64,000 nucleotides of DNA, taken from assembly GCF_007474605.1 (NCBI RefSeq), contig NZ_VHKL01000003.1, positions 347,156 through 411,155 on the forward strand, written 5' to 3'. Position 1 is the first letter of the stretch. Every line of letters begins with the position of its first letter. The position numbers and the translations under genes were made by a program. This DNA is from Rhodoligotrophos appendicifer (GTDB taxonomy: Bacteria > Pseudomonadota > Alphaproteobacteria > Rhizobiales > Im1). The notes below the pieces were generated by a model. It ran no database searches and had not been told where the DNA came from. It worked only from the letters and a program-made list of their open reading frames with translations. Of this stretch, positions 1 through 64,000 are shown piece after piece.

Positions 1-545
1 GCCTGTTCGAGATCGACCGCGACCGCTTTTCCAGCGCCGGCGGGACCTCCGCCATCGACATGATGCTGGCCTTGATCGGCAAGCAGCATGGACCGGATTT
101 GGCGGCGGAGGTCGCGGAGAACATCCTGCATTCGCCGATCCGCCATCAGAGCGAGCATCAGCGCATGTCGCTGCCGGCCCGCATCGGCGCGCGCCATCCA
201 AAGCTGGTCAGCATCATCGACCAGATGGAGCAGAATTTGGAAGAGCCGCTCAGCCCCAGCATCCTGGCGCGCCAGGCCGGCCTCTCCACGCGTCAGCTCG
301 AGCGGTTGTTTCGGCGCTATCTCGAGCGCTCGCCCAAGCGCTATTATTTGGAGCTCCGCCTGCGCAAGGCGCGCTCCCTGCTTCTGCAGACCGACATGTC
401 CGTGATCAATGTGGCACTGGCCTGCGGATTTTCGTCGCCCTCGCATTTCTCGAAATGCTACCGGGCCTTCTTCAGCCGCACTCCCTACAGGGAGCGGGGC
501 CTTCCCTCCATGGATCCGACCCTGCCGGAGGTCGCTGCGGAATAG
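1..545 (+). CDS. GlxA family transcriptional regulator, C-terminal part (5' end outside window)
   Basis: The reading frame is open from base 3 to the stop at 543-545, and its beginning lies outside the window. The visible protein ends with an AraC-type DNA-binding region: two helix-turn-helix motifs (around LARQAGLSTRQLERLFRRY and VALACGFSSPSHFSKCYRAF). It is preceded by a segment (SAGGTSAIDMMLALI) typical of the end of a DJ-1/PfpI-like amidotransferase-fold domain, which together define GlxA-type activators. Many characterised members control quaternary amine or arginine catabolism, but the ligand cannot be told here. The first methionine in view (base 60) is internal to the domain, so it is not the start. 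Confidence 0.85.
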   Translation, partial: LFEIDRDRFSSAGGTSAIDMMLALIGKQHGPDLAAEVAENILHSPIRHQSEHQRMSLPARIGARHPKLVSIIDQMEQNLEEPLSPSILARQAGLSTRQLERLFRRYLERSPKRYYLELRLRKARSLLLQTDMSVINVALACGFSSPSHFSKCYRAFFSRTPYRERGLPSMDPTLPEVAAE

Positions 546-558
546 CGCGGGAATCAAA

Positions 559-580
559 AGCGGGTCCCGAAGGACCCGCT
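559..580 (+). terminator. Hairpin downstream of the GlxA-type gene
   Basis: AGCGGGTCC (559-567) and GGACCCGCT (572-580) form a perfect 9-bp stem with a 4-base loop, 14 bases after the stop codon. No clear T run follows, so it is either a weak terminator or part of the larger structured stretch that follows. Confidence 0.5.
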
Positions 581-635
581 CTCGAGTAGTGCCACCCGCG
601 ACCGGGGGCTATGGGCAAGTGGCACTCACCGAGAC
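580..635 (+). ncRNA. Candidate structured intergenic element
   Basis: TCTCG (580-584) pairs with CGAGA (631-635), and AGTGCCAC (587-594) pairs with GTGGCACT (619-626), enclosing a G/C-rich interior. Together with the hairpin just upstream this suggests a folded RNA or processed 3' UTR in the 220-base gap between the GlxA-type gene and the convergent kinase gene. I do not recognise an RNA family, and chance pairing in a GC-rich genome is possible. Confidence 0.3.
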
Positions 636-766
636 GAAGAATACTGTCTCAGCATAGCAGACGCGTAAGGCAATGCAAGTGTAGACAGTGGCTTTGACAG
701 AGAATTACGCAGCAATATTGCTGACTTGTAAGGTCCCCTGATTATTTTGCTGCACGTTTCATTGTG

Positions 767-2146
767 CTATCCTGCGGCCGGGAGCCGGAGTTCTACGAGA
801 AGACCTCCGAGTTCGGACGAACTTAGATTCAAAAATCCGCCATACATGCCCGCCGCCTCTGCGACGATGGAGAGCCCGAGCCCCGAGCCGGGCTTGGTTT
901 CATCAAGCCGATGTCCCCGCTTCAGGGCCTCCGCTCTCCGCTCCGCCGGCAGCCCCGGCCCGTCATCATGCACCGAGATCGTCAGCCAATTGCCTCGTCC
1001 TCCCGATCGGCTCGGCGCTTGAACGGCGCGCACCAGAATGGTGCCGTTCGTCCATTTGAAAGCATTGTCGAGAAGATTGCCGACCATCTCCTCGAGATCT
1101 TGTTTCTCGCCGCGGAATCTCAGCTGCGTCGAGATTTCGGTATTCACCTGGATATTTCTCTGGATATTGATCCGCTGGAGGGTGCGGACGAGCGCATCGA
1201 CGACGGGAGCGACATCCGTGACCGCACCCAGGCTTTGCGCCCGCGCCGCCAGCCGCGCCCGATCGAGATAAAGGTTCACCTGATCGCGCATGACCTGCAA
1301 TTGCTCGACGACCTTCTGTGCCAGAGGACCTTCATTGCTGTTGGCCTCGTTGGTGAGCACCGAGAGCGGGGTCTTCAACGCATGGGCGAGATTGCCAACT
1401 TGGGTCCGGGCGCGATCGATCACCTCGGAGTTCGACTGAATGAGCGCGTTGAGCTCCTGCGCGATGTCCTCGATCTCGACGGGGAAGGATCCGGTGATCC
1501 GGTTGGCCGATCCGGCGCGAATGCCGCTGATTTCTCTCTGCAGCTGGCGCATGGGCCGCAGCCCGTAGCGCACCTGCACGAAGATCGCGGCCATCAACCC
1601 CATTCCAAGCAGTGTCAGCACCAGGATGAGGGTATTGGTGAAGGCGGAGATCTCGGCCCGCAATTCGTCGAAATTTCCCGCGACGACGAAGGAATAGGCG
1701 TCATCCGACCCGAACAGTCGGTAGCGCTGCTCGATCGCCCGCAGACGGCGGGAATCCGCATCACTCAGGAAGAAGCGGGCCAGCCCGTTTTCGTCGCGCG
1801 TCTCGAGCGCCCCGGGGGGGATCTCCAGACGCTGTTCCAGCAGGCTGTCGGAGGGGAGGTTCTGCGGTTGGGCCGAGTCGACGGAACTCACCTGCCAGTA
1901 CCAGCCCGACAGAGGCAGGCCGAAGCGGCTGTCGGCCAGCGTCTCCCGCAATGTCAGCGTGCCGTCCTTGGTGAGCTCCACCGAGGCCAGGAGGCCGTCC
2001 AGCACAGCCTGGAGGCGCGCATCGAAATTGCGCTCCACCGCCTCTTGGAACAGCGACGACAGCAAGACGCCGGCGGCGAAGATGATGATCACGCTGATCA
2101 GGGCGGCTGAAGCGATCAGCCGGAAGGTGAGTGAGTTAAGCCGCAT
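767..2146 (-). CDS. feuQ: Sensor histidine kinase, FeuQ-like
   Basis: A 459-residue inner-membrane kinase. Two transmembrane helices (about 10-31 and 170-192) flank a roughly 135-residue periplasmic sensor region. A HAMP-like linker follows, then the dimerisation box GNLAHALKTPLSVL with phospho-acceptor His255, the N box NLLDNAF and the G box DDGPGLP. The gene starts 11 bp inside the end of the response regulator gene, so the two are translationally coupled. In Sinorhizobium meliloti the homologous FeuQ/FeuP pair responds to low osmolarity and controls cyclic glucan export. The assignment rests on the very FeuP-like partner; by itself this is a generic PhoQ/FeuQ-type kinase. Confidence 0.85.
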   Translation of the reverse strand: MRLNSLTFRLIASAALISVIIIFAAGVLLSSLFQEAVERNFDARLQAVLDGLLASVELTKDGTLTLRETLADSRFGLPLSGWYWQVSSVDSAQPQNLPSDSLLEQRLEIPPGALETRDENGLARFFLSDADSRRLRAIEQRYRLFGSDDAYSFVVAGNFDELRAEISAFTNTLILVLTLLGMGLMAAIFVQVRYGLRPMRQLQREISGIRAGSANRITGSFPVEIEDIAQELNALIQSNSEVIDRARTQVGNLAHALKTPLSVLTNEANSNEGPLAQKVVEQLQVMRDQVNLYLDRARLAARAQSLGAVTDVAPVVDALVRTLQRINIQRNIQVNTEISTQLRFRGEKQDLEEMVGNLLDNAFKWTNGTILVRAVQAPSRSGGRGNWLTISVHDDGPGLPAERRAEALKRGHRLDETKPGSGLGLSIVAEAAGMYGGFLNLSSSELGGLLVELRLPAAG

Positions 2147-2807
2147 CGTCCGGCTCGGCCAGGCAGTAGCCGAGACCCCGGATGGTCCGGATCATGTCAT
2201 TGCCGATCTTCTTGCGCAGGCGCCCGATAAAGACCTCGATCGTGTTTGAATCACGATCGAAATCCTGGTCGTAGAGATGCTCGACCAGCTCCGTGCGCGA
2301 CACCACGCGGCCTTTGTGATGCATGAGATAGGCGAGGAGGCGATATTCGAGGGAGGTGACCTTCACGGCACTGCCATCGATGATGACGCGGGCGCCGCGG
2401 GTATCCACGAGCAGCGGCCCGCATTGCATCTCGTCCGTCGCATGCCCGGCATTACGCCTGAGCAGCGCCCGGATCCGCGCCAGCACCTCTTCCATGTGGA
2501 AGGGCTTTGCCACGTAGTCGTCGGCGCCGGCATCGAAACCGGCGACCTTGTCGCTCCAGCGGTCTCTGGCCGTGAGGATGAGCACGGGCATGTTTCGCCC
2601 GTCGCGGCGCCATTTCTCGAGGACGCTGACCCCGTCCAGCAGCGGCAGGCCCAGATCGAGCACGACGGCGTCATAGGGCTCGCTGTCGCCCAGGAAGTGC
2701 CCCTCTTCGCCGTCCGAGGCCGCATCGACCACATAGCCGGCATCCGTCAGTGCGGCGACCAACTGCCGGTTGAGATCGGGATCATCTTCGACGACCAGAA
2801 GCCTCAT
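2136..2807 (-). CDS. feuP: OmpR-family response regulator, FeuP-like
   Basis: A 223-residue regulator with an N-terminal receiver (acidic pocket EDD at 7-9, phospho-acceptor Asp51, Lys100 in AKPF) and a C-terminal winged helix carrying the recognition segment DRDSNTIEVFIGRLRKKIG. The whole protein closely matches the rhizobial FeuP pattern that I recall (SDGEEGHFLGD, TARDRWSDKVAGFDAGADD). It lies between the PepSY protein and the kinase, in the order known for feuN-feuP-feuQ. It should bind promoters of envelope or osmoadaptation genes; targets cannot be seen here. Confidence 0.88.
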   Translation of the reverse strand: MRLLVVEDDPDLNRQLVAALTDAGYVVDAASDGEEGHFLGDSEPYDAVVLDLGLPLLDGVSVLEKWRRDGRNMPVLILTARDRWSDKVAGFDAGADDYVAKPFHMEEVLARIRALLRRNAGHATDEMQCGPLLVDTRGARVIIDGSAVKVTSLEYRLLAYLMHHKGRVVSRTELVEHLYDQDFDRDSNTIEVFIGRLRKKIGNDMIRTIRGLGYCLAEPDDAA

Positions 2808-2809
2808 GC

Positions 2810-3133
2810 TCAGTAACCTACAACCTGTCCCGTCCGGGCATCGACGACGATGATCCGCACGCGTTCATCGTCCCGGACTTTGACAAGATAGACGGGGTCG
2901 CCGCGCTTCGAAAGCTGAACATCGAGCAATTTGCCCGGAACGACCTTCTGAGCCGCGCGCGCCGCGGCGTATTTCGTGACCAGATGGCTCTTGGTGTCTT
3001 GGATGACCACGACCTCGGCGGTGTCAGTCTCGGCGGCTTGACCGGGAAACGGCAGGCGGGCGGCGGAGACCTGTGTCGCGGCGACTATCATGAGCGCCGA
3101 AGCTATGGCGAGGTCCTTGAGCGTCATTGCCAT
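2810..3133 (-). CDS. Periplasmic PepSY-domain protein, FeuN-like
   Basis: A 107-residue protein with a signal peptide (about 1-24, ending near QVSAA) followed by a single PepSY-like domain; its last strand, VRIIVVDARTGQVVGY, is characteristic. The start at 3133 is chosen because it places the signal peptide at the N terminus; the frame is open further upstream without a plausible leader. The stop is two bases from the response-regulator start, so the three genes form one operon. In S. meliloti a small periplasmic protein from the gene before feuP (FeuN) restrains the FeuQ kinase. That role is inferred from position and type. Confidence 0.75.
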   Translation of the reverse strand: MAMTLKDLAIASALMIVAATQVSAARLPFPGQAAETDTAEVVVIQDTKSHLVTKYAAARAAQKVVPGKLLDVQLSKRGDPVYLVKVRDDERVRIIVVDARTGQVVGY

Positions 3134-3361
3134 CTTGCGTGGGTGTCCGTGACGTCTCTTATGAAGCAAGGGCTGAATGCAGCATGAACATGGGTCGGGG
3201 ACCCTTGCTCGGAGCCTCGAAGGCGGACCTTCCGCCGCCGCGCCCGGCGGTTCTCGGGACGAGGGGTCGGTGCGAAAACACTGGCTGCGACACGTCCACT
3301 CCCCTGTCCCTGTCGATTGCGGCGCCAAGCTAACCCGTGGCCTGGGTCGCTGCAATGTCCT

Positions 3362-3595
3362 TCATCGCCCCCCGCTCAGAAACGGCATGACCTTGGCAGC
3401 CAGGGCGCCCACCATGCCCGCAACCGAGCCGAGCAAGAGCAGGATCTTCCATCCCCCGCTCACCGAGACGATGGCGTCCCGCACCGCCCTGAGGTCGGCG
3501 CGCATCTCGCGCATCTCCTCCTCGAGCCGTTCGACCTTGACGTTGATCTCCCCCAGCTCCCTCTCGACGGAAAGTCCGTTCATGTCACCTCGCAT
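3362..3595 (-). CDS. Small coiled-coil membrane protein at the end of the GTA cluster
   Basis: A 77-residue product: a charged helical region rich in Glu, Arg and Met heptads (about 12-45, VERLEEEMREMRADLRAV), then one transmembrane helix (about 51-70) and a short tail. The architecture resembles XhlA-type and related phage membrane proteins that cooperate with holins or sit at the end of tail modules. I chose the start at 3595 because GAGGGG precedes it by 5-8 bases; a start at 3583 is possible. It follows the DUF2793 gene and is the last gene of the cluster. Its role in particle release is a guess. Confidence 0.6.
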   Translation of the reverse strand: MRGDMNGLSVERELGEINVKVERLEEEMREMRADLRAVRDAIVSVSGGWKILLLLGSVAGMVGALAAKVMPFLSGGR

Positions 3596-3680
3596 TTCTG
3601 TCCCCTCTGCGGGGGCGGGAGGGAGAATCCGGCCACGGGGATCGGGCCAGGAAAGGCGCCTCCCAACCCCGCCTCTGGCC

Positions 3681-4682
3681 TCACCCATAGGCCTGGCCCA
3701 GCACATCGATCACCACGTCCGCGCCGTCATAGGTCAAGAGGTAGCGGTCCTTTTCATGGGCGCCGCTGCTCACCACCGGTTTGCTCCCGCCGGCCGCCTG
3801 CCAGGCCGAGGGCCAGGCGAAGCTCCGTCCTCCCGTGGCATCCTGCTTCACGACCAGCAGCAGCTGCCCGCCAGAGGCCGGCCAGTTCGTCACCGAAAGC
3901 ACGGCGACATTGGCCGTGAGCGTCGCCTCCGCATGCTGCCCGTCGGCATAGTCGATGGCCAATGTTCCGGCAGCGAGGGCCGGCCATTGGCGCGACAAGG
4001 CATGCGCCCCCGTGAAGCCAGACGCGATCGCCAACGCCCCGCTCCCCCGGTCGACGCTGAGCGCGTCATGCCAGCTTGACCCGTCGCTGCTGACCTTGAG
4101 GTGCAGGTCGTCGTCGCCCGTCAGCCCGAGTTCCGCCCGACCCGAATAGCCGCTCTGGAACAGCAGCGACGCGGTGTCCGCCGCGCTCTCCTTGTTCATC
4201 GTATAGCGCAGATCACCGTCCCCGCCCTCGCTCACGGTCTTGGCCGTGAACAGCGCGGCATTGAGCTTCGCCGCCAGGGGAGTGCTCCCATCCGCCACCG
4301 TCCCGATGCCGAGCAGCGCAATATCCTGCAGCGCTGCGGCGGAAATGGGCAGTCCGCCCCAGGCGGCACCGTCCCACACCAGCGCGAGGGTCTCGTCCGC
4401 CACCCAGGCGAGCCAGCCCTCCTGGGGCGCATGGAACATCCAGGCCCCGGCCTGGAAGGCAGCGATCTCGTTGCCGTGCCCTGACCAGAGGCCCGTAGCC
4501 CCCGGTGCGATCAGATAGCGGTCGCCCTCCCCCGGACTGCCGGGGGGTGCCGTGAGGTCGCGGTCGAGCACCGCCAGCTGCACCAGCGTGTCCAGGCGGT
4601 CCAAGGCGTCGTTCACCGTCACATGTTTCTGCGCTTGTGCGGCCTCGAGATAAGGCAGCCGCAGATGCTCGCTCTCAGACAT
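3681..4682 (-). CDS. DUF2793 protein, GTA tail-end gene
   Basis: A 333-residue protein. The first 110 residues are a DUF2793-type domain (LPYLEAAQAQKHVTVNDAL near the N terminus, then the tryptophan-rich GAWMFHAPQEGWLAW), a module found in GTA and phage tail proteins. The remainder is beta-rich and fibre-like. The ATG at 4682 overlaps the end of gp15, so it is co-translated with the gp15 C-terminal part. It probably decorates the GTA baseplate or forms a fibre attached to it. The frame continues upstream, but the earlier starts lie deep within gp15 and are less likely. Confidence 0.78.
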   Translation of the reverse strand: MSESEHLRLPYLEAAQAQKHVTVNDALDRLDTLVQLAVLDRDLTAPPGSPGEGDRYLIAPGATGLWSGHGNEIAAFQAGAWMFHAPQEGWLAWVADETLALVWDGAAWGGLPISAAALQDIALLGIGTVADGSTPLAAKLNAALFTAKTVSEGGDGDLRYTMNKESAADTASLLFQSGYSGRAELGLTGDDDLHLKVSSDGSSWHDALSVDRGSGALAIASGFTGAHALSRQWPALAAGTLAIDYADGQHAEATLTANVAVLSVTNWPASGGQLLLVVKQDATGGRSFAWPSAWQAAGGSKPVVSSGAHEKDRYLLTYDGADVVIDVLGQAYG

Positions 4683-6861
4683 GGATGATCTCCCTGCGCG
4701 CCGTGCCCCGGCCATAGGTCGCCGAGACCTGATAGACCTTCACGGCAAAATCATTGGCGGGCGTCCCGAAATCGGCCGCTTGCTGCGCGGCTTCGTATCG
4801 GACGGAGGCCTCGTCCACGGCCAGCGTCCTGACCACCTCATCCGATCCGTCGAGCACCTCGACCACATAGGCCTCCCGCTCTTCGGCCAGGGCCACCTCC
4901 GCGAGCGCCCAATTGTCCCCGCCGCGGCGGGTACGGCGGACCCACTGGATCAGGATGTCTCCGGAGGCCTCCCGGCGCCCGCGAAGATGGGCGGGACTGT
5001 AGGGCCGGAGCCCCGTCCCGGAAAAGGCATGCTCCAGGGTCAGATAGGTGTCGGCGCCGATGTCGTCGCCGGCCGGACCGGCGCGATAATGATATGGCAG
5101 CCCCACATCGGCGGCTTGCATGGCAACCGGCACGACCGCTCCATCCAGGATCAGACAGCGCGCACCGGCAGCGATCGAAGCGGCCATCTCCCCCTCGCTG
5201 CCGAACTGGCCGCGCAACAGCATCGACAAGGCCCAGCTCTGGGGCCCGACCAGCTCGGCATCGGCAAATTGCAAGACCTCCCAGCGCCCTTCGCCCGTCT
5301 CGATCGCCAGCAGATTGCCGCCGCCGAAGACGGCAAGCTCCGGCAGGGACGCGGCAGCCCCTCCATAGAGGCGCAGGACCAGCCGGTTGCCGCGGTCCCA
5401 GCGCCCGGTGGGTCCCGCTGCGAAAGCCTCCAGGCTCTCGCCGGCCGCCGCGGGCGCCTGCAGCACCGTGTTCAGCGCATATCCGCTGCCTTGGGGCGAG
5501 CGATAGAGGTGGACGGCGCCCGGCCAGGGCTTGGCATAGGCCGCCACATAGCCGGCCCAGTCCGGGTCCTGATCGCGCAGTCGCGGCAGGTCGAGGAAGC
5601 CGATCGCCGGCGGCCCGGTGACCGGGGCGACCGCACCGCCCAGCGCGCCCCCATGGCGCTGCGCCACATAGGCGGAGGCGAAGACATCGGCATCGAAGGC
5701 CCGCGCCTCGCAGGTCCGAGAGGTGAGTTCGCTCACCCGCTCGATCCGGAGAATGCGGGATCCCGACGCCCTCTCGAGCTTCACCACGTCGCCGGGATCG
5801 ATGCGCAGTCGCGACGGCGGCAGCGTGAAGCCGGCCTGTTCCCGGGCGACCCAGAGATCCTGCAGCCAGCTGTCCGCGGCGGCTTCGGCGCGTCCCTGAT
5901 CCAGGACCACCGCGACCTCTGCCTGCGCCACCCGCGCCGTCGCCCCCGGGACTCTTCGCGCCTCAGCCACGGCGGCGCGGTAATCCGCATTGCCCTCGAT
6001 GAAGCGGAGTTTCGCCACATCGGGCAGCTCCGTCTCCTGCCGCCGGGTCAGCGCGAGAATGTGCCCGTCGCCGCCGCCCTCCACGAGTTCGTCCTCGCTC
6101 ACCGTGATCGCCGGCGCCAATCCCTGTTTCGAGACGGCACGGATCGCAGTCCCCGTCTCCACCATGTCGAAGCCGAACATCACCTCCAGCGGCTGCACCG
6201 CATCGCGGAACGACAGCACCCGGTCGAGGACATAGCCATCCACGGTCCCGTGCAGGCCGGCGGTATCGAGATCCGTGAACCCATAATCCTGACCCAGCGC
6301 CTGCAGCAGGTCCGCCAGCGAGACGGCGGTCGCCCGGCCGGAGATCCAGTGCCCCTGGCTCCAATTCTCCGCATCCCCCCAGGCGCTGCGATCGATGGGA
6401 AACGACGGAAACGGCCGCGCATCCCACGCCCAGACGGCCATCCGCTCCGCATCGATCATGGGACCGTCATAGCTGCCGGTCGGATTGTTGCCCGCATCGG
6501 GGTGCCAGTACCGGTGCACGGCCTCCAGATAGGACCGCTGGATCGTGTCGTCGCGGCCCCCGGTGGAGAAGGGCGGCAAGCCCGAATCCGATGATTTGGC
6601 ATCGAAGAACAGGTTTGGCTGGTTCGTGCCCTTGTCGATGGCGGGGCAGCCGCATTCGACGAAGCGGATGGGCTTGCTCTGGGCGCTCCAGGCGGTGGCG
6701 GAGACCGCCTCCACCCCGCCCGGCCTGTCGTGATGCGGCTGCCCCCACCAGCTCCTCAGATCCTTGTTGCGGAAGACCCAGGGCTTCCCATAAGCGACAT
6801 CCGTGATCGGCGACCGCCCCTGCGCCCGCCTTGCCTCGGCATCGGCGTAGAACCAATCATA
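4675..6861 (-). pseudogene. GTA host-specificity protein gp15, C-terminal part (severed)
   Basis: This is the 3' part of the gp15 gene, about 728 codons from the YDWF core to the stop. Just after the core it reads YADAEARRAQGRSPITD and YGKPWVFRNKDL, the end of the GTA TIM-barrel domain, followed by the phage-tail-like and C-terminal regions of gp15. The frame at 6861 is the same as that of the N-terminal part at 22127. On the element side an in-frame TAA (6868-6870) sits immediately before the core, so this part has no natural start; the first in-frame start-like codon is near 6714. It is unlikely to give useful protein unless the element is excised. Confidence 0.93.
6849..6861. other. Left attachment core (attL)
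   Basis: AGAACCAATCATA, identical to 22115-22127. On the minus strand it reads TAT GAT TGG TTC T, encoding YDWF of gp15. Flanking bases differ on both sides (T before and C after here; A before and A after at the right end), so the shared core is exactly 13 bp. Confidence 0.9.
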
Positions 6862-7175
6862 CGAGTTTTACCCACGTAACCCCTTGATTTTAAACAATTC
6901 TGTCTTTGAGCGGACCGGTATTTTTGCCTACCCTGGCGCCTTCTTAATGCCCTATGTTCAAATATCCGATCAGCTCAGGGCATAATCTCTGATTGATGTA
7001 CTGCAGACAGGCTATGAAGCACCTGAGTGACGAAGTTCCCTTCTGATATTTATCTTGTTATAAATACAAACACCCAATGTTTGAAAATATAACAACACAT
7101 CTAGTGCGAATATTTAAGTAGACTCCGTAATTAATTGCATCTAGTCTCCCCTTATCGAAGTAGAGGGGACGAAAC
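6862..7175. other. Left-end non-coding region of the element, with arm-type repeat
   Basis: There is no convincing gene in this 314-base, AT-rich stretch. It holds TTTTTGCCTACCCT at 6921-6934, exactly repeated near the right end at 22036-22049 in the same orientation and at a similar distance from the core (60 and 66 bases). GTTATAAAT also occurs near both ends (about 7048 and 22065). Such paired sites fit arm-type integrase or bending-protein sites. Confidence 0.6.
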
Positions 7176-7364
7176 ATGACGAATGAATTTGAGGTTGGGT
7201 CTGTGTTGCCTGATTCAGTTTGCGGGCAACTCGTGCGCGCTGCTTACGATCTAAACGAACAGGTGTCGAAACCTCAGACGGTGGTGGGATATAGGGAGAC
7301 ACGGCGATTGGCTGCTCGGTTGCAGGCATGTCTGGATATTGCGCAAATCGAAGCGCGCGAGTGA
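7176..7364 (+). CDS. Small hypothetical protein near attL
   Basis: A 62-residue protein, mostly helical and acidic in its N-terminal half, with no recognised domain. The start has a good ribosome site (AGGGGA, 7 bases before ATG). It is the only plus-strand gene at the left end and runs into a strong hairpin shared with the convergent minus-strand operon. Its place beside the attachment site is one where excision factors are often encoded, but there is no visible helix-turn-helix to support that. An overlapping minus-strand frame lacks a plausible start site. Confidence 0.55.
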   Translation: MTNEFEVGSVLPDSVCGQLVRAAYDLNEQVSKPQTVVGYRETRRLAARLQACLDIAQIEARE

Positions 7365-7375
7365 GATGCGAGCTT

Positions 7376-7406
7376 CTGGGGGCGCCGAGGAGTGCGGCGC
7401 CCCCAG
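7376..7406. terminator. Bidirectional hairpin terminator
   Basis: CTGGGGGCGCC (7376-7386) and GGCGCCCCCAG (7396-7406) form a perfect 11-bp stem with a 9-base loop. It lies 12 bases after the stop of the plus-strand gene and 2 bases after the stop of the convergent minus-strand operon, so it probably ends both transcripts. Confidence 0.7.
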
Positions 7407-7408
7407 GC

Positions 7409-7762
7409 TCAGCCTTCGTCCTCTCCTACCAGTGCGAAAGAGTAGGGTCGGGCGAAATATGCAAATCTGAGTCTGTAACCGTTGGGGACATCGTCCTTCG
7501 TGCTGGTGCAGTCAAAACGGATCGCAATGTCGAAGTTGGGAGACTTAAGATCGGCAGACTGGAAGTCCGCCAAGAGTTCGAAGATGTGTCTCTTGTCCGT
7601 CAGCTCCACCGTAAATGACCCGGAGTTGCTGGCCTTGTTCCAGGTCGGATCTGTCCATCCGTCGAGGTGTGCGCCGTAGTCGGTCGCGTCGGTTGCGAAC
7701 CAGATATGGTCCCAGACGCGATCGTTGATTTCTTCGAGTTCGCGCCGCGTGTAGGCGGTCAC
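7409..7762 (-). CDS. Hypothetical protein of the element's minus-strand operon
   Basis: A 117-residue protein of unknown function. It is rich in aromatic residues and looks like a compact globular fold with a beta-rich second half (GSFTVELTDKRHIFELLADF, YRLRFAYFARPYSFALV). It is the last gene of a five- or six-gene operon and overlaps the preceding gene by 4 bp (ATGA). No membrane segment or known motif is visible. Confidence 0.65.
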   Translation of the reverse strand: MTAYTRRELEEINDRVWDHIWFATDATDYGAHLDGWTDPTWNKASNSGSFTVELTDKRHIFELLADFQSADLKSPNFDIAIRFDCTSTKDDVPNGYRLRFAYFARPYSFALVGEDEG

Positions 7763-7983
7763 CGGGCGGCCTCCTGACTGAGTAAGAAGTCCAATTCGGC
7801 TTCCAGGGTGACAACAGCTGCTAAGTGATTGTCACGGTGAATGATGTACTCTTCAATTATGCGTTGATACCCGGCATGCCGATCTCTGATGCTTTGGATT
7901 TGCCGCCGGATCTTTGCTATTTTTTCCTCAGTCGTGGGAGGGACGCGCTTGGGCCTGCGGGTCCGCAACTTACTCACTGGCAT
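7759..7983 (-). CDS. Small coiled-coil hypothetical protein
   Basis: A 74-residue protein with a basic N terminus (KLRTRRPKRVPP) and an almost continuous helical region with heptad-like spacing (EKIAKIRRQIQSIRDRHAG onward). It could be a nucleic-acid-associated or assembly protein, but no family is recognised. It overlaps the following gene by 4 bp and the preceding one by 14 bp, so it belongs to a tightly packed operon. Confidence 0.6.
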   Translation of the reverse strand: MPVSKLRTRRPKRVPPTTEEKIAKIRRQIQSIRDRHAGYQRIIEEYIIHRDNHLAAVVTLEAELDFLLSQEAAR

Positions 7984-8191
7984 CGGCGAGCCTCGCCCTT
8001 AGTCTCTCGACGCGTTCAAGCGCCTGGGTGCGATGGGCGCCTGAACTCCCAGCGGCCATGTGCGTCCAATAGAGGATCGCTTGCTCAGTGGTGAATCGCT
8101 CGGGCATCGTTGAGTGTTTTCTGGTGGTGGTCCAAGAGGTGGCTGAGTCGAGTCCGCCGATGCACGCCTGAGGTTTGTTGGTGGTGGTCAT
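7970..8191 (-). CDS. Small hypothetical protein
   Basis: A 73-residue product with no recognised motif. The second half (ERFTTEQAILYWTHM to the end) looks like a folded helical domain, while the first 28 residues are low in structure, so a start at the internal Met29 is possible. It overlaps the preceding gene by 4 bp (ATGA), which favours the longer form. Function unknown. Confidence 0.5.
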   Translation of the reverse strand: MTTTNKPQACIGGLDSATSWTTTRKHSTMPERFTTEQAILYWTHMAAGSSGAHRTQALERVERLRARLADASE

Positions 8192-8712
8192 GATTCAGTC
8201 CTCTGAGCCAGGGCATCTGCAGCTTGCTGATAATTGGCGAGATCCATTCGCTCGGCTGGCGACATGGGCTGATCGATAGTCCTTTGCTCGTCCTGCAGCG
8301 AACGGCGAAGCCTGAGAATTTCCACCATGTCGGTCTGGCGTAAGGTGTTCGCTGGTCTCTCCTCGATGGCTCTGATCTGGCTAAGGAGGTGATCGCGGCG
8401 GGTCGCTGCGGATGTCGCCCGGTCGGCTGCATCTTTCTCGATCCGTGTGATCTGTTGGGTGAGAGCGATACCGGCGCGGCGGTCCTGCGCTGTCCTGGAG
8501 AGGACGATGCGTTCCAGATGTTCCTGAGCCAGTGAAGCGGCGTCATCTTCTGCAAAGGCGCCCCAAGGGTCGGCGAAGATGTCCGCGATGAGGGCTTGGC
8601 GGTTCTCTAGCGGTAGGTTTCCATCGATCGTCTTGAGGTCCTTGGAGGCAAGGATCTCCTCGATGCGATGGACTAGGAGGCGACGGTTGCGGAGCTTGAG
8701 AGCGTCGCTCAT
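8188..8712 (-). CDS. Hypothetical helical protein
   Basis: A 174-residue, highly charged, predicted all-helical protein with a central coiled-coil-like stretch (about 70-140) and no membrane segment. Two Arg/Leu-rich helices, VEILRLRRSLQDEQRTI and RNRRLLVHRIEEIL, suggest protein or nucleic-acid contacts. It resembles phage accessory or scaffold-like proteins in composition only. Its stop-start overlaps on both sides show co-translation with its neighbours. Confidence 0.6.
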   Translation of the reverse strand: MSDALKLRNRRLLVHRIEEILASKDLKTIDGNLPLENRQALIADIFADPWGAFAEDDAASLAQEHLERIVLSRTAQDRRAGIALTQQITRIEKDAADRATSAATRRDHLLSQIRAIEERPANTLRQTDMVEILRLRRSLQDEQRTIDQPMSPAERMDLANYQQAADALAQRTES

Positions 8713-8951
8713 TAGTTCGCGAGCCTGTACGGCGTGAGCGCCGGGCTGTTGTGCATAACGGCGAGCAATTCGGCATCTGGGAGTTGCTCCCTGCGAGCGC
8801 CGGTAAATAGGGCGACCGCGACGTACTCATCAGCGCAAACGATGGGGATAATTTCCTCGATTCTGGTCACGTCGAGTTTTGCAACTGGACAAAAATCGCG
8901 GATGCGACGGGCAATAAGTCTTGCATGGGCGTTTTGCATAGCGGTGGGCAT
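8712..8951 (-). CDS. Small hypothetical protein
   Basis: A 79-residue product with no recognised domain. It starts 2 bases after the stop of the ribbon-helix-helix gene and ends where the next gene begins (TAATG), so it belongs to the same operon. Composition is ordinary for a soluble protein. Confidence 0.55.
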   Translation of the reverse strand: MPTAMQNAHARLIARRIRDFCPVAKLDVTRIEEIIPIVCADEYVAVALFTGARREQLPDAELLAVMHNSPALTPYRLAN

Positions 8952-8953
8952 GA

Positions 8954-9145
8954 TTAATTAGTTTCCTTGCTTGCGAAATATTCGCGAAGAGCGGCGACAA
9001 TAATGGATTGCTGAGACACTGAGTGGTGCACGGCCTGTAGGCGCAATCGGACTACAAGATCAAATGGCAAAGCTACGCTGGTTGGGAGAGTTCCCTTCCG
9101 GGAGTGGTTGGACCTGGTATTGTTCTTGATGGATCGAGTCTTCAT
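8954..9145 (-). CDS. Ribbon-helix-helix (CopG/Arc-type) DNA-binding protein
   Basis: A 63-residue protein with a basic N terminus and a ribbon-helix-helix pattern: a strand (TSVALPFDLV), then helix (RLRLQAVHHSV) and helix (SQQSIIVAALREYFASK). As the first gene of the leftward operon, it is placed to repress both that operon and the divergent replication gene. A GTG start at 9190 is possible, but it lacks a ribosome site and falls inside the inverted-repeat operator, so I prefer the ATG at 9145. The ribosome site for this ATG is also weak. Confidence 0.6.
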   Translation of the reverse strand: MKTRSIKNNTRSNHSRKGTLPTSVALPFDLVVRLRLQAVHHSVSQQSIIVAALREYFASKETN

Positions 9146-9185
9146 TTGCGGACAATGAGGAGTTCTCCCTGAAAAGTCAATGTGA

Positions 9186-9274
9186 GCCACTTGAATATTA
9201 ATAGTGGCGTAAATTGATCAAGCAAAGGGGATGAAGCTGGAGGCGGGTTACTGCTGCGCCACTATTTAGTGGCG
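9186..9274. promoter_or_regulatory. Operator cluster in the divergent control region
   Basis: The half-site TAGTGGCG/CGCCACTA recurs: GCCACT at 9186-9191 facing TAGTGGCG at 9202-9209, and a perfect palindrome CGCCACTA-TT-TAGTGGCG at 9257-9274. The sites lie between the leftward ribbon-helix-helix operon and the rightward primase-helicase gene. Paired short inverted sites are typical of ribbon-helix-helix operators, so autoregulation is likely though unproved. Confidence 0.6.
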
Positions 9275-9285
9275 TGGTTCAGGGA

Positions 9286-9321
9286 TTGACTTCCGAACCC
9301 ACATGTGCGATAGGAAGTCAA
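9286..9321 (+). promoter_or_regulatory. Inverted repeat in the leader of the replication gene
   Basis: TTGACTTCC (9286-9294) and GGAAGTCAA (9313-9321) are perfect 9-bp inverted repeats 18 bases apart. They could be a second operator overlapping a promoter (TTGAC resembles a -35 box) or an RNA hairpin about 165 bases before the start codon. Confidence 0.4.
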
Positions 9322-9486
9322 GATGGTAAAACATCTCGGTTTGCCGCCAGAAGCGATGAACTGGATCAACTCTCTGTGACCGGCTTGGACGGCGAATTGC
9401 AAACGCCGTCCTACTACCCCGTCAGTCATGGAGCCTACAGATACCCCAATCAGCCGGAGGTGAAGCACCGCACATGGAGAACTATA

Positions 9487-11598
9487 ATGAACACGCACGC
9501 CCAAGATTCATTTCAAGATAATTCGCGCGCCGATAAGGCCGCCAACGACAATTCCAAAAGCCAACATATTCCAGGCGACGAGCCGACAGGATTTAAGTCG
9601 GACACTCCTCCCCCAGATGACAAACCGAAGTATGTAACCGGCGACCTTCTCCGCTTTGAACGGGAGTTCTCCTCCACGTTCGACGCAGAAACTTTCATGC
9701 GCTTGCATCACCGCAAGGGGGATCTAGGCTATCGACCGGGCGCCGACGAGCAAGGGTACTTCTGGCAGTGCCCAAACGAGACAGCTCATGCTGACCAATC
9801 CTTTGACCGTCCCACATCCTTCTATGTGATCAACGCTTCGGATAACGCCGATTCTGGATTTGAGATGGGCTGCCCTGATCCGGCATGTGCTCACTTGAAA
9901 CGGAACGATTTCCTCGACCAGTTTTGCGTCAAGGACAAGGTCACGATGGAGGCGCTAGAGAGCTTCGTGGCTCCGGCTGAAGATGAAAACGAGGATGAGG
10001 ATGAGGCAGACGAGGACACCGTCTCCATCCAGGATTACATACGCTCTAGAGTGACCGGGACTCGCGACCCCGAGCAGGTTTCAAATGTCTGCCGTGGTAT
10101 ATTGATTGGTCCGCCCCACCCCCCGTTGGTCATAGGGAACGCGATCAAACTCATCGCCTCACTGTCTGGTTTTACGGAAACTGAAGTAAAAGCAGAGTTT
10201 GATAGACTTCGGAAATCTTCCGAAAAAATTCACGAGGCCAAAAATTCCAAATCGAAACATAATGATGAAGAGTTTGATTTAGAAGATGCATATGAAAAAC
10301 GTTACAACAAACGATATGTTTTTATTATCCAAGACAAGAAGCATTACGTCCTCCGAGTCCCCCAGAGCCGCGATGAGACCTACGAACTGTACTCACCGCA
10401 AGCTTTTTTTGATTTATATCTATGGGATTCATATTATTACGAAGATAGTTCAGGGAAAACGCGAAAAGGTTATGTGGCGCGAGCTTGGTATGAAACTGAG
10501 CACAGACTCAATTTCCCAAGCGGCATCGGTTTTTTCCCTGATGGCAAGATCCATAAAGGGTATTGGAACGAGTATTGCGGTCTAGCCTTCGAGCCGAACA
10601 AGGCTGGGAGTTGGGATAAGCTAAAAACTCACATGTTGGACAACATCTGTCAGGGTGACAAAGTACATTATGAGTGGCTGATGTCCTGGATGGCGTTCAA
10701 GGTTCAGCACCCCGATAAGAAGCCCGAGAGTGCCGTTGTACTGATAGGCGAAAAGGGGGTAGGCAAATCAAAACTGTTCGAGTGGTACGCTGAGATTTTC
10801 AAGCCTCATGCAATCATTGCGACACAGCAAGAACATATCACCGGGCGGTTCAATGACCACCTCCGCAAGGCGCTCCTTCTTGTTTGTGAAGAGTCAATAT
10901 GGGCTGGAAATCACAAGGATCATGGGGCTCTAAAGAATCTCATCACGGGCGGCAAAGTACAATACGAAGCGAAATTTAAAACCGCTGGACAGGGTGAAAG
11001 CTATACAGCATTAGCCTTCATCTCCAATGAGGCATGGGTTGTCCCTGCATCTCTCAGGGAGCGCCGTTACTTCGTCCTAGGTGTGGGTGATCAAAGGCGC
11101 GGTGACACGAAGTACTTTGGTGATATCGATCTGCAGATGAAATCTGGAGGAAAGGAAGCCATGCTTGCCGAACTTCTCGAGTGGGATTTCAGTAAGGCTA
11201 ACCTGAGGAAGCCCATCAAGACGAAATGGTTGGTTGAACAGGCTGAGCAGAGCATGGAGCCGCACGAGGCCTGGATAGTAGAGGCTTTACGCTCAGGAGA
11301 GTTCCTTTCGGACTGCAGGAGGATAGAACTCAATTGGCAGGATGAGACTGAGGTTAGTAAGGACGATGCCCTTCAGCTCTATTGGAGCTATATCGACAGC
11401 AGCTATCCCACCGGCACTAAACGCAAGCTATCACGGGTAGCCTTGGGAAGGGCGCTTCATGCACTAATTCCTGGCTTGGTATCAGACCGGCAGAAAAGCG
11501 ACGGATCGCGTCCATACTTCCTCCCTCCGGCAAAGGACATGCAAACTCATTTTGAGAAAGACGGCCTGGAGTTCGAGCCTCGGAAGAGAGCCGCCTAA
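9487..11598 (+). CDS. Replicative primase-helicase, DUF5906/NrS-1-type
   Basis: A 703-residue protein. The C-terminal half is an SF3/DUF5906-type helicase domain: Walker A GEKGVGKS at about 421-428, then LLVCEESIW as the Walker B region, and FISNEAWVVPASLRERRYF as the sensor and arginine-finger region. The N-terminal part contains an acidic linker (DENEDEDEADED) and cysteines that may bind zinc. The start at 9487 is chosen for its ribosome site (GGAGA); the frame is open further upstream. Proteins of this kind initiate replication of phages and satellites, and the adjacent repeats at 11.6-11.9 kb are a plausible origin. Confidence 0.82.
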   Translation: MNTHAQDSFQDNSRADKAANDNSKSQHIPGDEPTGFKSDTPPPDDKPKYVTGDLLRFEREFSSTFDAETFMRLHHRKGDLGYRPGADEQGYFWQCPNETAHADQSFDRPTSFYVINASDNADSGFEMGCPDPACAHLKRNDFLDQFCVKDKVTMEALESFVAPAEDENEDEDEADEDTVSIQDYIRSRVTGTRDPEQVSNVCRGILIGPPHPPLVIGNAIKLIASLSGFTETEVKAEFDRLRKSSEKIHEAKNSKSKHNDEEFDLEDAYEKRYNKRYVFIIQDKKHYVLRVPQSRDETYELYSPQAFFDLYLWDSYYYEDSSGKTRKGYVARAWYETEHRLNFPSGIGFFPDGKIHKGYWNEYCGLAFEPNKAGSWDKLKTHMLDNICQGDKVHYEWLMSWMAFKVQHPDKKPESAVVLIGEKGVGKSKLFEWYAEIFKPHAIIATQQEHITGRFNDHLRKALLLVCEESIWAGNHKDHGALKNLITGGKVQYEAKFKTAGQGESYTALAFISNEAWVVPASLRERRYFVLGVGDQRRGDTKYFGDIDLQMKSGGKEAMLAELLEWDFSKANLRKPIKTKWLVEQAEQSMEPHEAWIVEALRSGEFLSDCRRIELNWQDETEVSKDDALQLYWSYIDSSYPTGTKRKLSRVALGRALHALIPGLVSDRQKSDGSRPYFLPPAKDMQTHFEKDGLEFEPRKRAA

Positions 11599-11860
11599 CA
11601 GTATCCAAACTGAAAGCAACTGGATGCAATTTCAAACTGTTAGACTTTTTTCGTTCAAAATCAACGTTTTAACAGGTTAACAGTATAAACAGGCTAGCAA
11701 TCGCTATTGGTAACCGCTCCCCGACTGAGGGTGTGTGTTATCTCTCTTTGATCCGTATATAGTGAATCTACCTGTTAAACATGTTAATCCTGTTAAGAGT
11801 CTGAAAAGAAACGAAAAATCGCCAACAGGTTTCTTAACAGGTTCCCGCGCTGCCTGTTAA
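11596..11860. other. Repeat-rich candidate replication origin
   Basis: This AT-rich gap after the primase-helicase carries the 7-mer TTAACAG or its complement CTGTTAA at 11669, 11677, 11772, 11790, 11834 and 11854, with near copies at 11596, 11637, 11781 and 11823. Three copies in 11772-11796 are spaced exactly 9 bases apart. Multiple short sites in both orientations beside a replication gene resemble iterons or initiator boxes. No gene is visible here. Confidence 0.6.
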
Positions 11861-11882
11861 GGAATGAAAGCGGTGACCCGTA

Positions 11883-12479
11883 CTAATAGACGTTTATAAC
11901 AGCTACCGGAGTGAACTGCTCTCGCCCCTCTCTAGCGAAGCCCTCCATGACGTGCATGCTCCACTTTAAGCCGGGATTTTGGGGAAGCGCAGGGATATTA
12001 TACAGTTCGCGAATATCGCTCGCCAGAGTGTGAGCTTGCAGACCCATCCTCGCATAACCTCGCGCTAGAGCGTCGTCGGCCTCTTCGCGGCCACCAAACT
12101 CCGCCATTTCCTTAATCGCATTCCATTCCAACGTGGTTTCCGTAGAGAGATTCAAAAGGCGTGCGGATAGAGCAAGGTCTAGGTATTTCCAGGAATTGTC
12201 TTCTGGAAACTGAGGTATACTCCATACCTTACCCAGAGGCGCCCCTTCCTCTCCTTTACTGAAGAGATGATTGTTGTAATCGGAAAGAGCTTGTCCCGTG
12301 TCGATAATAAATCGATCAAGGGAATTGGTGATCCTTAGTCCGAGGTATGTCGCATCTATCTGCTGAGCCTTCTTAATAAAATAGTGTTCTTTCCAGTACC
12401 CGAGGCCAAAAGTAAAAAGAGCGGAGATAAGACCGCTCCCCAAGCCTAAGGCTATGATTTGTGGCCATTCCATGCTCAA
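11883..12479 (-). CDS. Membrane-anchored hypothetical protein
   Basis: A 198-residue protein with one N-terminal transmembrane helix (about 6-28, PQIIALGLGSGLISALFTFG) and a large, soluble, mostly helical remainder. No enzyme motif is recognised. It is transcribed opposite to its neighbours, as cargo genes often are. Such membrane-anchored products on integrated elements are sometimes superinfection-exclusion or defence proteins, but nothing here shows that. Starts at 12479 or 12473 are both possible. Confidence 0.6.
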   Translation of the reverse strand: MSMEWPQIIALGLGSGLISALFTFGLGYWKEHYFIKKAQQIDATYLGLRITNSLDRFIIDTGQALSDYNNHLFSKGEEGAPLGKVWSIPQFPEDNSWKYLDLALSARLLNLSTETTLEWNAIKEMAEFGGREEADDALARGYARMGLQAHTLASDIRELYNIPALPQNPGLKWSMHVMEGFAREGREQFTPVAVINVY

Positions 12480-12509
12480 CTCTCGAAAAATCTCGGGGAG
12501 GACGAAACT

Positions 12510-12761
12510 ATGATTGATAAACGCCCGTCGTTTACTCGTCTACCTACTATCACTGACCAGAAGTATCGGTCACCTATGAACGCAAAAGGACTGGCCAAAT
12601 TGGCGGCTCAGATAGACGCCGCTCTACTGACTGGGACGTTGAACGGTTATGAAGAGAAAGCCTTGATAGACATACAACGCCGCATCGTAGAACGAAGGCT
12701 ACTCACGGGTCCTCAAGAAGCCTTCGTGTACAAACTGCTAGCCCAGGCTGGCGTTCTGTAA
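12510..12761 (+). CDS. Small hypothetical protein
   Basis: An 83-residue soluble protein with a strong ribosome site (GGGGAGGA, 7 bases before the ATG at 12510), which decides this start over the earlier in-frame one. The C-terminal half (LNGYEEKALIDIQRRIVERR onward) is helical. No family recognised. It is divergent from the membrane-anchored protein and precedes another membrane protein gene by 28 bases. Confidence 0.6.
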   Translation: MIDKRPSFTRLPTITDQKYRSPMNAKGLAKLAAQIDAALLTGTLNGYEEKALIDIQRRIVERRLLTGPQEAFVYKLLAQAGVL

Positions 12762-12789
12762 ATTTCTGCAAATCTGGAATATAAAACCT

Positions 12790-13188
12790 ATGTTAAGGTA
12801 TGATCAGTGTCCCGTTCTAAAACCATTGCTCAGGCTGGCTTACATTGCTAGGCAGGGGGCCAATGCTAGCATGCTCGCTAATGGAGCGATTATGATTACT
12901 ACAGCTACCATAATCCGAGATGTGTTGGAGAAAGAACAACTCAGACTTCTTGCAAAACAAATGGTGTCACATGGGACTATCGGCCTACTCTCCGGTTTCC
13001 TAGCAATTTACTCATTTGCATGGATAGAAAGTTTTGAGGCTGAAAAGACTGACCCTGAGTTGCAGGATCGCATCATCTATTGGTGGTCCAACGCACTTGC
13101 TATAAGCGTAGTTGGCGCAACCCTTCTTAGCCTTTACCAACTCCAGGCAGCGCTCAGGGCATTTGCCGTTTTTTTTAAGTCGGTGTGA
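12790..13188 (+). CDS. Small membrane protein, hypothetical
   Basis: A 132-residue product with two clear transmembrane helices (about 61-79, IGLLSGFLAIYSFAW, and about 99-116, LAISVVGATLLSLYQLQ) and a possible amphipathic helix near residues 29-45. No recognised domain. It may be co-transcribed with the preceding small gene. Candidate roles on such an element include holin-like or exclusion functions; neither is supported by a motif. Confidence 0.55.
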   Translation: MLRYDQCPVLKPLLRLAYIARQGANASMLANGAIMITTATIIRDVLEKEQLRLLAKQMVSHGTIGLLSGFLAIYSFAWIESFEAEKTDPELQDRIIYWWSNALAISVVGATLLSLYQLQAALRAFAVFFKSV

Positions 13189-13493
13189 TCGCAGTTGTGC
13201 CACTCGGTGGGGCGCAATTTGACCAAACACAGGCCGGCAGCCTAAGCACTTTCGCGCAAGAATATTACGTTATCTCAACTTTAACGTGTATTTCGGTATC
13301 TTTTTGATACTGTTGCCAAAAAGACACACCCAGGTCAGTTTAATTGGCTATGGCCCCGTACCAAAAAACCCCTCTGAAAAACTGTAATCAAAGCTAGCAA
13401 ATCCGCCACTCTCCAGCCCATCAATCTCCGTGCCAAATATCACTTCTTTTTTAGTACAGCCGGTGATAGGGTCATTTCATTGGAGGAATGCAG
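13189..13493. other. Non-coding region upstream of the serine recombinase
   Basis: No gene is seen in these 305 bases. There is a short inverted repeat, GTATC-TTTTT-GATAC (13296-13310), and an AT-rich promoter-like stretch around 13265-13320. Serine recombinases often act on a site directly upstream of their own gene, so this is the natural place to look for a crossover site, but no clear pair of binding sites stands out. Confidence 0.35.
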
Positions 13494-14087
13494 ATGAACA
13501 AGCGTGCGGCGATCTATCTCCGGGTGTCGACCAAGGAACAGACGACTGACAATCAGCGCCTTGCCCTTGTCGAGGTCGCTGAGCACGCTGGATGGCAGGT
13601 TGTCGAGGTCTATGAGGACCACGGCATCAGCGGCGCCAAGGGTCGTGACAAGCGGCCTCAGTTGGATGCCATGTTGAAGGACGCCACCCGCCGCAAGTTT
13701 GACGTGGTCATGGCGTGGTCAGTTGATCGCCTGGGCAGGTCACTGCAGGATCTCGTTGGTTCCCTAGCAGATCTTAGAAGTAGCAATGTCGATCTCTTTT
13801 TGCATCAACAGGCGCTCGACACCACGACGCCAGCAGGTAAGGCGATGTTCGGGATGCTGAGTGTGTTCGCTGAGTTCGAGCGCTCCATGATTGTTGAACG
13901 CGTCAACGCTGGGCTAGCGCGAGCGCGTAAGACAGGGACAAAGACAGGTCGCGCATTCGGGCGCCCGACGCTTAAGCCTGCTACTGTCGATCGCATTCGC
14001 CGATCATTGAACGAGGGGCTATCGATCCGCAAGACAGCCGAGGCAACAGGCGTCAGCCCTGCAACCGTAATGAAGTTTCGTCCGTAG
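13494..14087 (+). CDS. Serine recombinase, resolvase/invertase family
   Basis: A 197-residue protein of the small resolvase/invertase type. The N-terminal catalytic domain has the nucleophile Ser12 in IYLRVSTKEQ, then GISGAKGRDKRPQLD and SVDRLGRSLQDLV. A long helix follows, and a C-terminal Hin-like helix-turn-helix (SIRKTAEATGVSPATVMKF). The start at 13494 lies 8 bases after GGAGG, better placed than the ATG at 13488. It could resolve multimers of an excised, replicating form or invert a segment; no invertible segment with paired sites is evident. Confidence 0.9.
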   Translation: MNKRAAIYLRVSTKEQTTDNQRLALVEVAEHAGWQVVEVYEDHGISGAKGRDKRPQLDAMLKDATRRKFDVVMAWSVDRLGRSLQDLVGSLADLRSSNVDLFLHQQALDTTTPAGKAMFGMLSVFAEFERSMIVERVNAGLARARKTGTKTGRAFGRPTLKPATVDRIRRSLNEGLSIRKTAEATGVSPATVMKFRP

Positions 14088-14164
14088 TGGGAGGGACCCT
14101 GACGCACCCCTGGGTTGTGGCCCTCAAACGCGCCCTGTAGCTGTCAGCCTAACCCACAATAGTT

Positions 14165-14473
14165 TCAGCACGGGTTGCTTCTTGTCTCGACGCAAAAATC
14201 CGAGTTACTGAGCTTTGGGTTTGGTACCAAAACCATTATTATTGCAAGAATTACAAATACAATTCCAGCAAGACCATACTTATATCGACGCTCTCCCTGC
14301 TTCACTCTGGAAGTTAGAAGCTTATAAAGAATTATGAGAAGAGCCAATATTATCATTGGCTTAAATATTTCACCCAGAGGCGTGAAAAATATTACGACAA
14401 TAGGAATTGCAATATAAGGAAAAATCTCCTTTATAAAATTAATCCAAGGATGGTTCACGTTGACTTTTTCCAT
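14165..14473 (-). CDS. Small membrane protein, hypothetical
   Basis: A 102-residue, strongly hydrophobic product with three likely transmembrane helices (about 15-32, 38-55 and 66-83). Codon use is very AT-rich compared with the rest of the window, which points to recent acquisition. It stands alone on the minus strand between the recombinase and the virion genes. A holin-like role is conceivable but the sequence does not show one. Confidence 0.55.
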   Translation of the reverse strand: MEKVNVNHPWINFIKEIFPYIAIPIVVIFFTPLGEIFKPMIILALLIILYKLLTSRVKQGERRYKYGLAGIVFVILAIIMVLVPNPKLSNSDFCVETRSNPC

Positions 14474-14547
14474 TTTCTAAAATAGAAATATGATTTCTAT
14501 TTCATTTTAGTCCCTCGGCATCGTATTTAGCCGATCGAGTTCAACAT

Positions 14548-14847
14548 GTGTCAATCTATATTACAGAGTTCGCATCAATTGCGAGCGATGGTTCCGCAAA
14601 TCTCTTAAACGAGACCCCCCGCGAGCCTGCTATTGCCTCCAGGAAGATCGCGACCTCAGCAACCGCCGTCCTTGTAACGATGAACTCGGACACTCGTTTT
14701 GTGCGCGTAATCGCCGACTCTGCGGTTTGCATCGCTATCGGCACAAGTCCCGTCGCCACCACCTCCGACCGGCTCCTCCCAGCTAACGCAATTGAACGCG
14801 TGCACTTCCCCGATGGCTACAAGCTTTCGGTGATCGCGGCGTCCTAA
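14548..14847 (+). CDS. Small probable virion protein
   Basis: A 99-residue protein, beta-rich in appearance (ATAVLVTMNSDTRFVRVIAD), of the kind found among minor phage structural proteins; no family is assigned. It starts with GTG and lacks a strong ribosome site. Its stop lies directly before the tape measure ATG, so it heads the plus-strand virion gene block. Confidence 0.55.
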   Translation: MSIYITEFASIASDGSANLLNETPREPAIASRKIATSATAVLVTMNSDTRFVRVIADSAVCIAIGTSPVATTSDRLLPANAIERVHFPDGYKLSVIAAS

Positions 14848-17253
14848 ATGACTGAGCGCCATACCTTAGAATTTGCTATCGATGCAAAGAAGGCCATTGC
14901 AGGTTCCAAGCAGGTTGTCAGCGGCCTCGATAAGATTCGAATCGCCGTCGAGAAACTCAACGCCGCACAAAAGGCTGCCGCCAAGGTTCCCGCCCCCAGG
15001 ATCTCCTCTGCCGCTCCAGGTGGGGGCCGCATGATCAGCGCCCCGCGTAGTCCAGCCATCCCTCGGACCTCAACAGGCACCGTCGACGCCACGAAACTCC
15101 TCCGCGACCAGGAAGCTCAACTCTTCCGCAACATCGCTGCCCAGAACCGCGCTGAGCGAAGTGCCGCGCTTCTTACAAAACAGCTAAACAATATGGGAGG
15201 TTCGAAGGCCTCTATTGCATCCGTCACCACCGCGATAGATGGCCTGAACCGTGGCTTTGCGGCAGGTGTCAACTCAGGTCATGACCGAAACCGGATCATG
15301 TCGCAGTTCGCCCAGGCAACACAATCCGCCCGGATGGAAGCAGCCCGCGCTGACGGTGTTGTAGGTCGAGCTGCAAAATCGTTCCTAGGTTTTCAGCTCT
15401 CAGCCGGTAAAGCTGGTGGCAAGCTCGGCACCTTCGCAAGCGCGATGTCCAATGTCTCACTCGCCGCTGGCACCCTCCGGGGAGGACTGATCGGTCTGGC
15501 TGGGATCATGGGAGGCAGTGCCTTTGTCCGGTCCGCCGACACATGGACCAACTTCGAAAATAAAATTGGCCTCACCGCGAAATCCACAAATGAACTGGCA
15601 AGCGCACAGGCGGAGCTATTTCGAATTGCCCGCGAAAGCCGCTCCAGCCTCGAAGCGGTCAGCGGTTTGTATACGCGACTCAGACTTGCCGGTAAGGATC
15701 TGGGGACCACCCTATCCCTAACTCAGGTCATCTCCCAATCCGCCAGCCTCGGCGCAACTGCCCAGGGCGCCGCTAATGCGGTCACGCAGCTGTCCCAGAC
15801 CCTCGGCGGAGGCGATGGAGCAATCCTCCGCGCAGAAGAGTTAAACTCAATCATCGAGGGTAGTCCAAATCTACTCAACCGAATGGCGAGCGGTCTCAAC
15901 CTGACCACCGGAGAGTTCATCAAACTTGCACGCGCGGGCGGTATTAGCGCAAAGCAGATTCAAGATTCCCTCACTGGTCAGGCCGATGCCATCGCGAAGT
16001 CTTTTGAGTCTCAAAAGGTCACCGTTTCCAGCGCCCTCGTCGTCTTTGACAACGCGTTCGCCAAAATCAGCGGCGATACTAATGGCATTAATGGCGCCCT
16101 TTCAACACTCATCCTGGAGGGCGCGGACGGCATGGTCAAACTGTCGGATGGCATTAAGGGCCTCGGAGGCTCATTCGACATCGCCAAGGTGTTCAGCACC
16201 AACTTCGCGAGCGGTACTCTCACCGATATCAACAATATCATCGCGGCTTTCAAAGGCCTCAACACCTACGTCAAGGACATGTTCGGGCTCGGCAAGTCGG
16301 CGGTCCCTCCCGATCAGATGGCCACCTATCTAGGCAACTCGAAAGCCATCAGCGACAGCTACTATCAAAGTTTCGCAAACGATTACCTCAGCCGCCTCAA
16401 AGCAGAGTTTGAAGCACAGACAGGCGGGTCCAGCCTTGGCCCACGATCGACGCCGACGCCGGGTCCTAATGGAGAGTCCTTCTCCATCAGTCCGTCGGGC
16501 GGAGGTGCTCCAGGTCCAAACAATCTGAACGCACCAACCGACGCTTGGAAAGGCTTTAATTCGGGGCTCGACGAGTCCGCGAAGAAACTCACCGATCTCA
16601 AGACGACCGTAGTCACTGACCTTTCGAATGGAATCGCTGAAATGGCGCTGAGCGGTAAGGCCAACTTCTCCGCCATGGTGGAAGATTGGAATAAAAAGTT
16701 GATAGCCCTGGCAATCTCATCCGCGTTCCAGGCTGTCCTGAACATGCTTTCTGGTGGCATGGGCGGCGCTGGAGGTGGCATGGGAGGGATGATCGGTAGC
16801 ACCATCATGAGCTTTTTTAACCACGATGGGGGTCGTGTAGGCGACTACAACCCTCATACTCGTCACCTCCCGGCATCACTTTTCATGGGGGCGCCAAAAT
16901 TCCATGATGGGCTCACCAGCAAAGAGTTCCCGACTGTCCTCGAACGGGGAGAAAGGGTGCTCACAGAAGCCCAGGACGCGCGCAACATCGCGACCATGAC
17001 TGGGCTTTCCAGTGTCGCCCTCACTGCCCAGCGGGCAGCAATCGCAGCACCATCTCCCAACGTCGAGATGCCGGTCACGATCATCAACAACTCGGACAGT
17101 CAGGTATCAACCAAAAAGTCGGATGACGGCATGGGTAACATCAGGCTCGAAGTATTGGTCGAGAAGGCTGTGAACAAAGGGATCAAAGAAGGCCGCTTCG
17201 ACGGCGCCAACAGAGGGAGATACGGAATGCGTCCCTCCTCTGGTATTAGATAA
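14848..17253 (+). CDS. Phage tape measure protein
   Basis: An 801-residue protein. An N-terminal helical region is followed by the tape-measure core (about 205-430), recognisable from ADTWTNFENKIGLTAKS, LYTRLRLAGKDLG and LNSIIEGSPNLLNRMASGL. A Gly/Pro-rich linker follows near 525-565, a hydrophobic helix region near 605-650, and a C-terminal module (HDGGRVG, EFPTVLERGERVL) seen at the end of siphophage tail-length proteins. It sets tail length in siphoviruses. It is more than four times the length of the GTA's own short gp11 and is unrelated to it outside the C-terminal module. It lies unusually upstream of the portal gene. Confidence 0.88.
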   Translation: MTERHTLEFAIDAKKAIAGSKQVVSGLDKIRIAVEKLNAAQKAAAKVPAPRISSAAPGGGRMISAPRSPAIPRTSTGTVDATKLLRDQEAQLFRNIAAQNRAERSAALLTKQLNNMGGSKASIASVTTAIDGLNRGFAAGVNSGHDRNRIMSQFAQATQSARMEAARADGVVGRAAKSFLGFQLSAGKAGGKLGTFASAMSNVSLAAGTLRGGLIGLAGIMGGSAFVRSADTWTNFENKIGLTAKSTNELASAQAELFRIARESRSSLEAVSGLYTRLRLAGKDLGTTLSLTQVISQSASLGATAQGAANAVTQLSQTLGGGDGAILRAEELNSIIEGSPNLLNRMASGLNLTTGEFIKLARAGGISAKQIQDSLTGQADAIAKSFESQKVTVSSALVVFDNAFAKISGDTNGINGALSTLILEGADGMVKLSDGIKGLGGSFDIAKVFSTNFASGTLTDINNIIAAFKGLNTYVKDMFGLGKSAVPPDQMATYLGNSKAISDSYYQSFANDYLSRLKAEFEAQTGGSSLGPRSTPTPGPNGESFSISPSGGGAPGPNNLNAPTDAWKGFNSGLDESAKKLTDLKTTVVTDLSNGIAEMALSGKANFSAMVEDWNKKLIALAISSAFQAVLNMLSGGMGGAGGGMGGMIGSTIMSFFNHDGGRVGDYNPHTRHLPASLFMGAPKFHDGLTSKEFPTVLERGERVLTEAQDARNIATMTGLSSVALTAQRAAIAAPSPNVEMPVTIINNSDSQVSTKKSDDGMGNIRLEVLVEKAVNKGIKEGRFDGANRGRYGMRPSSGIR

Positions 17254-17283
17254 TCATAAAAAGAAAGGTATATATTACACATT

Positions 17284-18732
17284 ATGTTCTTAGGCACGTC
17301 AGCAGCCGATCGTCTCGGCGCAGGTATTTACAGCCCACAATTTGCACACCCCGACCTGAGTTATTGGTCGCCGATCTGGAAAAGCATTCGAGACGCCTAC
17401 CTCGGCGAGATCGAGGTAAAGCGGAAAGGCACAAACTACCTCCCGCGCCTCGACAACATGACCACCAGCGAATACGCCGCCTATCTCGATCGAACCGCAT
17501 TCTACAACATGGTGGCTCGGACTGCGAACGGGATGGTCGGAAGGCTGTTCCAGCGGCCTCCTAAAACTGAGGGCGTACCTTCCAGGCTTAGCCTAAACGA
17601 CGTGACCCTCAACGGTCAGTCTGTTGACGCCTTAGCCCGTGAGATCGCTCAGGAAGTGGTTCTTACGGGACGAGTCGGCGTGATGCTGGACGTCGATACA
17701 GAGCGAGACAGCATCGGCTACTTTAACGTGTATTCGGCTGAAAACATTCTCGACTGGCGCACCGAGCGAGTCGGCGGGAAGATCCAACTCACCTACGTCG
17801 TCCTGAGAGAAATTGAGACGAATGCGGACCGTCTACAGATGCAGAGGTACCGGACAGTCTATCGCGTCTTGAGCTTGGATAAGGAGGCGGACGGAAGCCG
17901 GGTCTACCGCTCGTATCTCCATAGAAATGAAAACCTCGGGACGGAGGCCGACGAGGTGTCGACAGCCCTCAATCGAGGCACACCTCTAGATTACATCCCC
18001 TTCAAGTTCTTCGGCCCAAATAATAACGATCCGGGCATTGATAAACCGCCGATCCTGGACATCGTCACCCTGAACTACGCTCATTACAAAGCCAGTGCTC
18101 ACCTGGAGCATGGGCGCTTCTACACGGCGAGTCCGGTCTACTACGTCCCAGTCGGACCAGGGAGCGACAGCAGCTCCACGTCTTACACTTTGGGACCCAG
18201 CGTTGTCTGGGAGGTCGACACTGAAAGCAGCCCTGGAATTCTCGAATTCAACGGCAGCGGCCTAATGTATCTGGAAAACTCCCTAAAGGAAAAGGAGGCA
18301 ATGGTCGCCGCTCTCGGTGGCAAGCTTGCCGGGATACAGCCTGCAGCCGCCTCCGATTCCGATGCGTCGGCAAAGGTCAAATCGGCGGGGGAGCATTCCA
18401 CACTCATCGGCATTGCGGAATCCATCGAAACGGGGCTTACCGATCTCCTCCAATGGTGGGCGCATTGGCAGGATGTCTATGACCCATCCGGCATCACGTT
18501 CACTTTGACCCGCGCGTTCGGTTTCGATTTTGACGCAGCTGGTGCTCGTGAGTGGAGGGCAATCCATGCCATGTATAGTGATAAAATTATCACAGTAGAG
18601 GTGCTCTTCGAGTACCTCCAACGCGCCGCGATCGTCCCGGACTGGATGACATTAGCTGAGTTCAGCAACGCACTCCGAGATCCAGCCTCATTCCCGGGGC
18701 TGGACCTCACACAAGATCGGCTTGCGGCATGA
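17284..18732 (+). CDS. DUF4055 phage portal-like protein
   Basis: A 482-residue protein of the DUF4055 type, which serves as portal in several siphoviruses. Supporting segments are an N-terminal YLPRLDNMTTSEYAAYLDRT, a central NVYSAENILDWRTERVGG, LNYAHYKASAHLEHGRFY, and a C-terminal helical region. Its family differs from the GTA portal at 31508-32683. The stop overlaps the start of the connector gene (ATGA). No terminase or capsid gene flanks it, which is abnormal for a complete phage. Confidence 0.82.
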   Translation: MFLGTSAADRLGAGIYSPQFAHPDLSYWSPIWKSIRDAYLGEIEVKRKGTNYLPRLDNMTTSEYAAYLDRTAFYNMVARTANGMVGRLFQRPPKTEGVPSRLSLNDVTLNGQSVDALAREIAQEVVLTGRVGVMLDVDTERDSIGYFNVYSAENILDWRTERVGGKIQLTYVVLREIETNADRLQMQRYRTVYRVLSLDKEADGSRVYRSYLHRNENLGTEADEVSTALNRGTPLDYIPFKFFGPNNNDPGIDKPPILDIVTLNYAHYKASAHLEHGRFYTASPVYYVPVGPGSDSSSTSYTLGPSVVWEVDTESSPGILEFNGSGLMYLENSLKEKEAMVAALGGKLAGIQPAAASDSDASAKVKSAGEHSTLIGIAESIETGLTDLLQWWAHWQDVYDPSGITFTLTRAFGFDFDAAGAREWRAIHAMYSDKIITVEVLFEYLQRAAIVPDWMTLAEFSNALRDPASFPGLDLTQDRLAA

Positions 18733-19265
18733 GTTTCATCGCTGAAAACCGATTCATCGTCGAGGACGGAACCGGCCTCGCGGATGCGACCTCCTATGCC
18801 ACAGTCGAGGATGCCGACGACTATCTCGTGGTCAACCCTCACGCATGGTCTGCCTGGGCTGACTTACCAGCCTCCGCCAAGGAATACCTTCTGAGATGGG
18901 CGACGAGGGAGCTCGACCAGCGCGCAAGATGGCAAGGCCGCAAGACTGTTGCGAACTCAGCACTAGCGTGGCCCAGGGCGTTCGTCCCAGGCACCGAGTG
19001 CCGGTTCCTCGCCTCGGATGCGGTCCCTCTCCAGGTCAAGCAAGCCACCATCGAGATGGCGCGGCTCCTCCTCGACAGAGATCCTGGCACCGATCGCGGG
19101 CAGGACGGACTGAAAGAACTTGAAGTGGATGTCATCAAACTCGTCTTCGATGAGAGCTACAGGCTTCCCGAAGTCCCGCGATCAGTGATTTACCTCCTGC
19201 GAGGTTTGGTGGTCTCATTTTCGAATGGAACCAAAACCCAATCCGCAACGATTGTCCGCGCATGA
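18729..19265 (+). CDS. Head-tail connector, DnaT-like family
   Basis: A 178-residue protein of the phage family labelled DnaT-like, now understood as a head-to-tail connector type. Typical features are the opening VEDGTGLADATSYATVEDADDYL, the repeated tryptophans, RWATRELDQRARWQGRK, and QATIEMARLLLDRD. It overlaps the portal gene and the next gene by 4 bp each, so portal, connector and head closure are translated together. Confidence 0.8.
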   Translation: MSFIAENRFIVEDGTGLADATSYATVEDADDYLVVNPHAWSAWADLPASAKEYLLRWATRELDQRARWQGRKTVANSALAWPRAFVPGTECRFLASDAVPLQVKQATIEMARLLLDRDPGTDRGQDGLKELEVDVIKLVFDESYRLPEVPRSVIYLLRGLVVSFSNGTKTQSATIVRA

Positions 19266-19627
19266 TGGTTTTGCGTAATCTCGTCAAACAACAAGTAGTG
19301 AATGCGTTCGAGAGCATCGGCTATCTGGTCGAGAGCATCACGTATAAACACGTGACGTTGGGTGCTTATGACCCCACATCCGACACCGTAGCGACCACGG
19401 TCCAGACGTTCACTATTCCTGCCGTCTTGGTCCAATTTAAACTTACTGAGTTGGACACATCGATCATCGTTCAAACAGATCGTAAATGTTTGATTCCTGC
19501 ACTATCTCTGCCGATCACCCCTACCGAAAACGACCAGATCATAGCTCTCGGAAGGACATGGAATGTCCAAGCCATTCTAGGTGTCCCAGGTGCCTCTTTT
19601 CATATCTTACACACCCGAGAGGTCTGA
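19262..19627 (+). CDS. Probable head closure (neck) protein
   Basis: A 121-residue, beta-rich protein. Its size, its position between the connector and the tail terminator, and the segment NDQIIALGRTWNVQAILGVPG (typical of small stopper folds) all point to a head-completion protein. The ATG lies at 19262, overlapping the connector stop. Function is inferred mostly from order. Confidence 0.65.
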   Translation: MMVLRNLVKQQVVNAFESIGYLVESITYKHVTLGAYDPTSDTVATTVQTFTIPAVLVQFKLTELDTSIIVQTDRKCLIPALSLPITPTENDQIIALGRTWNVQAILGVPGASFHILHTREV

Positions 19628-19629
19628 CA

Positions 19630-20031
19630 GTGTCGATGGAATCTATGAGGTCCTACGTTGCCTCGACACTAGCGGCGGCACTACCGGACACGCCGACCCA
19701 TTGGGCGAACCAGCTTTTCGCCCAACCGGATGGTCTCTTTCTTTCGGTGAGCATGAACGATGGCGAATCGCTGCGAGCCAACTTGGGAGCCCAGTTCACT
19801 GTTCGGCACGTTGGAAGACTTGAGGTCACCGTGTTCGTACCTCAGGACACGGGTACCCGTGCTCTATACCTAGCAGGCGAGACGGTAGGGCGGACATTCC
19901 AGGAACTGGGGGCAAACCTACCAGATAGTGCAAGGCTGCTTTTCAGGACGCCGTCTTACAGTGACGGCGGCACTGTCGGCGGCTTCTATACCCTAGTCGT
20001 TCGCATACCGTATCTGAGAGACGAGCGCTAA
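19630..20031 (+). CDS. Tail terminator-like protein (DUF4128 type)
   Basis: A product of about 133 residues starting at GTG 19630 (ATG at 19636 also possible), two bases after the head-closure gene. Features typical of phage tail terminators are a short N-terminal helix, THWANQLFAQPDGLFLSVSM and a central beta region (FTVRHVGRLEVTVFVPQDTG), ending GGFYTLVVRIPYL. Terminators cap the tail tube at the neck. It is the last virion gene of the element and is followed by strong hairpins. Confidence 0.72.
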   Translation: MSMESMRSYVASTLAAALPDTPTHWANQLFAQPDGLFLSVSMNDGESLRANLGAQFTVRHVGRLEVTVFVPQDTGTRALYLAGETVGRTFQELGANLPDSARLLFRTPSYSDGGTVGGFYTLVVRIPYLRDER

Positions 20032-20045
20032 AGTAATGCATAGGC

Positions 20046-20120
20046 GGGGTGGAGAAAGTGAGGAGCAACCTCCTTCTCGCCACCCCTTACCTCTGACCTC
20101 ATAAGCGAGGAGCCCTTTTT
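20046..20120 (+). terminator. Terminator region of the virion gene block
   Basis: GGGGTGGAGAA (20046-20056) pairs with TTCT-CG-CCACCCC (20074-20086), with an inner GAGG/CCTC stem, 14 bases after the terminator-gene stop. A second small stem (CCTC 20097-20100, GAGG 20107-20110) precedes a T5 run at 20116-20120. Confidence 0.6.
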
Positions 20121-20127
20121 AAGCTAG

Positions 20128-20331
20128 TTACTGCTCCAGCGCCGGTGCTGTGCCGTCGTCCTGCTCTACAAGGATGGGCGCCGTGTAACCCTGCGCACGA
20201 GCGTTCAACGACCAAGTCCTTGCCCGATCAACGGCGTCTTGCTGATCCGGGAAGTTGTCATAGTCGCGACCATTGCACCGAATTGCCCAGGCACCCTTTA
20301 GTTTCCGAACGATGAGCCGGTTGTCTCGCAT
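20128..20331 (-). CDS. DUF2188-like small protein
   Basis: A 67-residue protein resembling DUF2188: an antiparallel beta start with GAWAIRCNGRDYDNFPDQQDA, then a helix and a final strand. The start at 20331 is chosen because CAGGGAG stands 9 bases upstream; a longer frame exists. It lies between the virion block and the integrase on the minus strand. Function unknown. Confidence 0.65.
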   Translation of the reverse strand: MRDNRLIVRKLKGAWAIRCNGRDYDNFPDQQDAVDRARTWSLNARAQGYTAPILVEQDDGTAPALEQ

Positions 20332-20428
20332 TGGTTTTACTCCCTGTTTACGAATCAACTCAACCTTTTGTCGAAGGTTGCGTTTCCTTCGACTTTAAAG
20401 TGAACAGGGTTGAGTGCTTTGCACGGGT

Positions 20429-22006
20429 CTAATCCTCACTCTCAAACTCACTGACCTCGCGCCTAGGGTCTAATGGATCGATCTTAGCCATCCATCCTGC
20501 CAGCCGTGTGACCATCGCCCCAGCGTCACCATATCCTCTGGCAACTTTACGATCGCCGGAGGAGTGGCCCATTATGCGCTCGACCACTTCCTCCGGTGCC
20601 TCGATGAGGCGACTAGAGTCTTTGAATGTGTGGCGGAGGCTGTGGACCACGACCCGTTTGTCCGTAATCCCTGCCCTTCCGCGAATGAGTTTCGATAAAC
20701 GCTTCCCTATACTCGCGTACCGGCGCCCTTGTCCGTTGGGTTTTAGATCGAACAAATAAGGACTATTGACCGCCCTCGCTGTGAAATCCAGGAATCCATC
20801 GGCAAGCAATTTCGGATGCACCGGGACAGTCCTAACCGATGAGGCGGTTTTGACTTTGTTGGTTCCGAGATCATGGATGTGGATAACGTGGACACCGCCT
20901 ATCCTCTTTATGTCGCCCGGCGCCAACTGGGCGATTTCTTCGCCCCTCGCCCCCGTGTAGATAAGGACTCTCAGAAACCATAGCGCCTGATCGTCGTCTT
21001 TCCATTCGTCCTCGGCTTTCACTAGGATGGTCTCTAACTCTGAGGGTGCTAAGGAACGTCGCTTATTCGCCACGGTCTCAGCATGGCCCCCCTTCCCTCT
21101 GTGTATGCGGATATCGGATGCTGGATTAGACTCTATCAATCCTTCAGAAGCAGCGAAGCTTAGGAGAGCCTTCACACACCTCAAGTGCTTCGCCGCAGAC
21201 GAAGGAGCGAGTCTCTTCAGATTCTTCTTCTCCGCTATCGCCAGGAGTTTGGTAACCGACAGTCCCGCAGTCCCCTTCTGGTTTAAGTTCGGAAGGCGCG
21301 ACACAGTGTTACGGAAATCGCGGATATGATTTGCGCGTATGTCCGTGAGCCTCAGTCCAGGATTTAGTTCCTGGAAGAGCTTGGCAGATTGAAGGAACTG
21401 GATCCCGACGGAAGGCGACTTAGCCGCATACCAAAGAGGGTAAAGTCCCACCAGGGTCAAAGCCTCTTCCCCTGACTTTGCAGTTTTCTGATCCAGTTTG
21501 AGTTTCTTAAGCGTCTCGGTGTGTTTGGCTACCTGCCGGGCTTTAACGTCCGACTCCGCACGTAGCGCAGCGATCGTGGCCTCTGACTCGTCCTCGTCCG
21601 CCTCTCCGTCCAGGTGCACGAGATCATGAAGCATTTCGGCTTTATAAGCGGCGCGTTCTCCGGAAGCTTGCCGATCCTTCACCCATTTGAGATAGCCCCT
21701 GACACCTCCCTCGGCATCTATGGCCTGACGCTCCTCGAAAGTAAGGGAAGGCAGAAGGGCTTCCGCTTCCTCAATCGGATCGGGCGCCCTCAATCTAATG
21801 ATGAGTCGATCGTGCCGGGCCGCAAGCTCGCGAGCTTTCGTTTGTGCGAGACGTTCATCGGATGTGTCCAGACTTACCTTCCAGCGCTTGCGCCTTACTT
21901 TGGACGCCACGTCTGGAGGGACAACCCGCAAATAATAGAGGTTAGTCGACTGCCCCAACTTATGGACGTAGTTGTTTTTGGATGCACGCATGAGGGCGAC
22001 TCGCAT
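20429..22006 (-). CDS. Tyrosine integrase
   Basis: A 525-residue integrase. The N-terminal 60 residues form a DUF6538-like arm-binding region, there is a central core-binding domain (about 195-295), and the catalytic domain carries Arg354 (IYTGARGEEI), His455 and Arg458 (HSLRHTF), His481 (IMGHSS) and Tyr492 (RGYGD). All catalytic residues are present, so it should be active. It lies 109 bases from the right core. A start at 21991 is possible. It is the enzyme expected to have placed the element in gp15 and to excise it, probably with a directionality factor not identified here. Confidence 0.93.
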   Translation of the reverse strand: MRVALMRASKNNYVHKLGQSTNLYYLRVVPPDVASKVRRKRWKVSLDTSDERLAQTKARELAARHDRLIIRLRAPDPIEEAEALLPSLTFEERQAIDAEGGVRGYLKWVKDRQASGERAAYKAEMLHDLVHLDGEADEDESEATIAALRAESDVKARQVAKHTETLKKLKLDQKTAKSGEEALTLVGLYPLWYAAKSPSVGIQFLQSAKLFQELNPGLRLTDIRANHIRDFRNTVSRLPNLNQKGTAGLSVTKLLAIAEKKNLKRLAPSSAAKHLRCVKALLSFAASEGLIESNPASDIRIHRGKGGHAETVANKRRSLAPSELETILVKAEDEWKDDDQALWFLRVLIYTGARGEEIAQLAPGDIKRIGGVHVIHIHDLGTNKVKTASSVRTVPVHPKLLADGFLDFTARAVNSPYLFDLKPNGQGRRYASIGKRLSKLIRGRAGITDKRVVVHSLRHTFKDSSRLIEAPEEVVERIMGHSSGDRKVARGYGDAGAMVTRLAGWMAKIDPLDPRREVSEFESED

Positions 22007-22018
22007 GTTCTATATTGC

Positions 22019-22049
22019 CTAGGTTTTTACCTAGGTTTTTGCCTACCCT
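22019..22049. repeat. Right-end arm-type repeats
   Basis: Imperfect tandem copies, CCTAGGTTTTTA, CCTAGGTTTTTG and CCTACCC, lie between the integrase start and the right core. The segment TTTTTGCCTACCCT (22036-22049) recurs exactly near the left end at 6921-6934. These fit integrase arm sites and could also overlap the integrase promoter. Confidence 0.55.
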
Positions 22050-22114
22050 CAACTTTTTTATACGTTATAAATCATAATGTTATAGAAGCTGCCCGCTTCA
22101 CGGGTCTAACGAAA

Positions 22115-22127
22115 AGAACCAATCATA
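22115..22127. other. Right attachment core (attR)
   Basis: The second copy of AGAACCAATCATA, identical to 6849-6861, in the same orientation. On the minus strand it begins exactly at codon 776 of gp15 (Tyr), after which the reading frame runs into the element and stops after FSLDP-type codons. Confidence 0.9.
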
Positions 22128-22682
22128 ATGTTCACCGCCTTCGATCTGCCCTTGCAGATAGTCCTGGGCATAGATCGTGACATGGCCGAGGTCGGGATCG
22201 AAATCGACATGATCCTGGCCCTCCCGCCAATCGGAGAGCGGCAGGTAATTGTCGATGCCCACGAAGTCGATGTCGCCATGGGCCCAGAGCGGATCGAGAT
22301 GGAAATGCACGTCGCCCGTGCCGTCGTCGGGCCTGTGACTGTGATATTCTGACCAATCCGCGGCATAGCTGATCTCCACATCCTCCCCGAGCAGCGTGCG
22401 GGCCTCCTCTGCGAGAGCCTGCAACCCGGCGACGAAGGGATAGCTGCCGGCGCCGTCGCGCAGCTGGGTCAGGCCCACCATCTCCGAGCCGATCAGGAAC
22501 GCATCCGCATTTGCGCCCTGGGCGAGGGCCGCATAATGCAGGATGAAGCGGCGGTAGGACCATTCCGCCGGTCCGGAATAATCGACACGCTCGTCCTCGG
22601 CGTCGAAGGAGAAGTCGGCCGCGGCGGCAGTGCCCAGGAAGGCGTCGACCTGCGTTGCCGCCGCCGCGGTCTTGTCGGCGGC

Positions 22683-23246
22683 CAGGGCGCCGGTTCCGCT
22701 ATTGGGGAAAAAGGTGGACAGCCCATGGCGCAGCGTGGCTTGCGGTCCCACGAAACGAGCCGTTCCCACCGCTGAATTCGCAGCCGTTGGAAAGGAGCCC
22801 ACCGCTCCGAAGGCGGGAAACAAATCGACGCGAAACGCGGTTCCGGCGGGATCCTCGAGATCGATCCACAGCCGCCGGAAATCTCCCTCCGTCTCCATTC
22901 CGGAGCCGTGCCGGGTGAGGCCTGCACCGCTGGTCAGCGCATTCACCTGGTCCGTGACCGGATTGTAGCGCAGCGTGACGGCATGGGTGGACAGCCTCGT
23001 GAACACGCGCAGGGCGGGGAACGCGACTGCGGCTGCATCCCGCTTCACATAGACCGACACCGTGGCGCGCTTGCCGATCAACGCGCTGACCGCAGAGGAC
23101 GCAAACCCCCCGGCACTTGTCGAGGCATCCTGCAGCACCAGCAGGTCGCTGCTGACGCCTGCGGGCGTGTCGCCGGCTTCCGGGGTCACCGTGACCGAGG
23201 ATTTGCTCCAGGCGCTGAGCGTCTCGGTGGTCGGCAGGAAATTCTG
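22683..23246 (-). other. Inserted carbohydrate-binding-like domain within gp15
   Basis: Residues 403-590 of the N-terminal part interrupt the usual GTA join between RITADPAPGR and ADKTAAAATQVDAFLG. The insert follows the pattern of a phage-tail beta-sandwich domain often linked to sugar binding: an opening NFLPTTETLSAWSKSSVTV, then KRATVSVYVKRD, GDFRRLWIDLEDP and a closing GPQATL. Without it the restored gp15 would be about 1315 residues, close to the R. capsulatus protein. Confidence 0.65.
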
Positions 23247-24468
23247 CCGCCCCGGCGCCGGATCGGCCGTGATCCGTCCCCGCCACGGATAGGCCGGCTG
23301 CGACGATGCTCCCGAATAGGGGTCGCTGAGGCCATTGTCTGCGGCGATGTCCATCATCAGGAAGGGCAGCACGGTCACGTGATAGCCCCGCTCCTTCAGC
23401 GCTCCCACCGCGCGAACGACGGAGGCGTCGTTGGGGGTGCCCCCGAAGGCCGGCCGTTCTGCGACCAGCGTCACCACCTCCGCCTCTTCCCGCGTCAGCC
23501 CCGCGACGCGCCAGGAGAGGGGAATGGTCTCCTTCTCCCCATTATCGACTTTCGGGCGGATGCTGCAGTCGGCGCAGCGCAGATCGTCGCCGAACCAGGC
23601 GACCACCAGGTTCACGGCTGCCAGATTCGGCAGCAGCGCCGCGAGGTGTTCGAGCGTGACCTCCCAGTCGCTGCCGGCCTGGACCAGATGCGCGTTCTCG
23701 GTCCCCACCGCGATCGTCCCCCAGCTGCCTTGGGTGACCTGCTTGACGGTATCCGGCTCGTAGCCGAATTCGGTGGCCCCGGGGATGAGATTGACGGCGC
23801 GGATCCGCTCCTCGACCCGTCCCGGCAGCACCTTGAACACTTCGAAATTGAGCTGCGGGATCCGGTTGCCGAAGGCCTCCAGCGGCATCCGCTCGAACAC
23901 GATATAGGCGGTGCCGCGATAGGCCGGTGCGCGGCCTGCCCCCTCCTTCGCCTCGATCAGCGCATCGGGAAGCTGTGCGTCATCGCCCTTGTGGATGCGG
24001 AAGCTGAAGCCGCCGAGCCCCACCTCCTTGCCATCGGCCCACATGCGGTTCACCGCGGCGATCTCGCCCTCGCACAGCGCCACCGCGAAATTTGCGTAAT
24101 AGCGATAGGTGATGCGGGTCGATGTCGCCCCGTCGATGAAGAGAAAGCCGCCACTTTCGGTGGTGTCCTTGTCGATCACCTCTTCCAGCCGCGTCGCCCA
24201 GATCATCTGCCCGCCGACGCGCACCCGGCCATAGGCGCGGGGGATGGGAGCGCCCTCCGTGGCCGAGAGCACATCCAGCTCGGTGAGCCGCGGACCGACC
24301 TGCGTCGAGCCCGAGCCGCCGCCGAACAGCGCGTTGTCGATGGCGCTCCCCGCCACGGCAGCGCCCACCTGCAGGAGGGTCGTGCCGATGGTGCTGAGGC
24401 CCATGGAGGAGCCGAGCGCCGAGGCGGCGGTGGTCAGCAGCAGCGATGCCATGGGGTCTCCTGAAGCC

Positions 24469-24903
24469 TCAGCCCATTATGAACACGCCGGCCAGTCGCC
24501 GCTGCCACCACGTGCAGAACGCGACCTCCGAGACGCAGATGCCCTCATGCACATGGATCATGCCGTCGGGCCCGGTCAGCAGCGCGGCATGTTTCGCCGC
24601 GCAGCTCTGCCGCCAGCGGAAGACCGCCACCATCCCCGCCTTGCGGGCGTCGGACGGGACATGCGCAAACTGCGCGGCCAGCCCGTTCAGCAGCGCTTCC
24701 TCGCCCCCCGTCTCGGCCCAATCCTTGGAATAGGCCGGCAGCCGCTTTGGTTCACGGCCGCCGATCTCCCGCCACACCCCGCGGATGAGGCCGATGCAGT
24801 CGCATCCCGCACCGCGCAGGCTCGCCTGATGGCGGTACGGCGTGCCGAGCCAGCCGCGCGCGATCGAGACGATCTCACTCGCTTTGGGTGAGGCTGCCGC
24901 CAT
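24469..24903 (-). CDS. GTA gp14, NlpC/P60-type cell-wall peptidase
   Basis: A 144-residue peptidase. The catalytic cysteine is in GAGCDCIGLIRGVW (Cys about 36), and the histidine is in CAAKHAALLTGPDG, with GTPYRHQASLRG at the entry. It belongs to the phage/GTA subgroup that pierces or trims peptidoglycan at the tail tip. The start at 24903 overlaps the end of gp13 by 29 bp; longer frames upstream run into gp13 coding sequence. It lies directly before gp15. Confidence 0.85.
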   Translation of the reverse strand: MAAASPKASEIVSIARGWLGTPYRHQASLRGAGCDCIGLIRGVWREIGGREPKRLPAYSKDWAETGGEEALLNGLAAQFAHVPSDARKAGMVAVFRWRQSCAAKHAALLTGPDGMIHVHEGICVSEVAFCTWWQRRLAGVFIMG

Positions 24904-25774
24904 CGAGGCCCTGATCGCCGACCGAGGGATAGGACATGACGAAATCATTGGTCGGCATATGCGGGAAGCCGCGGAAATTGACCCCATTGCCGAATTTCGC
25001 CCGGCATGTCGTGAAGCGCTTGTCGCATCCCGCCTCCACCGTGAAGTGGTCGCCCCCAGCGATCGTCCCGGCCGGGCCGATCCACAGCTCCAGATAGACG
25101 GCGCCCGCCTCCAGCCGGTGCGTCTTGATCTCCGAGACGACCCCGACATTCGCGCCCGTGGTCCAAATCAATCGGCCCTGCTCGAACCAGCGCGGCGGGA
25201 ACGTTTCGAGCCCGCTGGCATCGAGCCGGCGATTGGCATGGACCGCCGCCACCTCCCCCACAGCGCGCAGGCCGTCCGCATCGAGATCGACGCCGCAACG
25301 GCCATCGCCCAGCACGGCATCGCAGCTCACCTGATAGAGCCTCCCCTGGGGCCGGTTCAGCCGATGGGCGAGTCCCCGGATCTCGGCGGTGAAGCCATGC
25401 AGTCCGCGGCGCACCTCGCCCAGATTGCCGTACCGAAGTGCTACCCACTGGCTCGGATCCGCCCAGTTCACGCGCAGGATCTCGACCTCCGCATCGTCAT
25501 AGAGACCCGCAAGGATATCCGGCTCGGTGATTGCTGCGGCGCTGAGCGCTCCCTCAGCCTCCGTGGTATCGATGGACAGCCCCAGCCCCGAGACGATCTC
25601 CCCGGCCGTAAAGCCTGTGCCCGCGGCATAGACGGTCCCCTCCACCTCGAGGTCACAATCATGATCGGTAAAGCCCAGGACCAGGCCGTCGCGGCGGGTC
25701 AGCTTCCAGCACCAGGCCAGAGTCGTGGCCCCGCTGTCGAGATGCGCCTGCAACCCCGCCTCAAGCGCTCTCAT
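24875..25774 (-). CDS. GTA gp13, DUF2163 baseplate hub protein
   Basis: A 299-residue protein of the DUF2163/GTA gp13 family. Recognisable parts are the N-terminal TLAWCWKLTRRDGLVLGFTD, YQVSCDAVLGDGRCGVDL in the middle and the C-terminal AGCDKRFTTCRAKFGNGVNFRGFPHMP. The conserved cysteines in these segments are associated with a bound iron-sulphur cluster in the RcGTA hub. It forms the baseplate ring between distal tail and megatron gp15. It overlaps gp12 by 4 bp. Confidence 0.9.
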   Translation of the reverse strand: MRALEAGLQAHLDSGATTLAWCWKLTRRDGLVLGFTDHDCDLEVEGTVYAAGTGFTAGEIVSGLGLSIDTTEAEGALSAAAITEPDILAGLYDDAEVEILRVNWADPSQWVALRYGNLGEVRRGLHGFTAEIRGLAHRLNRPQGRLYQVSCDAVLGDGRCGVDLDADGLRAVGEVAAVHANRRLDASGLETFPPRWFEQGRLIWTTGANVGVVSEIKTHRLEAGAVYLELWIGPAGTIAGGDHFTVEAGCDKRFTTCRAKFGNGVNFRGFPHMPTNDFVMSYPSVGDQGLDGGSLTQSE

Positions 25775-26400
25775 ATCCTGATCTCCACCAGCGGAATGGC
25801 CGGGATCTCGCCGGCCTGGAATGCGGTCAGGTTGATCTCGAGCCGGTCGGTGTCGAAGCGCACGGGCGTGTCGAACTCGAAACCTGCGGTGAGTGCTGCC
25901 GCAGCCGCCGGCGCCACGGAGAACGTCACCAGCCCCGTTGTCGGATCGACTGTGAAATGCATGCCGGCCACCTGTTCGACGCCGCCCACCGCCACCCTCA
26001 CGGTGCCGGCAACCGGCTTGGCGATCACCCGGACATAGTGGATCCCGCCGGAATTGTAGCGCTTGACCAGCGGGAAGCTCGTCTGGCTGCCGGTGCCGGT
26101 TCCGAGCGACTGGTCCGTCGCCGTCACCCCCGCCCCCGGCGCCTTCGAGGCAAAATCCGTATGATCCTTGTAGCGGAACCCGTGCAGCCGGCCGTTGCGG
26201 GTCTCGAAAAAGGCGATCACCGCCTGCAGATCGTCCAGGGACTTCACCCCGTAGCCCGCATTGTATCGCCGCCGTGAATGGGCCCAGCGCGCATTGCGCT
26301 CCTCGGCCCCGGAGCCGAGCACCACCACATCCGTCCGCCGTTCGGGCCCGCCCGATGCGCCGAAGGAAATGGCGGTGGGAAACCGCACCTCATGAAACAT
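25771..26400 (-). CDS. GTA gp12, DUF2460 distal tail protein
   Basis: A 209-residue DUF2460 protein. The opening FHEVRFPTAISFGASGGPE, RRRYNAGYGVKSLDDL and NGRLHGFRYKDHTDF are characteristic. It forms the ring joining the tail tube to the baseplate hub. It ends with the 4-bp overlap into gp13 and begins 31 bases after gp11. Confidence 0.9.
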   Translation of the reverse strand: MFHEVRFPTAISFGASGGPERRTDVVVLGSGAEERNARWAHSRRRYNAGYGVKSLDDLQAVIAFFETRNGRLHGFRYKDHTDFASKAPGAGVTATDQSLGTGTGSQTSFPLVKRYNSGGIHYVRVIAKPVAGTVRVAVGGVEQVAGMHFTVDPTTGLVTFSVAPAAAAALTAGFEFDTPVRFDTDRLEINLTAFQAGEIPAIPLVEIRI

Positions 26401-26431
26401 CGCCCGCTCCGTTATGTGCCTGCCCGCCGGG

Positions 26432-27013
26432 TCAGAGGTTGCGCCTGCCGCGGGTGAGGGCCCGCGCCAGCATCACGCCGATCTCTCCTTGCGCCCGGCG
26501 GAACCCGTCCACATCGGGCGAGGTCACGTTGAAGGTCACCTGCACGGGCCCCCCACCGCCATCGCTGCGGACCCCCAGGCGCCCATCGCGTCCCCGCGCC
26601 AAAGGGAGGATGGCTTCCGCTCCCGCCTCGCCCATGAGCCCGACGCCGCCTTGCATGGGAAACAGCGTCGGGCTGCCCACCACCCCACCATCGGCGAAGG
26701 CCTTGAGCCGGCCGCCGGAAAAGGCGTTGCCTTGCGCGTTCGCCGTCAGTCCGCCCAGGGCGGCGCCGAAGGCCTGGCCCAGCCCCTGCGTCAACGGCTT
26801 GAGCGCGGACGTGAGGCTCTGTCGCGACAATGACAGCACCAGCCCCCGCAGCACCTCGCTCAGCGATTTGCCGCCGCTCGCCGCATTTGTGAAGGCGCGC
26901 GTCAGCGACCGCTCGAACCCGTGTGCGAGACTGCCGATCTCCTTGAGCTCGGACTTGAATTGCGACGCATCGAGGCCGATGGCGACCTCGACGCTGTCCA
27001 CCCGCTCTGCCAT
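26432..27013 (-). CDS. GTA gp11, short tail tape measure protein
   Basis: A 193-residue protein. A helical N-terminal half (SVEVAIGLDASQFKSELKEI, SLTSALKPLTQGLGQAFGAA) is followed by a C-terminal module rich in Gly (KAFADGGVVGSPTLFP, LMGEAGAEAILPLARG). GTA tails are short, and their gp11 is correspondingly brief compared with siphophage tape measures. It differs from the 801-residue tape measure carried by the integrated element. Confidence 0.88.
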   Translation of the reverse strand: MAERVDSVEVAIGLDASQFKSELKEIGSLAHGFERSLTRAFTNAASGGKSLSEVLRGLVLSLSRQSLTSALKPLTQGLGQAFGAALGGLTANAQGNAFSGGRLKAFADGGVVGSPTLFPMQGGVGLMGEAGAEAILPLARGRDGRLGVRSDGGGGPVQVTFNVTSPDVDGFRRAQGEIGVMLARALTRGRRNL

Positions 27014-27016
27014 GGC

Positions 27017-27226
27017 TCACTCCTTCATGTCGGGAAATCGCGCCATCAATGCCTCCAGAACGGCCCGCTGCGGCGCCTGCCGCGGCGGGACGACAAGACC
27101 TGCGCCGTCCAGCACCGCCATCAGCTCCCGCGGCGTCATGGCCCAGAAGTCCTTGGGCGCGATCCCGGCCCGGCCCATGCCGAGCGCCATCAGGCGCGGC
27201 CATGGAAAGCGGCCGGTCGCGCTCAC
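27017..27226 (-). CDS. GTA gp10.1-like tail assembly protein
   Basis: A 69-residue product with GTG start at 27226 overlapping the stop of gp10 (GTGA). Its sequence (RLMALGMGRAGIAPKDFW, MTPRELMAVLDGAG) matches the small phage-tail assembly chaperone encoded between gp10 and gp11 in RcGTA-type clusters. The longer open frame seen here runs through gp10 out of frame and is not the gene. Confidence 0.82.
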   Translation of the reverse strand: MSATGRFPWPRLMALGMGRAGIAPKDFWAMTPRELMAVLDGAGLVVPPRQAPQRAVLEALMARFPDMKE

Positions 27227-27540
27227 CCTGGCTCGGCGCCGAAGGTCGCCTGCAAGAGCTCCGAGACGATCGAGACATAGCCGACCGCCCCGCCCTGCGC
27301 GGTCAAGGTCGCGATCTCCTGGTCGCTCACGGAGTTCCCGGCACCGCGCAGGCCGGCGCCGATCAGCCGGATTGCGTCGCGCGCCTTGATGCGCCCGCCC
27401 TCGAAGCGTTCGGCGAGCCGCATCAGGTCGATGCCGCCATAGGCGTCTTCGAGCTCGGCCAAGGCCCCCAGCGTTAGGCACAGCGTATAGGATCGCTCGC
27501 CGAGCACCGCCTCGATCTCGCCCCGGTGTCGATTGGCCAT
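27223..27540 (-). CDS. GTA gp10, tail assembly chaperone
   Basis: A 105-residue GTA TAC-type protein. NRHRGEIEAVLGERSYTLCL and GALAELEDAYGGIDLMRLAE are the characteristic opening, followed by a helical region. With gp10.1 it probably acts as the tail chaperone pair that coats the tape measure during assembly. It lies 10 bases after the major tail protein gene. Confidence 0.88.
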   Translation of the reverse strand: MANRHRGEIEAVLGERSYTLCLTLGALAELEDAYGGIDLMRLAERFEGGRIKARDAIRLIGAGLRGAGNSVSDQEIATLTAQGGAVGYVSIVSELLQATFGAEPG

Positions 27541-27550
27541 GTCCCTCTCC

Positions 27551-27964
27551 TCAGGCAGCGGTGAAGGTGAGGGCGCCGGCCGATTCCAGCGCCAGTTCGA
27601 AACTCATTTCGCCGTCATGCGGGCCGGCATAGTCCAGGGCGGTGATCTGGAACGCCCCCTCGATGGTGCCGAAATCGGGAACCACCACCTGCCAGTCGCG
27701 GATCGTGTCGGCGAAGAAATACGAGCGCACCGTAGCGTCCGAGGCCTCGTCCTTGAAGATCCCTGCACCGCGCACGCTCGCCGTCCGCACCCCAGCCCCG
27801 CTCAGGAGCTCGCGCCACTGCCCGGCGGACTCCGCATGCGTGACGTCCACGGTGCGCGCATTGAGCCCCAGGCTATGTGTCCTGAGCCCGGCGATCGTCA
27901 CGAAGACGCCGCTCCCAGTGCTGTCGACCTTGAGCAGCAGGTCCCGCCCCTTCTGTGCCGCCAT
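27551..27964 (-). CDS. GTA gp9, major tail protein
   Basis: A 137-residue tail tube subunit. Typical features are the N-terminal GRDLLLKVDSTGSGVFVTIAGLR, DVTHAESAGQWRELLSGAGV and the beta-rich end YAGPHDGEMSFELALESAG. It polymerises around the tape measure to form the tail tube. It follows gp8 after a 49-base gap. Confidence 0.9.
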   Translation of the reverse strand: MAAQKGRDLLLKVDSTGSGVFVTIAGLRTHSLGLNARTVDVTHAESAGQWRELLSGAGVRTASVRGAGIFKDEASDATVRSYFFADTIRDWQVVVPDFGTIEGAFQITALDYAGPHDGEMSFELALESAGALTFTAA

Positions 27965-28013
27965 TCCGCTCTCCTCTGTCCGATTGATTACCCCTGCTGC
28001 CGGCCGGCCGCCT

Positions 28014-28424
28014 CTAGAGAGGCTCCGTCACGGCCCGCACGCGCATGACCCCGTGATAGGTGCGTCCATCCGGATCGCGCAGCGCATGCCAGAACACCGG
28101 CCGCAGATTGACCAGGCGGTATCCGTCCAGCGCCGGCAGATCCTCCTCCAGCGCCGAGTCCAGCGCCCCCATGATCTCCTGGGTCTCGTGGCGACCCTTG
28201 GCGCGCGACCAGATATGCAGCGTCACCTGGTGCTCATGGCCCTTGCGCGTCTGGGTGCTCCAGTCGCTCGAGCGGATCTCACCGATGGTGACATAGGGAA
28301 AGCCCTGGGGCTCCCCCACATCGTCGAGGATCCCCGCCTCGCCCAGGAGCGAGATCATCTCCGCCTGCCCGCTCAGATGTGAAAACAGCGCCTTCTGCAG
28401 CGCCAGTGCCGCGCTCCCGCTCAT
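28014..28424 (-). CDS. GTA gp8, DUF3168 tail terminator
   Basis: A 136-residue DUF3168 protein. It contains ALQKALFSHLSGQAEM, FPYVTIGEIRSSDWSTQT, and HQVTLHIWSRAKGRHETQ, the usual signature. It caps the tail tube at the neck. The start overlaps the end of the gp10-like gene by 4 bp. Confidence 0.88.
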   Translation of the reverse strand: MSGSAALALQKALFSHLSGQAEMISLLGEAGILDDVGEPQGFPYVTIGEIRSSDWSTQTRKGHEHQVTLHIWSRAKGRHETQEIMGALDSALEEDLPALDGYRLVNLRPVFWHALRDPDGRTYHGVMRVRAVTEPL

Positions 28425-28741
28425 CCCTCGCCTCCCCCTCTGATGATCTCCAGGATCTGCCGCCGCACCGCCCGCAAGGCTGGACTCAGGCGGGGCGCTG
28501 CCGGCCTGGCCAGGGTGCCGAACTCCGCGGCAGCAGCGTCAGGATCCCGCGTGCCGATCATCACCCGCCCGGCGACCGGATCGGCATCGATCCGCAGGTC
28601 CCGGAGACCCGAACCGCGCGCCTCCTCGCCCACCAGCGCCCCCAGGCGCAGCAACACATCTTCCGCCGACAACCGGTGCAATCGTGCCTCCAGCGCCCGC
28701 GTTGCGGCATCGAGTCCTGAGATGCGGACCGTCGGCTTCAT
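28421..28741 (-). CDS. HK97 gp10-like tail completion protein within the GTA cluster
   Basis: A 106-residue protein of the HK97 gp10 type: VRISGLDAATRALEARLHRL near the start, then a beta region ADPVAGRVMIGTRDPDAAAAEFGT and a helical basic end. The ATG at 28741 overlaps gp7 by 4 bp. R. capsulatus has no separate gene of this sort between gp7 and gp8 as far as I recall, so this may be a lineage-specific addition or a retained ancestral phage gene. Confidence 0.72.
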   Translation of the reverse strand: MKPTVRISGLDAATRALEARLHRLSAEDVLLRLGALVGEEARGSGLRDLRIDADPVAGRVMIGTRDPDAAAAEFGTLARPAAPRLSPALRAVRRQILEIIRGGGEG

Positions 28742-29064
28742 GGCGTGAGCTGCTCTGTCGCAAAGCAGAGGAGCTGCCGTCCGCGCTCCTCGGGATCGAG
28801 GAGGCTGACGACCTCGAACACCCGGCTGCCCTTCACCAGGCGCATGCCCGGAACCATGTCGGTGCGGAACCGCATGCTGATGCGATGGCTCACCATGGCT
28901 CCTGTCTTCTCGTTGCGGAACCGCTCCTGATGGCCCGCCGGTTCGATCTCCGCCCACAGGCTGGCGACCGGCGACCAGGCGAGCGTTGCGCCACCGGCGC
29001 CATCCGGCGTCCGGACGGGCGCTTCCAGCGTCAGCCGGTGGCGCATCATGCCGATCCGCTTCAC
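28738..29064 (-). CDS. GTA gp7, head closure (stopper) protein
   Basis: A 108-residue protein of the SPP1 gp16/phage head-closure type: MMRHRLTLEAPVRTPDGAGG, WAEIEPAGHQERFRNEKTG, and MRLVKGSRVFEVVSLLDPEE. It seals the portal channel after DNA packaging. It overlaps gp6 by 4 bp and the next gene by 4 bp. Confidence 0.86.
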   Translation of the reverse strand: MKRIGMMRHRLTLEAPVRTPDGAGGATLAWSPVASLWAEIEPAGHQERFRNEKTGAMVSHRISMRFRTDMVPGMRLVKGSRVFEVVSLLDPEERGRQLLCFATEQLTP

Positions 29065-29636
29065 AGCGCGAGCGCCCGGTAGGGATCGACCAGGGCCCGC
29101 ACCATGCGCGGCACCTCATGGACCGGATCGCCCAATGCGGCCGGTTCGCGCTGTTCGAACCAATGGGCGACGAGCTGCAGGATCGCCAGCCGGATCGGCG
29201 CGGGCACCGCGGGGGCCGTGTCCCCGAAGCCCGCCGTCAGCTGGATCTCGATGCCCCGCAAGGCGCGTCCCGGCAGGGGCCAGCCTGCCGCTGCACGCGG
29301 CCGCAGCCGGGGGCGCGACCCTGGATCCACCCCATAGATGTCGGGATCGACGAGTGTCGCCGCATCGTCATCCCCATAGACTTTGACCGCATCCACGGTC
29401 TGAACCGGGCTCACCGGGAGGGCGACGACGCCACTGATCGGCCATTGGTCGAGGAACACCGACCAGCCTTGCGTGATGAACACCCGCCGCGTCGCGCTCT
29501 CCAGATGCACCCGCGCCGCGGTGATCAGGGCGCCGATCATCGCATCTTCCTCGGCGCCGTCCACCCGGAGATGGGCACGCGCCTCCTCCACCGTCACCGG
29601 CTCGATCGCCGGTGGCTGCGTACAAATCGAAACCAT
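29061..29636 (-). CDS. GTA gp6, head-tail adaptor
   Basis: A 191-residue adaptor of the phage gp6-like type: PPAIEPVTVEEARAHLRVDG, MIGALITAARVHLESATRR, and the C-terminal helices LAILQLVAHWFEQREPAA. The ATG at 29636 is preferred over a TTG ten codons earlier because ACAGG stands just upstream of it. It binds under the portal and connects to gp7. Confidence 0.86.
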   Translation of the reverse strand: MVSICTQPPAIEPVTVEEARAHLRVDGAEEDAMIGALITAARVHLESATRRVFITQGWSVFLDQWPISGVVALPVSPVQTVDAVKVYGDDDAATLVDPDIYGVDPGSRPRLRPRAAAGWPLPGRALRGIEIQLTAGFGDTAPAVPAPIRLAILQLVAHWFEQREPAALGDPVHEVPRMVRALVDPYRALAL

Positions 29637-29723
29637 GTCCTGTGCCTCGCCGACAAAGCCTCTCAAGGATGGGGCGCGGGCCGCCGGGTCGCCCCGATCG
29701 TCCCGCGCCCCGCATCGTCACGT

Positions 29724-29748
29724 CCTGACGGGGGAGGAAAACGTCAGG
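29724..29748 (-). terminator. Hairpin at the capsid gene stop
   Basis: CCTGACG (29724-29730) and CGTCAGG (29742-29748) form a 7-bp stem overlapping the capsid stop codon, with an 11-base loop. It lies between the highly expressed capsid gene and the less needed neck genes and might attenuate or protect the capsid message. Confidence 0.35.
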
Positions 29749-31009
29749 GCGCGCCGAATTTCAGGAGCTTGATCGCATCGAAATCCTGCACCCCGCCGCC
29801 CACGCGCTTGGTGGTGTAGAAGAGCACATAGGGCTTGGCCGAATAGGGATCGCGCAGCACGCGCACGCCCAGCCGGTCGATGATGAGATAGCCGCGCTTG
29901 AAGTCGCCGAACGCCACCGACAGGCTGTCGGCCGCCAGATCCGGCATCGCCTCCGCCTCCGCCACCGGGAAGCCCATCAGGCTCGCCTGACCGCCGGCCT
30001 GTGCGGCGGGCTGCCAGATATAGTTCCCGTCCGTATCCTTGATCTTGCGGATCGCCGCCTGCACCTTGCGGTTCATCACCCAATGGGCGTTCTGCCGGTA
30101 GCCGGCCTTCAGCGCATAGATCAAGTCGATCAGGATGTCGGAGGGATTGGAGGCCGGAAAGGCGCCGTCCACCCCGGTCAGCAGGAAGCCGAGAGACCCC
30201 CAGGCCCAGCTGCCATTGGCGATGGTGTCATGGGCGAGGAAGCCCTTGGGCTTGTTGGTCCCGTCCCCGGTCACGAAGGCCGTGCCCTCCTGCTCGGCGA
30301 ACACGGTGCGCACCTCTTCGGCGATCCACTGGTCGATATTGACCGCACTGTCGTCGAGCAGGCTCTGCGTCGCCGCCGGCATGGCATAGAGCTCCGTCGT
30401 CGGGAACTCGAGCTCGGCCAATGTCGGGGAGTTGGTCTGGCTCCGGGACGCTGTTTCCCCGACCCAGCCGGTGGCGGCCCCGGTGGTCACGAAGGGCTTC
30501 TTGTAACTGCTGCCCGAAACCTGCCGCACCGTGGAGATGGCGCGGATGGGCGACACCTGCGCCAGCAGCCGGCCGATTTCGGTCTCCGTCTGCTCCGGTA
30601 CCAGATACCCTCCGTCGGGCCCAGAGCCGACCGACAGCGCCTTGGCTTCAAGCGCCCCGAGCCCCTGCACTTCGCCCTTGCGGATATAGGCGTTGAATGC
30701 CGTCTTGTGCTCGCCGGCATGGGCGTTGCGGAGTTCGGGTCCGTTATCGCCCAGCCGCGGCCGTGCCGACTTGAGCGCCAGTTCGTCCAGCACGCGCTTC
30801 TGCTGGTCGAGGGCGGCATTGATCCGCTCGACCTTCTCCTCCGTCACCACGTCCTGGCGGAGCTTGCCCTCCACTTGGCCCAGCCGCTCGTCATTGGCCT
30901 CCTTGAAGCTTTCGAAGGCGCGCATGAACTCGCCGAAAGCCGTGGCGATTTCCGTCGGCGGCGCGCCGGCGACCTTGGTCTCGAGTGCTCCCGTCTGTAG
31001 GCTCTGCAT
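29744..31009 (-). CDS. GTA gp5, HK97-type major capsid protein
   Basis: A 421-residue capsid subunit. The first 100 residues are a charged helical delta domain (EFMRAFESFKEANDERLGQV) removed by the prohead protease. The HK97 fold follows: GGYLVPEQTETEIGRLL, SPIRAISTVRQVSGSSYKKP, ETASRSQTNSPTLAELEFP, and the C-terminal DRLGVRVLRDPYSAKPYVLF. The ATG at 31009 is the natural start; the frame is open for another 105 codons inside the protease gene. Confidence 0.92.
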   Translation of the reverse strand: MQSLQTGALETKVAGAPPTEIATAFGEFMRAFESFKEANDERLGQVEGKLRQDVVTEEKVERINAALDQQKRVLDELALKSARPRLGDNGPELRNAHAGEHKTAFNAYIRKGEVQGLGALEAKALSVGSGPDGGYLVPEQTETEIGRLLAQVSPIRAISTVRQVSGSSYKKPFVTTGAATGWVGETASRSQTNSPTLAELEFPTTELYAMPAATQSLLDDSAVNIDQWIAEEVRTVFAEQEGTAFVTGDGTNKPKGFLAHDTIANGSWAWGSLGFLLTGVDGAFPASNPSDILIDLIYALKAGYRQNAHWVMNRKVQAAIRKIKDTDGNYIWQPAAQAGGQASLMGFPVAEAEAMPDLAADSLSVAFGDFKRGYLIIDRLGVRVLRDPYSAKPYVLFYTTKRVGGGVQDFDAIKLLKFGAP

Positions 31010-31026
31010 GGATCCGTCCTCGTTAG

Positions 31027-31479
31027 TTAGGCATGGATGAAACGTGCCGCCGCCCTCAGGCTGTCGGCGGAAAGACCGGGTCTGTTCACCCGCGCCGCCT
31101 CCAGCAGCGGGAAGGTGACGAGCGAGATCTCCCAGAGATCGACGGTGAGCAGGCGCCGCTGACCGCTGCCGCGGTCGCGGACGGCCCTCACGGTGCGAAA
31201 GCCGATCGACAGCCCGTCCAGCGCGCCCATCCCCACCAGCGCGCCAAGCTCTGCGGCGCGTCCGGTCTCGGCAAGACGGCCGCGGACCCTCAGGCCGCTC
31301 GCGTCTTCGGCAATCATCTGCCACACCCCGATCGGCTGGGCCGGATCGTGGTGGAACAGCATCTTGACCCCCTGCGGACCGCGCCGCCTGAGGCTCGCCG
31401 CGAAGGCCCCTGCCGTGACCACGTCGCCGCCGCTATCGGCCACCCCGAACAGGCTGGCATAGCCCTCGATCTCCAGCAT
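31027..31479 (-). CDS. GTA gp4, prohead protease
   Basis: A 150-residue HK97 prohead protease. It has the opening EIEGYASLFGVADSGGDVV, the catalytic histidine in VKMLFHHDPAQPIG and the serine in ALDGLSIGFRTVRA. It cleaves the capsid delta domain during prohead maturation. It lies 17 bases before the capsid gene, and 28 bases after the portal gene. Confidence 0.9.
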   Translation of the reverse strand: MLEIEGYASLFGVADSGGDVVTAGAFAASLRRRGPQGVKMLFHHDPAQPIGVWQMIAEDASGLRVRGRLAETGRAAELGALVGMGALDGLSIGFRTVRAVRDRGSGQRRLLTVDLWEISLVTFPLLEAARVNRPGLSADSLRAAARFIHA

Positions 31480-31507
31480 AGCCCTGTCCCTCTCGCCCGA
31501 TATGCCG

Positions 31508-32683
31508 CTAGCCCGCCTGGGGCCCGTACCCCACGGCGGCCCGCTTCTCGTCCTGGCTGAGGAAGTCCGCGGCTCCGACGCGCGCCCACAATCCCTCGCG
31601 TTCGGCGGTCAGGGCCTCCACCTGGTCGGCGTCGTACCAGAGCCTCAAGGGGTGGCCGAAGCCCGGCGCGAGCCATAGCGTCAGCGCCCGGGCCGTCCGC
31701 CCCACCAGGGGCAGCACCGTCTGCCGCCAGAACACGCGATTGGCTTCGGCGTAATTGGAGAAGGTGTTGTCGCCGGGAATGCCCAGCAGCATCGGCGGCA
31801 CTCCGAAGGCGAGCGCGATTTCCCGCGCCGCCACGTCCTTCGCCCCGATGAAGTCCATGTCCTTCGGGCTGTAGCCCATGGATTTCCAGTCCAGCCCGCC
31901 TTCGAGCACCAGCGGCCGGCCGGCATTGGCGGCCCCCTGATAGGACTGCTCCAGCTCCTGTTTCAGGCGGCTGAACTGCTCCTCCGACAGGCTGGCGCCA
32001 TCGGCGCCGCCATAGACGAGCGCACCCGAAGGCCGCGCCGCATTGTCGAGCAGTCCCTTGTTCCACGCCCCCGCCGCCGAATGCACGTCGATGGAGCGCG
32101 CCGCCGGCTCGAAGGGGCTCAGCCCGTAATGGTCGTTGCTCGGATTGAACAGCCGCAGATGCAGGATCGGTCTCTGCCCCACCGTCCTCTGGTCGAAGCG
32201 CACCGTCTGGCCCGAGGCCGTGTAGTCGAAGCCGTCCGGCCAGCCATTCGGCCCCGCCACCACCTGCATCCGGTCGGGCCGCAGCGCATGGAGCTCGCGC
32301 ACCTGTCCACCGATGCTCACCGCTTCCAGATAGCTGTTGCCGGCGGTCTGCAGATAGCCATAGGCGAGCTCGAATAGGTCGACGCCGCTCGCCCCGGGAT
32401 GCGGGGCGGAGAGCAGGTCCAGCAGCGGATGCTGCGTGAGCTCCCGCTCGCCCTCATAGAGCAGCCAGGGCACCGACGCCGCCGCCTCGGCGATCATCCG
32501 CACGCAGCGATAACCCACCGCGTTCTGAGTGAAGCCTTCCCGCGCCAGATCGGCATAATTGCGCGGCGTCCAGACCGGCTGGCCCTGCACATGCAGCGCA
32601 ATGAGCGGCCCCGTGGCGCTGCGTTTGACATCCGGCGCCATCCTGGCCTGGCCGGCCACCAGCTTTCGCAGGCGTTTCAGCAT
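31508..32683 (-). CDS. GTA gp3, portal protein
   Basis: A 391-residue HK97-type portal. It includes NYADLAREGFTQNAVGYRCVR, QTAGNSYLEAV, HLRLFNPSNDHYGLSPFEPA, AARPSGALVYGG and PPMLLGIPGDNTFSNYAEAN. It forms the dodecameric DNA channel at one capsid vertex. Its family differs from the DUF4055 portal in the integrated element, so the window holds two unrelated portals. Confidence 0.92.
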   Translation of the reverse strand: MLKRLRKLVAGQARMAPDVKRSATGPLIALHVQGQPVWTPRNYADLAREGFTQNAVGYRCVRMIAEAAASVPWLLYEGERELTQHPLLDLLSAPHPGASGVDLFELAYGYLQTAGNSYLEAVSIGGQVRELHALRPDRMQVVAGPNGWPDGFDYTASGQTVRFDQRTVGQRPILHLRLFNPSNDHYGLSPFEPAARSIDVHSAAGAWNKGLLDNAARPSGALVYGGADGASLSEEQFSRLKQELEQSYQGAANAGRPLVLEGGLDWKSMGYSPKDMDFIGAKDVAAREIALAFGVPPMLLGIPGDNTFSNYAEANRVFWRQTVLPLVGRTARALTLWLAPGFGHPLRLWYDADQVEALTAEREGLWARVGAADFLSQDEKRAAVGYGPQAG

Positions 32684-32723
32684 AAATGTGTCTCCCGATG
32701 AATGGATGCCGGCCGAACCCGCT

Positions 32724-34058
32724 TCAGAGCGTCCGCACCCGCGGGGTGCCCTGCCGCCCCAGCATCAGCTCCGTCAGTGCCCAGACCAGCGCATCCGCCC
32801 GATCCGGGCTGCGGCCAGAGCTCTCGATGATCGCCTCGAAGCTGCACAGCTCGTCCTCCAGGTCCGGCAAGCGGCCCACATGGCTCACCCGACCCTGCTC
32901 GTAGAGGGCGGCCACCGGCTCGGCGCGCATCTGCTTGCCGCGACTGGCCCTGACCGAGCGGAAGGCGATGGAGGCATCCACTTCGCGGATCACCGCCTCC
33001 ACCATGTCGCCGCCCTGGTTGACCTCGGCGATGAGCCGGTCGGCTTCGAAGGCGTGATAGATCTCGACGGCCCGCCGCGCCCATCGCGTGGGAGCGACAC
33101 CGCCGATGGAGCCGTCCTGCAGCACATAGGCGCGTCCGTCGATGCCGAGGCCCGCACAGATGATGCCGCAGGCATTGGACTGGGACGTCCCCGTGGCGGG
33201 CGGATCCACCGCCACGATGCAGCGTCGCAGTTCGGGCGCCTGGCTGACCCGGGCCTCCTCGATGTCGCTGCGCTTGAACAGCGCGTTGGGATCGTCCTCG
33301 ATGAGCTCGCCCTCGAGCTCCTGTCGGCCCAGGACGGTCCCCTTGTATTTTCGCTCGATCACCGCGAGAAACGACGGTGCCAGGTTCTTGGCGTTGTCGC
33401 GCGTGGCCGATCGCGTGACCCGTGTCCCCGGATCGGCGATCAGCTGCCGGATGAGCGGCACCGGCCGCGGCGTCGTCGTGGCCACGACCCGTGGATGCGC
33501 GCCCAGCCGCAATCCGAATTGCAGCATGTCCCAGGTCTCCTGGGCATGCCGCCATTTGGCGATCTCGTCGCACCAGGCGACATCGAATTGTGGTCCCCGC
33601 AGGCCGTCCGGCTCCTCGGCGGAGAACAGCTGGGCGATGGCGCCATTGCGCCAGGTCACCGTCCGCTTGGAGGGCTCGAACACCGGGCGCTCCCAGCTCT
33701 TATGGATGTTGAGCAGACCGGATTCGCCCTCCACCATGACCGATCGCACATCCGCCAGGGTCTGCCCCACGAGCGCGATCCGACGTGCCGGGGCATCCCG
33801 GAAGGCCAGGTCTTCGCTGACCTGCTTCTTGATCCATTCGGCGCCCGTTCGGGTCTTGCCGGCCCCGCGCCCGCCCAGCAGCAGCCAGACGGTCCAGTCG
33901 TCGTCGTAATGAGTGATATCCGGCGGGAGCTGGTCGGTGCGGGCGGATGAGACCCAGTCCGCATCCAGGCGGATGATCTCCCTCCCCTTTGCCAGCCCCA
34001 GCTTTTTGAGGCGCTCAGTCGGGGACAGTGAATCCAAACCGATCCGCAAGCTCTGCAC
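32724..34058 (-). CDS. GTA gp2, large terminase subunit
   Basis: A 444-residue packaging motor. Walker A is GGRGAGKTRTG (about 62-72), Walker B lies in FDVAWCDEIAKW, and the nuclease domain has VAVDPPATGTSQSNACGI and the C-terminal aspartate in DRADALVWALTEL. In GTAs this enzyme packages host DNA headful-wise with little sequence preference. It overlaps gp1 by 44 bp. Confidence 0.92.
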   Translation of the reverse strand: MQSLRIGLDSLSPTERLKKLGLAKGREIIRLDADWVSSARTDQLPPDITHYDDDWTVWLLLGGRGAGKTRTGAEWIKKQVSEDLAFRDAPARRIALVGQTLADVRSVMVEGESGLLNIHKSWERPVFEPSKRTVTWRNGAIAQLFSAEEPDGLRGPQFDVAWCDEIAKWRHAQETWDMLQFGLRLGAHPRVVATTTPRPVPLIRQLIADPGTRVTRSATRDNAKNLAPSFLAVIERKYKGTVLGRQELEGELIEDDPNALFKRSDIEEARVSQAPELRRCIVAVDPPATGTSQSNACGIICAGLGIDGRAYVLQDGSIGGVAPTRWARRAVEIYHAFEADRLIAEVNQGGDMVEAVIREVDASIAFRSVRASRGKQMRAEPVAALYEQGRVSHVGRLPDLEDELCSFEAIIESSGRSPDRADALVWALTELMLGRQGTPRVRTL

Positions 34059-34497
34059 GGAGGATATGGATCGCCTTCTCGTCGGGTTCAGGAATCACGT
34101 CCTTTCGCCCTCCCGCATTGATTTCCAGGTCGACCAGCTTGTCGACGGTGTTCGCGATCGTGGCCATGGCGCGCGCCGAGCGCTCCGTCATCACCGCATC
34201 GTCCGGGTGTTTCTCGTTGATGGCGGCCAGCTGCTCGAGCTGGTTGGTGAGCACCTCGAGCATGCGGGTCCGCACCTTCCGCAAGGGCAAGGGCTTGCGC
34301 CGCGGCGGCCCTGCGGGCGGCGACGGCCGGCTGCGCCACATGCTTTCCAGGCCACCGCGTTGCGGCCAGCTCTTCATGTTGGAGTGACGGTAGATGGTCG
34401 CCGTCGAGATGCCGAATCTCAGGGCGATGGCCCTCATGGGCTCGCGTGTCATCACATAGGCATGCTCGATCGCTGCCCAATCGACATCTACGGTCAT
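34015..34497 (-). CDS. GTA gp1, small terminase subunit
   Basis: A 160-residue protein with an N-terminal helix-turn-helix-like region (MRAIALRFGISTATIYRHSN) and a central helical oligomerisation region (VLTNQLEQLAAINEKHPDDA, RAMATIANTVDKLVDLEINAG). The C terminus (AIHILRAELADRFGF) resembles the segment that binds TerL. The ATG at 34497 begins the conserved part; the longer frame has no ribosome site. It is the first gene of the GTA cluster. Confidence 0.85.
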   Translation of the reverse strand: MTVDVDWAAIEHAYVMTREPMRAIALRFGISTATIYRHSNMKSWPQRGGLESMWRSRPSPPAGPPRRKPLPLRKVRTRMLEVLTNQLEQLAAINEKHPDDAVMTERSARAMATIANTVDKLVDLEINAGGRKDVIPEPDEKAIHILRAELADRFGFTVPD

Positions 34498-34894
34498 GAG
34501 GTGTGCCTGCGAATTGGAGAGGAAGCCGCGCCGGGCCCTGGGAGGCGGAACCGCCCCGCAGTCGGCGTCGAGGCGCAAATGCTGGAATGTACGAAACCTA
34601 CCCCAAACAGCGCGACGCTGTCAATCTTTTTTTAACGTATTACGTGATTTTTATACAAATCGCATCACGCGAATTGCCAGCGCTGTGTGTCCCGCTCGTC
34701 TCCCGTGGCGGGGTGACCTCGCCGCATCATCATTTTATATTCATCACCCTGCAGCTAGGATCAGAGTGAACTGGCGCTTGTCTACTTGGCGCGCCTGATC
34801 CATAGCTTGTCCTATAGGCTGGCCGAAGTGGACCTGGTATGGAATCATCAGGGAGACACGTGGCCCTGCCGGCATGATTTGAGGACTTAATTCC
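34498..34894. other. Intergenic region between the GTA cluster and the PBP gene
   Basis: A 397-base divergent control region with no gene. It includes an AT-rich stretch (about 34622-34665, with TTTTTTTAACG) that could carry the leftward GTA promoter, and TCATCATTTTATATTCATC near 34725-34745. No complete CtrA-type site (TTAA-N7-TTAA) is visible. The right part has the leader of the penicillin-binding protein gene. Confidence 0.4.
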
Positions 34895-37138
34895 GTGTCG
34901 AAGCCCCGTTCGGACAATCCGGTCTATCGGTTCTTCTACGCCGCGGAGACCTGGGTAGGCTCCGCGCTCTATGCGTTTGGCGACTGGACCGGGCGCATCT
35001 GGGACAATTATGCAGCGCGTTTGGCCCCCCTGAAGGTTTCCGGCCCTCTGCGCGGCTTCCTCGAGATCGGCTCGGACGGGATTTCGCTCGGCCTCATCGC
35101 GGCTCTGGGTATTTTGTATTATGCCCTGCCCCCCTTCAGCGGCACGGGTGATATCTGGAATCGCGGCCGCGAATATGCCGTCACCTTCACCAGCGCCTCG
35201 GGCGAGTTGATCGGACGCCGCGGCATCCGCCAGGACGACAACATCGCCCTGGATGAGATTCCCCCTCAGGTGATCAAGGCGGTGCTGGCGACGGAAGATG
35301 CGCGTTTCTTCACCCATCTCGGCGTGGACGTCTTCGGCACCCTGCGCGCCCTGGTCAGCAATCTGCGCGCGAACAACGTCGTGCAGGGTGGCTCGACCCT
35401 GACCCAGCAGCTCGCCAAGAACCTGTTCCTGAGCCCGGAACGGACCTTTCGCCGCAAGATCAACGAAGCCTTCCTCGCTTTGTGGATCGAGGCCCGGCTG
35501 ACCAAGCCGGAGATCCTCAAGCTCTATCTCGACCGCTCCTATCTCGGCGGCGGTGCCTATGGCGTGGAGGCCGCGGCGCAATTCTATTTCGGCAAGTCGA
35601 TCCGCGACGTGAACCTGCCCGAGGCCGCCATGCTGGCCGGCCTGTTCAAGGCGCCCTCCACCTATGCCCCTCACGTCCATCCCGAGGCGGCGCGCACCCG
35701 CGCCAATGTGGTGCTGGCTCGCATGTTGGATGCCGGCTTCATCAGCCAGGGAGAGCTGTTTGCCGCCCGCCGCGTGCCGGCGGAGAGCACCATGGTCAAG
35801 GATTTCTTCGCCCCCGACTACTTCCTTGACTATGCCTATGCGGAAGTTCTCCAGATCCTCAAGAAATACGGCCTCTCGAAGGATTACGTGATCGACGTGA
35901 AGACCACCGTCGACACGGCGCTCCAGAAATATGCGCAGACCACCATGAACGGCTTCCTTGAGAAGGAGGGCCCTGAGGTCCATGCGACCGAGGGAGCTCT
36001 CGTCTCCATGAAGCCCGATGGCGCCATCAAGGCGATCGTCGGCGGTCACGATTATGAGCAGAGCCAGTTCAACCGCGCCACCGACGCCCTGCGCCAACCC
36101 GGATCGTCCTGGAAGCCCATGGTCTATCTGGCTGCCCTGAAGGCGGGGTTCCGGCCCGATTCCATCGTGGTCGACCAGCCCGTCTATATCGGCAACTGGG
36201 CGCCGAAGAACTATACCCGCAAATTCGCTGGCCGGACCACGCTGGCCTATGCCTTGCGTCAGTCCTTGAACACGATCCCCATCCAGCTTGCCATGAAGAT
36301 CGGCCGCCAGTCGATCATCGACACCGCCAAGCTTGCCGGCATCCGCACGCAGATCCTGTCGGTGCCCTCGATGCCGCTGGGCACGAATGAGGTGACGGTC
36401 CTCGACCTCACCACCGCTTATGCGACCTTTGCCAATGGCGGCAAGGCGGTGAGCCCCTACGCCGTCCTCGAGATCCGGCGGCCCAATGGCGATCTGCTGT
36501 TTGACCGCGCGAAGAACGTGCCGCCGGCGCCGCAGATCTTCGACCCGATCAACGTCGCCGACCTCAACTACATGCTGAACCAGGTGATCACCCAGGGCAC
36601 CGGTCGGCGCGCGCAGCTCGGCTTCACGCCCCAGGCCGGCAAGACGGGCACCACCCAGGATTATCGCGATGCCTGGTTCATGGGCTTCACCGCCCAATAC
36701 GTCACCGGCGTCTGGTTCGGCAATGACGACTACTCGCCCATGAAGAAGATCACCGGGGGCAGCCTGCCCGCCATGGCCTGGAAGCAATACATGGAGAAGG
36801 CGCTCGAGACGCAGGTCGCCGAGCCGCTGCCCGGCGTGCCCCTCGACAACAGCTATGCCGCTTTCGTGGCGCGCCGCGAGAGTGAGGGCCAGAAACTGCC
36901 GGCGGCCTTGGCCGACGACAGTGGCCGGCCGCGCAGCACCACTCGGGCGGCGCCGAAGGTTGCCACCGTCGCCCCGCCGCCGCCTCAGGTTCGCGTCCAG
37001 CAGCAGCAGGCGGCACCCGTCGCCAACGTCTTCCAGCGCATGTTCGGCAATCTGTTCGGCAACCGCAATGCGCAGCCGGCGCCGGTGCCCCAGCAGCGCG
37101 GCGGATCGAACTTCCAGAGTAGATACGGCACCAATTGA
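34895..37138 (+). CDS. Class A penicillin-binding protein (1A type)
   Basis: A 747-residue bifunctional peptidoglycan synthase. One transmembrane helix lies at about 61-80. The glycosyltransferase domain has ATEDARFFTHLGVD (catalytic Glu near 134) and GGSTLTQQLAKNLFLSPERT. The transpeptidase domain has SXXK as SSWK (about 404-407), SLN in RQSLNTIPIQ and KTG in AGKTGTTQDY (about 583). The C terminus is a Pro/Gln/Ala-rich tail. It starts with GTG at 34895. It is a housekeeping cell-wall enzyme, transcribed away from the GTA. Confidence 0.93.
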   Translation: MSKPRSDNPVYRFFYAAETWVGSALYAFGDWTGRIWDNYAARLAPLKVSGPLRGFLEIGSDGISLGLIAALGILYYALPPFSGTGDIWNRGREYAVTFTSASGELIGRRGIRQDDNIALDEIPPQVIKAVLATEDARFFTHLGVDVFGTLRALVSNLRANNVVQGGSTLTQQLAKNLFLSPERTFRRKINEAFLALWIEARLTKPEILKLYLDRSYLGGGAYGVEAAAQFYFGKSIRDVNLPEAAMLAGLFKAPSTYAPHVHPEAARTRANVVLARMLDAGFISQGELFAARRVPAESTMVKDFFAPDYFLDYAYAEVLQILKKYGLSKDYVIDVKTTVDTALQKYAQTTMNGFLEKEGPEVHATEGALVSMKPDGAIKAIVGGHDYEQSQFNRATDALRQPGSSWKPMVYLAALKAGFRPDSIVVDQPVYIGNWAPKNYTRKFAGRTTLAYALRQSLNTIPIQLAMKIGRQSIIDTAKLAGIRTQILSVPSMPLGTNEVTVLDLTTAYATFANGGKAVSPYAVLEIRRPNGDLLFDRAKNVPPAPQIFDPINVADLNYMLNQVITQGTGRRAQLGFTPQAGKTGTTQDYRDAWFMGFTAQYVTGVWFGNDDYSPMKKITGGSLPAMAWKQYMEKALETQVAEPLPGVPLDNSYAAFVARRESEGQKLPAALADDSGRPRSTTRAAPKVATVAPPPPQVRVQQQQAAPVANVFQRMFGNLFGNRNAQPAPVPQQRGGSNFQSRYGTN

Positions 37139-37142
37139 TGCC

Positions 37143-37736
37143 ATGAGCCGGATGTCCGCGACCGCGAGAATTCTGCTCAACACCGCAGCCTTTCTGTTGG
37201 TGGGCTTGGGCCTTGGCTATTTCACGGTCGACATGGCCGTCACCCGCGGTTTCTCCCCCATCGTCCGCAGCAATGGCCCCTGGTCCGTCTGGACCGCGGC
37301 CTCCAGCATCGATGCCGACCCCTATACGCGCGCGCATTTCGCCTCGTTCGGCAAGCTCGGCATGAACGAGTTCGAAGCGATGGATTTCCGGGCTGAAGAG
37401 GATAGCGCCGGCAGTGCGCTGAGCCAGTCCTGCACCTATGTCCTGACCGGTGCGCCCCTGGCCGGGCGCTGGTGGAACATCGTGGTCTACCAGATCGACC
37501 GCAGCCTGATCCCGAACAAGGCGGATCGGCACAGCTTCAACTCCGAGAACGTCATCCGGGAGCCGAATGGCAGCGTCCGCATCGCTCTGTCGCCGCAGCC
37601 TCAATCTGGAAACTGGCTTCCTTTGGGCACCGGCGGCGGTTTCCGGCTGGTTTTGTCGATCATCGACCCGCCCCAGAACTACCGCGCCAATCCCTCGACC
37701 ATTCCTTTGCCGCGCATCGAACGGAAGTCCTGCTGA
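37143..37736 (+). CDS. DUF1214 membrane-anchored protein
   Basis: A 197-residue protein. One N-terminal transmembrane helix (about 9-30) is followed by a DUF1214 domain: DPYTRAHFASFGKLGMNEFE, AGRWWNIVVYQIDRSLIPN, and the C-terminal GGFRLVLSIIDPPQNYRANP. The ATG at 37143 follows the penicillin-binding protein stop by 4 bases, so it may be co-transcribed. Its stop overlaps the next start (TGATG). DUF1214 and DUF1254 proteins occur as pairs or fusions; their function is unknown. Confidence 0.85.
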   Translation: MSRMSATARILLNTAAFLLVGLGLGYFTVDMAVTRGFSPIVRSNGPWSVWTAASSIDADPYTRAHFASFGKLGMNEFEAMDFRAEEDSAGSALSQSCTYVLTGAPLAGRWWNIVVYQIDRSLIPNKADRHSFNSENVIREPNGSVRIALSPQPQSGNWLPLGTGGGFRLVLSIIDPPQNYRANPSTIPLPRIERKSC

Positions 37737-38425
37737 TGGGCCGCTTCGCTTTCTGGTGCATTGCCGTCCTGCTGCTGGCCGCCACGACCCATCTGGCAGT
37801 CGTCTTGTTCACGCCCGGCATCAGCATGGAAAGCATCATCGGCCGCGTCTTCACGACCGCACCGCTGAACAGCATGGTCGTGCTCGAGGCGGATGCGACC
37901 CCCACCATCCTGCGGGAAGCCAATCCCGACCTCGTCTATGCCGTCTGCCCTTACGACATCTCCGTCCAGCCTTTGTCCATCTCGACGAAGATCCCGGAAT
38001 TCTACTGGTCGATCAGCATCTACAGCGATCGCGGCGACAATGTTTACACCCTGAATGACCAGCAGGCCGGTGTGAGCGCGCTCGATTTTCGGCTGGAGCT
38101 GGAGCCCCCGACCCTCGACCTGACCCAGCTCGTGGCGAGTGACGAAGAGGAGGAGGCGACGAAGGAGGCAGCCGTCGCGGCGGCCGACAACATCGTTCAC
38201 CTGGAGACGCCCACCGAACGGGGCGTTGTGCTCTTGCGCGCCTTTCTGCCGGATCCCGCCTACCGTTCCCGGGTGACGGCAGCACTTCAGGCCTCGAGCT
38301 GTGCGCCTGCGGCGGCTGAAACTCCCGCCCCGGCCCCTGCGGCCCCGTCTTCAGCCCCGGCCGCCCCGTCTGCGGACGCACCGGCAGCCGCACCGAAGGC
38401 CGCTCGCGCCTCGCCTCAGCAATAG
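37736..38425 (+). CDS. DUF1254 membrane-anchored protein
   Basis: A 229-residue partner of the DUF1214 protein. An N-terminal transmembrane helix (about 5-26) is followed by a DUF1254-type region (LNSMVVLEADATPTILREAN, PDLVYAVCPYDISVQPL, PEFYWSISIYSDRGDNVY). The last 45 residues are an Ala/Pro/Ser-rich low-complexity tail. Its start overlaps the stop of the preceding gene by one base, so expression is coupled. Confidence 0.83.
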   Translation: MGRFAFWCIAVLLLAATTHLAVVLFTPGISMESIIGRVFTTAPLNSMVVLEADATPTILREANPDLVYAVCPYDISVQPLSISTKIPEFYWSISIYSDRGDNVYTLNDQQAGVSALDFRLELEPPTLDLTQLVASDEEEEATKEAAVAAADNIVHLETPTERGVVLLRAFLPDPAYRSRVTAALQASSCAPAAAETPAPAPAAPSSAPAAPSADAPAAAPKAARASPQQ

Positions 38426-38432
38426 AGGGTCG

Positions 38433-38618
38433 CTAGGCCCGTCCGTCCCCTTCCTGGGGTCGGTCGGCCCGCGTCGACCGCGCCACGGCCGTCATCTCGG
38501 CCGCCTCCTCGCGTTCGATCCGGACGCCGGGAAAGATTGTAATCCTGCACGGCTCGACCGGGACGCGCTTGGCCCCGAGCCGTGCCCTGATCATCGGCAA
38601 CACAAGCACGTTGGACAT
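38433..38618 (-). CDS. Small conserved-looking hypothetical protein
   Basis: A 61-residue, basic product (MIRARLGAKRVPVEPCRITI, FPGVRIERE) whose pattern looks protein-like and not random, although no family is named. The start at 38618 is the second methionine; the frame extends to 38666. It converges on the DUF1254 gene, with only 7 bases between stops. Confidence 0.5.
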   Translation of the reverse strand: MSNVLVLPMIRARLGAKRVPVEPCRITIFPGVRIEREEAAEMTAVARSTRADRPQEGDGRA

Positions 38619-38721
38619 GAGTCTGGGTCCCCCCGTGAGCAAGCGATGGATGAAGCCAAATGGCATCGTCGCTTCATTAGAGGACCCGTAGAGTTAACAA
38701 ACACCTAAGCTTGTCCGGGTG

Positions 38722-39507
38722 TTATCCGTCCCGGAACGAGGTCACGCCGGTCACCTTCCCCAGTTCCCGCAAAGTGGCCCCATCGATTTGGCCCGTCGCC
38801 GGCAGATCTCTATCCTTCTGAAACTGCGAGATGGCCTGGCGGGTCTGCGCTCCCGCGATCCCGTCGGCAGGACCGGGCGAATAGCCGAGCTCGGCCAATC
38901 CCTGCTGGATCAGCTTCGTCTTCTCCCGCTCGCCCTCATCGCCCGCCACGGGAGCCAATGCCGCCGGGGGCGCCGCGGCCGCCGTCGACGGTGCCGCAGT
39001 TGTCGCTCCCTCGGCGCCGAACTGGCTCGCCTTCAGGAATTGGGCATCCGCAACCACATCCTCCAGCAATCCCGCCGTGGCCTGGCCCGTCACCGGCAGC
39101 CCGCGCTTGCTCTGATAGGCTCTGATCGCGGCTTGTGTCGCCGCGCCGTCCGTGCCGTCCACGGGCCCCGTATAATAGCCGAGCAGGCTCAGCTCGCTCT
39201 GGATCGACCCGATCAGCGACGCGGTCGCGGGCTTGGCCGGAGTCTCTCCCATCGGCGTCTTGGAGACCGCCGACGAGGGCAATGCGGCCGGCTTGGCAGC
39301 GGGAAGGGCTTGGGCTTTGGGCCGGGCTGACGGCTGGACGCCGGCCACATTGTTGGGCGCGAGCAACTGCTTCCCGGCCTGGGCGAACAGCGCATTATAG
39401 GAGATGGCCCCTGCAAACAGGCAGACCAGCCCCAGGCAGACCGCACCGCGCAGGGAGAGGACCGGGCTTGTGTCCTCAAGCACGTCCTTCACGAGGATCT
39501 CCGCCAT
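38722..39507 (-). CDS. Peptidoglycan-binding domain protein, membrane anchored
   Basis: A 261-residue protein. A transmembrane helix at about 19-40 is followed by a Pro/Ala-rich linker and two PG_binding_1 domains, the first near 100-150 (IQSELSLLGYYTGPVDGTDG) and the second near 205-255 (QGLAELGYSPGPADGIAG). The start at 39507 is fixed by AGGGAGG 5 bases upstream. It probably tethers the membrane to the wall. No catalytic domain is present. Confidence 0.86.
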   Translation of the reverse strand: MAEILVKDVLEDTSPVLSLRGAVCLGLVCLFAGAISYNALFAQAGKQLLAPNNVAGVQPSARPKAQALPAAKPAALPSSAVSKTPMGETPAKPATASLIGSIQSELSLLGYYTGPVDGTDGAATQAAIRAYQSKRGLPVTGQATAGLLEDVVADAQFLKASQFGAEGATTAAPSTAAAAPPAALAPVAGDEGEREKTKLIQQGLAELGYSPGPADGIAGAQTRQAISQFQKDRDLPATGQIDGATLRELGKVTGVTSFRDG

Positions 39508-39789
39508 GAGACCCTCCCTGTCTGGGCGGTGTCGATCGGTTGAACGCAAGCTCTCATGAATATTCGACGCAACAACGGGATCGCGGAGGTCACGATCCAC
39601 TTTTACAATTGCATCCTCGCCTTAATGAACCTTGAACCTTAACGCGAGAATCAAGGCTTTCCTGACGAACCAAAGGCCGTTGCCGGCATTTTACCGAGAA
39701 TTGTAGCAATCGGCTTCACGAGCGAGAAACGCTCTCAGCCGTAAGAATTGCATCAAAGGCGACAGAAGACCGTCTCACAGGTGACCGTC

Positions 39790-40233
39790 ATGTTTTTAGT
39801 ACGCATAGCCATAGTGCTGTTTATCGTCGTCCTGCTCTTGCCCATCGGCAATGACGAATCGCGGGATTCGGCCACTGCGGAGTCCGCCGAGGTCTCGACC
39901 GGACAATTCGTCGATGCCGCCGTCTCCGCAGCCTATGACGTGACCGGCATTTGCGGGCGCCAGCCCGTGGTCTGTCAGATCGGCGGGGAGATCTGGACGA
40001 CCTTCCAGCGCAAGGCCAGCCACCTCGGCGCCATGGTCTATGACTGGGCCAATGGTGAAAAGCCGGCGACGCCGCTGCTGCGCCGCGACGACAGCATCCG
40101 CATGCAGAATGCGGCGGATGGCGTCCATTCCGATGCGGGTCCGCGCGGTGATCGGATGACCGATCCCTTCAACACCCTCACCGATCGCGATCTGGTGCCG
40201 GCCTGGAAGGCGCCCAAGGCCTCTCCGACCTGA
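39790..40233 (+). CDS. DUF5330 protein
   Basis: A 147-residue protein with an N-terminal transmembrane helix or uncleaved signal (about 2-20, LVRIAIVLFIVVLLLPIG) and a DUF5330-like region (SAAYDVTGICGRQPVVCQIG). The family is common in Hyphomicrobiales and of unknown function; two conserved cysteines may form a disulphide. A GTG at 39781 is an alternative start. The 282-base gap upstream shows no gene. Confidence 0.75.
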   Translation: MFLVRIAIVLFIVVLLLPIGNDESRDSATAESAEVSTGQFVDAAVSAAYDVTGICGRQPVVCQIGGEIWTTFQRKASHLGAMVYDWANGEKPATPLLRRDDSIRMQNAADGVHSDAGPRGDRMTDPFNTLTDRDLVPAWKAPKASPT

Positions 40234-40269
40234 GCCCCAGGGATCCCCGACCTGAGCCCGGCGCCATCC

Positions 40270-42437
40270 TCAGCGCCGGATCAGCCGCGTCGAGCTGAAC
40301 GGCAATTGGCGAATGCGAATGCCGGTGCCGGCAAAGATCGCATTGGCGACCGCCGGCGCGATCGGCGGCACCCCGGCCTCGCCCACGCCCGTGGGCGCAG
40401 CCTCCGAGTCCACGAGATGCACCTCCACCTCCGGCATCTCGCTCATCTTGAGCGGCTGGTAATCATGGAAGTTGCTTTGCAGGACGCGGCCATGGACGAA
40501 GGTCACCCGCTCGCGCAGCGCCGCCCCGAGACCGAAGCCGAGCCCGCCCTCGATCTGACTGCGTACCAGCTGCGGGTTGATGACGATCCCGCAATCCACC
40601 GCGCACCAGACTTTGCGCACAGTGAATCGCGTTTCGCTGGGAAAGACGATCTCCGCGATCATCGCCACATAGGTGCCGCGCGTCCGGTGCAGCGCCACGC
40701 CGCGAAAGGCTGAGCCCTGCTGGCTCCCATGCCAGCCGGCGGCTTCCACCACCCGGTCGAGGACCCCTTCATAGCGCGGATCGCTCCCCATCATGCGGCG
40801 GCGGTAGGACACCGGATCGATATCCGCCGTATAGGCGAGATCATCGATGAAGGTCTCCACCACATAGGCCATGTCCGCATGGGCCGATGAGCGCCAGAGT
40901 CCCACCGGCACTTTCGACTGCGGCTGCTGCAGCTCGATTCGGACGTCGCTGAGGTCGTAGGGCAGCTCGGTGAAGGCGGGCTCGCCTTGGGCCTCTGTCG
41001 TCTGCTCGTCCCTGTTTCGGTTGGGCGGCATGTCCGCCACGCCCTGGCGGACGATGCGCTGTTGCCAGGACAGGAGGTCACCATTGCGGTCCAGGGCCGC
41101 CGTCACCCGGTGCAGCGAGGCCGGTCGATAGTAACCGCCTTTGATGTCGTCTTCCCGGGTCCACAAGAGCTTGACCGGCCGCTCCGTCCCCATCGCCTTG
41201 ACGATCTGGGCCGTCTCAATGGCCGCATGGCTGTCGAAGGCCGCCCGGCGACCGAAGGATCCGCCGCATAGACCGTGATGACCTCGACCTCATGCGAAGC
41301 GATCCCGAGCTCGAAGGCGACATTGGCCTGGTCGATGCCTGGCACATGCGACGCGACCCAGAGCCGCGCCCGGCCGCCGGCCTGCTCCAGGACCAGGTCC
41401 AGGGTCTCCATGGGCGTATGCGCCAGATAGGGAAAGTGGAAATCGGCCTGGATGACCGTGGCCGCCCCCTTGGCCGCAGCATCGATGTCGCCGTCCTCGC
41501 GGATGACCACTCCCGGTTTCCCGGCGAGATCGGCATGGTGGGCCATGATCTCCGAGCTGCTCCGGATCTCGGCATCGGTATCGTTCCAGGTGATCTTGAG
41601 CAGCCGTTTCGCCTTGATGGCCGCCCAGCTCGTCTCCGCGACCACGGCGATGCCGCGCGAGATGGGCACGATGGCGACCACCCCGGGCACTGCGCGTGCA
41701 GCGCCCTCGTCGACCTGCATCGCGCGCCCGCCGAAGCGCTCGGGCCGTGCGACGACGGCCACGAGCATGGCCTCGCGCTTGATATCGGCGGCGTAGACCG
41801 CCGAGCCATTGCATTTGGCAGGCGTATCCAGACGCTTGAAGGAGCGCCCGACAAAGACGAATTCGTCCCGTCGCTTCAAATCCACGGCAATCGGCATCTC
41901 CAGGGCGGCAGCCCGTGCCGCCATGGCGCCGAAGCTGGCGCGATGGCCGCGCACGGAGATCAGCTGGCCCGCGGCGACCTTCACATGGCCGCGGGCGATC
42001 CCCCAATATTTCGCAGCAGCACCCACCATCATGGCCCGCGCGATCGCCCCCGCATGGCGATATTGCAGGAAGGCGTTCGCCATGGAGGTCGAGGCCAGGG
42101 TAGCCTGCAGTCCATGGGCGAGGAGGTTGTGGAAGCGGCTCGCATCCGTCGGTGCGAAGCGGGTGCGGATCTGCGCTCTGGCGGCGTCCATCTCGTCGGC
42201 CACCAGCATGGCGAGCCCCGTCTCGATCCCCTGCCCCATCTCCAGATGCTTGACGATGATGGTGACGATGTCGTCGGGGGTGATGATGACGAACGGGTTC
42301 GGCTGGAAGGTCACGAGGCCCCCCTCCGCATGGACCGGCAGCATGCGGCCGATCGCCAGGCCCCCGGCAGCACCCAGCCAGATCTTGATGAATCCGCGCC
42401 GGCTCGGCAGGAACGGGCTGTTCCGGGGCGCCGCCAT
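40270..42437 (-). pseudogene. iorB: Isoquinoline 1-oxidoreductase-like molybdopterin subunit, frameshifted
   Basis: Two overlapping frames together make one xanthine-dehydrogenase-family large subunit. The N-terminal part (from 42437) has a twin-arginine leader (SRRGFIK) and EMGQGIETGLAMLVADEMDA; the C-terminal part (to 40270) has YRPASLHRVTAAL and [16 protein letters not shown]. One base is missing near 41261-41266: TATGCGGCGGATCC where TATGCGGGCGGATCC would restore GGSFGRR, the conserved cofactor loop. With that base the gene is a single frame of 722 codons, the normal family length. It could be a true inactivation or a sequencing error. It follows iorA with a 3-base gap. Confidence 0.88.
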
Positions 42438-42440
42438 GAC

Positions 42441-42902
42441 TTATCCGCCGATGCTGTCGGAGGCTTGCCTGATCGCGCGGCGGATTCCCGAATAGGCGGC
42501 GCATCGGCACAGATTGCCGTCCATCTGTGCATCGATCTGCGCATCCGTGGGGCGGGGCAGCTCAGACAGCAAGGCGATGGCGGAGATGATCTGTCCGCTC
42601 ATGCAGTAGCCGCATTCGGAAACGTCGTTTTGCCGCCATGCCGCCAGCACGCAATCCGCCACGGGACCGCGAACGCCTTCGATGGTGACGACCGAGGTCT
42701 TCGCCGCCTTGGCCGCCGAGACCAGGCAGGCGCGTTTGGCGCGGCCGTTGATGAGCACCATGCAGCTTCCGCAATGGCCCGCCCCGCAGCCGTATTTCGT
42801 GCCGGTCAAGCCCAGCTGGTCGCGTAGGATCCACAGCAGCGGAGTATCCGCCTCCGTCTCGACTTCGGCAGCGATCCCGTTGATCCGCAGTGACAGTCGC
42901 AT
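42441..42902 (-). CDS. iorA: Isoquinoline 1-oxidoreductase-like [2Fe-2S] subunit
   Basis: A 153-residue electron-transfer subunit. The N-terminal ferredoxin domain has the plant-type cluster motif GCGAGHCGSCMVL, and the C-terminal all-helical domain binds a second cluster through CGYCMSGQI and CRCAAY. It passes electrons from the molybdenum site of the large subunit. The enzyme family hydroxylates N-heterocycles or oxidises aldehydes; the substrate is unknown. It is intact, unlike its partner. Confidence 0.88.
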   Translation of the reverse strand: MRLSLRINGIAAEVETEADTPLLWILRDQLGLTGTKYGCGAGHCGSCMVLINGRAKRACLVSAAKAAKTSVVTIEGVRGPVADCVLAAWRQNDVSECGYCMSGQIISAIALLSELPRPTDAQIDAQMDGNLCRCAAYSGIRRAIRQASDSIGG

Positions 42903-43031
42903 GAAACACCCTGAGCCAAGCGAGGACCCGGGGCACTATCCGATTGAATAAATTGACGGCCGCAGGCGCGGCCGTCACGAGCTGTCCCGGCTCATTCAAT
43001 CAATAGTATATGTTGTTTGAACTTACAACCT

Positions 43032-44144
43032 TTACGGATCGAGCTGGTCGGTTTGCTCGATTTCGATGCCGAAGCCGGTCAGGCCCACATAATGGCGCGT
43101 CGACGTCGCCAGCAGGGTGATGGACGAAACGCCGAGATCCCGGAGGATCTGCGCCCCCAGTCCGATGTCGCGCCAGGTTTCCGCTCGCGCCCGGTCGCTG
43201 CGGGTGGCGTCCTCGCTCTCCTCACTGTCCTTGCTGTAATCTGCGGCGGGAACGCCGGCTGCACCTTCGCGCAGATAGACCAGAACCCCGCGGCCCTCGG
43301 CTTCGAATCGCTTATAGACGGCGGTGAGGACCTCCCGCTGGCCGAAGATGTCGTCCAGCACGTCCTCGCGATGCAACCGGGTGGGCACGCATTTCTTGCC
43401 GCTCACATCGCCGAAGATGATGGCCAGATGCTGCACCGTATCGAAGGGGGTGGCATAGGCGATCGCCCGCGCCGGCCCGATCGGGGTCGTGACGGTGAGG
43501 TCGGCGGTGCGTTCAACCAGTTTCTCACGCGACTGCCGGTACGCGATCAGATCATTGACGGAAATGATCTTGAAGCCATGGTCCCGGGCGAATTTCAGAA
43601 CCTCGGGGCCGCGCTTCACCGAGCCGTCATCATTGACGAGTTCCGCGATCACCCCGACGGGGGCGAAGCCGGCCAGCCGTGCCAGGTCCACCGCCGCCTC
43701 CGTGTGGCCGGAGCGCATGAGCACCCCCCCGCTCTTGGCGATCAGCGGGAAGACGTGGCCCGGCCGGACGAAATCATCGGCCCCGGCATTGCCGTTCGCC
43801 AGCGCCCGCACGGTGTTGCACCGCTCTTCCGAGGAGATGCCGGTGGTCAGGCCGTGGCGATAGTCGATCGACACCGTGAAGGCGGTGCCCATCGGGGCAT
43901 CGTTGAGCGACACCATCGGGTCGAGGCGCAGCCGCTTGGCCTCCTCCGCCGTCAGCGGGGTGCAGACGATGCCGCTGGTATGGCGGATCATGAACGCAAT
44001 CTGTTCCGGTGTCGCTTTTGCGGCCGCCATGATGAGGTCGCCCTCATTCTCGCGGTCGGCATCGTCCACGACGACGACCATTTCACCGGCCTTCACCGCT
44101 GCGACCGCTTGGTCGACCGGATCAAGGATCATCTCATCAGTCAT
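43032..44144 (-). CDS. ribB: 3,4-dihydroxy-2-butanone-4-phosphate synthase with degenerate cyclohydrolase half
   Basis: A 370-residue riboflavin synthesis enzyme. The first 205 residues are a complete RibB domain (VVDDADRENEGDLIMAA, RPGHVFPLIAKSGGVLMRSG, HTEAAVDLARLAG). The remainder aligns with GTP cyclohydrolase II but lacks the zinc cysteine motif expected after the PTRLHREDVLDDIFG-type segment, so only the RibB reaction is likely. This two-domain form with an inactive second half is known from rhizobia and Brucella relatives. No riboswitch fits in the 80 bases upstream. Confidence 0.9.
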   Translation of the reverse strand: MTDEMILDPVDQAVAAVKAGEMVVVVDDADRENEGDLIMAAAKATPEQIAFMIRHTSGIVCTPLTAEEAKRLRLDPMVSLNDAPMGTAFTVSIDYRHGLTTGISSEERCNTVRALANGNAGADDFVRPGHVFPLIAKSGGVLMRSGHTEAAVDLARLAGFAPVGVIAELVNDDGSVKRGPEVLKFARDHGFKIISVNDLIAYRQSREKLVERTADLTVTTPIGPARAIAYATPFDTVQHLAIIFGDVSGKKCVPTRLHREDVLDDIFGQREVLTAVYKRFEAEGRGVLVYLREGAAGVPAADYSKDSEESEDATRSDRARAETWRDIGLGAQILRDLGVSSITLLATSTRHYVGLTGFGIEIEQTDQLDP

Positions 44145-44171
44145 CGGTTCACTTCCGTGCGGTCAAAAGAA

Positions 44172-44195
44172 GAGCGGGGCCCCGGGGCCCCGCTC
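44172..44195 (-). terminator. Terminator after the superoxide dismutase gene
   Basis: GAGCGGGGCCCC/GGGGCCCCGCTC is a perfect 24-base palindrome. On the minus strand it is followed by TTCTTTTGACC. It lies 29 bases after the superoxide dismutase stop and isolates that gene from ribB. Confidence 0.75.
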
Positions 44196-44224
44196 ATTAA
44201 CGCGCCACGCGCATTGCGGCAAGG

Positions 44225-44827
44225 TCAGGCGACCTTTCCGTAGAGTTCCTCAACATATTCCCAATTGATCAGGTTCTCGACGAAGGCCTTGAGATAGTCC
44301 GGGCGCCGGTTGCGATAGTCGATGTAGTAGGAATGCTCCCAGACGTCCACGCCCAGCAGCGGCGTTCCGCCATGCACCAGCGGGTTCTCGCCATTCGGCG
44401 TCTTGGTGATCTCCAGCTTGCCGTCCTTGCTGACGGTGAGCCAGGCCCAGCCTGAGCCGAACTGGCCGACGCCGGCCTGGACGAAGCTCTCCTTGAACTT
44501 GTCGAAGCCGCCGAGGTCGGAATCGATCTTGGCTGCGAGCTTGCCCGGCACCTTGGTGCCGCCGCCATTCGGCCTCATCCACTTCCAGAAATGGATATGG
44601 TTGAAATGCTGGCCGGCATTGTTGAACAGCGCCTGATTCTTCCCGTAGGAACCCTTCACCACCTCTTCGAGCGATTTGCCCTCGAGGCCGGAGCCTTCCA
44701 GCAGCTTGTTGCCGTTGTCGACATAGGCCTTGTGGTGCTTGTCGTGGTGAAACTCCAGCGTCTCGGCCGACATATAGGGCGCAAGCGCATCATAGGCGTA
44801 AGGCAAGGGGGGAAGTTCGAAAGCCAT
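44225..44827 (-). CDS. sodB: Superoxide dismutase, Fe/Mn family
   Basis: A 200-residue cytoplasmic enzyme. Metal ligands are His27 (LEFHHDKHH), His77 (NHIHFW), Asp161 and His165 (DVWEHSYY). GQFGSGWAWL and KAFVENLINWEYVEELY complete the family pattern. The choice between iron and manganese cannot be made from sequence with certainty. It is monocistronic with its own terminator. Confidence 0.93.
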   Translation of the reverse strand: MAFELPPLPYAYDALAPYMSAETLEFHHDKHHKAYVDNGNKLLEGSGLEGKSLEEVVKGSYGKNQALFNNAGQHFNHIHFWKWMRPNGGGTKVPGKLAAKIDSDLGGFDKFKESFVQAGVGQFGSGWAWLTVSKDGKLEITKTPNGENPLVHGGTPLLGVDVWEHSYYIDYRNRRPDYLKAFVENLINWEYVEELYGKVA

Positions 44828-45060
44828 GAATGCCTCCTAAGGCGTGATCATTGTTGGCGGGACGGCGCCGCAGCGCGGCCCGCGTGAAGACGGGCGCAGA
44901 CACTAACGCATAACATCCCCAAAGGGAAACATCCCTGTGACGCAAATCTGCCCTCGCTGCGCCTCCCTCGGTGTGGATACGCGGGGATGTGTGTCGACTT
45001 TTCCGTCTCATGTCTTAGGTTGGTCTGGGGCGGGGCGGTTGGCGATCGAGTGGCGTTTTC

Positions 45061-46173
45061 ATGCGAAATTTTGTTCTTTCCATCGGTTTTCTCTGCGCGA
45101 TGTCGTCCGTTGTCGCCGCCGACCTGCAGCGCGATGAGATCCTGCGCCGGACCAGTGACGCCTTCGACATCACGGTCGTTCTTCCCCGCACCGCCTCTCT
45201 GGCGCCGCAGCTGCAACAGGCCTTGGATCGCGAGGCGAAGGACATCGCCCAGACATTTTCTGAGCAGGCCGAGAAGGACCATCGCGAGCTCTCCGGCCAG
45301 TCCGCCATGAACTTGGCACCCTACATCCTGCGAATCGATTATCAGCCCGCCTTCGTCTCCCGTGATGCCATCAGCCTGTTGAAGGTCATGGAGACCTATA
45401 CCGGTGGCGCTCACGGCAATGTCATCTATCGCGGGATGAACTACGATCTTCGCCGCAAAGCCGAGATTTCGGCATCCGAGCTTTTTGGCATCGGCAGCTC
45501 CGCAGACACCGGCGCCGCCCTCAAGGACTTGACCGATCGCGTCCGGGCGGGGGTGAAGGCGCAGAAGCAGGCCAAGCTCGGCAAGGATTACGATCCGCGC
45601 CACGATGATTTCTGGCTCGACAGCTTCGTCCTGCCGCTGGAGACCATGACCTTCGTGCCCTCCAGCCAGCCGGGCAAGATCGGCGGCCTGGCCTTTCATC
45701 TCGGCCCCTATGTGGTGGGCCCCTTCTCCGAGGGCGCCTATCACGTGGTGGTGCCCGCTCGCGACCTGGCGCCGTTGCTCACCCCCGCCTGGCGCAAGCG
45801 CTTCGGCGGCAATCCGGTCATGCCCTTCAGGGTCGAGGACCCCGCCGGCGGCATGGGCCACTTCGCCCTTCTCGACACCCCGGAGCCGGGCGCCAGCACC
45901 CGCTCCCCGCTGCAGCTGACAGGCGAGCTTCCCGATTACTTCTACCGCAATGGCAAAGTGGCCCTTGCCGTTCTCGGCGATGATGGTCGCGTCATCGCCA
46001 AGGGCGACGTCTCCGTTGACCGTCGCCGACGGCCCAGCGGCACGGCCTATGGCATGCTTCCCTTTCGCGGCAGCATCGCCCTGCCCGCCGGTGCCACGGG
46101 CAAGGTGACGGTCAGGCTCGGCACCCTGCCCAAGACCGCAATCTCCTTCCCGCTCATCGTCACCGGCTCCTGA
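45061..46173 (+). CDS. Secreted DUF3298/RsiV-type protein
   Basis: A 370-residue protein with a signal peptide (about 1-20, ending VVAADL). Its centre carries a DUF4163/DUF3298-like region: LLKVMETYTGGAHGNVIYRG, FHLGPYVVGPFSEGAYHVVV. The end is beta-rich. Such domains occur in RsiV anti-sigma factors and PdaC deacetylases, where they are extracytoplasmic and may bind lysozyme or glycans. No sigma factor is next to it, so its role is unknown. Confidence 0.7.
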   Translation: MRNFVLSIGFLCAMSSVVAADLQRDEILRRTSDAFDITVVLPRTASLAPQLQQALDREAKDIAQTFSEQAEKDHRELSGQSAMNLAPYILRIDYQPAFVSRDAISLLKVMETYTGGAHGNVIYRGMNYDLRRKAEISASELFGIGSSADTGAALKDLTDRVRAGVKAQKQAKLGKDYDPRHDDFWLDSFVLPLETMTFVPSSQPGKIGGLAFHLGPYVVGPFSEGAYHVVVPARDLAPLLTPAWRKRFGGNPVMPFRVEDPAGGMGHFALLDTPEPGASTRSPLQLTGELPDYFYRNGKVALAVLGDDGRVIAKGDVSVDRRRRPSGTAYGMLPFRGSIALPAGATGKVTVRLGTLPKTAISFPLIVTGS

Positions 46174-46271
46174 CGCTGGCCGCCGACGGCGCATCCTGGC
46201 GGATCCCTGAGGGGAACTCCGCCCGCGTGCCGGCGTTAGCTCAGCACCTGAACAGCATTTAAGGAGGCCCC

Positions 46272-46682
46272 ATGGCGGCCACACAGAAGGAGGACCGTCG
46301 CGTCCTCGACGCCGCGGAGCTCGAACTCGTCGAGCAGACGCGCCGCACCGATATCGGCAATCTGGGGGATGACGACCTCGCCGGTCTGATCACGCAGCTT
46401 CGCGGCCGCCGCGACTGGGCGCGCTCGGTGTCGAGCCAGCGCCGGATCGAGTTCCGCACCAAGGGCCGCGGCAGCCAGGACAGTCACGGCGACGAGGAGA
46501 GCCGCCGCAAGCTATCGGCCTTCAGCCGGGCCCTCAGCCGCGCCAATCGCGAACGCAGCCGCCGCTCGGAACGCGCCGCCAAGCAGTCTGCGCCCGCCGC
46601 AGCCTCGACGGCAGCAGAGGCCAAGCCGCGTCCGGCCAAACGCACCCGGTCGGCCCCACGCGCCGCCGAAGCGGCCACCTGA
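46272..46682 (+). CDS. Conserved-looking hypothetical protein with basic Ala/Arg tail
   Basis: A 136-residue protein. The first 65 residues look folded (LDAAELELVEQTRRTDIGNL, LAGLITQLRGRRDW), and the remainder is a strongly basic, low-complexity Arg/Ser/Ala/Lys tail that could bind nucleic acid. A textbook ribosome site (AAGGAGG, 5 bases before ATG) makes expression likely. I do not recognise the family. Confidence 0.7.
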   Translation: MAATQKEDRRVLDAAELELVEQTRRTDIGNLGDDDLAGLITQLRGRRDWARSVSSQRRIEFRTKGRGSQDSHGDEESRRKLSAFSRALSRANRERSRRSERAAKQSAPAAASTAAEAKPRPAKRTRSAPRAAEAAT

Positions 46683-46691
46683 CGCCCGCGG

Positions 46692-47321
46692 TCAGTCGAC
46701 CAGTCCCGCAAACTGCACCGCCCTTTGCAGGTCCTCGGGCCGGTTGACGTTGAAGAAGGGGTCGATCGGTGTCGTCTCCCAGTCTGCGACGACGTAATCG
46801 AAGCTCTGAAGCCAGTCCTGCACCCTGCGCAGACCCCGCTGCAGGACCGCTTCCCGCAAGTTCTCGCGCAGTGAGACATCCCACAGGCCGACGGTCGGAT
46901 GCAGTCGCGCACCCGATCGTGCGATCGCCATGGGCGCTCCGGCGCTCTGCATTTGCTCGGCGAGCCTCGACACCAGATCCCGGGGAAGGAACGGGCAGTC
47001 CCCGGAAACACTGGCCACCTGAGGCATCTCCGGGTGATGCGCCGCTGCCCAGTCGAGCCCGGCCAGCAGCCCCGCCAGCGGTCCGGCAAATCCCGGCACG
47101 CTGTCGGCAGCGATCGGCAGCGCGAACGCGGAGAACCGCGCGGGGTCACCATTGGCATTCACAACGACCCCGGCACATTGCGGCGCGAGCCGCGCGATCA
47201 CCCGTTCGAGCAGGCTCCGTCCGCCGATCGCGAGGAGCCCTTTGTCACCGCCGCCCATTCGCTGCGAGCGTCCCCCCGCCAGCACCACGCCGATCGTGTC
47301 TGCGCGCCCACCTGTCTTCAT
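46692..47321 (-). CDS. mobA: Molybdenum cofactor guanylyltransferase
   Basis: A 209-residue nucleotidyltransferase. The N-terminal VVLAGGRSQRMGGGDKGLL is the NTP-binding motif, followed by SGDCPFLPRDLV with the metal-binding aspartate and FFNVNRPEDL near the end. It joins GMP to molybdopterin. The ATG at 47321 is chosen because it directly precedes the conserved motif. It is divergent from mobB. The iorAB-type enzyme in this window would use a related cofactor form. Confidence 0.88.
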   Translation of the reverse strand: MKTGGRADTIGVVLAGGRSQRMGGGDKGLLAIGGRSLLERVIARLAPQCAGVVVNANGDPARFSAFALPIAADSVPGFAGPLAGLLAGLDWAAAHHPEMPQVASVSGDCPFLPRDLVSRLAEQMQSAGAPMAIARSGARLHPTVGLWDVSLRENLREAVLQRGLRRVQDWLQSFDYVVADWETTPIDPFFNVNRPEDLQRAVQFAGLVD

Positions 47322-47383
47322 CGCCCGCCTGGCTTGACCCTGTCGCCGAAACTGTCCAGATACCATTTTTCGCGCGGGGTGGC

Positions 47384-47893
47384 ATGCGGCTCATCGGATT
47401 GGCAGGCTGGAGTGGCGCCGGCAAGACGACCCTCATCGCCCGCATCATCCCGCATTTCCGCGCCCGGGGCCTGCGCATCTCCACCCTGAAGCATGCCCAT
47501 CACGAGTTCGATCTCGACATCCCCGGCAAGGACAGCTGGCGCCATCGCCAAGCCGGTGCGACGGAGGTCATCATCTCCTCCGCCCGTCGCTGGGCTCAGA
47601 TCCACGAGCTGCGCGATGCGCCCGAGCCCGCCCTGCCGGAACTTCTCGCACGCCTGTCGCCGGTGGATCTGGTGATCGTGGAGGGCTTCAAGTTTTCCGC
47701 CCACGCCAAGGTCGAGGTTCATCGGACTGCGAATGGTCGACCCTTCCTTTACCCCGACGATCCCCATATTCTGGGGCTGGTGACGGATGTCGTTCCCCAG
47801 GACGCGCCCCCCTGCGCCGCTCTCGATGATGTGGATGCGATCGCCGATCTCCTGCTCAAATCCGCTCAGCCTCTCGCCGCCTTGAAATCATGA
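47384..47893 (+). CDS. mobB: Molybdopterin-guanine dinucleotide biosynthesis protein MobB
   Basis: A 169-residue P-loop protein. Walker A is GWSGAGKTTL at the N terminus, followed by STLKHAHHEFDLDIPGKDSW and DLVIVEGFKF. It is thought to assist MobA. It begins 62 bases from the mobA start on the opposite strand and overlaps tusA by 4 bp. A longer open frame upstream is antisense to mobA and is not coding. Confidence 0.9.
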   Translation: MRLIGLAGWSGAGKTTLIARIIPHFRARGLRISTLKHAHHEFDLDIPGKDSWRHRQAGATEVIISSARRWAQIHELRDAPEPALPELLARLSPVDLVIVEGFKFSAHAKVEVHRTANGRPFLYPDDPHILGLVTDVVPQDAPPCAALDDVDAIADLLLKSAQPLAALKS

Positions 47894-48114
47894 CCGAGTC
47901 AAAGCTCGACCTCATCGGCCTGAAATGCCCTCTCCCGGTCCTCAAGACCCGCAAGGCGCTCCGGGCCCTGCCCTCGGGATCGCGTCTTGAGGTCACCTGC
48001 ACGGATCCTCTTGCCTCGATCGACATCCCCAATTTCGTCCGGGAAAGCGGCGATCATCTCCTCTCTTCCGAGAGGAACGGGGATCTTTGGGTCTTTCTCA
48101 TCGAGCGGGGATGA
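47890..48114 (+). CDS. tusA: TusA-type sulfurtransferase
   Basis: A 74-residue SirA/TusA-fold protein with the conserved sulphur-carrying cysteine in GLKCPLPVLKTRKAL and the closing FVRESGDHLL segment. TusA relays sulphur for tRNA thiolation and, in some bacteria, for molybdenum cofactor enzymes; its 4-bp overlap with mobB fits the latter. Confidence 0.86.
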   Translation: MTESKLDLIGLKCPLPVLKTRKALRALPSGSRLEVTCTDPLASIDIPNFVRESGDHLLSSERNGDLWVFLIERG

Positions 48115-48190
48115 TGAACATGAGCGGAACGAACCCGGAAAGCCGCCGTTATTCACTCGCCCCCCGCGAACTCATGACTGGAGCGCGTCC

Positions 48191-48670
48191 ATGAAGTCCC
48201 GGATCCTAACCTCCCTCTTTGCAGTCTTCATTCTCGCCACACCCGCCTCTGCCGATATGGACGACAAGGAGTTTGTTGCCCGCGCCATCGAGATCAATCT
48301 GGCGGAAATCTCCCTCGGCAAGCTGTCCCTGGAGAAATCCAAGGACGAGAAGGTGCGCGCCTATGGCGAAATGATGATCTCGGCGCACAGCGCGGCCAAC
48401 AAGCAGGCCGAGAACTTCGCCAAGGTCCTCAGCCTGACGCCGCCCACGCAGCCCGCGGAGAAGGATCAGACGACCGCCGAGGCGCTCGCCGCCCTCACCG
48501 GCCATGAGTTCGACGCGAAGTTCCTTGAAGTGATGATTAAGGGCCACGAGGAGGCCATCGCACTTTATGCGGACCAGGCAGATGGCGGTGACGAGATCGC
48601 CAAATTCGCCAAGGACACGCTGCCCGAGCTTGAGGACCATCTGAAGCAGGCGCAGGCCATTCGCGGCTGA
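48191..48670 (+). CDS. DUF4142 periplasmic protein
   Basis: A 159-residue protein with a signal peptide (about 1-20, ending TPASAD) and a DUF4142 ferritin-like four-helix domain: DDKEFVARAIEINLAEISLG, MMISAHSAANKQAENFAKV, VMIKGHEEAIALY. The family is linked to stress tolerance in many proteobacteria, without a defined reaction. The ATG at 48191 places the signal peptide first. Confidence 0.84.
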   Translation: MKSRILTSLFAVFILATPASADMDDKEFVARAIEINLAEISLGKLSLEKSKDEKVRAYGEMMISAHSAANKQAENFAKVLSLTPPTQPAEKDQTTAEALAALTGHEFDAKFLEVMIKGHEEAIALYADQADGGDEIAKFAKDTLPELEDHLKQAQAIRG

Positions 48671-48685
48671 CGCCGTCGAGTGAAT

Positions 48686-49984
48686 TCAGTGGAGCGTCCG
48701 GACCGCTTCCGCCGCGGCCTCTCCATGCGCGAGCTCCTCGATGCCCCGCACATTGTCGCGCCCTGACGACTTGGCCGCATAGAGACAGCTGTCCGCGGCC
48801 ATGTAGAGCTGCGGAAGATTCGGATTGCCGCTCCCCTGGGCGACGCCGATGCTGATGGTCACCGGCTGCCCCTCATAGCGCACCCGGGCAGCGATCGCGT
48901 GGCGGATCTTTTCCGCCACCTGCATGGCCTGGGCATAGGGCCTCGTGGTGAGGACCGCAAACTCGTCGCCGCCGACCCGGAACAGCTGCTCCGTGCGATC
49001 CGTCTCCTCGCGCATCACCTCCGCCACCAGCATCAAGACCTTGTCTCCCACGGCATGTCCGTACTGGTCGTTGATGCGCTTGAAATGGTCGATATCGATG
49101 ATGAGCAGGCAGAGATGGGAGCGCCGCTTTTGCGCCGTAGCGGTGGCCTCGCGGCCCAGTTCCTCGAAGCGTCCCCTGTGCAGCAGCCCCGTGAGGCCGT
49201 CGACGGCCGATTTCAGCACCAGGGATTCATATCGCTCCCGGTAGGTCAGCATTTGAAACAGATCGTTGAGCGGCGGCTCTGCGGTCAGGGCCATGCGTTC
49301 GAAGCGATGGAGATAGGCGACGAGCAGGATGCTGAAGACCACGCTGGCGCCCATCTTCGCGACCCACCCTCCGAGGAAGACCTCGACGGGCGCTCCATAC
49401 AGATAATGCAGCGCCAGATAGAATCCGGCTTGGTCGAAGGTCAGGACCAGGCTGGAGGCGATCATCACCCGCGGCAGCAGATGCTGGCCCAGCCATTGTC
49501 CGAGTTTTTCATAGAGCATGATGATGGCGATCGCGTCGATGAACAGGAGCATGGTGCCCCACACCATCAACAATCCGACCTCGTCGATGAACGCCATGTC
49601 CGGCAGGCGTCCGTCATTGACCGCGACCACCTCGTGCTGCCGGAGGATCATCACCAGCGCGACCAGCAGGAAATTGCCGACCAGAAGGCCATAGATCGGC
49701 TGGCGCACCGTGACGGCATCCTCCCTGATATAGAGCAGGAGCAGCATCACCAGCTTGCCCGAGAACAGGATGGTCGATCCCGGCGAGATCACTCCGAAGG
49801 GCAGCGCGATGTAGAAGACGCTGGCCAGATAATTCTCCAGGAAGTGCATCACCCCGAGCGCACAGACGAAGAGCCCGATGCCGGTGCGTCGCCGCAGGCG
49901 GAACAGGGCTGCCATGACCGCGAAATAAAGCAGCGCCTGCGCCAGCAGCAGGAAGCAATTCATCAACGTCAGTGACGAACTCAT
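48686..49984 (-). CDS. Membrane diguanylate cyclase
   Basis: A 432-residue protein. About seven transmembrane helices (residues 5-235) form an unclassified sensor, followed by a GGDEF domain with DIDHFKRINDQYGHAVGDKV and the active motif RVGGDEFAVL. No clear inhibitory RxxD site is seen just before the active motif. It should make cyclic di-GMP. It stands alone, convergent with the DUF4142 gene. Confidence 0.9.
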   Translation of the reverse strand: MSSSLTLMNCFLLLAQALLYFAVMAALFRLRRRTGIGLFVCALGVMHFLENYLASVFYIALPFGVISPGSTILFSGKLVMLLLLYIREDAVTVRQPIYGLLVGNFLLVALVMILRQHEVVAVNDGRLPDMAFIDEVGLLMVWGTMLLFIDAIAIIMLYEKLGQWLGQHLLPRVMIASSLVLTFDQAGFYLALHYLYGAPVEVFLGGWVAKMGASVVFSILLVAYLHRFERMALTAEPPLNDLFQMLTYRERYESLVLKSAVDGLTGLLHRGRFEELGREATATAQKRRSHLCLLIIDIDHFKRINDQYGHAVGDKVLMLVAEVMREETDRTEQLFRVGGDEFAVLTTRPYAQAMQVAEKIRHAIAARVRYEGQPVTISIGVAQGSGNPNLPQLYMAADSCLYAAKSSGRDNVRGIEELAHGEAAAEAVRTLH

Positions 49985-50050
49985 CTCCGAGGTCAGCCCC
50001 TTTCTCGAATGTCTTGATGATTCAGCCAGGCCGGGTGTGCACCGCGGCCG

Positions 50051-50428
50051 TCAAAGATGCTGCTTATAATCGAAGTCGCCGTCGCTCAGCAGCCAGAATT
50101 CGGAAATTTTGCCGTCCCTCAGGTGATAGAAATAGATCACCTCCGTCGAAAACCGCGTTTTCGTGGCCGAGAGCAGGCATTCGAAGACGAAGCGGATGGC
50201 GAACTTGTCCGCTTCCGCCACGATGTCGCGGATGTCGTAGCTGGATTCCAGGAAGTTCGGCACGTCCCATTGCAGCCGATTGCCTACATCCTCGAAGCTC
50301 AGGGTCTGCTGCCGATGATGGCCGATCATGTCGCGATGGTAGAACCGGTCCATCGCGGTGTGGTCGTAAGGGATCCACACCTCGCGCATCAATCGTTCGG
50401 CGAACTCCCGCGTCTGTTCCGCACCCAT
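50051..50428 (-). CDS. SnoaL-like (NTF2-fold) protein
   Basis: A 125-residue protein with the pattern of SnoaL-type cone folds: a helical start (EFAERLMREVWIPYDHTAMD), a central RFYHRDMIGHH and a beta-rich end (FSTEVIYFYHLRDGKISEFW). These are ligand-binding or isomerase-like proteins of many kinds. It is downstream of the Rieske oxygenase on the same strand, with a 156-base gap, and might act on the same substrate. Confidence 0.7.
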   Translation of the reverse strand: MGAEQTREFAERLMREVWIPYDHTAMDRFYHRDMIGHHRQQTLSFEDVGNRLQWDVPNFLESSYDIRDIVAEADKFAIRFVFECLLSATKTRFSTEVIYFYHLRDGKISEFWLLSDGDFDYKQHL

Positions 50429-50584
50429 CCTAACCCCTCTCCCACAAACGGATCACAGGGACGGACCCTCGCCGTCCCTCACCATCTTCCCGGCCACAAG
50501 ACAGCACAAGGCCGATGCCGGCCCGGGATCGTCTGACAGGCCTCCGCCCAGCCCGCTCGCTCCTGCCCCCGAGCGGGTTGATGG

Positions 50585-51814
50585 TCAGGCGCGGCTGATC
50601 TCCTCGAGATACCAGTTGATGTAGCGCAGCTCGTTCTGCTCCATGGGTGCGATCGGCCCGGGCGTGAAGTAATGCGAGCGCACGCCCCGGGCGGTGTGTT
50701 CGATGATCTTCTTGTCTTCCTCCGTCGTCACCTTCCACAGCCAGGTGAGCTTGTCGAGGTCGTAGTCCTCGCCCTCGACCGCATCGCCGCGCACGAGCCA
50801 GATCAGCTCCATTTCGCAGCTGTCCGTCGTCTTCGGGATGAAGCGATAGATCATGCCGTGATCGGGGTAGCAGACGAGGAAGCTCGTGCCGCCGAGATGA
50901 ACGGAGGTGACCCCGCCGTCGAATTGCGTGAAGCGCCCCATCAGCGGCGCGACCGGTGAGCCGTCCTGGCTGCCGCTGGAGACGCCGTCATAGAGCGCAT
51001 AGCGGAAGGTGTGGATGGCCTCGTGGCCGCCCACCGAATTGCGCCAATTGTCGCCGCTGATGATCTCGATCCCGAGGGCGCAGGTGCGCTGCTCCATCGC
51101 CTCGTTCAGCTTGGCGATCATCTCCAGCGGCTGCTCCAGGGCATGGGTCAGGGAATATTCCGGATGCGCCGGTCCGCAATGATAGCATTCGACGTAATTT
51201 TCGACCGCCAGCTTCCAATTGGCGTCGATCTTGTAGCTTTCCCGATGCGCCACCCGCGCCTCGCCCCAGCCATACTGGCCGCAGCTGGCCCGCAGGGCCT
51301 GGGCGATGGGTTCGAAATCGAGCGGCGTCTCGGCGAAGGACAGGAAGATGAGGCCTTCCGCCACCCGCACAGTCAGCATCTTCAGGCCATGCGCCGAGCG
51401 GTCGAAATCCTTCGGCATCAGCCGGGCGGCTTTCAGGCTGCCGTCATTGCCGTAGGTCCAGGCGTGATAGGGGCAGACGAAGGACCGCGCATTGCCTTTG
51501 GGCTTCGTGCAGACCTCGGCGCCGCGATGCCGGCAGACATTCAGCATCGCGCGGATGACGCCGTCCTGGCCGCGGCTCAGGATGATCGCTTCGTTCTCGA
51601 TGTGGAACAGCTCGAAATCGCCGGGCTTGGGGATGATGGCCTCATGCCCGAGACAGTGCCAGTGCCGGCGGAACACCCGCTCCATGTCCCGCTCGAAGAT
51701 CGCCGGATCCATGTAGAAGGCGCGTGCCAGCCCATGGCCGGGCCGATGGGCGCCGACCAAGAGATCGATGCCGTCGCCGGTCTCTGTCGTCTGGGGAAAG
51801 GCAACCACACTCAT
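50585..51814 (-). CDS. Rieske non-haem iron oxygenase, alpha subunit (quaternary-ammonium type)
   Basis: A 409-residue oxygenase. The Rieske cluster is bound by Cys94, His96, Cys114 and His117 (CRHRGAEVC, CPYHAW). The catalytic iron ligands are His212 and His217 in ENYVECYHCGPAHPEY. The bridging acid position is Glu209 instead of the usual Asp, as in carnitine and glycine betaine monooxygenases (CntA, GbcA). This suggests a substrate with a quaternary amine. The start at 51814 follows TGGAG. No reductase gene is adjacent, so electrons must come from elsewhere. Confidence 0.87.
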   Translation of the reverse strand: MSVVAFPQTTETGDGIDLLVGAHRPGHGLARAFYMDPAIFERDMERVFRRHWHCLGHEAIIPKPGDFELFHIENEAIILSRGQDGVIRAMLNVCRHRGAEVCTKPKGNARSFVCPYHAWTYGNDGSLKAARLMPKDFDRSAHGLKMLTVRVAEGLIFLSFAETPLDFEPIAQALRASCGQYGWGEARVAHRESYKIDANWKLAVENYVECYHCGPAHPEYSLTHALEQPLEMIAKLNEAMEQRTCALGIEIISGDNWRNSVGGHEAIHTFRYALYDGVSSGSQDGSPVAPLMGRFTQFDGGVTSVHLGGTSFLVCYPDHGMIYRFIPKTTDSCEMELIWLVRGDAVEGEDYDLDKLTWLWKVTTEEDKKIIEHTARGVRSHYFTPGPIAPMEQNELRYINWYLEEISRA

Positions 51815-52100
51815 TGGGTCACTCCAGGCTTGCTCTGGTATGGAATAGAAGAACCCGAGCAGAATGTGCAAGGCGCGAAATCGCGCGGATGGCATCACGC
51901 TGCATCGACGGTCACGCTGCAATCTAGCGCGAAATCACCGGCACTTCCATCTCGCCTGGGCCCGGGTCCTTGCGACACGATCGCAAGGCCGATGCGGCCC
52001 TCTCTCCGCCCCTTTTTCTGCATGTGTGGCAAATGCCACCGCCGAGCCTCCTGGAACGTCCGACCGTGACCACCGGCACCTGTCACTTCGGAGGTCACCA

Positions 52101-52736
52101 ATGTCGGGCATCAGCGGGTTTCTCGGCTACGGGCCGGCCCAGATCGTTGCGGCCTATCTCATCATCCTCATCGTCCCCGGTCCGATCATGATTGCCATCG
52201 GCTGCCTGGCCTCCCTCCACGGCTTCAGGGCCGCCCTGCCCTTCATCATCGGCATCAGCCTGGGGACCGTGAGCTTGGCGGTCTCTGTCGCTCTGTTCAC
52301 CACCCACGCAGCCGCATGGGTGCCGGCCTATATGTTGTACTTCCTCGCCACCGCGGCCCTGCTGTGGACCGCCGTCCGGCTGCTGCGCTCCGCAGCGCCG
52401 GGGGATCTCGCCGAGTGCAGCGAGGGCTCGCCCCGGGCTCTCTTATCCGCCGGAATGGTGATCTCCATCTCCGATCCCCTGACCATCGCCTTCATGTCGG
52501 CGGCCTTTGTCGGCCCCTATGCAGGCCACGGCACCGACGGGACCAGCATCCTGGTCTTCGCCCTGCTGTTCGGCATTCCCGAAATCCTCTGGCATGTCAC
52601 CGCGGCCCTGGGGCTCTCGCGGCCCTCCATCCGCCGGGTGGCGGTGCGGGCCCACGCTGCCCTGAAAGCCACGGCCGCCGGCATCCTCAGCCTCGCTGCC
52701 GTCTCCTGCGCCGCCCGCGGCCTGGGCTGGGCCTGA
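52101..52736 (+). CDS. LysE/RhtB-family exporter
   Basis: A 211-residue inner-membrane protein with six predicted helices. LIILIVPGPIMIAIGCLASL near the N terminus is the family signature, followed by GISLGTVSLAVSVALF and ISISDPLTIAFMSAAFVGP. The start has a strong ribosome site (GGAGGT, 5 bases). Members export amino acids or similar small solutes; the substrate is not identifiable. It is monocistronic. Confidence 0.85.
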   Translation: MSGISGFLGYGPAQIVAAYLIILIVPGPIMIAIGCLASLHGFRAALPFIIGISLGTVSLAVSVALFTTHAAAWVPAYMLYFLATAALLWTAVRLLRSAAPGDLAECSEGSPRALLSAGMVISISDPLTIAFMSAAFVGPYAGHGTDGTSILVFALLFGIPEILWHVTAALGLSRPSIRRVAVRAHAALKATAAGILSLAAVSCAARGLGWA

Positions 52737-52814
52737 CCATCATCATGTGGGTGCAACGGAACGACTCCACCACATCCTGCGTTGTCGCGGCATGATCAAT
52801 GACCGAGATTGAGC

Positions 52815-53216
52815 ATGAACCCGGAAAAGCCGATCCTCATCGTCGAGGACGAGATCTTCGTCGCCTTGGACATCGAGCGGATTCTCTGCGAACAGGGCTA
52901 CAGCGTGGCAGCCATTGCCGCAGACCGCAATGAGGCCTTGGCCGCGGTGGATCATGCCGAGCTCGCCTTCGTTGACATCAATCTCCGCGACGGGATGACC
53001 GGGCCCGAGATCGCCGCCGATCTGGCGCGCAAGGGCGTCAAGGTCATCTATGTGACCGCCAATCCGGCCCAGATCGACCCACCCGCCGAGACGGCCATCG
53101 GCTTCATTCGCAAGCCCTTCTCGGACCAGAGCATTCTCGCCGCCGCGGCCCTCGGCTATGGCCGCATCGACCACGCCCGCGCGGCGGAAGCCGACGTCAC
53201 GGTCTTCGGCCCCTAG
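52815..53216 (+). CDS. Single-domain response regulator
   Basis: A 133-residue receiver domain: acidic pair in VEDEIF, phospho-acceptor Asp in FVDINLRDGMTG, Thr in VIYVTANP, Lys in FIRKPFSD. There is no output domain. Its stop is 13 bases from the stop of the convergent HWE kinase gene, and such stand-alone receivers are usual partners of HWE kinases. The start at 52815 is favoured over a TTG six bases earlier. Confidence 0.86.
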   Translation: MNPEKPILIVEDEIFVALDIERILCEQGYSVAAIAADRNEALAAVDHAELAFVDINLRDGMTGPEIAADLARKGVKVIYVTANPAQIDPPAETAIGFIRKPFSDQSILAAAALGYGRIDHARAAEADVTVFGP

Positions 53217-53229
53217 GTCGCGTCGCCGA

Positions 53230-54759
53230 TCACCCGGCGGCCGCGATCCGCAGCGATGTCTTGGGGATGGCAAGCGTCGCCTCCAGGCCGCTGGGCAGCC
53301 AGCTCCGCTCCAGTGACCCTCCAAGCTGGCTCTTCCCGCTGAGCTCCAGCAAACGGCTGCCGAAGCCGCGATAGTCGGGTGACACGGCAAGCTCCGGTCC
53401 CCCCAATTCGCGCCAGGTCAGGCGGACCGTGTCATCGTCATCCTCGACAGCGATCTCGATCGTCCCCTCGAGGCGGGACAATGCGCCATATTTGGCGGCA
53501 TTGGTCGCCAATTCGTGGAAGAACAGGGCAAACGGCGTCGCCGACCGGTCGTCGATCTCGGGATCATAGCCGCGGATGGTGATCCTGGCCTTCTCTGTGT
53601 CCTGATAGGGCTGCAGGATCTGCTCCAGCAGCCGGTGCAGGCTGGTCTGCTGCGCCGCGGGCCGTGAGGCCGCGCTGTGTGGCCGCACGAAATCATGGGC
53701 GCGGCTGAGCGCCATGATCCGCAGCCTCAGATCATCCGCCACCGGTTTGATCGGCGGATGGGCCTGGGCTGTGAACGTGATGAGGCCGCTGATCACCGAG
53801 AAGATATTCTTGATCCTGTGGCTGAGCTCCTGGGAGATGATCTCCCTTTGCTCGAGCAGCAGCCGGTGCTCGTGGATGTCGGTGCAGGTCCCGAACCAGC
53901 GCGTGATGTCCCCGGTCGCATCCCGCATCGGCAGGGCCCGCCCCAGCACCCAGCGATAGACGCCGGAATGGTGGCGCAGGCGGTACTCGATCTCATAGGG
54001 CTCGCCCGTTTCCAGGGAACGCTTCCAGATGGTCCAGGCCCGGTCCTGGTCGTCGGCATGGAACATGCCGTTCCACCCTTCGCCATCGGTCGTCCCCTCC
54101 ACCATGCCGGTGAACGCATACCAGCGGGCATTGTAGTAATCGTGATAGCCGTCCGGGAGCGTCGACCACACCATCTGCGGCATGGTGTCGGCAAGGATGC
54201 GAAACCGCTGCTCGCTCTCCGACAGGGCAAGCGCCACGTTCCGCTGCGCGCTGGTATGGCGCTTGGCCGTCCGCCGCGCATGCAGGCGCAGCATGACGTT
54301 CTCCGCCAGCAGGGTGAGCCCCTGGCGCTGCAGGGCGGTCAGTCCCTCCCGGGGCGATGTGTCGATGACGCAGAGCGATCCGAGCGGGATCCCCTCCTCC
54401 GAGACCAGAGGCACGCCGGCATAGAAGCGGATATGCGGGGCGCCGGTCACCAGGATGTTGTCGGTAAACCGCTCATCCCGCCGCGCATCGGGAATGACCA
54501 TGATCTCCGGGCCGCTCATGGCGTGCACGCAGAAGGACACTTCCCGCGAGGTCTCCCGCGCCTCCAGCCCCAGCTTCCCCGGAAACACCTGCTGGTGCTC
54601 CTTGACCAGGGACACGAGCGAGATCGGCGTTCCGCACAGGGCTGCGGCATGGGCGGCGATGTCGTCGAGGCCGTCGTCCTCCGTCAAGCCCTCGACATCG
54701 TGTTCCGCAAGCGTGGCAAGACGATCCCGCTCGCAGACCCCGACAACCGCTCTCACCAT
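53230..54759 (-). CDS. GAF-PAS HWE/HisKA_2 sensor histidine kinase
   Basis: A 509-residue soluble kinase. An N-terminal GAF domain (about 15-170, with QQVFPGKLGLEARETSREVS) precedes a PAS domain with PAC motif (about 185-315, with FRILADTMPQMVWSTLPDG). The HWE/HisKA_2-type H box is EQREIISQELSHRIKNIFSV, and the ATP domain has FHELATNAAKYGALS and RGFGSRLLELS. The start at 54759 begins the GAF domain; the longer frame is not credible. It faces the single-domain regulator and probably signals to it. Confidence 0.9.
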   Translation of the reverse strand: MVRAVVGVCERDRLATLAEHDVEGLTEDDGLDDIAAHAAALCGTPISLVSLVKEHQQVFPGKLGLEARETSREVSFCVHAMSGPEIMVIPDARRDERFTDNILVTGAPHIRFYAGVPLVSEEGIPLGSLCVIDTSPREGLTALQRQGLTLLAENVMLRLHARRTAKRHTSAQRNVALALSESEQRFRILADTMPQMVWSTLPDGYHDYYNARWYAFTGMVEGTTDGEGWNGMFHADDQDRAWTIWKRSLETGEPYEIEYRLRHHSGVYRWVLGRALPMRDATGDITRWFGTCTDIHEHRLLLEQREIISQELSHRIKNIFSVISGLITFTAQAHPPIKPVADDLRLRIMALSRAHDFVRPHSAASRPAAQQTSLHRLLEQILQPYQDTEKARITIRGYDPEIDDRSATPFALFFHELATNAAKYGALSRLEGTIEIAVEDDDDTVRLTWRELGGPELAVSPDYRGFGSRLLELSGKSQLGGSLERSWLPSGLEATLAIPKTSLRIAAAG

Positions 54760-55031
54760 GCATGGAAACTCACTGTTGCACGCAACGTCTGGGCGTTGAG
54801 CCCTATCGCGTGTTCGCCCGTACAGCAACAAACGTAGAACATGGGAATTCGCTCCCTCCGCCCCCACCGCCGACGGTGATTTCCTTGTGACCGCCGCGAT
54901 CGCCGCGATCGGCTGCGTGCAATGACGAGGACGTGAAATCGACAATCCCACCGCCCTTTGGCATGGTGCGGGGCACGACTAAGTCGTCTGGGCTGCACCC
55001 TTGCCCGGTGCAGCGAGAAGGAAAACTGCCC

Positions 55032-55601
55032 ATGATCCGTCGCGATCTCCTGTCGCTGGCCTTCGCTCTCTTGGCCGCGTTCTTGCCGGCGCCCGGCTTT
55101 GCGGCGGGACCCGATGACGCCGCCTGGCAGGCGTTGTCCGCTGATGGCATCGTCCTCTTTCGCCACGCCACCGCCCCCGGCATCGGCGATCCCCCGGGCA
55201 TGTCCCTCGAGGACTGTTCGACCCAGCGCAATCTGAGCGAGGCGGGACGCGCCCAGGCCCGGCAGATCGGGGCGCGGTTTCGAGACCGCGGCGTCGCACC
55301 CGGCGCAGTCCTCACCTCCCGATGGTGCCGGGCCAGGGAGACGGCCGACCTCGCTTTCCCGGGACGGGCCAAGGTTGAGCCTGCCTTCGACTCCTTCTTT
55401 GGCAACCAGCAGTCCCGCGAGGCCCAGACCCGGGCGGCGCGCGCGCTGCTCTTGGCCTGGCGCGGCCCGGGCGTCTTGTTCGTCAGCACCCATCAGGTGA
55501 ACATCACCGCCTTGACGGGTCGCGTCCCGTCCTCCGGCGAGGGGATCGTGCTCAAGCCCGAGGGCGACGAGCTCGTGATCCTCGGCAGCCTCAAGCCCTA
55601 G
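55032..55601 (+). CDS. Secreted histidine phosphatase family protein
   Basis: A 189-residue protein with a signal peptide (about 1-24, ending PGFAAG). The phosphatase fold shows ADGIVLFRHATAPGIGD, SRWCRARETADLAF and the second histidine in VSTHQVNITALTG. The usual RHG catalytic motif is RHA here. It is probably periplasmic; the substrate is unknown. It is preceded by AAGGA and stands alone. Confidence 0.83.
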   Translation: MIRRDLLSLAFALLAAFLPAPGFAAGPDDAAWQALSADGIVLFRHATAPGIGDPPGMSLEDCSTQRNLSEAGRAQARQIGARFRDRGVAPGAVLTSRWCRARETADLAFPGRAKVEPAFDSFFGNQQSREAQTRAARALLLAWRGPGVLFVSTHQVNITALTGRVPSSGEGIVLKPEGDELVILGSLKP

Positions 55602-55638
55602 ACCGGCTGCACGCCTGAGGCGCCTGTCCGGCACCGGC

Positions 55639-56538
55639 TCATGTCGGGACGGGTCGCGACGGCAGGAGAATGCTGAATGCGGCCAGGGTGATCAGGAACA
55701 GGCCCGCATAATCCATCGGCGTGGGGCGCTCGCCCAGGATCAGCATGGCGCTGGCGACGCCGATCGCCGGCACCAGCAGCGTTCCGAGGCTGGCCAGCCC
55801 GAGCGGCAGGCGCGGCAGGATCGTGAACCACAGCACATAGGCGAGGATGAGCGCCACCACGACGTGATAGGCCAGCGCCAGGAGGGTGCTCTCGGCAAGC
55901 GGGTGATAGACGGGAACGCCTTCGAACAGCAGCATGCCTCCAATGGCGAAGGCGGCGCCGGTGAGCAGCTGCCAGGTGGCGATGGTGAGCGGCGCCGCGG
56001 CGACGGCCCACTTCTTCGTCACGACGCTGCCCAGGGCCCAGGAGATGCCGGCACACAGCGCAAACAGGAGCCCGATGCTGAAGCCGCCCGAGGCGACGAG
56101 CGGCGAGGACAGTGCCGCCAGCCCCGCCACACCCAGCCCGACCCCGACCAGCCGCTGCCAGCTCAGGGGCTCGGCAAGAAAGATCCGGGCGAAGATGACC
56201 GCCCAGACCGGCATGGTGAAGGTGACGATCACGGCCCGCGACGTCGGCGCCAAGAGCTGGGCATAGGCGAGGAACAGGTTGAAGCCGGCGATGGTCAGCA
56301 GGCCCGCAAGCAGGAGCGGCGCGATCTCGCGGCGCGAGACGGAGAGCCTGTCGCCGCGGATGAGCGCCGTCACCGCCAGGGCGAGCCCCGCCAGGGTCAG
56401 GGCGATGGCGCGGAAGGTCCAGGGCGAGATCTCGTTGAGCACGATCTTCACCGCCGGCCAATTCAGCCCCCAGAAGACGGCCAGGATCAGCACGCCGGCC
56501 AGATGCAGGGGCCGGGCGGAAGGTGTGGACAGTTTCAT
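55639..56538 (-). CDS. EamA/DMT-family transporter
   Basis: A 299-residue inner-membrane protein with ten predicted helices in two EamA repeats (VFWGLNWPAVKIVLNEISPW at the first repeat, GISWALGSVVTKKWAVAAAP at the second). The start overlaps the stop of the IclR regulator by 4 bp, so the regulator probably controls this exporter. The substrate is unknown. Confidence 0.88.
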   Translation of the reverse strand: MKLSTPSARPLHLAGVLILAVFWGLNWPAVKIVLNEISPWTFRAIALTLAGLALAVTALIRGDRLSVSRREIAPLLLAGLLTIAGFNLFLAYAQLLAPTSRAVIVTFTMPVWAVIFARIFLAEPLSWQRLVGVGLGVAGLAALSSPLVASGGFSIGLLFALCAGISWALGSVVTKKWAVAAAPLTIATWQLLTGAAFAIGGMLLFEGVPVYHPLAESTLLALAYHVVVALILAYVLWFTILPRLPLGLASLGTLLVPAIGVASAMLILGERPTPMDYAGLFLITLAAFSILLPSRPVPT

Positions 56539-57368
56539 GGTTGGAAGCGGGCTCCGATTTCGGCGGCTGCTTCCAGCATCGCCTTGAGGTGACGCGGCTC
56601 GCCATTCTCGATCGGCAGCCGCGGTGACAGCGTCGTGATGCTGATGCTGGCGATGAAGCGGCCACTCCGATCGAAGACCGGAACGCCGAGTCCGGCGAGA
56701 CCCACGATATAATCGTCGACGGCGAGTTCCCAGCCGCGGTCGCGGATCACGCGGGCGTCGGCCTCCAGAATGGCCGGGTCGGTTCGGGAGAAGATCGTGT
56801 GCTTGGGCAAGACGCCGCGCAGGACCCTGCCCCGCTCCTCCTCGCTGAGATAGGCGAGGATGACCCGCGGGCCCCCCGCGCAGTTCGGCGCAATCAGGGT
56901 GCCGATCGCCGACCATTGGGCCTCGATCTGCAGGTCGCGTGCTTTGACCCGGTCGAGGCAGAGCGCCTGCCCGCCGAAGCAGGACCACAAGAAGGCGTTC
57001 GCGCCGGTGAGTTCGGTGAGTCGGGCGAGTACCGGCTCGGCGACGTCGCGCAGCTCGCGGCCGTAATCCACCGCCGGGACCAGCGTCAGCAGCGCCGGGG
57101 CCAGCGCATAAGTCTGCGTGATCTCATCATAATGGACGAACTGCAGGACGCAGAGCGTATGCAGCAGCCGGCGCGCCGTGCTCTTGTCGAGCTGCGTCTG
57201 GCGGGACAGGTCTGCGAGGGAAAGATGGGTCTGGCCGGGCGTAAAGGCCCGCAGGAGCCGGGCGGCGCGCTCCACTGAGCGGACGAGCGGCACGCCGGGC
57301 GGAGACGTCGTCCCCCTCTCGGACCGCGTTCCCATGTCGGTTCTGAATCTGTCGAGTGCCTGTGTCAT
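56535..57368 (-). CDS. IclR-family transcriptional regulator
   Basis: A 277-residue regulator. The N-terminal winged helix (LSLADLSRQTQLDKSTARRL) is followed by an IclR ligand-binding domain (LTELTGANAFLWSCFGGQAL, WELAVDDYIVGLAGLGVPVF, with FDRSGRFIASISI). The start is uncertain: 57368, 57335 and 57416 are possible and none has a good ribosome site. It is divergent from the M20 peptidase and transport operon at 57506, which it may also control. Confidence 0.88.
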   Translation of the reverse strand: MTQALDRFRTDMGTRSERGTTSPPGVPLVRSVERAARLLRAFTPGQTHLSLADLSRQTQLDKSTARRLLHTLCVLQFVHYDEITQTYALAPALLTLVPAVDYGRELRDVAEPVLARLTELTGANAFLWSCFGGQALCLDRVKARDLQIEAQWSAIGTLIAPNCAGGPRVILAYLSEEERGRVLRGVLPKHTIFSRTDPAILEADARVIRDRGWELAVDDYIVGLAGLGVPVFDRSGRFIASISITTLSPRLPIENGEPRHLKAMLEAAAEIGARFQP

Positions 57369-57505
57369 TGCGTGATACAGAGTGCCACGTCTTGACACGC
57401 TGTAAAGAGCTTTCATAGGCTGGCCTCTGAGGGCTCACAGGGAGCTGTGCTGCAGGGACCGGTCGCGCACCCGAAAAGGTCGCCGCCGCAGGAGGGGAAG
57501 AGGGA

Positions 57506-58810
57506 ATGGCGCTTGCTCCGGATCTGCGTCGCGCGATCATCGACTCCGTCGCACACGGATTTGCCGAACAGCTTTCCTTCACGCAGAAGCTGGTGTCTTT
57601 CCCCTCGGTCCGGGGCGCCGAGCACACGGTCCAGGATTTCACGTTCCGGGAGCTGCAAAGGCGCGGTTACGCCATGGACCGTTTCCCCATGGACCGCGCG
57701 GCGATCGAGCACCATCCCGGCGGATCGCCGTGGTCGGAGGAGCATTCGCGCGCGCCGATCGTCGTGGGCATTCACCATCCCCGGACGGAAACAGGCCGTT
57801 CGCTGATCCTCCAGTCGCACCTGGATGTGGTTCCGACCGGGCCGGAGGCCATGTGGCAGCATTCGCCCTATGGCGGCGAGATCGTCGGCGACTGGATGTT
57901 CGGCCGCGGCTCCGCCGACATGAAGGCCGGCGCGGCGGCGAACATCTTTGCCCTGGATGCGCTCCGCCGCATCGGGCTGCAGCCGGCCGCCACCCTTTAT
58001 GTGCAGTCGGTGGTGGAGGAGGAATCGACCGGCAATGGCGCGCTCATGACCCATCTGCGCGGCTACAAGGCCGATGCGGTGCTGATCCCCGAGCCGGAGG
58101 ATGAGAAGCTCGTCCGCGCCAATGCCGGCGTGATCTGGTTCCAGGTGGAGCTGCGCGGTCTGCCGGTGCATGTGCGCGAGATGGGCGCCGGCGCCAATGC
58201 CATTGATGCCGCCTATCGCGTCATCGGCGAATTGCGCAAGCTGGAGCAGGCATGGAACGACCGCAAGGTCGACCACGAGCACTTCCAAAACGATCCGCAC
58301 CCCATCAATTTGAACATCGGCAAGATCGAGGGCGGCGACTGGGCCTCCTCGGTTCCCTGCTGGTGCCGCATCGATTGCCGCATCGCCATCTATCCGGGCG
58401 TGGATGCAGCTGCCGCGGCGCGCGAGATCAGCACGCGTGTTGCGGATTTCGCCCGGCACGATCCGTTCCTGTCCAACATGCCGCCCCAGGTCACCGTCAA
58501 TGGTTTCCACACCGAGGGCTATGTGCTCGCGCCCGGCTCGGCGGCGGAACGGGTCTTGGGCGAGGCCCATGAGGCCGCCACGGGCACGCCGCTCGAGACC
58601 CTGGTCACGCCGGCCTATCTCGATACCCGCGTCTATGCGCTCTACGACCGAATTCCAGCCTTGTGTTACGGGCCGGTTTCCCGGAACATCCACGGATTCG
58701 ATGAATGCGTGAGCATTTCGTCGGTGAAGCGGATCACGGCCGCCATGGCGCTGTTCATCGCCGAATGGTGTGGCACCGAGCCTCTGGCGGAGGCAGTGGC
58801 GGTAGACTGA
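57506..58810 (+). CDS. M20-family peptidase (ArgE/DapE type)
   Basis: A 434-residue metallohydrolase. The metal sites are QSHLDVVPTG (His105, Asp107), GRGSADMKAG (Asp138) and the general base and ligand in VVEEESTGNG (Glu171, Glu172). The dimerisation domain follows, and a final histidine occurs in NIHGFDECVS. Family members hydrolyse N-acyl amino acids or small peptides. It has a GAGGGA ribosome site and is the first gene of the transport operon. Confidence 0.9.
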   Translation: MALAPDLRRAIIDSVAHGFAEQLSFTQKLVSFPSVRGAEHTVQDFTFRELQRRGYAMDRFPMDRAAIEHHPGGSPWSEEHSRAPIVVGIHHPRTETGRSLILQSHLDVVPTGPEAMWQHSPYGGEIVGDWMFGRGSADMKAGAAANIFALDALRRIGLQPAATLYVQSVVEEESTGNGALMTHLRGYKADAVLIPEPEDEKLVRANAGVIWFQVELRGLPVHVREMGAGANAIDAAYRVIGELRKLEQAWNDRKVDHEHFQNDPHPINLNIGKIEGGDWASSVPCWCRIDCRIAIYPGVDAAAAAREISTRVADFARHDPFLSNMPPQVTVNGFHTEGYVLAPGSAAERVLGEAHEAATGTPLETLVTPAYLDTRVYALYDRIPALCYGPVSRNIHGFDECVSISSVKRITAAMALFIAEWCGTEPLAEAVAVD

Positions 58811-58860
58811 AGCACCGATCGCCAAACTCAATTTTAAAATCAGAACAGGGGAGTTATTCG

Positions 58861-60102
58861 ATGAGCCTCAGACGTCACCTGAAACGTTTCTCGGTTGCGG
58901 CGACGCTCTCCGCCGCGGCATTCGCATCGGCCGGCGCAGTCTCGGCCGCCGATCTGACCATTGGCGTTATCGGTCCGCTGAGCGGGCCCGCCGCCAATTC
59001 CGGCATTTCCATGCGCCAGGCCTATGAGGCGGCGGCAGCCCAGGCCAACAAGGACGGCGGCATCGAGGTCGATGGCGAAAAGCGCGAGGTCAAGCTGATC
59101 TTCGAGGACAGTGCATCGCGCCCGGAGGTGGGGGTAAGCGCCGCGCAGAAGCTTCTCACCCGCGACAATGTCGACGTCCTGGTCGGCGACACCATCGCCA
59201 GTTCCGTGACGCTGGCGATCATGGAGGTGGCCCCGAGCTTCGGCAAGTTCATGATGAGCGGCCAGCCGGTCTCGATCGAGATCGCCAAGAAGATTCAAGC
59301 CGACCAGGAGCGCTTTGCGAACTTCTGGAAGTCGAGCTTCAACAGCGATGCCTATGCCGCGACTCTGTATGGGACGGTGGATGATCTGATCAAGCAGGGC
59401 AGCTTCAAGCCCGCGGGCAAGAAGATCGCCTTCGTCGTCGAGGACACCGACTACGGCAAGTCCAATGTCGAATATACCGAGCCCCTGTTCAAGGAGGGCG
59501 GCTGGACGGTCTCATCGAGCGAAACGGTGCCGCTCGGCCACGCCGATTTCTATCCCCAGCTGTCGAAGCTGCGCGGCGACGAGCCCGACGTGCTGATTTC
59601 GATCTTCACCTCCGTCAATTCCGGGATCGCGCTCGTCAAGCAGATCAAGGAACAGGGGCTGAAGTCCTTGCACCTTGCGGTCTACTATCCGATCCGCCCC
59701 GAATTCTTGACGGGAGCCGGCGCTGCGGCCAACGGCCTTCTCTGGACGCCGCTCTTCTTCGATCCCAAGAACAACCCGAAGCACAAGGAGTTCGCGGCGA
59801 CCTTCAAGGAATTGAGTGGGGTCAACGGCAATGGCGACCACGCTCAGGGCTATTGCCAGATGACCATGCTGCTCAACAACATCAAGACGGCGGGATCCAT
59901 CGAGCCCGCGAAGATCTCCGAAGCCTTCGCCAAGACCGACTCCCCTTGCGTGATCGCCCGCTATGTCTATGACACGGCCAACCACACGCCCAAGGTCGGA
60001 GCCGAATTCCTGCCGGTGCCCATGGCCCAGATCCAGGACGGCGTCAGCTACGTGATCTGGCCTGAGTCCACCGCGACCGCCAAGTTCAAGCCGGTCGAAT
60101 AG
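58861..60102 (+). CDS. Branched-chain amino-acid-type ABC transporter, substrate-binding protein
   Basis: A 413-residue periplasmic protein with a signal peptide (about 1-30, ending AVSAAD) and the Leu/Ile/Val-binding fold: LTIGVIGPLSGPAANSGISM, AAQKLLTRDNVDVLVGDTIA, GKKIAFVVEDTDYGKSNVEY. It starts 50 bases after the M20 gene with an AGGGGAG site. Many LivJ-like proteins bind amides, short peptides or urea instead of leucine; the peptidases on both sides suggest a modified amino acid or peptide here. Confidence 0.9.
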   Translation: MSLRRHLKRFSVAATLSAAAFASAGAVSAADLTIGVIGPLSGPAANSGISMRQAYEAAAAQANKDGGIEVDGEKREVKLIFEDSASRPEVGVSAAQKLLTRDNVDVLVGDTIASSVTLAIMEVAPSFGKFMMSGQPVSIEIAKKIQADQERFANFWKSSFNSDAYAATLYGTVDDLIKQGSFKPAGKKIAFVVEDTDYGKSNVEYTEPLFKEGGWTVSSSETVPLGHADFYPQLSKLRGDEPDVLISIFTSVNSGIALVKQIKEQGLKSLHLAVYYPIRPEFLTGAGAAANGLLWTPLFFDPKNNPKHKEFAATFKELSGVNGNGDHAQGYCQMTMLLNNIKTAGSIEPAKISEAFAKTDSPCVIARYVYDTANHTPKVGAEFLPVPMAQIQDGVSYVIWPESTATAKFKPVE

Positions 60103-60132
60103 TCCGCTGCCGCGCGCCCGAGTTCCAGTGAC

Positions 60133-60186
60133 CTCGGGCGCCTCTCGCGCCGTTCCCGGCTCGGGCGCCTCGCGCGCCTTTCCCGA
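60133..60186. repeat. 27-bp tandem duplication
   Basis: Two adjacent 27-base copies (60133-60159 and 60160-60186) beginning CTCGGGCGCCTC differ at three positions. They lie in the 123-base gap between the substrate-binding protein and the first ATPase gene. They may be a simple slippage duplication or part of a mRNA stabilising structure. Confidence 0.5.
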
Positions 60187-60225
60187 CGGTCTCTTCGCTC
60201 GATCGCCCATCGGAGCCTCGAACCC

Positions 60226-60969
60226 ATGCCGAACGTTGCGCCCGATCCCCTCCTGAAGGTCGAAGGCATCACCATGTCCTTCGGCGGCATCGTGGCGATC
60301 GACGACCTCTCGCTGACCGTGGCGCCCGGGGAGATCCTCTCCCTGATGGGCCCGAACGGCGCGGGCAAGACCACGACCTTCCATGTGATCGCCGGAGTGC
60401 ATGCGCCCGATGCCGGCAGGATCATCTTTGACGGCCAGGACATCACCCGGGTCAAGCCGGATGGTCGCTGCCGCGCCGGCCTGGCCCGCACCTTCCAGAT
60501 CACGCAGCCCTTCCAGGAACTCACGGTGGAAGAGAACGTCATGGTCGGGGCGCTCGCCCATAACGGCTCCATGGCGGAGGCCCGGAAGGATGCCCGCCGC
60601 TATGTGGACATGGTGGGGCTTGCGGATCGGGCGGATGTTCTGGCCAAGGGGCTGAGCACCGGCCAGCGCAAGCGCCTCGAAATGGCGCGCGCCATGGCGA
60701 CCCGGCCGAAGCTGCTGCTGCTGGACGAGGTGACCGGCGGAGTGGATCAGAAAAGCATTCCCGGCCTCATCGAGCTCGTGCAGCGTCTGCGCGGCGAGGG
60801 GCTGACCCTGGTCATCATCGAGCACAATATGCGGGTGATCAACGAACTGGCCGATCGCGCGATCTTCATGAATCGGGGCGTCCGCATGGCCGAGGGAACG
60901 CCTGCGGAGATCGCGCGCCATCCTGAGGTGATCGAGCTCTATCTCGGGGAGGCGACCGAGCATGGCTGA
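60226..60969 (+). CDS. livG: ABC transporter ATP-binding protein, LivG type
   Basis: A 247-residue ATPase. Walker A is MGPNGAGKTTTF, the signature is LSTGQRKRLEMARAMA, and Walker B is LLLLDEVTGGVD. The segment LARTFQITQPFQELTVEENV is typical of LivG. The signature motif is STGQ instead of SGGQ. It overlaps the LivF gene by 8 bp. Confidence 0.9.
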   Translation: MPNVAPDPLLKVEGITMSFGGIVAIDDLSLTVAPGEILSLMGPNGAGKTTTFHVIAGVHAPDAGRIIFDGQDITRVKPDGRCRAGLARTFQITQPFQELTVEENVMVGALAHNGSMAEARKDARRYVDMVGLADRADVLAKGLSTGQRKRLEMARAMATRPKLLLLDEVTGGVDQKSIPGLIELVQRLRGEGLTLVIIEHNMRVINELADRAIFMNRGVRMAEGTPAEIARHPEVIELYLGEATEHG

Positions 60970-61681
60970 GGCCCCGATGCTTCAGGTCGAAGACCTGAAC
61001 GTCCTCTATGGCGACTACCAGGTGCTCTGGGACGTGTCCCTCACCGCCGCGAAGGATGAGGTCGTCGCCATTCTCGGGCCGAACGGCTCCGGCAAGAGCA
61101 CCGTGCTGAAGGCCATCATGGGGCTGTCGCCGATCCGCTCCGGCAGGGTGATCTTCGAGGGCCAGGATCTCACCAAGGTGCCGACCCACGAGATGGTTGG
61201 CTTCGGCATTTCCATGGTGCTGGAGCGCCGCCGGCTGTTCGGCGACATGACCGTGCGCGAGAACGTGCTGCTCGGCGCCTATCACCGCAGCGTCAACAAG
61301 GACACCCGCAGCCGGCTGGAATGGGTGGAGAGCCTGTTTCCGGTCCTGTCCGAGCGGCGCGATCAGATCGCGGGCAAGATGAGCGGCGGCGAGCAGCAGA
61401 TGGTGGCGATCGCCCGCAGCCTCATGTCGCGCCCGCGCCTGCTTCTGATGGACGAGCCCTATCTCGGCCTGGCGCCGCGGATCGTGAAGCAGATCGCCGA
61501 GATCATGCGCCGCATCAATCAGGAGGGGATCGCCGTCGTCTTCAACGAGCAGAATGTGCAGCTCTCCTTCGGCGTCTCCCATCGCGGCTATCTGCTCGAG
61601 GGGGGCCGGGTGGTGCTGTCCGGCACCGGCGACGAGATGATCCATTCCGACGTGATCCGCCGTGTCTATCTCGGCGCCTGA
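60962..61681 (+). CDS. livF: ABC transporter ATP-binding protein, LivF type
   Basis: A 239-residue ATPase with Walker A LGPNGSGKSTVLK, signature MSGGEQQMVAIARSLM and Walker B LLLMDEPYLGLAP. The length and RRRLFGDMTVRENVLLGAY fit LivF. It pairs with LivG to power the permeases. Confidence 0.91.
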   Translation: MAEAPMLQVEDLNVLYGDYQVLWDVSLTAAKDEVVAILGPNGSGKSTVLKAIMGLSPIRSGRVIFEGQDLTKVPTHEMVGFGISMVLERRRLFGDMTVRENVLLGAYHRSVNKDTRSRLEWVESLFPVLSERRDQIAGKMSGGEQQMVAIARSLMSRPRLLLMDEPYLGLAPRIVKQIAEIMRRINQEGIAVVFNEQNVQLSFGVSHRGYLLEGGRVVLSGTGDEMIHSDVIRRVYLGA

Positions 61682-61705
61682 GACCGTGAAACAAGGGAGA
61701 GACCA

Positions 61706-62581
61706 GTGAATTACGCGATCTTCCTTGAGCAGATCATCAATGGCCTGATCATCGGCTCGATGTATGCCCTGATCGGCAGCGGCATCGCCTTGATCTACGG
61801 TACCATGCGGGTCTTGAACCTCGCCCATGGCGAGTTCTACATGCTGGGCGGCTATTTCGTCTTCTTCCTGGTGGTGACCTATGGCGTGCCCTCCTATCTC
61901 GCCATCCCCATCGCGATCTTCGCGACCTTCATCCTGGGCGCGCTCATCCAGCGGCTGACCATTCACTACCTCCTGCCGCGGGAGGGATGGGCCTTCTCCA
62001 CCATTGCCGCGACCCTGGGGCTCTCCATCTTCCTGCAGAACGCAGCGCTGCTCCTGTTCGGCGAACAGTTCCAAAGCGTGCCCTATTACCTCTCCGGCAT
62101 CGTCGAATTCGCCGGCATCCGTCTGCCGGTGCAGCGTCTGCTCATCTTCGGCGTGGCGCTGCTGACCATTGCGATCATGACCTATGTGCTGAAGCGGACG
62201 CGGCTGGGCTGGGCCATTCGAGCGACGTCGCAGGACCGCGATGCCGCAGCGGTGGTGGGCATCCCGGCCCAGCGGATCTATCTGATCACCTTCGGGATCG
62301 CCGCCGCTCTCGGCGCCATCGCCGCCGCCATGCTGGCACCCATCTATGCGATCAACCCGTGGAGCGGCATGCCGATCCTGCTCAAGGGCTTCGTGGTCGT
62401 CATTCTCGGCGGCCTCGGCAGCTTTCCCGGCGCGATCGCGGGCGGCCTGATCCTTGGGGTGGTGGAAGCGGTTGGCGTACAGCTCACCTCGTCGGAATGG
62501 CGCGACGTGATCGCCTTCACCTTGATGATCGGCGTGATCTGGTGGCGGCCCTGGGGCCTGTTCGGAAAGAAACCCTCGTGA
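61706..62581 (+). CDS. livH: ABC transporter permease, LivH type
   Basis: A 291-residue permease with about eight helices. The N-terminal NGLIIGSMYALIGSGIALIY and MRVLNLAHGEFYMLGGY are LivH signatures, and VVILGGLGSFPGAIAGG is near the end. AGGGAGA precedes the ATG by 6 bases. It forms the channel with LivM. Confidence 0.92.
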   Translation: MNYAIFLEQIINGLIIGSMYALIGSGIALIYGTMRVLNLAHGEFYMLGGYFVFFLVVTYGVPSYLAIPIAIFATFILGALIQRLTIHYLLPREGWAFSTIAATLGLSIFLQNAALLLFGEQFQSVPYYLSGIVEFAGIRLPVQRLLIFGVALLTIAIMTYVLKRTRLGWAIRATSQDRDAAAVVGIPAQRIYLITFGIAAALGAIAAAMLAPIYAINPWSGMPILLKGFVVVILGGLGSFPGAIAGGLILGVVEAVGVQLTSSEWRDVIAFTLMIGVIWWRPWGLFGKKPS

Positions 62582-62627
62582 TGGCCCGCATGTCCGCCCT
62601 GCCCCAGTCGCCTGACCGGAGACGCGC

Positions 62628-63617
62628 ATGTTTCAACCGCTGAAGCCGCACCAATGGGCGCTCATGGCGGCCGTCATCCTGGTCATGATGGTGATCCCCA
62701 TGATCACGCGCGACAGCTATCTGCTGCATGTGCTGATCCTGGCCATGATCTTCGGCATCTTCGCCTCGGCCTGGAACCTGGTCACCGGTTTTGCCGGCCT
62801 GAAGACCTTCGGGCACCATGCATTCTTCGGGATCGGCGCCTATGCCTCCGCCCTCATCAGCATCAATGCGGGGTTGAGCCCCTGGATCACCATCTGGATC
62901 GCAGCACTCGCCGCGACGATCGCGGGACTGTTCATCGGTCTGCCGATCCTGCGCATCAAATCCATGCCGCATGTGGCGATCGTCACCCTGGGCTTTGCCG
63001 AGATCGTGCGCATCGTCATCTCGAACCTGCAATCGATCACCCGCGGCGAACTCGGCCTGTGGGGCATCCCGGCATTCACGGACTTCACCCTGCCGGGCAT
63101 CGGCAAGGTCGTGTTCACTCCCGCCGACAAGCTGCCCTATTATTATCTCGTGCTGGTGCTGCTGATCGCCTCCGTCGTGGTCGTCACCCTGCTGATGCGC
63201 TCGAAGACCGGCCTCTCCATGGTGGCCATGCGCGATGCCGAGGATGCGGCCGAGAGCCTGGGGGTCAATCTCACGAAGCAGAAGCTGCTCGTGTTCGGGG
63301 TCAGCGCCTTCCTGGTGGGTCTCGCCGGTGCCTTCTATGCCCATTACATCGGCATCCTCACCCCCTCGGCCGCCGTCGGCATCGACCTCATGATCCTCAT
63401 CATCGCCATGGTGCTGGTGGGCGGTCTGGGCACCCTGAGCGGCCCCTTGATCGGCGCCCTGATCTTGACCGTGACCATCGAACTGCTGCGGGATCTCGAT
63501 AATTACCGGCTGCTGGTCTATGGCGCGATCATCATCCTGATCGTGATGTTCCTCCCCAAGGGCCTCGCGACGCTGGGACCCCTGGTCGCCAAACGGTTCA
63601 CCTCACGCTCACAGTGA
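62628..63617 (+). CDS. livM: ABC transporter permease, LivM type
   Basis: A 329-residue permease. IFASAWNLVTGFAGLKTFGH near the N terminus and VAMRDAEDAAESLGVNLTKQ are characteristic, with VGGLGTLSGPLIGALILTV at the end. It follows LivH after 46 bases and completes the transporter. Confidence 0.92.
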   Translation: MFQPLKPHQWALMAAVILVMMVIPMITRDSYLLHVLILAMIFGIFASAWNLVTGFAGLKTFGHHAFFGIGAYASALISINAGLSPWITIWIAALAATIAGLFIGLPILRIKSMPHVAIVTLGFAEIVRIVISNLQSITRGELGLWGIPAFTDFTLPGIGKVVFTPADKLPYYYLVLVLLIASVVVVTLLMRSKTGLSMVAMRDAEDAAESLGVNLTKQKLLVFGVSAFLVGLAGAFYAHYIGILTPSAAVGIDLMILIIAMVLVGGLGTLSGPLIGALILTVTIELLRDLDNYRLLVYGAIIILIVMFLPKGLATLGPLVAKRFTSRSQ

Positions 63618-63634
63618 CTGCGAAAGGAGCAGGC

Positions 63635-64000
63635 ATGCTCGATACGGATGTAACCAGGGCCATCACCGGCGCCGTCGATGCAGCCTTTGACGACCAGGTC
63701 CGCTTCACCCAGGACATGGTCCGCATCCCCTCGCTGCGGGGCCAGGAGCATACGATGCAGGATTTCATGGCCGATGCCATGGCCCGCCGCGGCTTTGCTG
63801 TGGACCAGTGGCGCATCGATGTGGAGGACATCAAGGACCTGCCGGGCTTTGCCCCGGTGGCCGTCTCCTATGAGAACGCCTTCAACGTGGTGGGCACCTA
63901 CCGGCCGAAGACCCGAAAAGGCCGTTCCCTGATCTTCAACGGCCATGTCGACGTGGTGCCGACGGGCCCCTGGGCGCGGTGGACGACCCCGCCATTCGAG
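63635..64000 (+). CDS. M20-family peptidase, N-terminal part (cut by window end)
   Basis: The frame starts at 63635 (AAGGAG, 6 bases upstream) and is open to the window edge, giving 122 residues. It resembles the M20 peptidase at 57506: VRFTQDMVRIPSLRGQEHTM parallels that protein's opening, and FNGHVDVVPTGPW holds the first metal ligands. It is the last visible gene of the same operon, so two related hydrolases flank one transporter. Confidence 0.9.
   Translation, partial: MLDTDVTRAITGAVDAAFDDQVRFTQDMVRIPSLRGQEHTMQDFMADAMARRGFAVDQWRIDVEDIKDLPGFAPVAVSYENAFNVVGTYRPKTRKGRSLIFNGHVDVVPTGPWARWTTPPFE

Follow-up and report, generated by a model that had tools for sequence, protein, structure and literature searches.

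A phage-derived element apparently integrated within the megatron gene of a GTA cluster in Rhodoligotrophos appendicifer

The megatron gene (g15) of the GTA cluster in Rhodoligotrophos appendicifer lies in two parts, which raises the question of how it came to be split and whether it could be made whole again. In the window analysed here (64,000 nucleotides of contig NZ_VHKL01000003.1, positions 347,156 to 411,155), the 13-bp direct repeat AGAACCAATCATA marks both ends of the interruption, at 6849–6861 (left junction) and 22115–22127 (right junction, on the integrase side), the two copies being 15,266 bp apart. The initial annotation had reported an identical core in both halves of the gene, and both copies were found where it placed them; they are the only exact copies in the 5.59-Mb genome, and none of 100 shuffles gave such a repeat. 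When 4675–6861 is joined to 22128–24452, a single frame of 1,503 codons plus a stop is obtained, with neither a frameshift nor an internal stop, in agreement with the frame of about 1503 codons that recombination between the copies had been predicted to give. The joined junction reads EGGEHYDWFYADAEARRAQG, with the core encoding YDWF (codons 776–779). It is very likely that a phage-derived element has integrated site-specifically in g15 through its own DUF6538 integrase and that this should turn the host into a GTA non-producer, in principle reversibly.

NCBIfam, Pfam and PHROGs, together with the solved megatron of RcGTA, all support the earlier proposal that the split gene is the GTA megatron. 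The 5' (N-terminal) part (22128–24452, minus strand) scores 812.5 bits against GTA_megatron and the 3' (C-terminal) part (4675–6861, minus strand) 842.2 bits, so that each half alone exceeds the NCBIfam equivalog cut-off of 800 bits. The former matches positions 1–150 of the 299 in the GTA_TIM profile and residues 1–405 and 408–590 of 6tba_8A, while the latter matches GTA_TIM 145–299 and 6tba_8A residues 585–1299 and holds, after the remainder of GTA_TIM, Phage-tail_3 and Rcc01698_C. Judging from these matches, the break in g15 falls within the TIM barrel of the peripheral domain; the insertion point corresponds to RcGTA megatron residues 585–590, within a domain layout given in PMC7296036 as peripheral (230–744), central (745–984) and fibre-binding (985–1304). 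The N-terminal half is now read as a truncated ORF of 784 amino acids (22098–24452) ending in YDWFFSLDP and a stop, and because of where the insertion falls its product would lack the central and fibre-binding domains. In a search of the host's own genome the gp15 region was matched by its two halves only, and no second megatron copy was found.

The rest of the head-tail cluster lies at 24469–34094 on the minus strand, with open frames matching terminase, portal, protease, capsid, adaptor, head closure, tail terminator, major tail and tape measure families, together with several short frames that have no family match. Further frames correspond to the positions of the distal tail, hub and peptidase proteins, which PHROGs names glycoside hydrolase, tail assembly protein and minor tail protein. 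A tail-fibre-like gene lies downstream of g15 (3681–4715, minus strand). The RcGTA-like set of terminase, portal, protease, capsid, neck, tail, hub and megatron is thus present in order, and every recognised GTA gene other than the megatron is open. The GC content of the cluster is like that of the remainder of the window. The cluster and the split gene are of the same kind as in RcGTA (PDB 6tba/6teh; PMC7296036). RcGTA differs in having an uninterrupted megatron, without the additional spike-fibre-like domain found here (residues 400–589). RcGTA-like clusters are also described within prophages (PMC11409702).

In two congeneric genomes (G002 and G003) the megatron gene is intact, and when the window is aligned to either of them the break falls exactly on the 13-bp repeat. 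In G002 (locus L040), window positions 4839–6861 correspond to 7720–9742 and 22115–28435 to 9730–16033; in G003 (L041), 4858–6861 correspond to 7757–9751 and 22115–27868 to 9739–15482. The overlap is exactly 13 bp in both cases, and likewise at L043. A different junction in such empty-site strains had been named in the initial annotation as the outcome that would refute it; in the congeneric species the predicted junction was recovered in both genomes and again in an additional megatron copy that one of the two carries. For the sister genus (G001, L042), alignment at the nucleotide level stops short of the junction, and that at the protein level passes through it (residues 593–1501). G003 and G001 are collinear with the window over the cluster and its left flank (to about position 2970), which lends some support to a fixed, vertically inherited chromosomal place as opposed to a recent prophage. 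G002 matches over the cluster, but its 7.7 kb to the left of it do not match the left flank of the window.

The gp15 region was detected in 263 of 397 genomes, the window genome included. Among the matches listed (down to about E=2e-57), all but that of the window genome cross the insertion point unbroken, which bears out the description of this attachment site as an unusual choice, and no other insertion at the same site was seen among them. The core bases are identical in none of the 30 gene copies compared from relatives, where the position is the same but the bases are not, which makes the DNA target specific to the lineage and not an attB of wide occurrence. Six low-scoring genomes and four without a match were searched again for gp15. 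In two genomes (G196 and G396) the frame changes about 80 residues beyond the insertion point, and in one (G101) gp15 is whole but divergent. In three others (G221, G258 and G368) the matches begin only at about residue 804–822, which may reflect divergence and not interruption.

The integrated element (6862–22127, 15,266 bp) has a GC content per kb of about 0.47–0.59 versus about 0.60–0.71 in the remaining window. On its plus strand are a phage primase-helicase (9274–11598; DUF5906, with a sub-threshold match to the C-terminal model of P4-family primases), a serine resolvase/invertase (13488–14087), a tape measure protein (14848–17253; TMP_3), a portal protein (17284–18732; DUF4055, phrog_145), a head-tail adaptor Ad1 (18729–19265; DnaT_2, phrog_477), a head closure protein Hc1 (19262–19627; phrog_161, without a Pfam match) and a tail terminator whose start codon is provisional (19627–20031; phrog_179, PF13554). 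On the minus strand, a 198-aa protein (11883–12479) matches the candidate anti-phage defence family PDC-S67 (E 4.4e-16), with no match in Pfam, PHROGs or NCBIfam. Neither terminase nor capsid was matched in Pfam or PHROGs among the scanned element ORFs (a set without 7141–7329, 12511–12762 and 14165–14473), and the terminase, capsid, tail and lysis genes of a complete temperate phage are not all present on these ORFs. The element is probably a defective prophage, derived from a siphophage by deletion.

The integrase gene (20429–22006, minus strand) encodes a 525-aa DUF6538 tyrosine integrase, identified by its family match, and lies 108 bp from the right core. Tyrosine integrases carry the signature R-K-HxxR-H-Y, and candidate catalytic residues are found in TGAR (351), KVK (384), HSLRH (455), MGH (479) and GYG (491). 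The locus therefore has what marks a tyrosine-integrase element: an integrase with this signature adjoining one end, and a short identical core at both ends that matches the empty site. The scan of the element's small ORFs yielded no recognisable excisionase. The 14-bp word TTTTTGCCTACCCT, common to both element ends (6921–6934 and 22036–22049), may be an arm-type integrase site; looser copies lie at 22015 and 22026, and still looser ones lie in three places within the element. A shared word of at least 14 bp arose in 1 of 2000 shuffles and in 4 of about 2000 random pairs of element segments. Inverted-repeat half-sites were also considered: the best at attB agree in 8 of 10 bases, a match equalled in 53 of 2000 shuffles, for which reason they were dropped as evidence, and those at attP agree in at best 6 of 10. 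Attachment at a tRNA gene was ruled out, as no tRNA gene was found in the window.

These observations suggest how the locus could have formed. The integrase should be the agent, and would have recombined the 13-bp core of attP with the matching 13 bp inside g15, splitting the gene at YDWF and leaving the cell with a truncated megatron at most. GTA function should then be lost, since a megatron without its central and fibre-binding domains would not be expected to yield functional GTA particles. The element may also be able to excise: because the core is duplicated in frame, g15 would be restored free of scars if the integrase, alone or with a directionality factor, ran the reaction backwards. 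This integration is supported by the single in-frame product, the exact 13-bp overlaps, the unique core, the integrase 108 bp away, the 14-bp word shared by the ends, the low GC content, the phage cargo and the matching of gp15 by its two halves only. What the element does now can be read in several finer ways, all of which accept the insertion.

The strongest of these, to which we give somewhat less than an even chance, is that of a dead remnant that integrated once and has since lost genes for excision or mobility, so that g15 is permanently off and the cluster is bound to decay. The missing terminase, capsid and excisionase matches among the scanned ORFs fit such a history, as does the tape measure gene lying before the portal, unlike the order in phage RcXuper, which suggests deletion or rearrangement, and as does the single known copy. 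However, integrase, primase and resolvase are all encoded by open frames that match their respective families, and gp15 shows neither frameshift nor stop and no clear excess of changes relative to intact copies, although a recent one-way insertion would look identical. Because no clear rate increase was seen, either the insertion is recent or g15 is still maintained.

Searches at several levels gave no other copy of the element in the sampled genomes, viral contigs, plasmids or phages. Short exact peptide patterns revealed no other copy of the integrase among genome contigs, and three other genomes of the family gave no integrase match at E<=1e-60. With at most three candidates per genome scored among the matches listed, one other genome in 397 of the order (the window genome counted) had an integrase at E<=1e-50 (38% identical); on its contig no GTA gene was seen in the ORF list, and the genes recognisable by eye are porin- and transport-like. 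In the class, one other genome in 385 matched at the same threshold (34%, with a stop). The portal matched in none of the others among 397 genomes of the order and the primase in one other of 387 (33% identical), both at E<=1e-60. Each of four element proteins matched, among viral contigs, only the window genome's own IMG/VR record, while integrase matches in plasmids and phages were all below 60% identity and none spanned 80% of the protein. Since the element was found nowhere else, we infer its mobility from one copy.

Were excision to occur, the attachment site in the megatron gene could make the element a reversible maker of cheaters: carriers would stop paying for production, which entails lysis, might still receive GTA DNA and could regain production by scarless excision. 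We advance this tentatively and consider it rather unlikely; if true, a mobile genetic element would be turning a domesticated prophage on and off. How GTA production persists despite non-producing cheaters is an open question, and pseudogenised GTA clusters are discussed as possible recent cheater lineages in a 2024 study (PMC10883770). The present locus appears to be a natural one-step non-producer allele with the other recognised GTA genes undamaged and a possible route back, so that producer, non-producer and revertant could be compared in one genetic background. A further step, to which we assign a low probability, is regulation resembling active lysogeny, in which the element excises when GTAs are made and reinserts later, giving the host control of production. 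The in-frame scarless junction and preserved g15 that this needs are both present, but neither recurrence nor a second insertion at the g15 site was seen among the matches listed.

Phage satellites such as PICIs and P4-like elements are small integrative elements with an integrase and a primase, and the element resembles them in these respects and in its candidate defence gene; its size and content (with few morphogenesis genes) fall in the general satellite range. It is nevertheless highly improbable that it exploits the GTA or a helper phage as a satellite, redirecting foreign particles with its own portal, neck and tape measure. It would destroy the baseplate gene of the very GTA to be exploited, and it carries structural genes, from which satellites of 7 to 20 kb are said to be free in one abstract. 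The portal and adaptor resemble those of large siphophages. Within its own genome the portal has no second match, and the tape measure has weak partial matches only, on contig C9 (34% and 32%). No known helper is apparent, and the absence of sister elements in the samples leaves no conserved satellite gene set, although a helper with unrelated proteins is possible. That an assembly error placed the g15 halves beside unrelated DNA is almost certainly wrong: the genome is a draft of 33 contigs, and the public IMG/VR copy, letter-identical over the compared stretches, is not independent of it, but a single contig exceeding 420 kb contains both junctions, the break coincides with a repeat too short for mis-joining beside an integrase gene, and the empty sites of relatives agree to the base, on which ground this reading was rejected.

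Phage phi10403S in Listeria comK is a gene-splitting prophage with active lysogeny. So is phiSa3, which splits hlb in S. aureus. As with these prophages, the integrated element splits a host gene that precise excision, here predicted, would restore; unlike them, with their observed excision, it lacks a recognised terminase or capsid gene, and the system that it interrupts is itself derived from a phage. In Vibrio splendidus and its relatives, a mobile element within mutS also sits at a fixed amino-acid motif of a coding gene; according to PMC5296598, its target recurs across hundreds of bacteria and its excision, which has been observed, leaves a 2-bp deletion in V. splendidus and an intact coding sequence in a subset of bacteria. 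The present case differs in being confined to one genome, in having a GTA structural gene as target and in that excision is only predicted. Gene-splitting elements are therefore already known, whereas the targeting of a GTA baseplate gene seems to be new: a limited search of open-licence PMC literature gave no description of an element integrated inside a GTA gene, and nothing of the kind was found in the accessible portions of PMC11409702, PMC9836097, PMC3925955 and PMC10883770. A phage-derived element can, it seems, use one of the structural genes of a GTA cluster for its attachment.

The nearest relatives of the morphogenesis genes are in the large siphophages RcXuper (148 kb) and Mwe-JY26 (a Microcystis phage, 101 kb), with 43–46% identity for the portal, 49–57% for the adaptor and 29–45% for head closure. 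With genomes 7 to 10 times the length of the element, both phages carry annotated capsid genes, and Mwe-JY26 terminase genes as well. The annotated tyrosine integrase of Mwe-JY26 does not match that of the element at E up to 0.01. The tail terminator is 36% identical to that of Mwe-JY26, in which adaptor, head closure and tail terminator follow in the same order as in the element, with one extra gene before the terminator.

The GTA megatron (baseplate) gene gp15 lies on the minus strand in two halves, the N-terminal at 22128–24452 and the C-terminal at 4675–6861, and the claim of the initial annotation that both carry the same core agrees with the mapped positions: the 13-bp sequence AGAACCAATCATA, which encodes YDWF in the gp15 frame, is found at 6849–6861 and 22115–22127, copies 15,266 bp apart, has no further copy in the 5.59-Mb genome and occurred as a repeat in 0 of 100 shuffles. 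Fusing the outer gp15 flanks over a single core copy gives an open minus-strand frame of 1,503 codons, as had been predicted. Both congeners (G002 and G003) have unbroken megatron genes of ∼1,500 codons each; nucleotide alignment of the window with them ends at 6861 and resumes at 22115, and the aligned stretches overlap at the empty site by exactly 13 bp (9730–9742 in the G002 locus L040 and 9739–9751 in the G003 locus L041). The same 13-bp overlap is seen in a second megatron copy of G002 (L043, 9372–9384). Because of these overlaps in uninterrupted copies, the element is placed at 6862–22127 and its insertion is precise; the empty sites that the initial annotation had proposed to look for in relatives thus have their junction at the identical 13 bp in G002 (two copies) and G003. 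For the sister-genus genome, G001, nucleotide alignment falls short of the junction and protein alignment is continuous across it. GC content per kb is ∼0.47–0.59 in the element versus ∼0.60–0.71 in the remaining window.

The gp15 region around the site is present in 263 of 397 sampled genomes of the order (window genome counted in both), and among the matches listed all but that of the window genome cross the insertion point, three divergent genomes being set apart. This is in keeping with the earlier view that the middle of the GTA megatron gene is an unusual target, the window genome alone being interrupted there among those matches. Integrase relatives above threshold number one in the order sample (38% identical) and one in the class sample (34%); the latter, at G490:C30, carries an internal stop. 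In the 30 best-scoring relatives' gene copies, 7 to 12 of the bases aligned to the 13-bp core are identical, never 13, which indicates that the protein motif at the site is fairly conserved and that the DNA target is specific to the window's lineage.

A DUF6538 tyrosine integrase of 525 aa, identified by family match, lies 108 bp from the right junction, with the expected candidate catalytic motifs in place. A 14-bp word at 6921–6934 and 22036–22049, near both ends, could represent arm-type sites; an equally long shared word arose in 1 of 2000 shuffles and in 4 of ∼2000 random segment pairs. Family matches identify a primase-helicase, serine resolvase, tape measure, portal, adaptor, head closure and tail terminator, together with a candidate anti-phage defence protein of family PDC-S67 (11883–12479, minus strand, E = 4.4e-16) and several small ORFs of no assigned function; among the element's scanned ORFs, none was identifiable as a terminase or capsid gene. 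Identity to the large siphophage Mwe-JY26 is 46% for portal, 57% for adaptor, 45% for head closure, 36% for tail terminator and 29.5% for primase, and to RcXuper 43%, 49% and 29% for the first three. The tape measure shows distant likeness only, no phage record covering 80% of its length. In RcXuper the portal is followed by the capsid genes, next the adaptor and after it the tape measure, whereas in the element the tape measure comes first and the portal–adaptor interval holds no capsid gene; in view of these differences we read the element as a deletion derivative or mosaic of a large siphophage similar to RcXuper and Mwe-JY26. Elsewhere in the genome, G000:C9:241766–243394 holds another tape measure gene, a distant relative of the element's (two stretches align, at 34% and 32% identity), perhaps from another prophage.

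Both gp15 halves pass the 800-bit cut-off of the NCBIfam equivalog GTA_megatron (812 bits N-terminal, 842 C-terminal), and the Pfam GTA_TIM domain is cut at profile positions 145–150 of 299. Against the megatron of the Rhodobacter capsulatus GTA, RcGTA (6tba/6teh), the N-terminal part corresponds to residues 1–405 and 408–590 and the C-terminal part to 585–1299. By the domain scheme of PMC7296036 (peripheral 230–744, central 745–984, fibre-binding 985–1304), the cut falls inside the peripheral domain, upstream of the other two. The truncated product, 784 residues ending in YDWFFSLDP, should be unable to build the baseplate core as described there. Residues 400–589 (22686–23255), in the N-terminal part, form a GTA_spike_fiber-like domain (NF048003). 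The alignment runs through it in the main megatron copies of both congeners; it is absent from the aligned sister-genus genome, the relatives' loci L057 and L062, RcGTA and the second G002 copy. It is apparently a binding domain gained by the baseplate protein in the window's genus. That second G002 gene (G002:C1:487500–507000) is a 1,322-codon frame adjoining more GTA-like tail genes.

Open frames remain for the GTA terminase, portal, protease, capsid, adaptor, head closure, tail terminator, major tail and tape measure, and for the three genes ahead of gp15, which by position are presumably distal tail, hub and peptidase; several short frames of the cluster gave no family match. The two halves are the only gp15-region matches in the window genome. 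With G001 as outgroup and residues 403–592 (the extra domain) excluded, raw counts of gp15 changes over three segments are 25/24, 15/15 and 70/63 for the window genome versus G002, and 18/26, 16/17 and 53/84 versus G003. Such counts, about equal to those of G002 and no higher than those of G003, suggest a gene free of visible decay, so that either the insertion is recent or the gene is still maintained. Of seven other GTA genes compared, the hub gene is the one for which the window genome has the higher counts (20 versus 10 and 27 versus 10). The left flank and GTA cluster of G003 and G001 are collinear with the window, whereas in G002 (L040) the cluster matches and the 7.7 kb to its left, within the fetched stretch, are unlike the window's left flank; the location is therefore common to three of the four family genomes compared, not all.

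The element probably integrated into gp15 at the core by its own integrase, with predicted loss of GTA production, and may be able to excise. Gene-splitting elements whose excision can leave an intact gene are already known, the mutS elements, as presented in PMC5296598, being a near parallel. Prophages in S. aureus hlb are another example. The window element differs from both in what it interrupts, a gene belonging to a separate, domesticated phage system; searches of open-licence PMC papers listed none that describes integration into a GTA gene. The predicted non-production bears on the cheater problem, as raised for GTAs in PMC10883770.

Among other relatives, Faunimonas pinastri has two megatron copies (L063 and L064), both on contigs ending at joined-gp15 residue 717, which suggests that a repeated stretch broke the assembly; both copies have a frame change near residue 1184 and are possibly decaying. 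The megatron genes of G196 (L069) and G396:C31 apparently change frame ∼80 residues downstream of where the element sits in the window genome, possibly reflecting decaying GTA clusters or sequencing errors.
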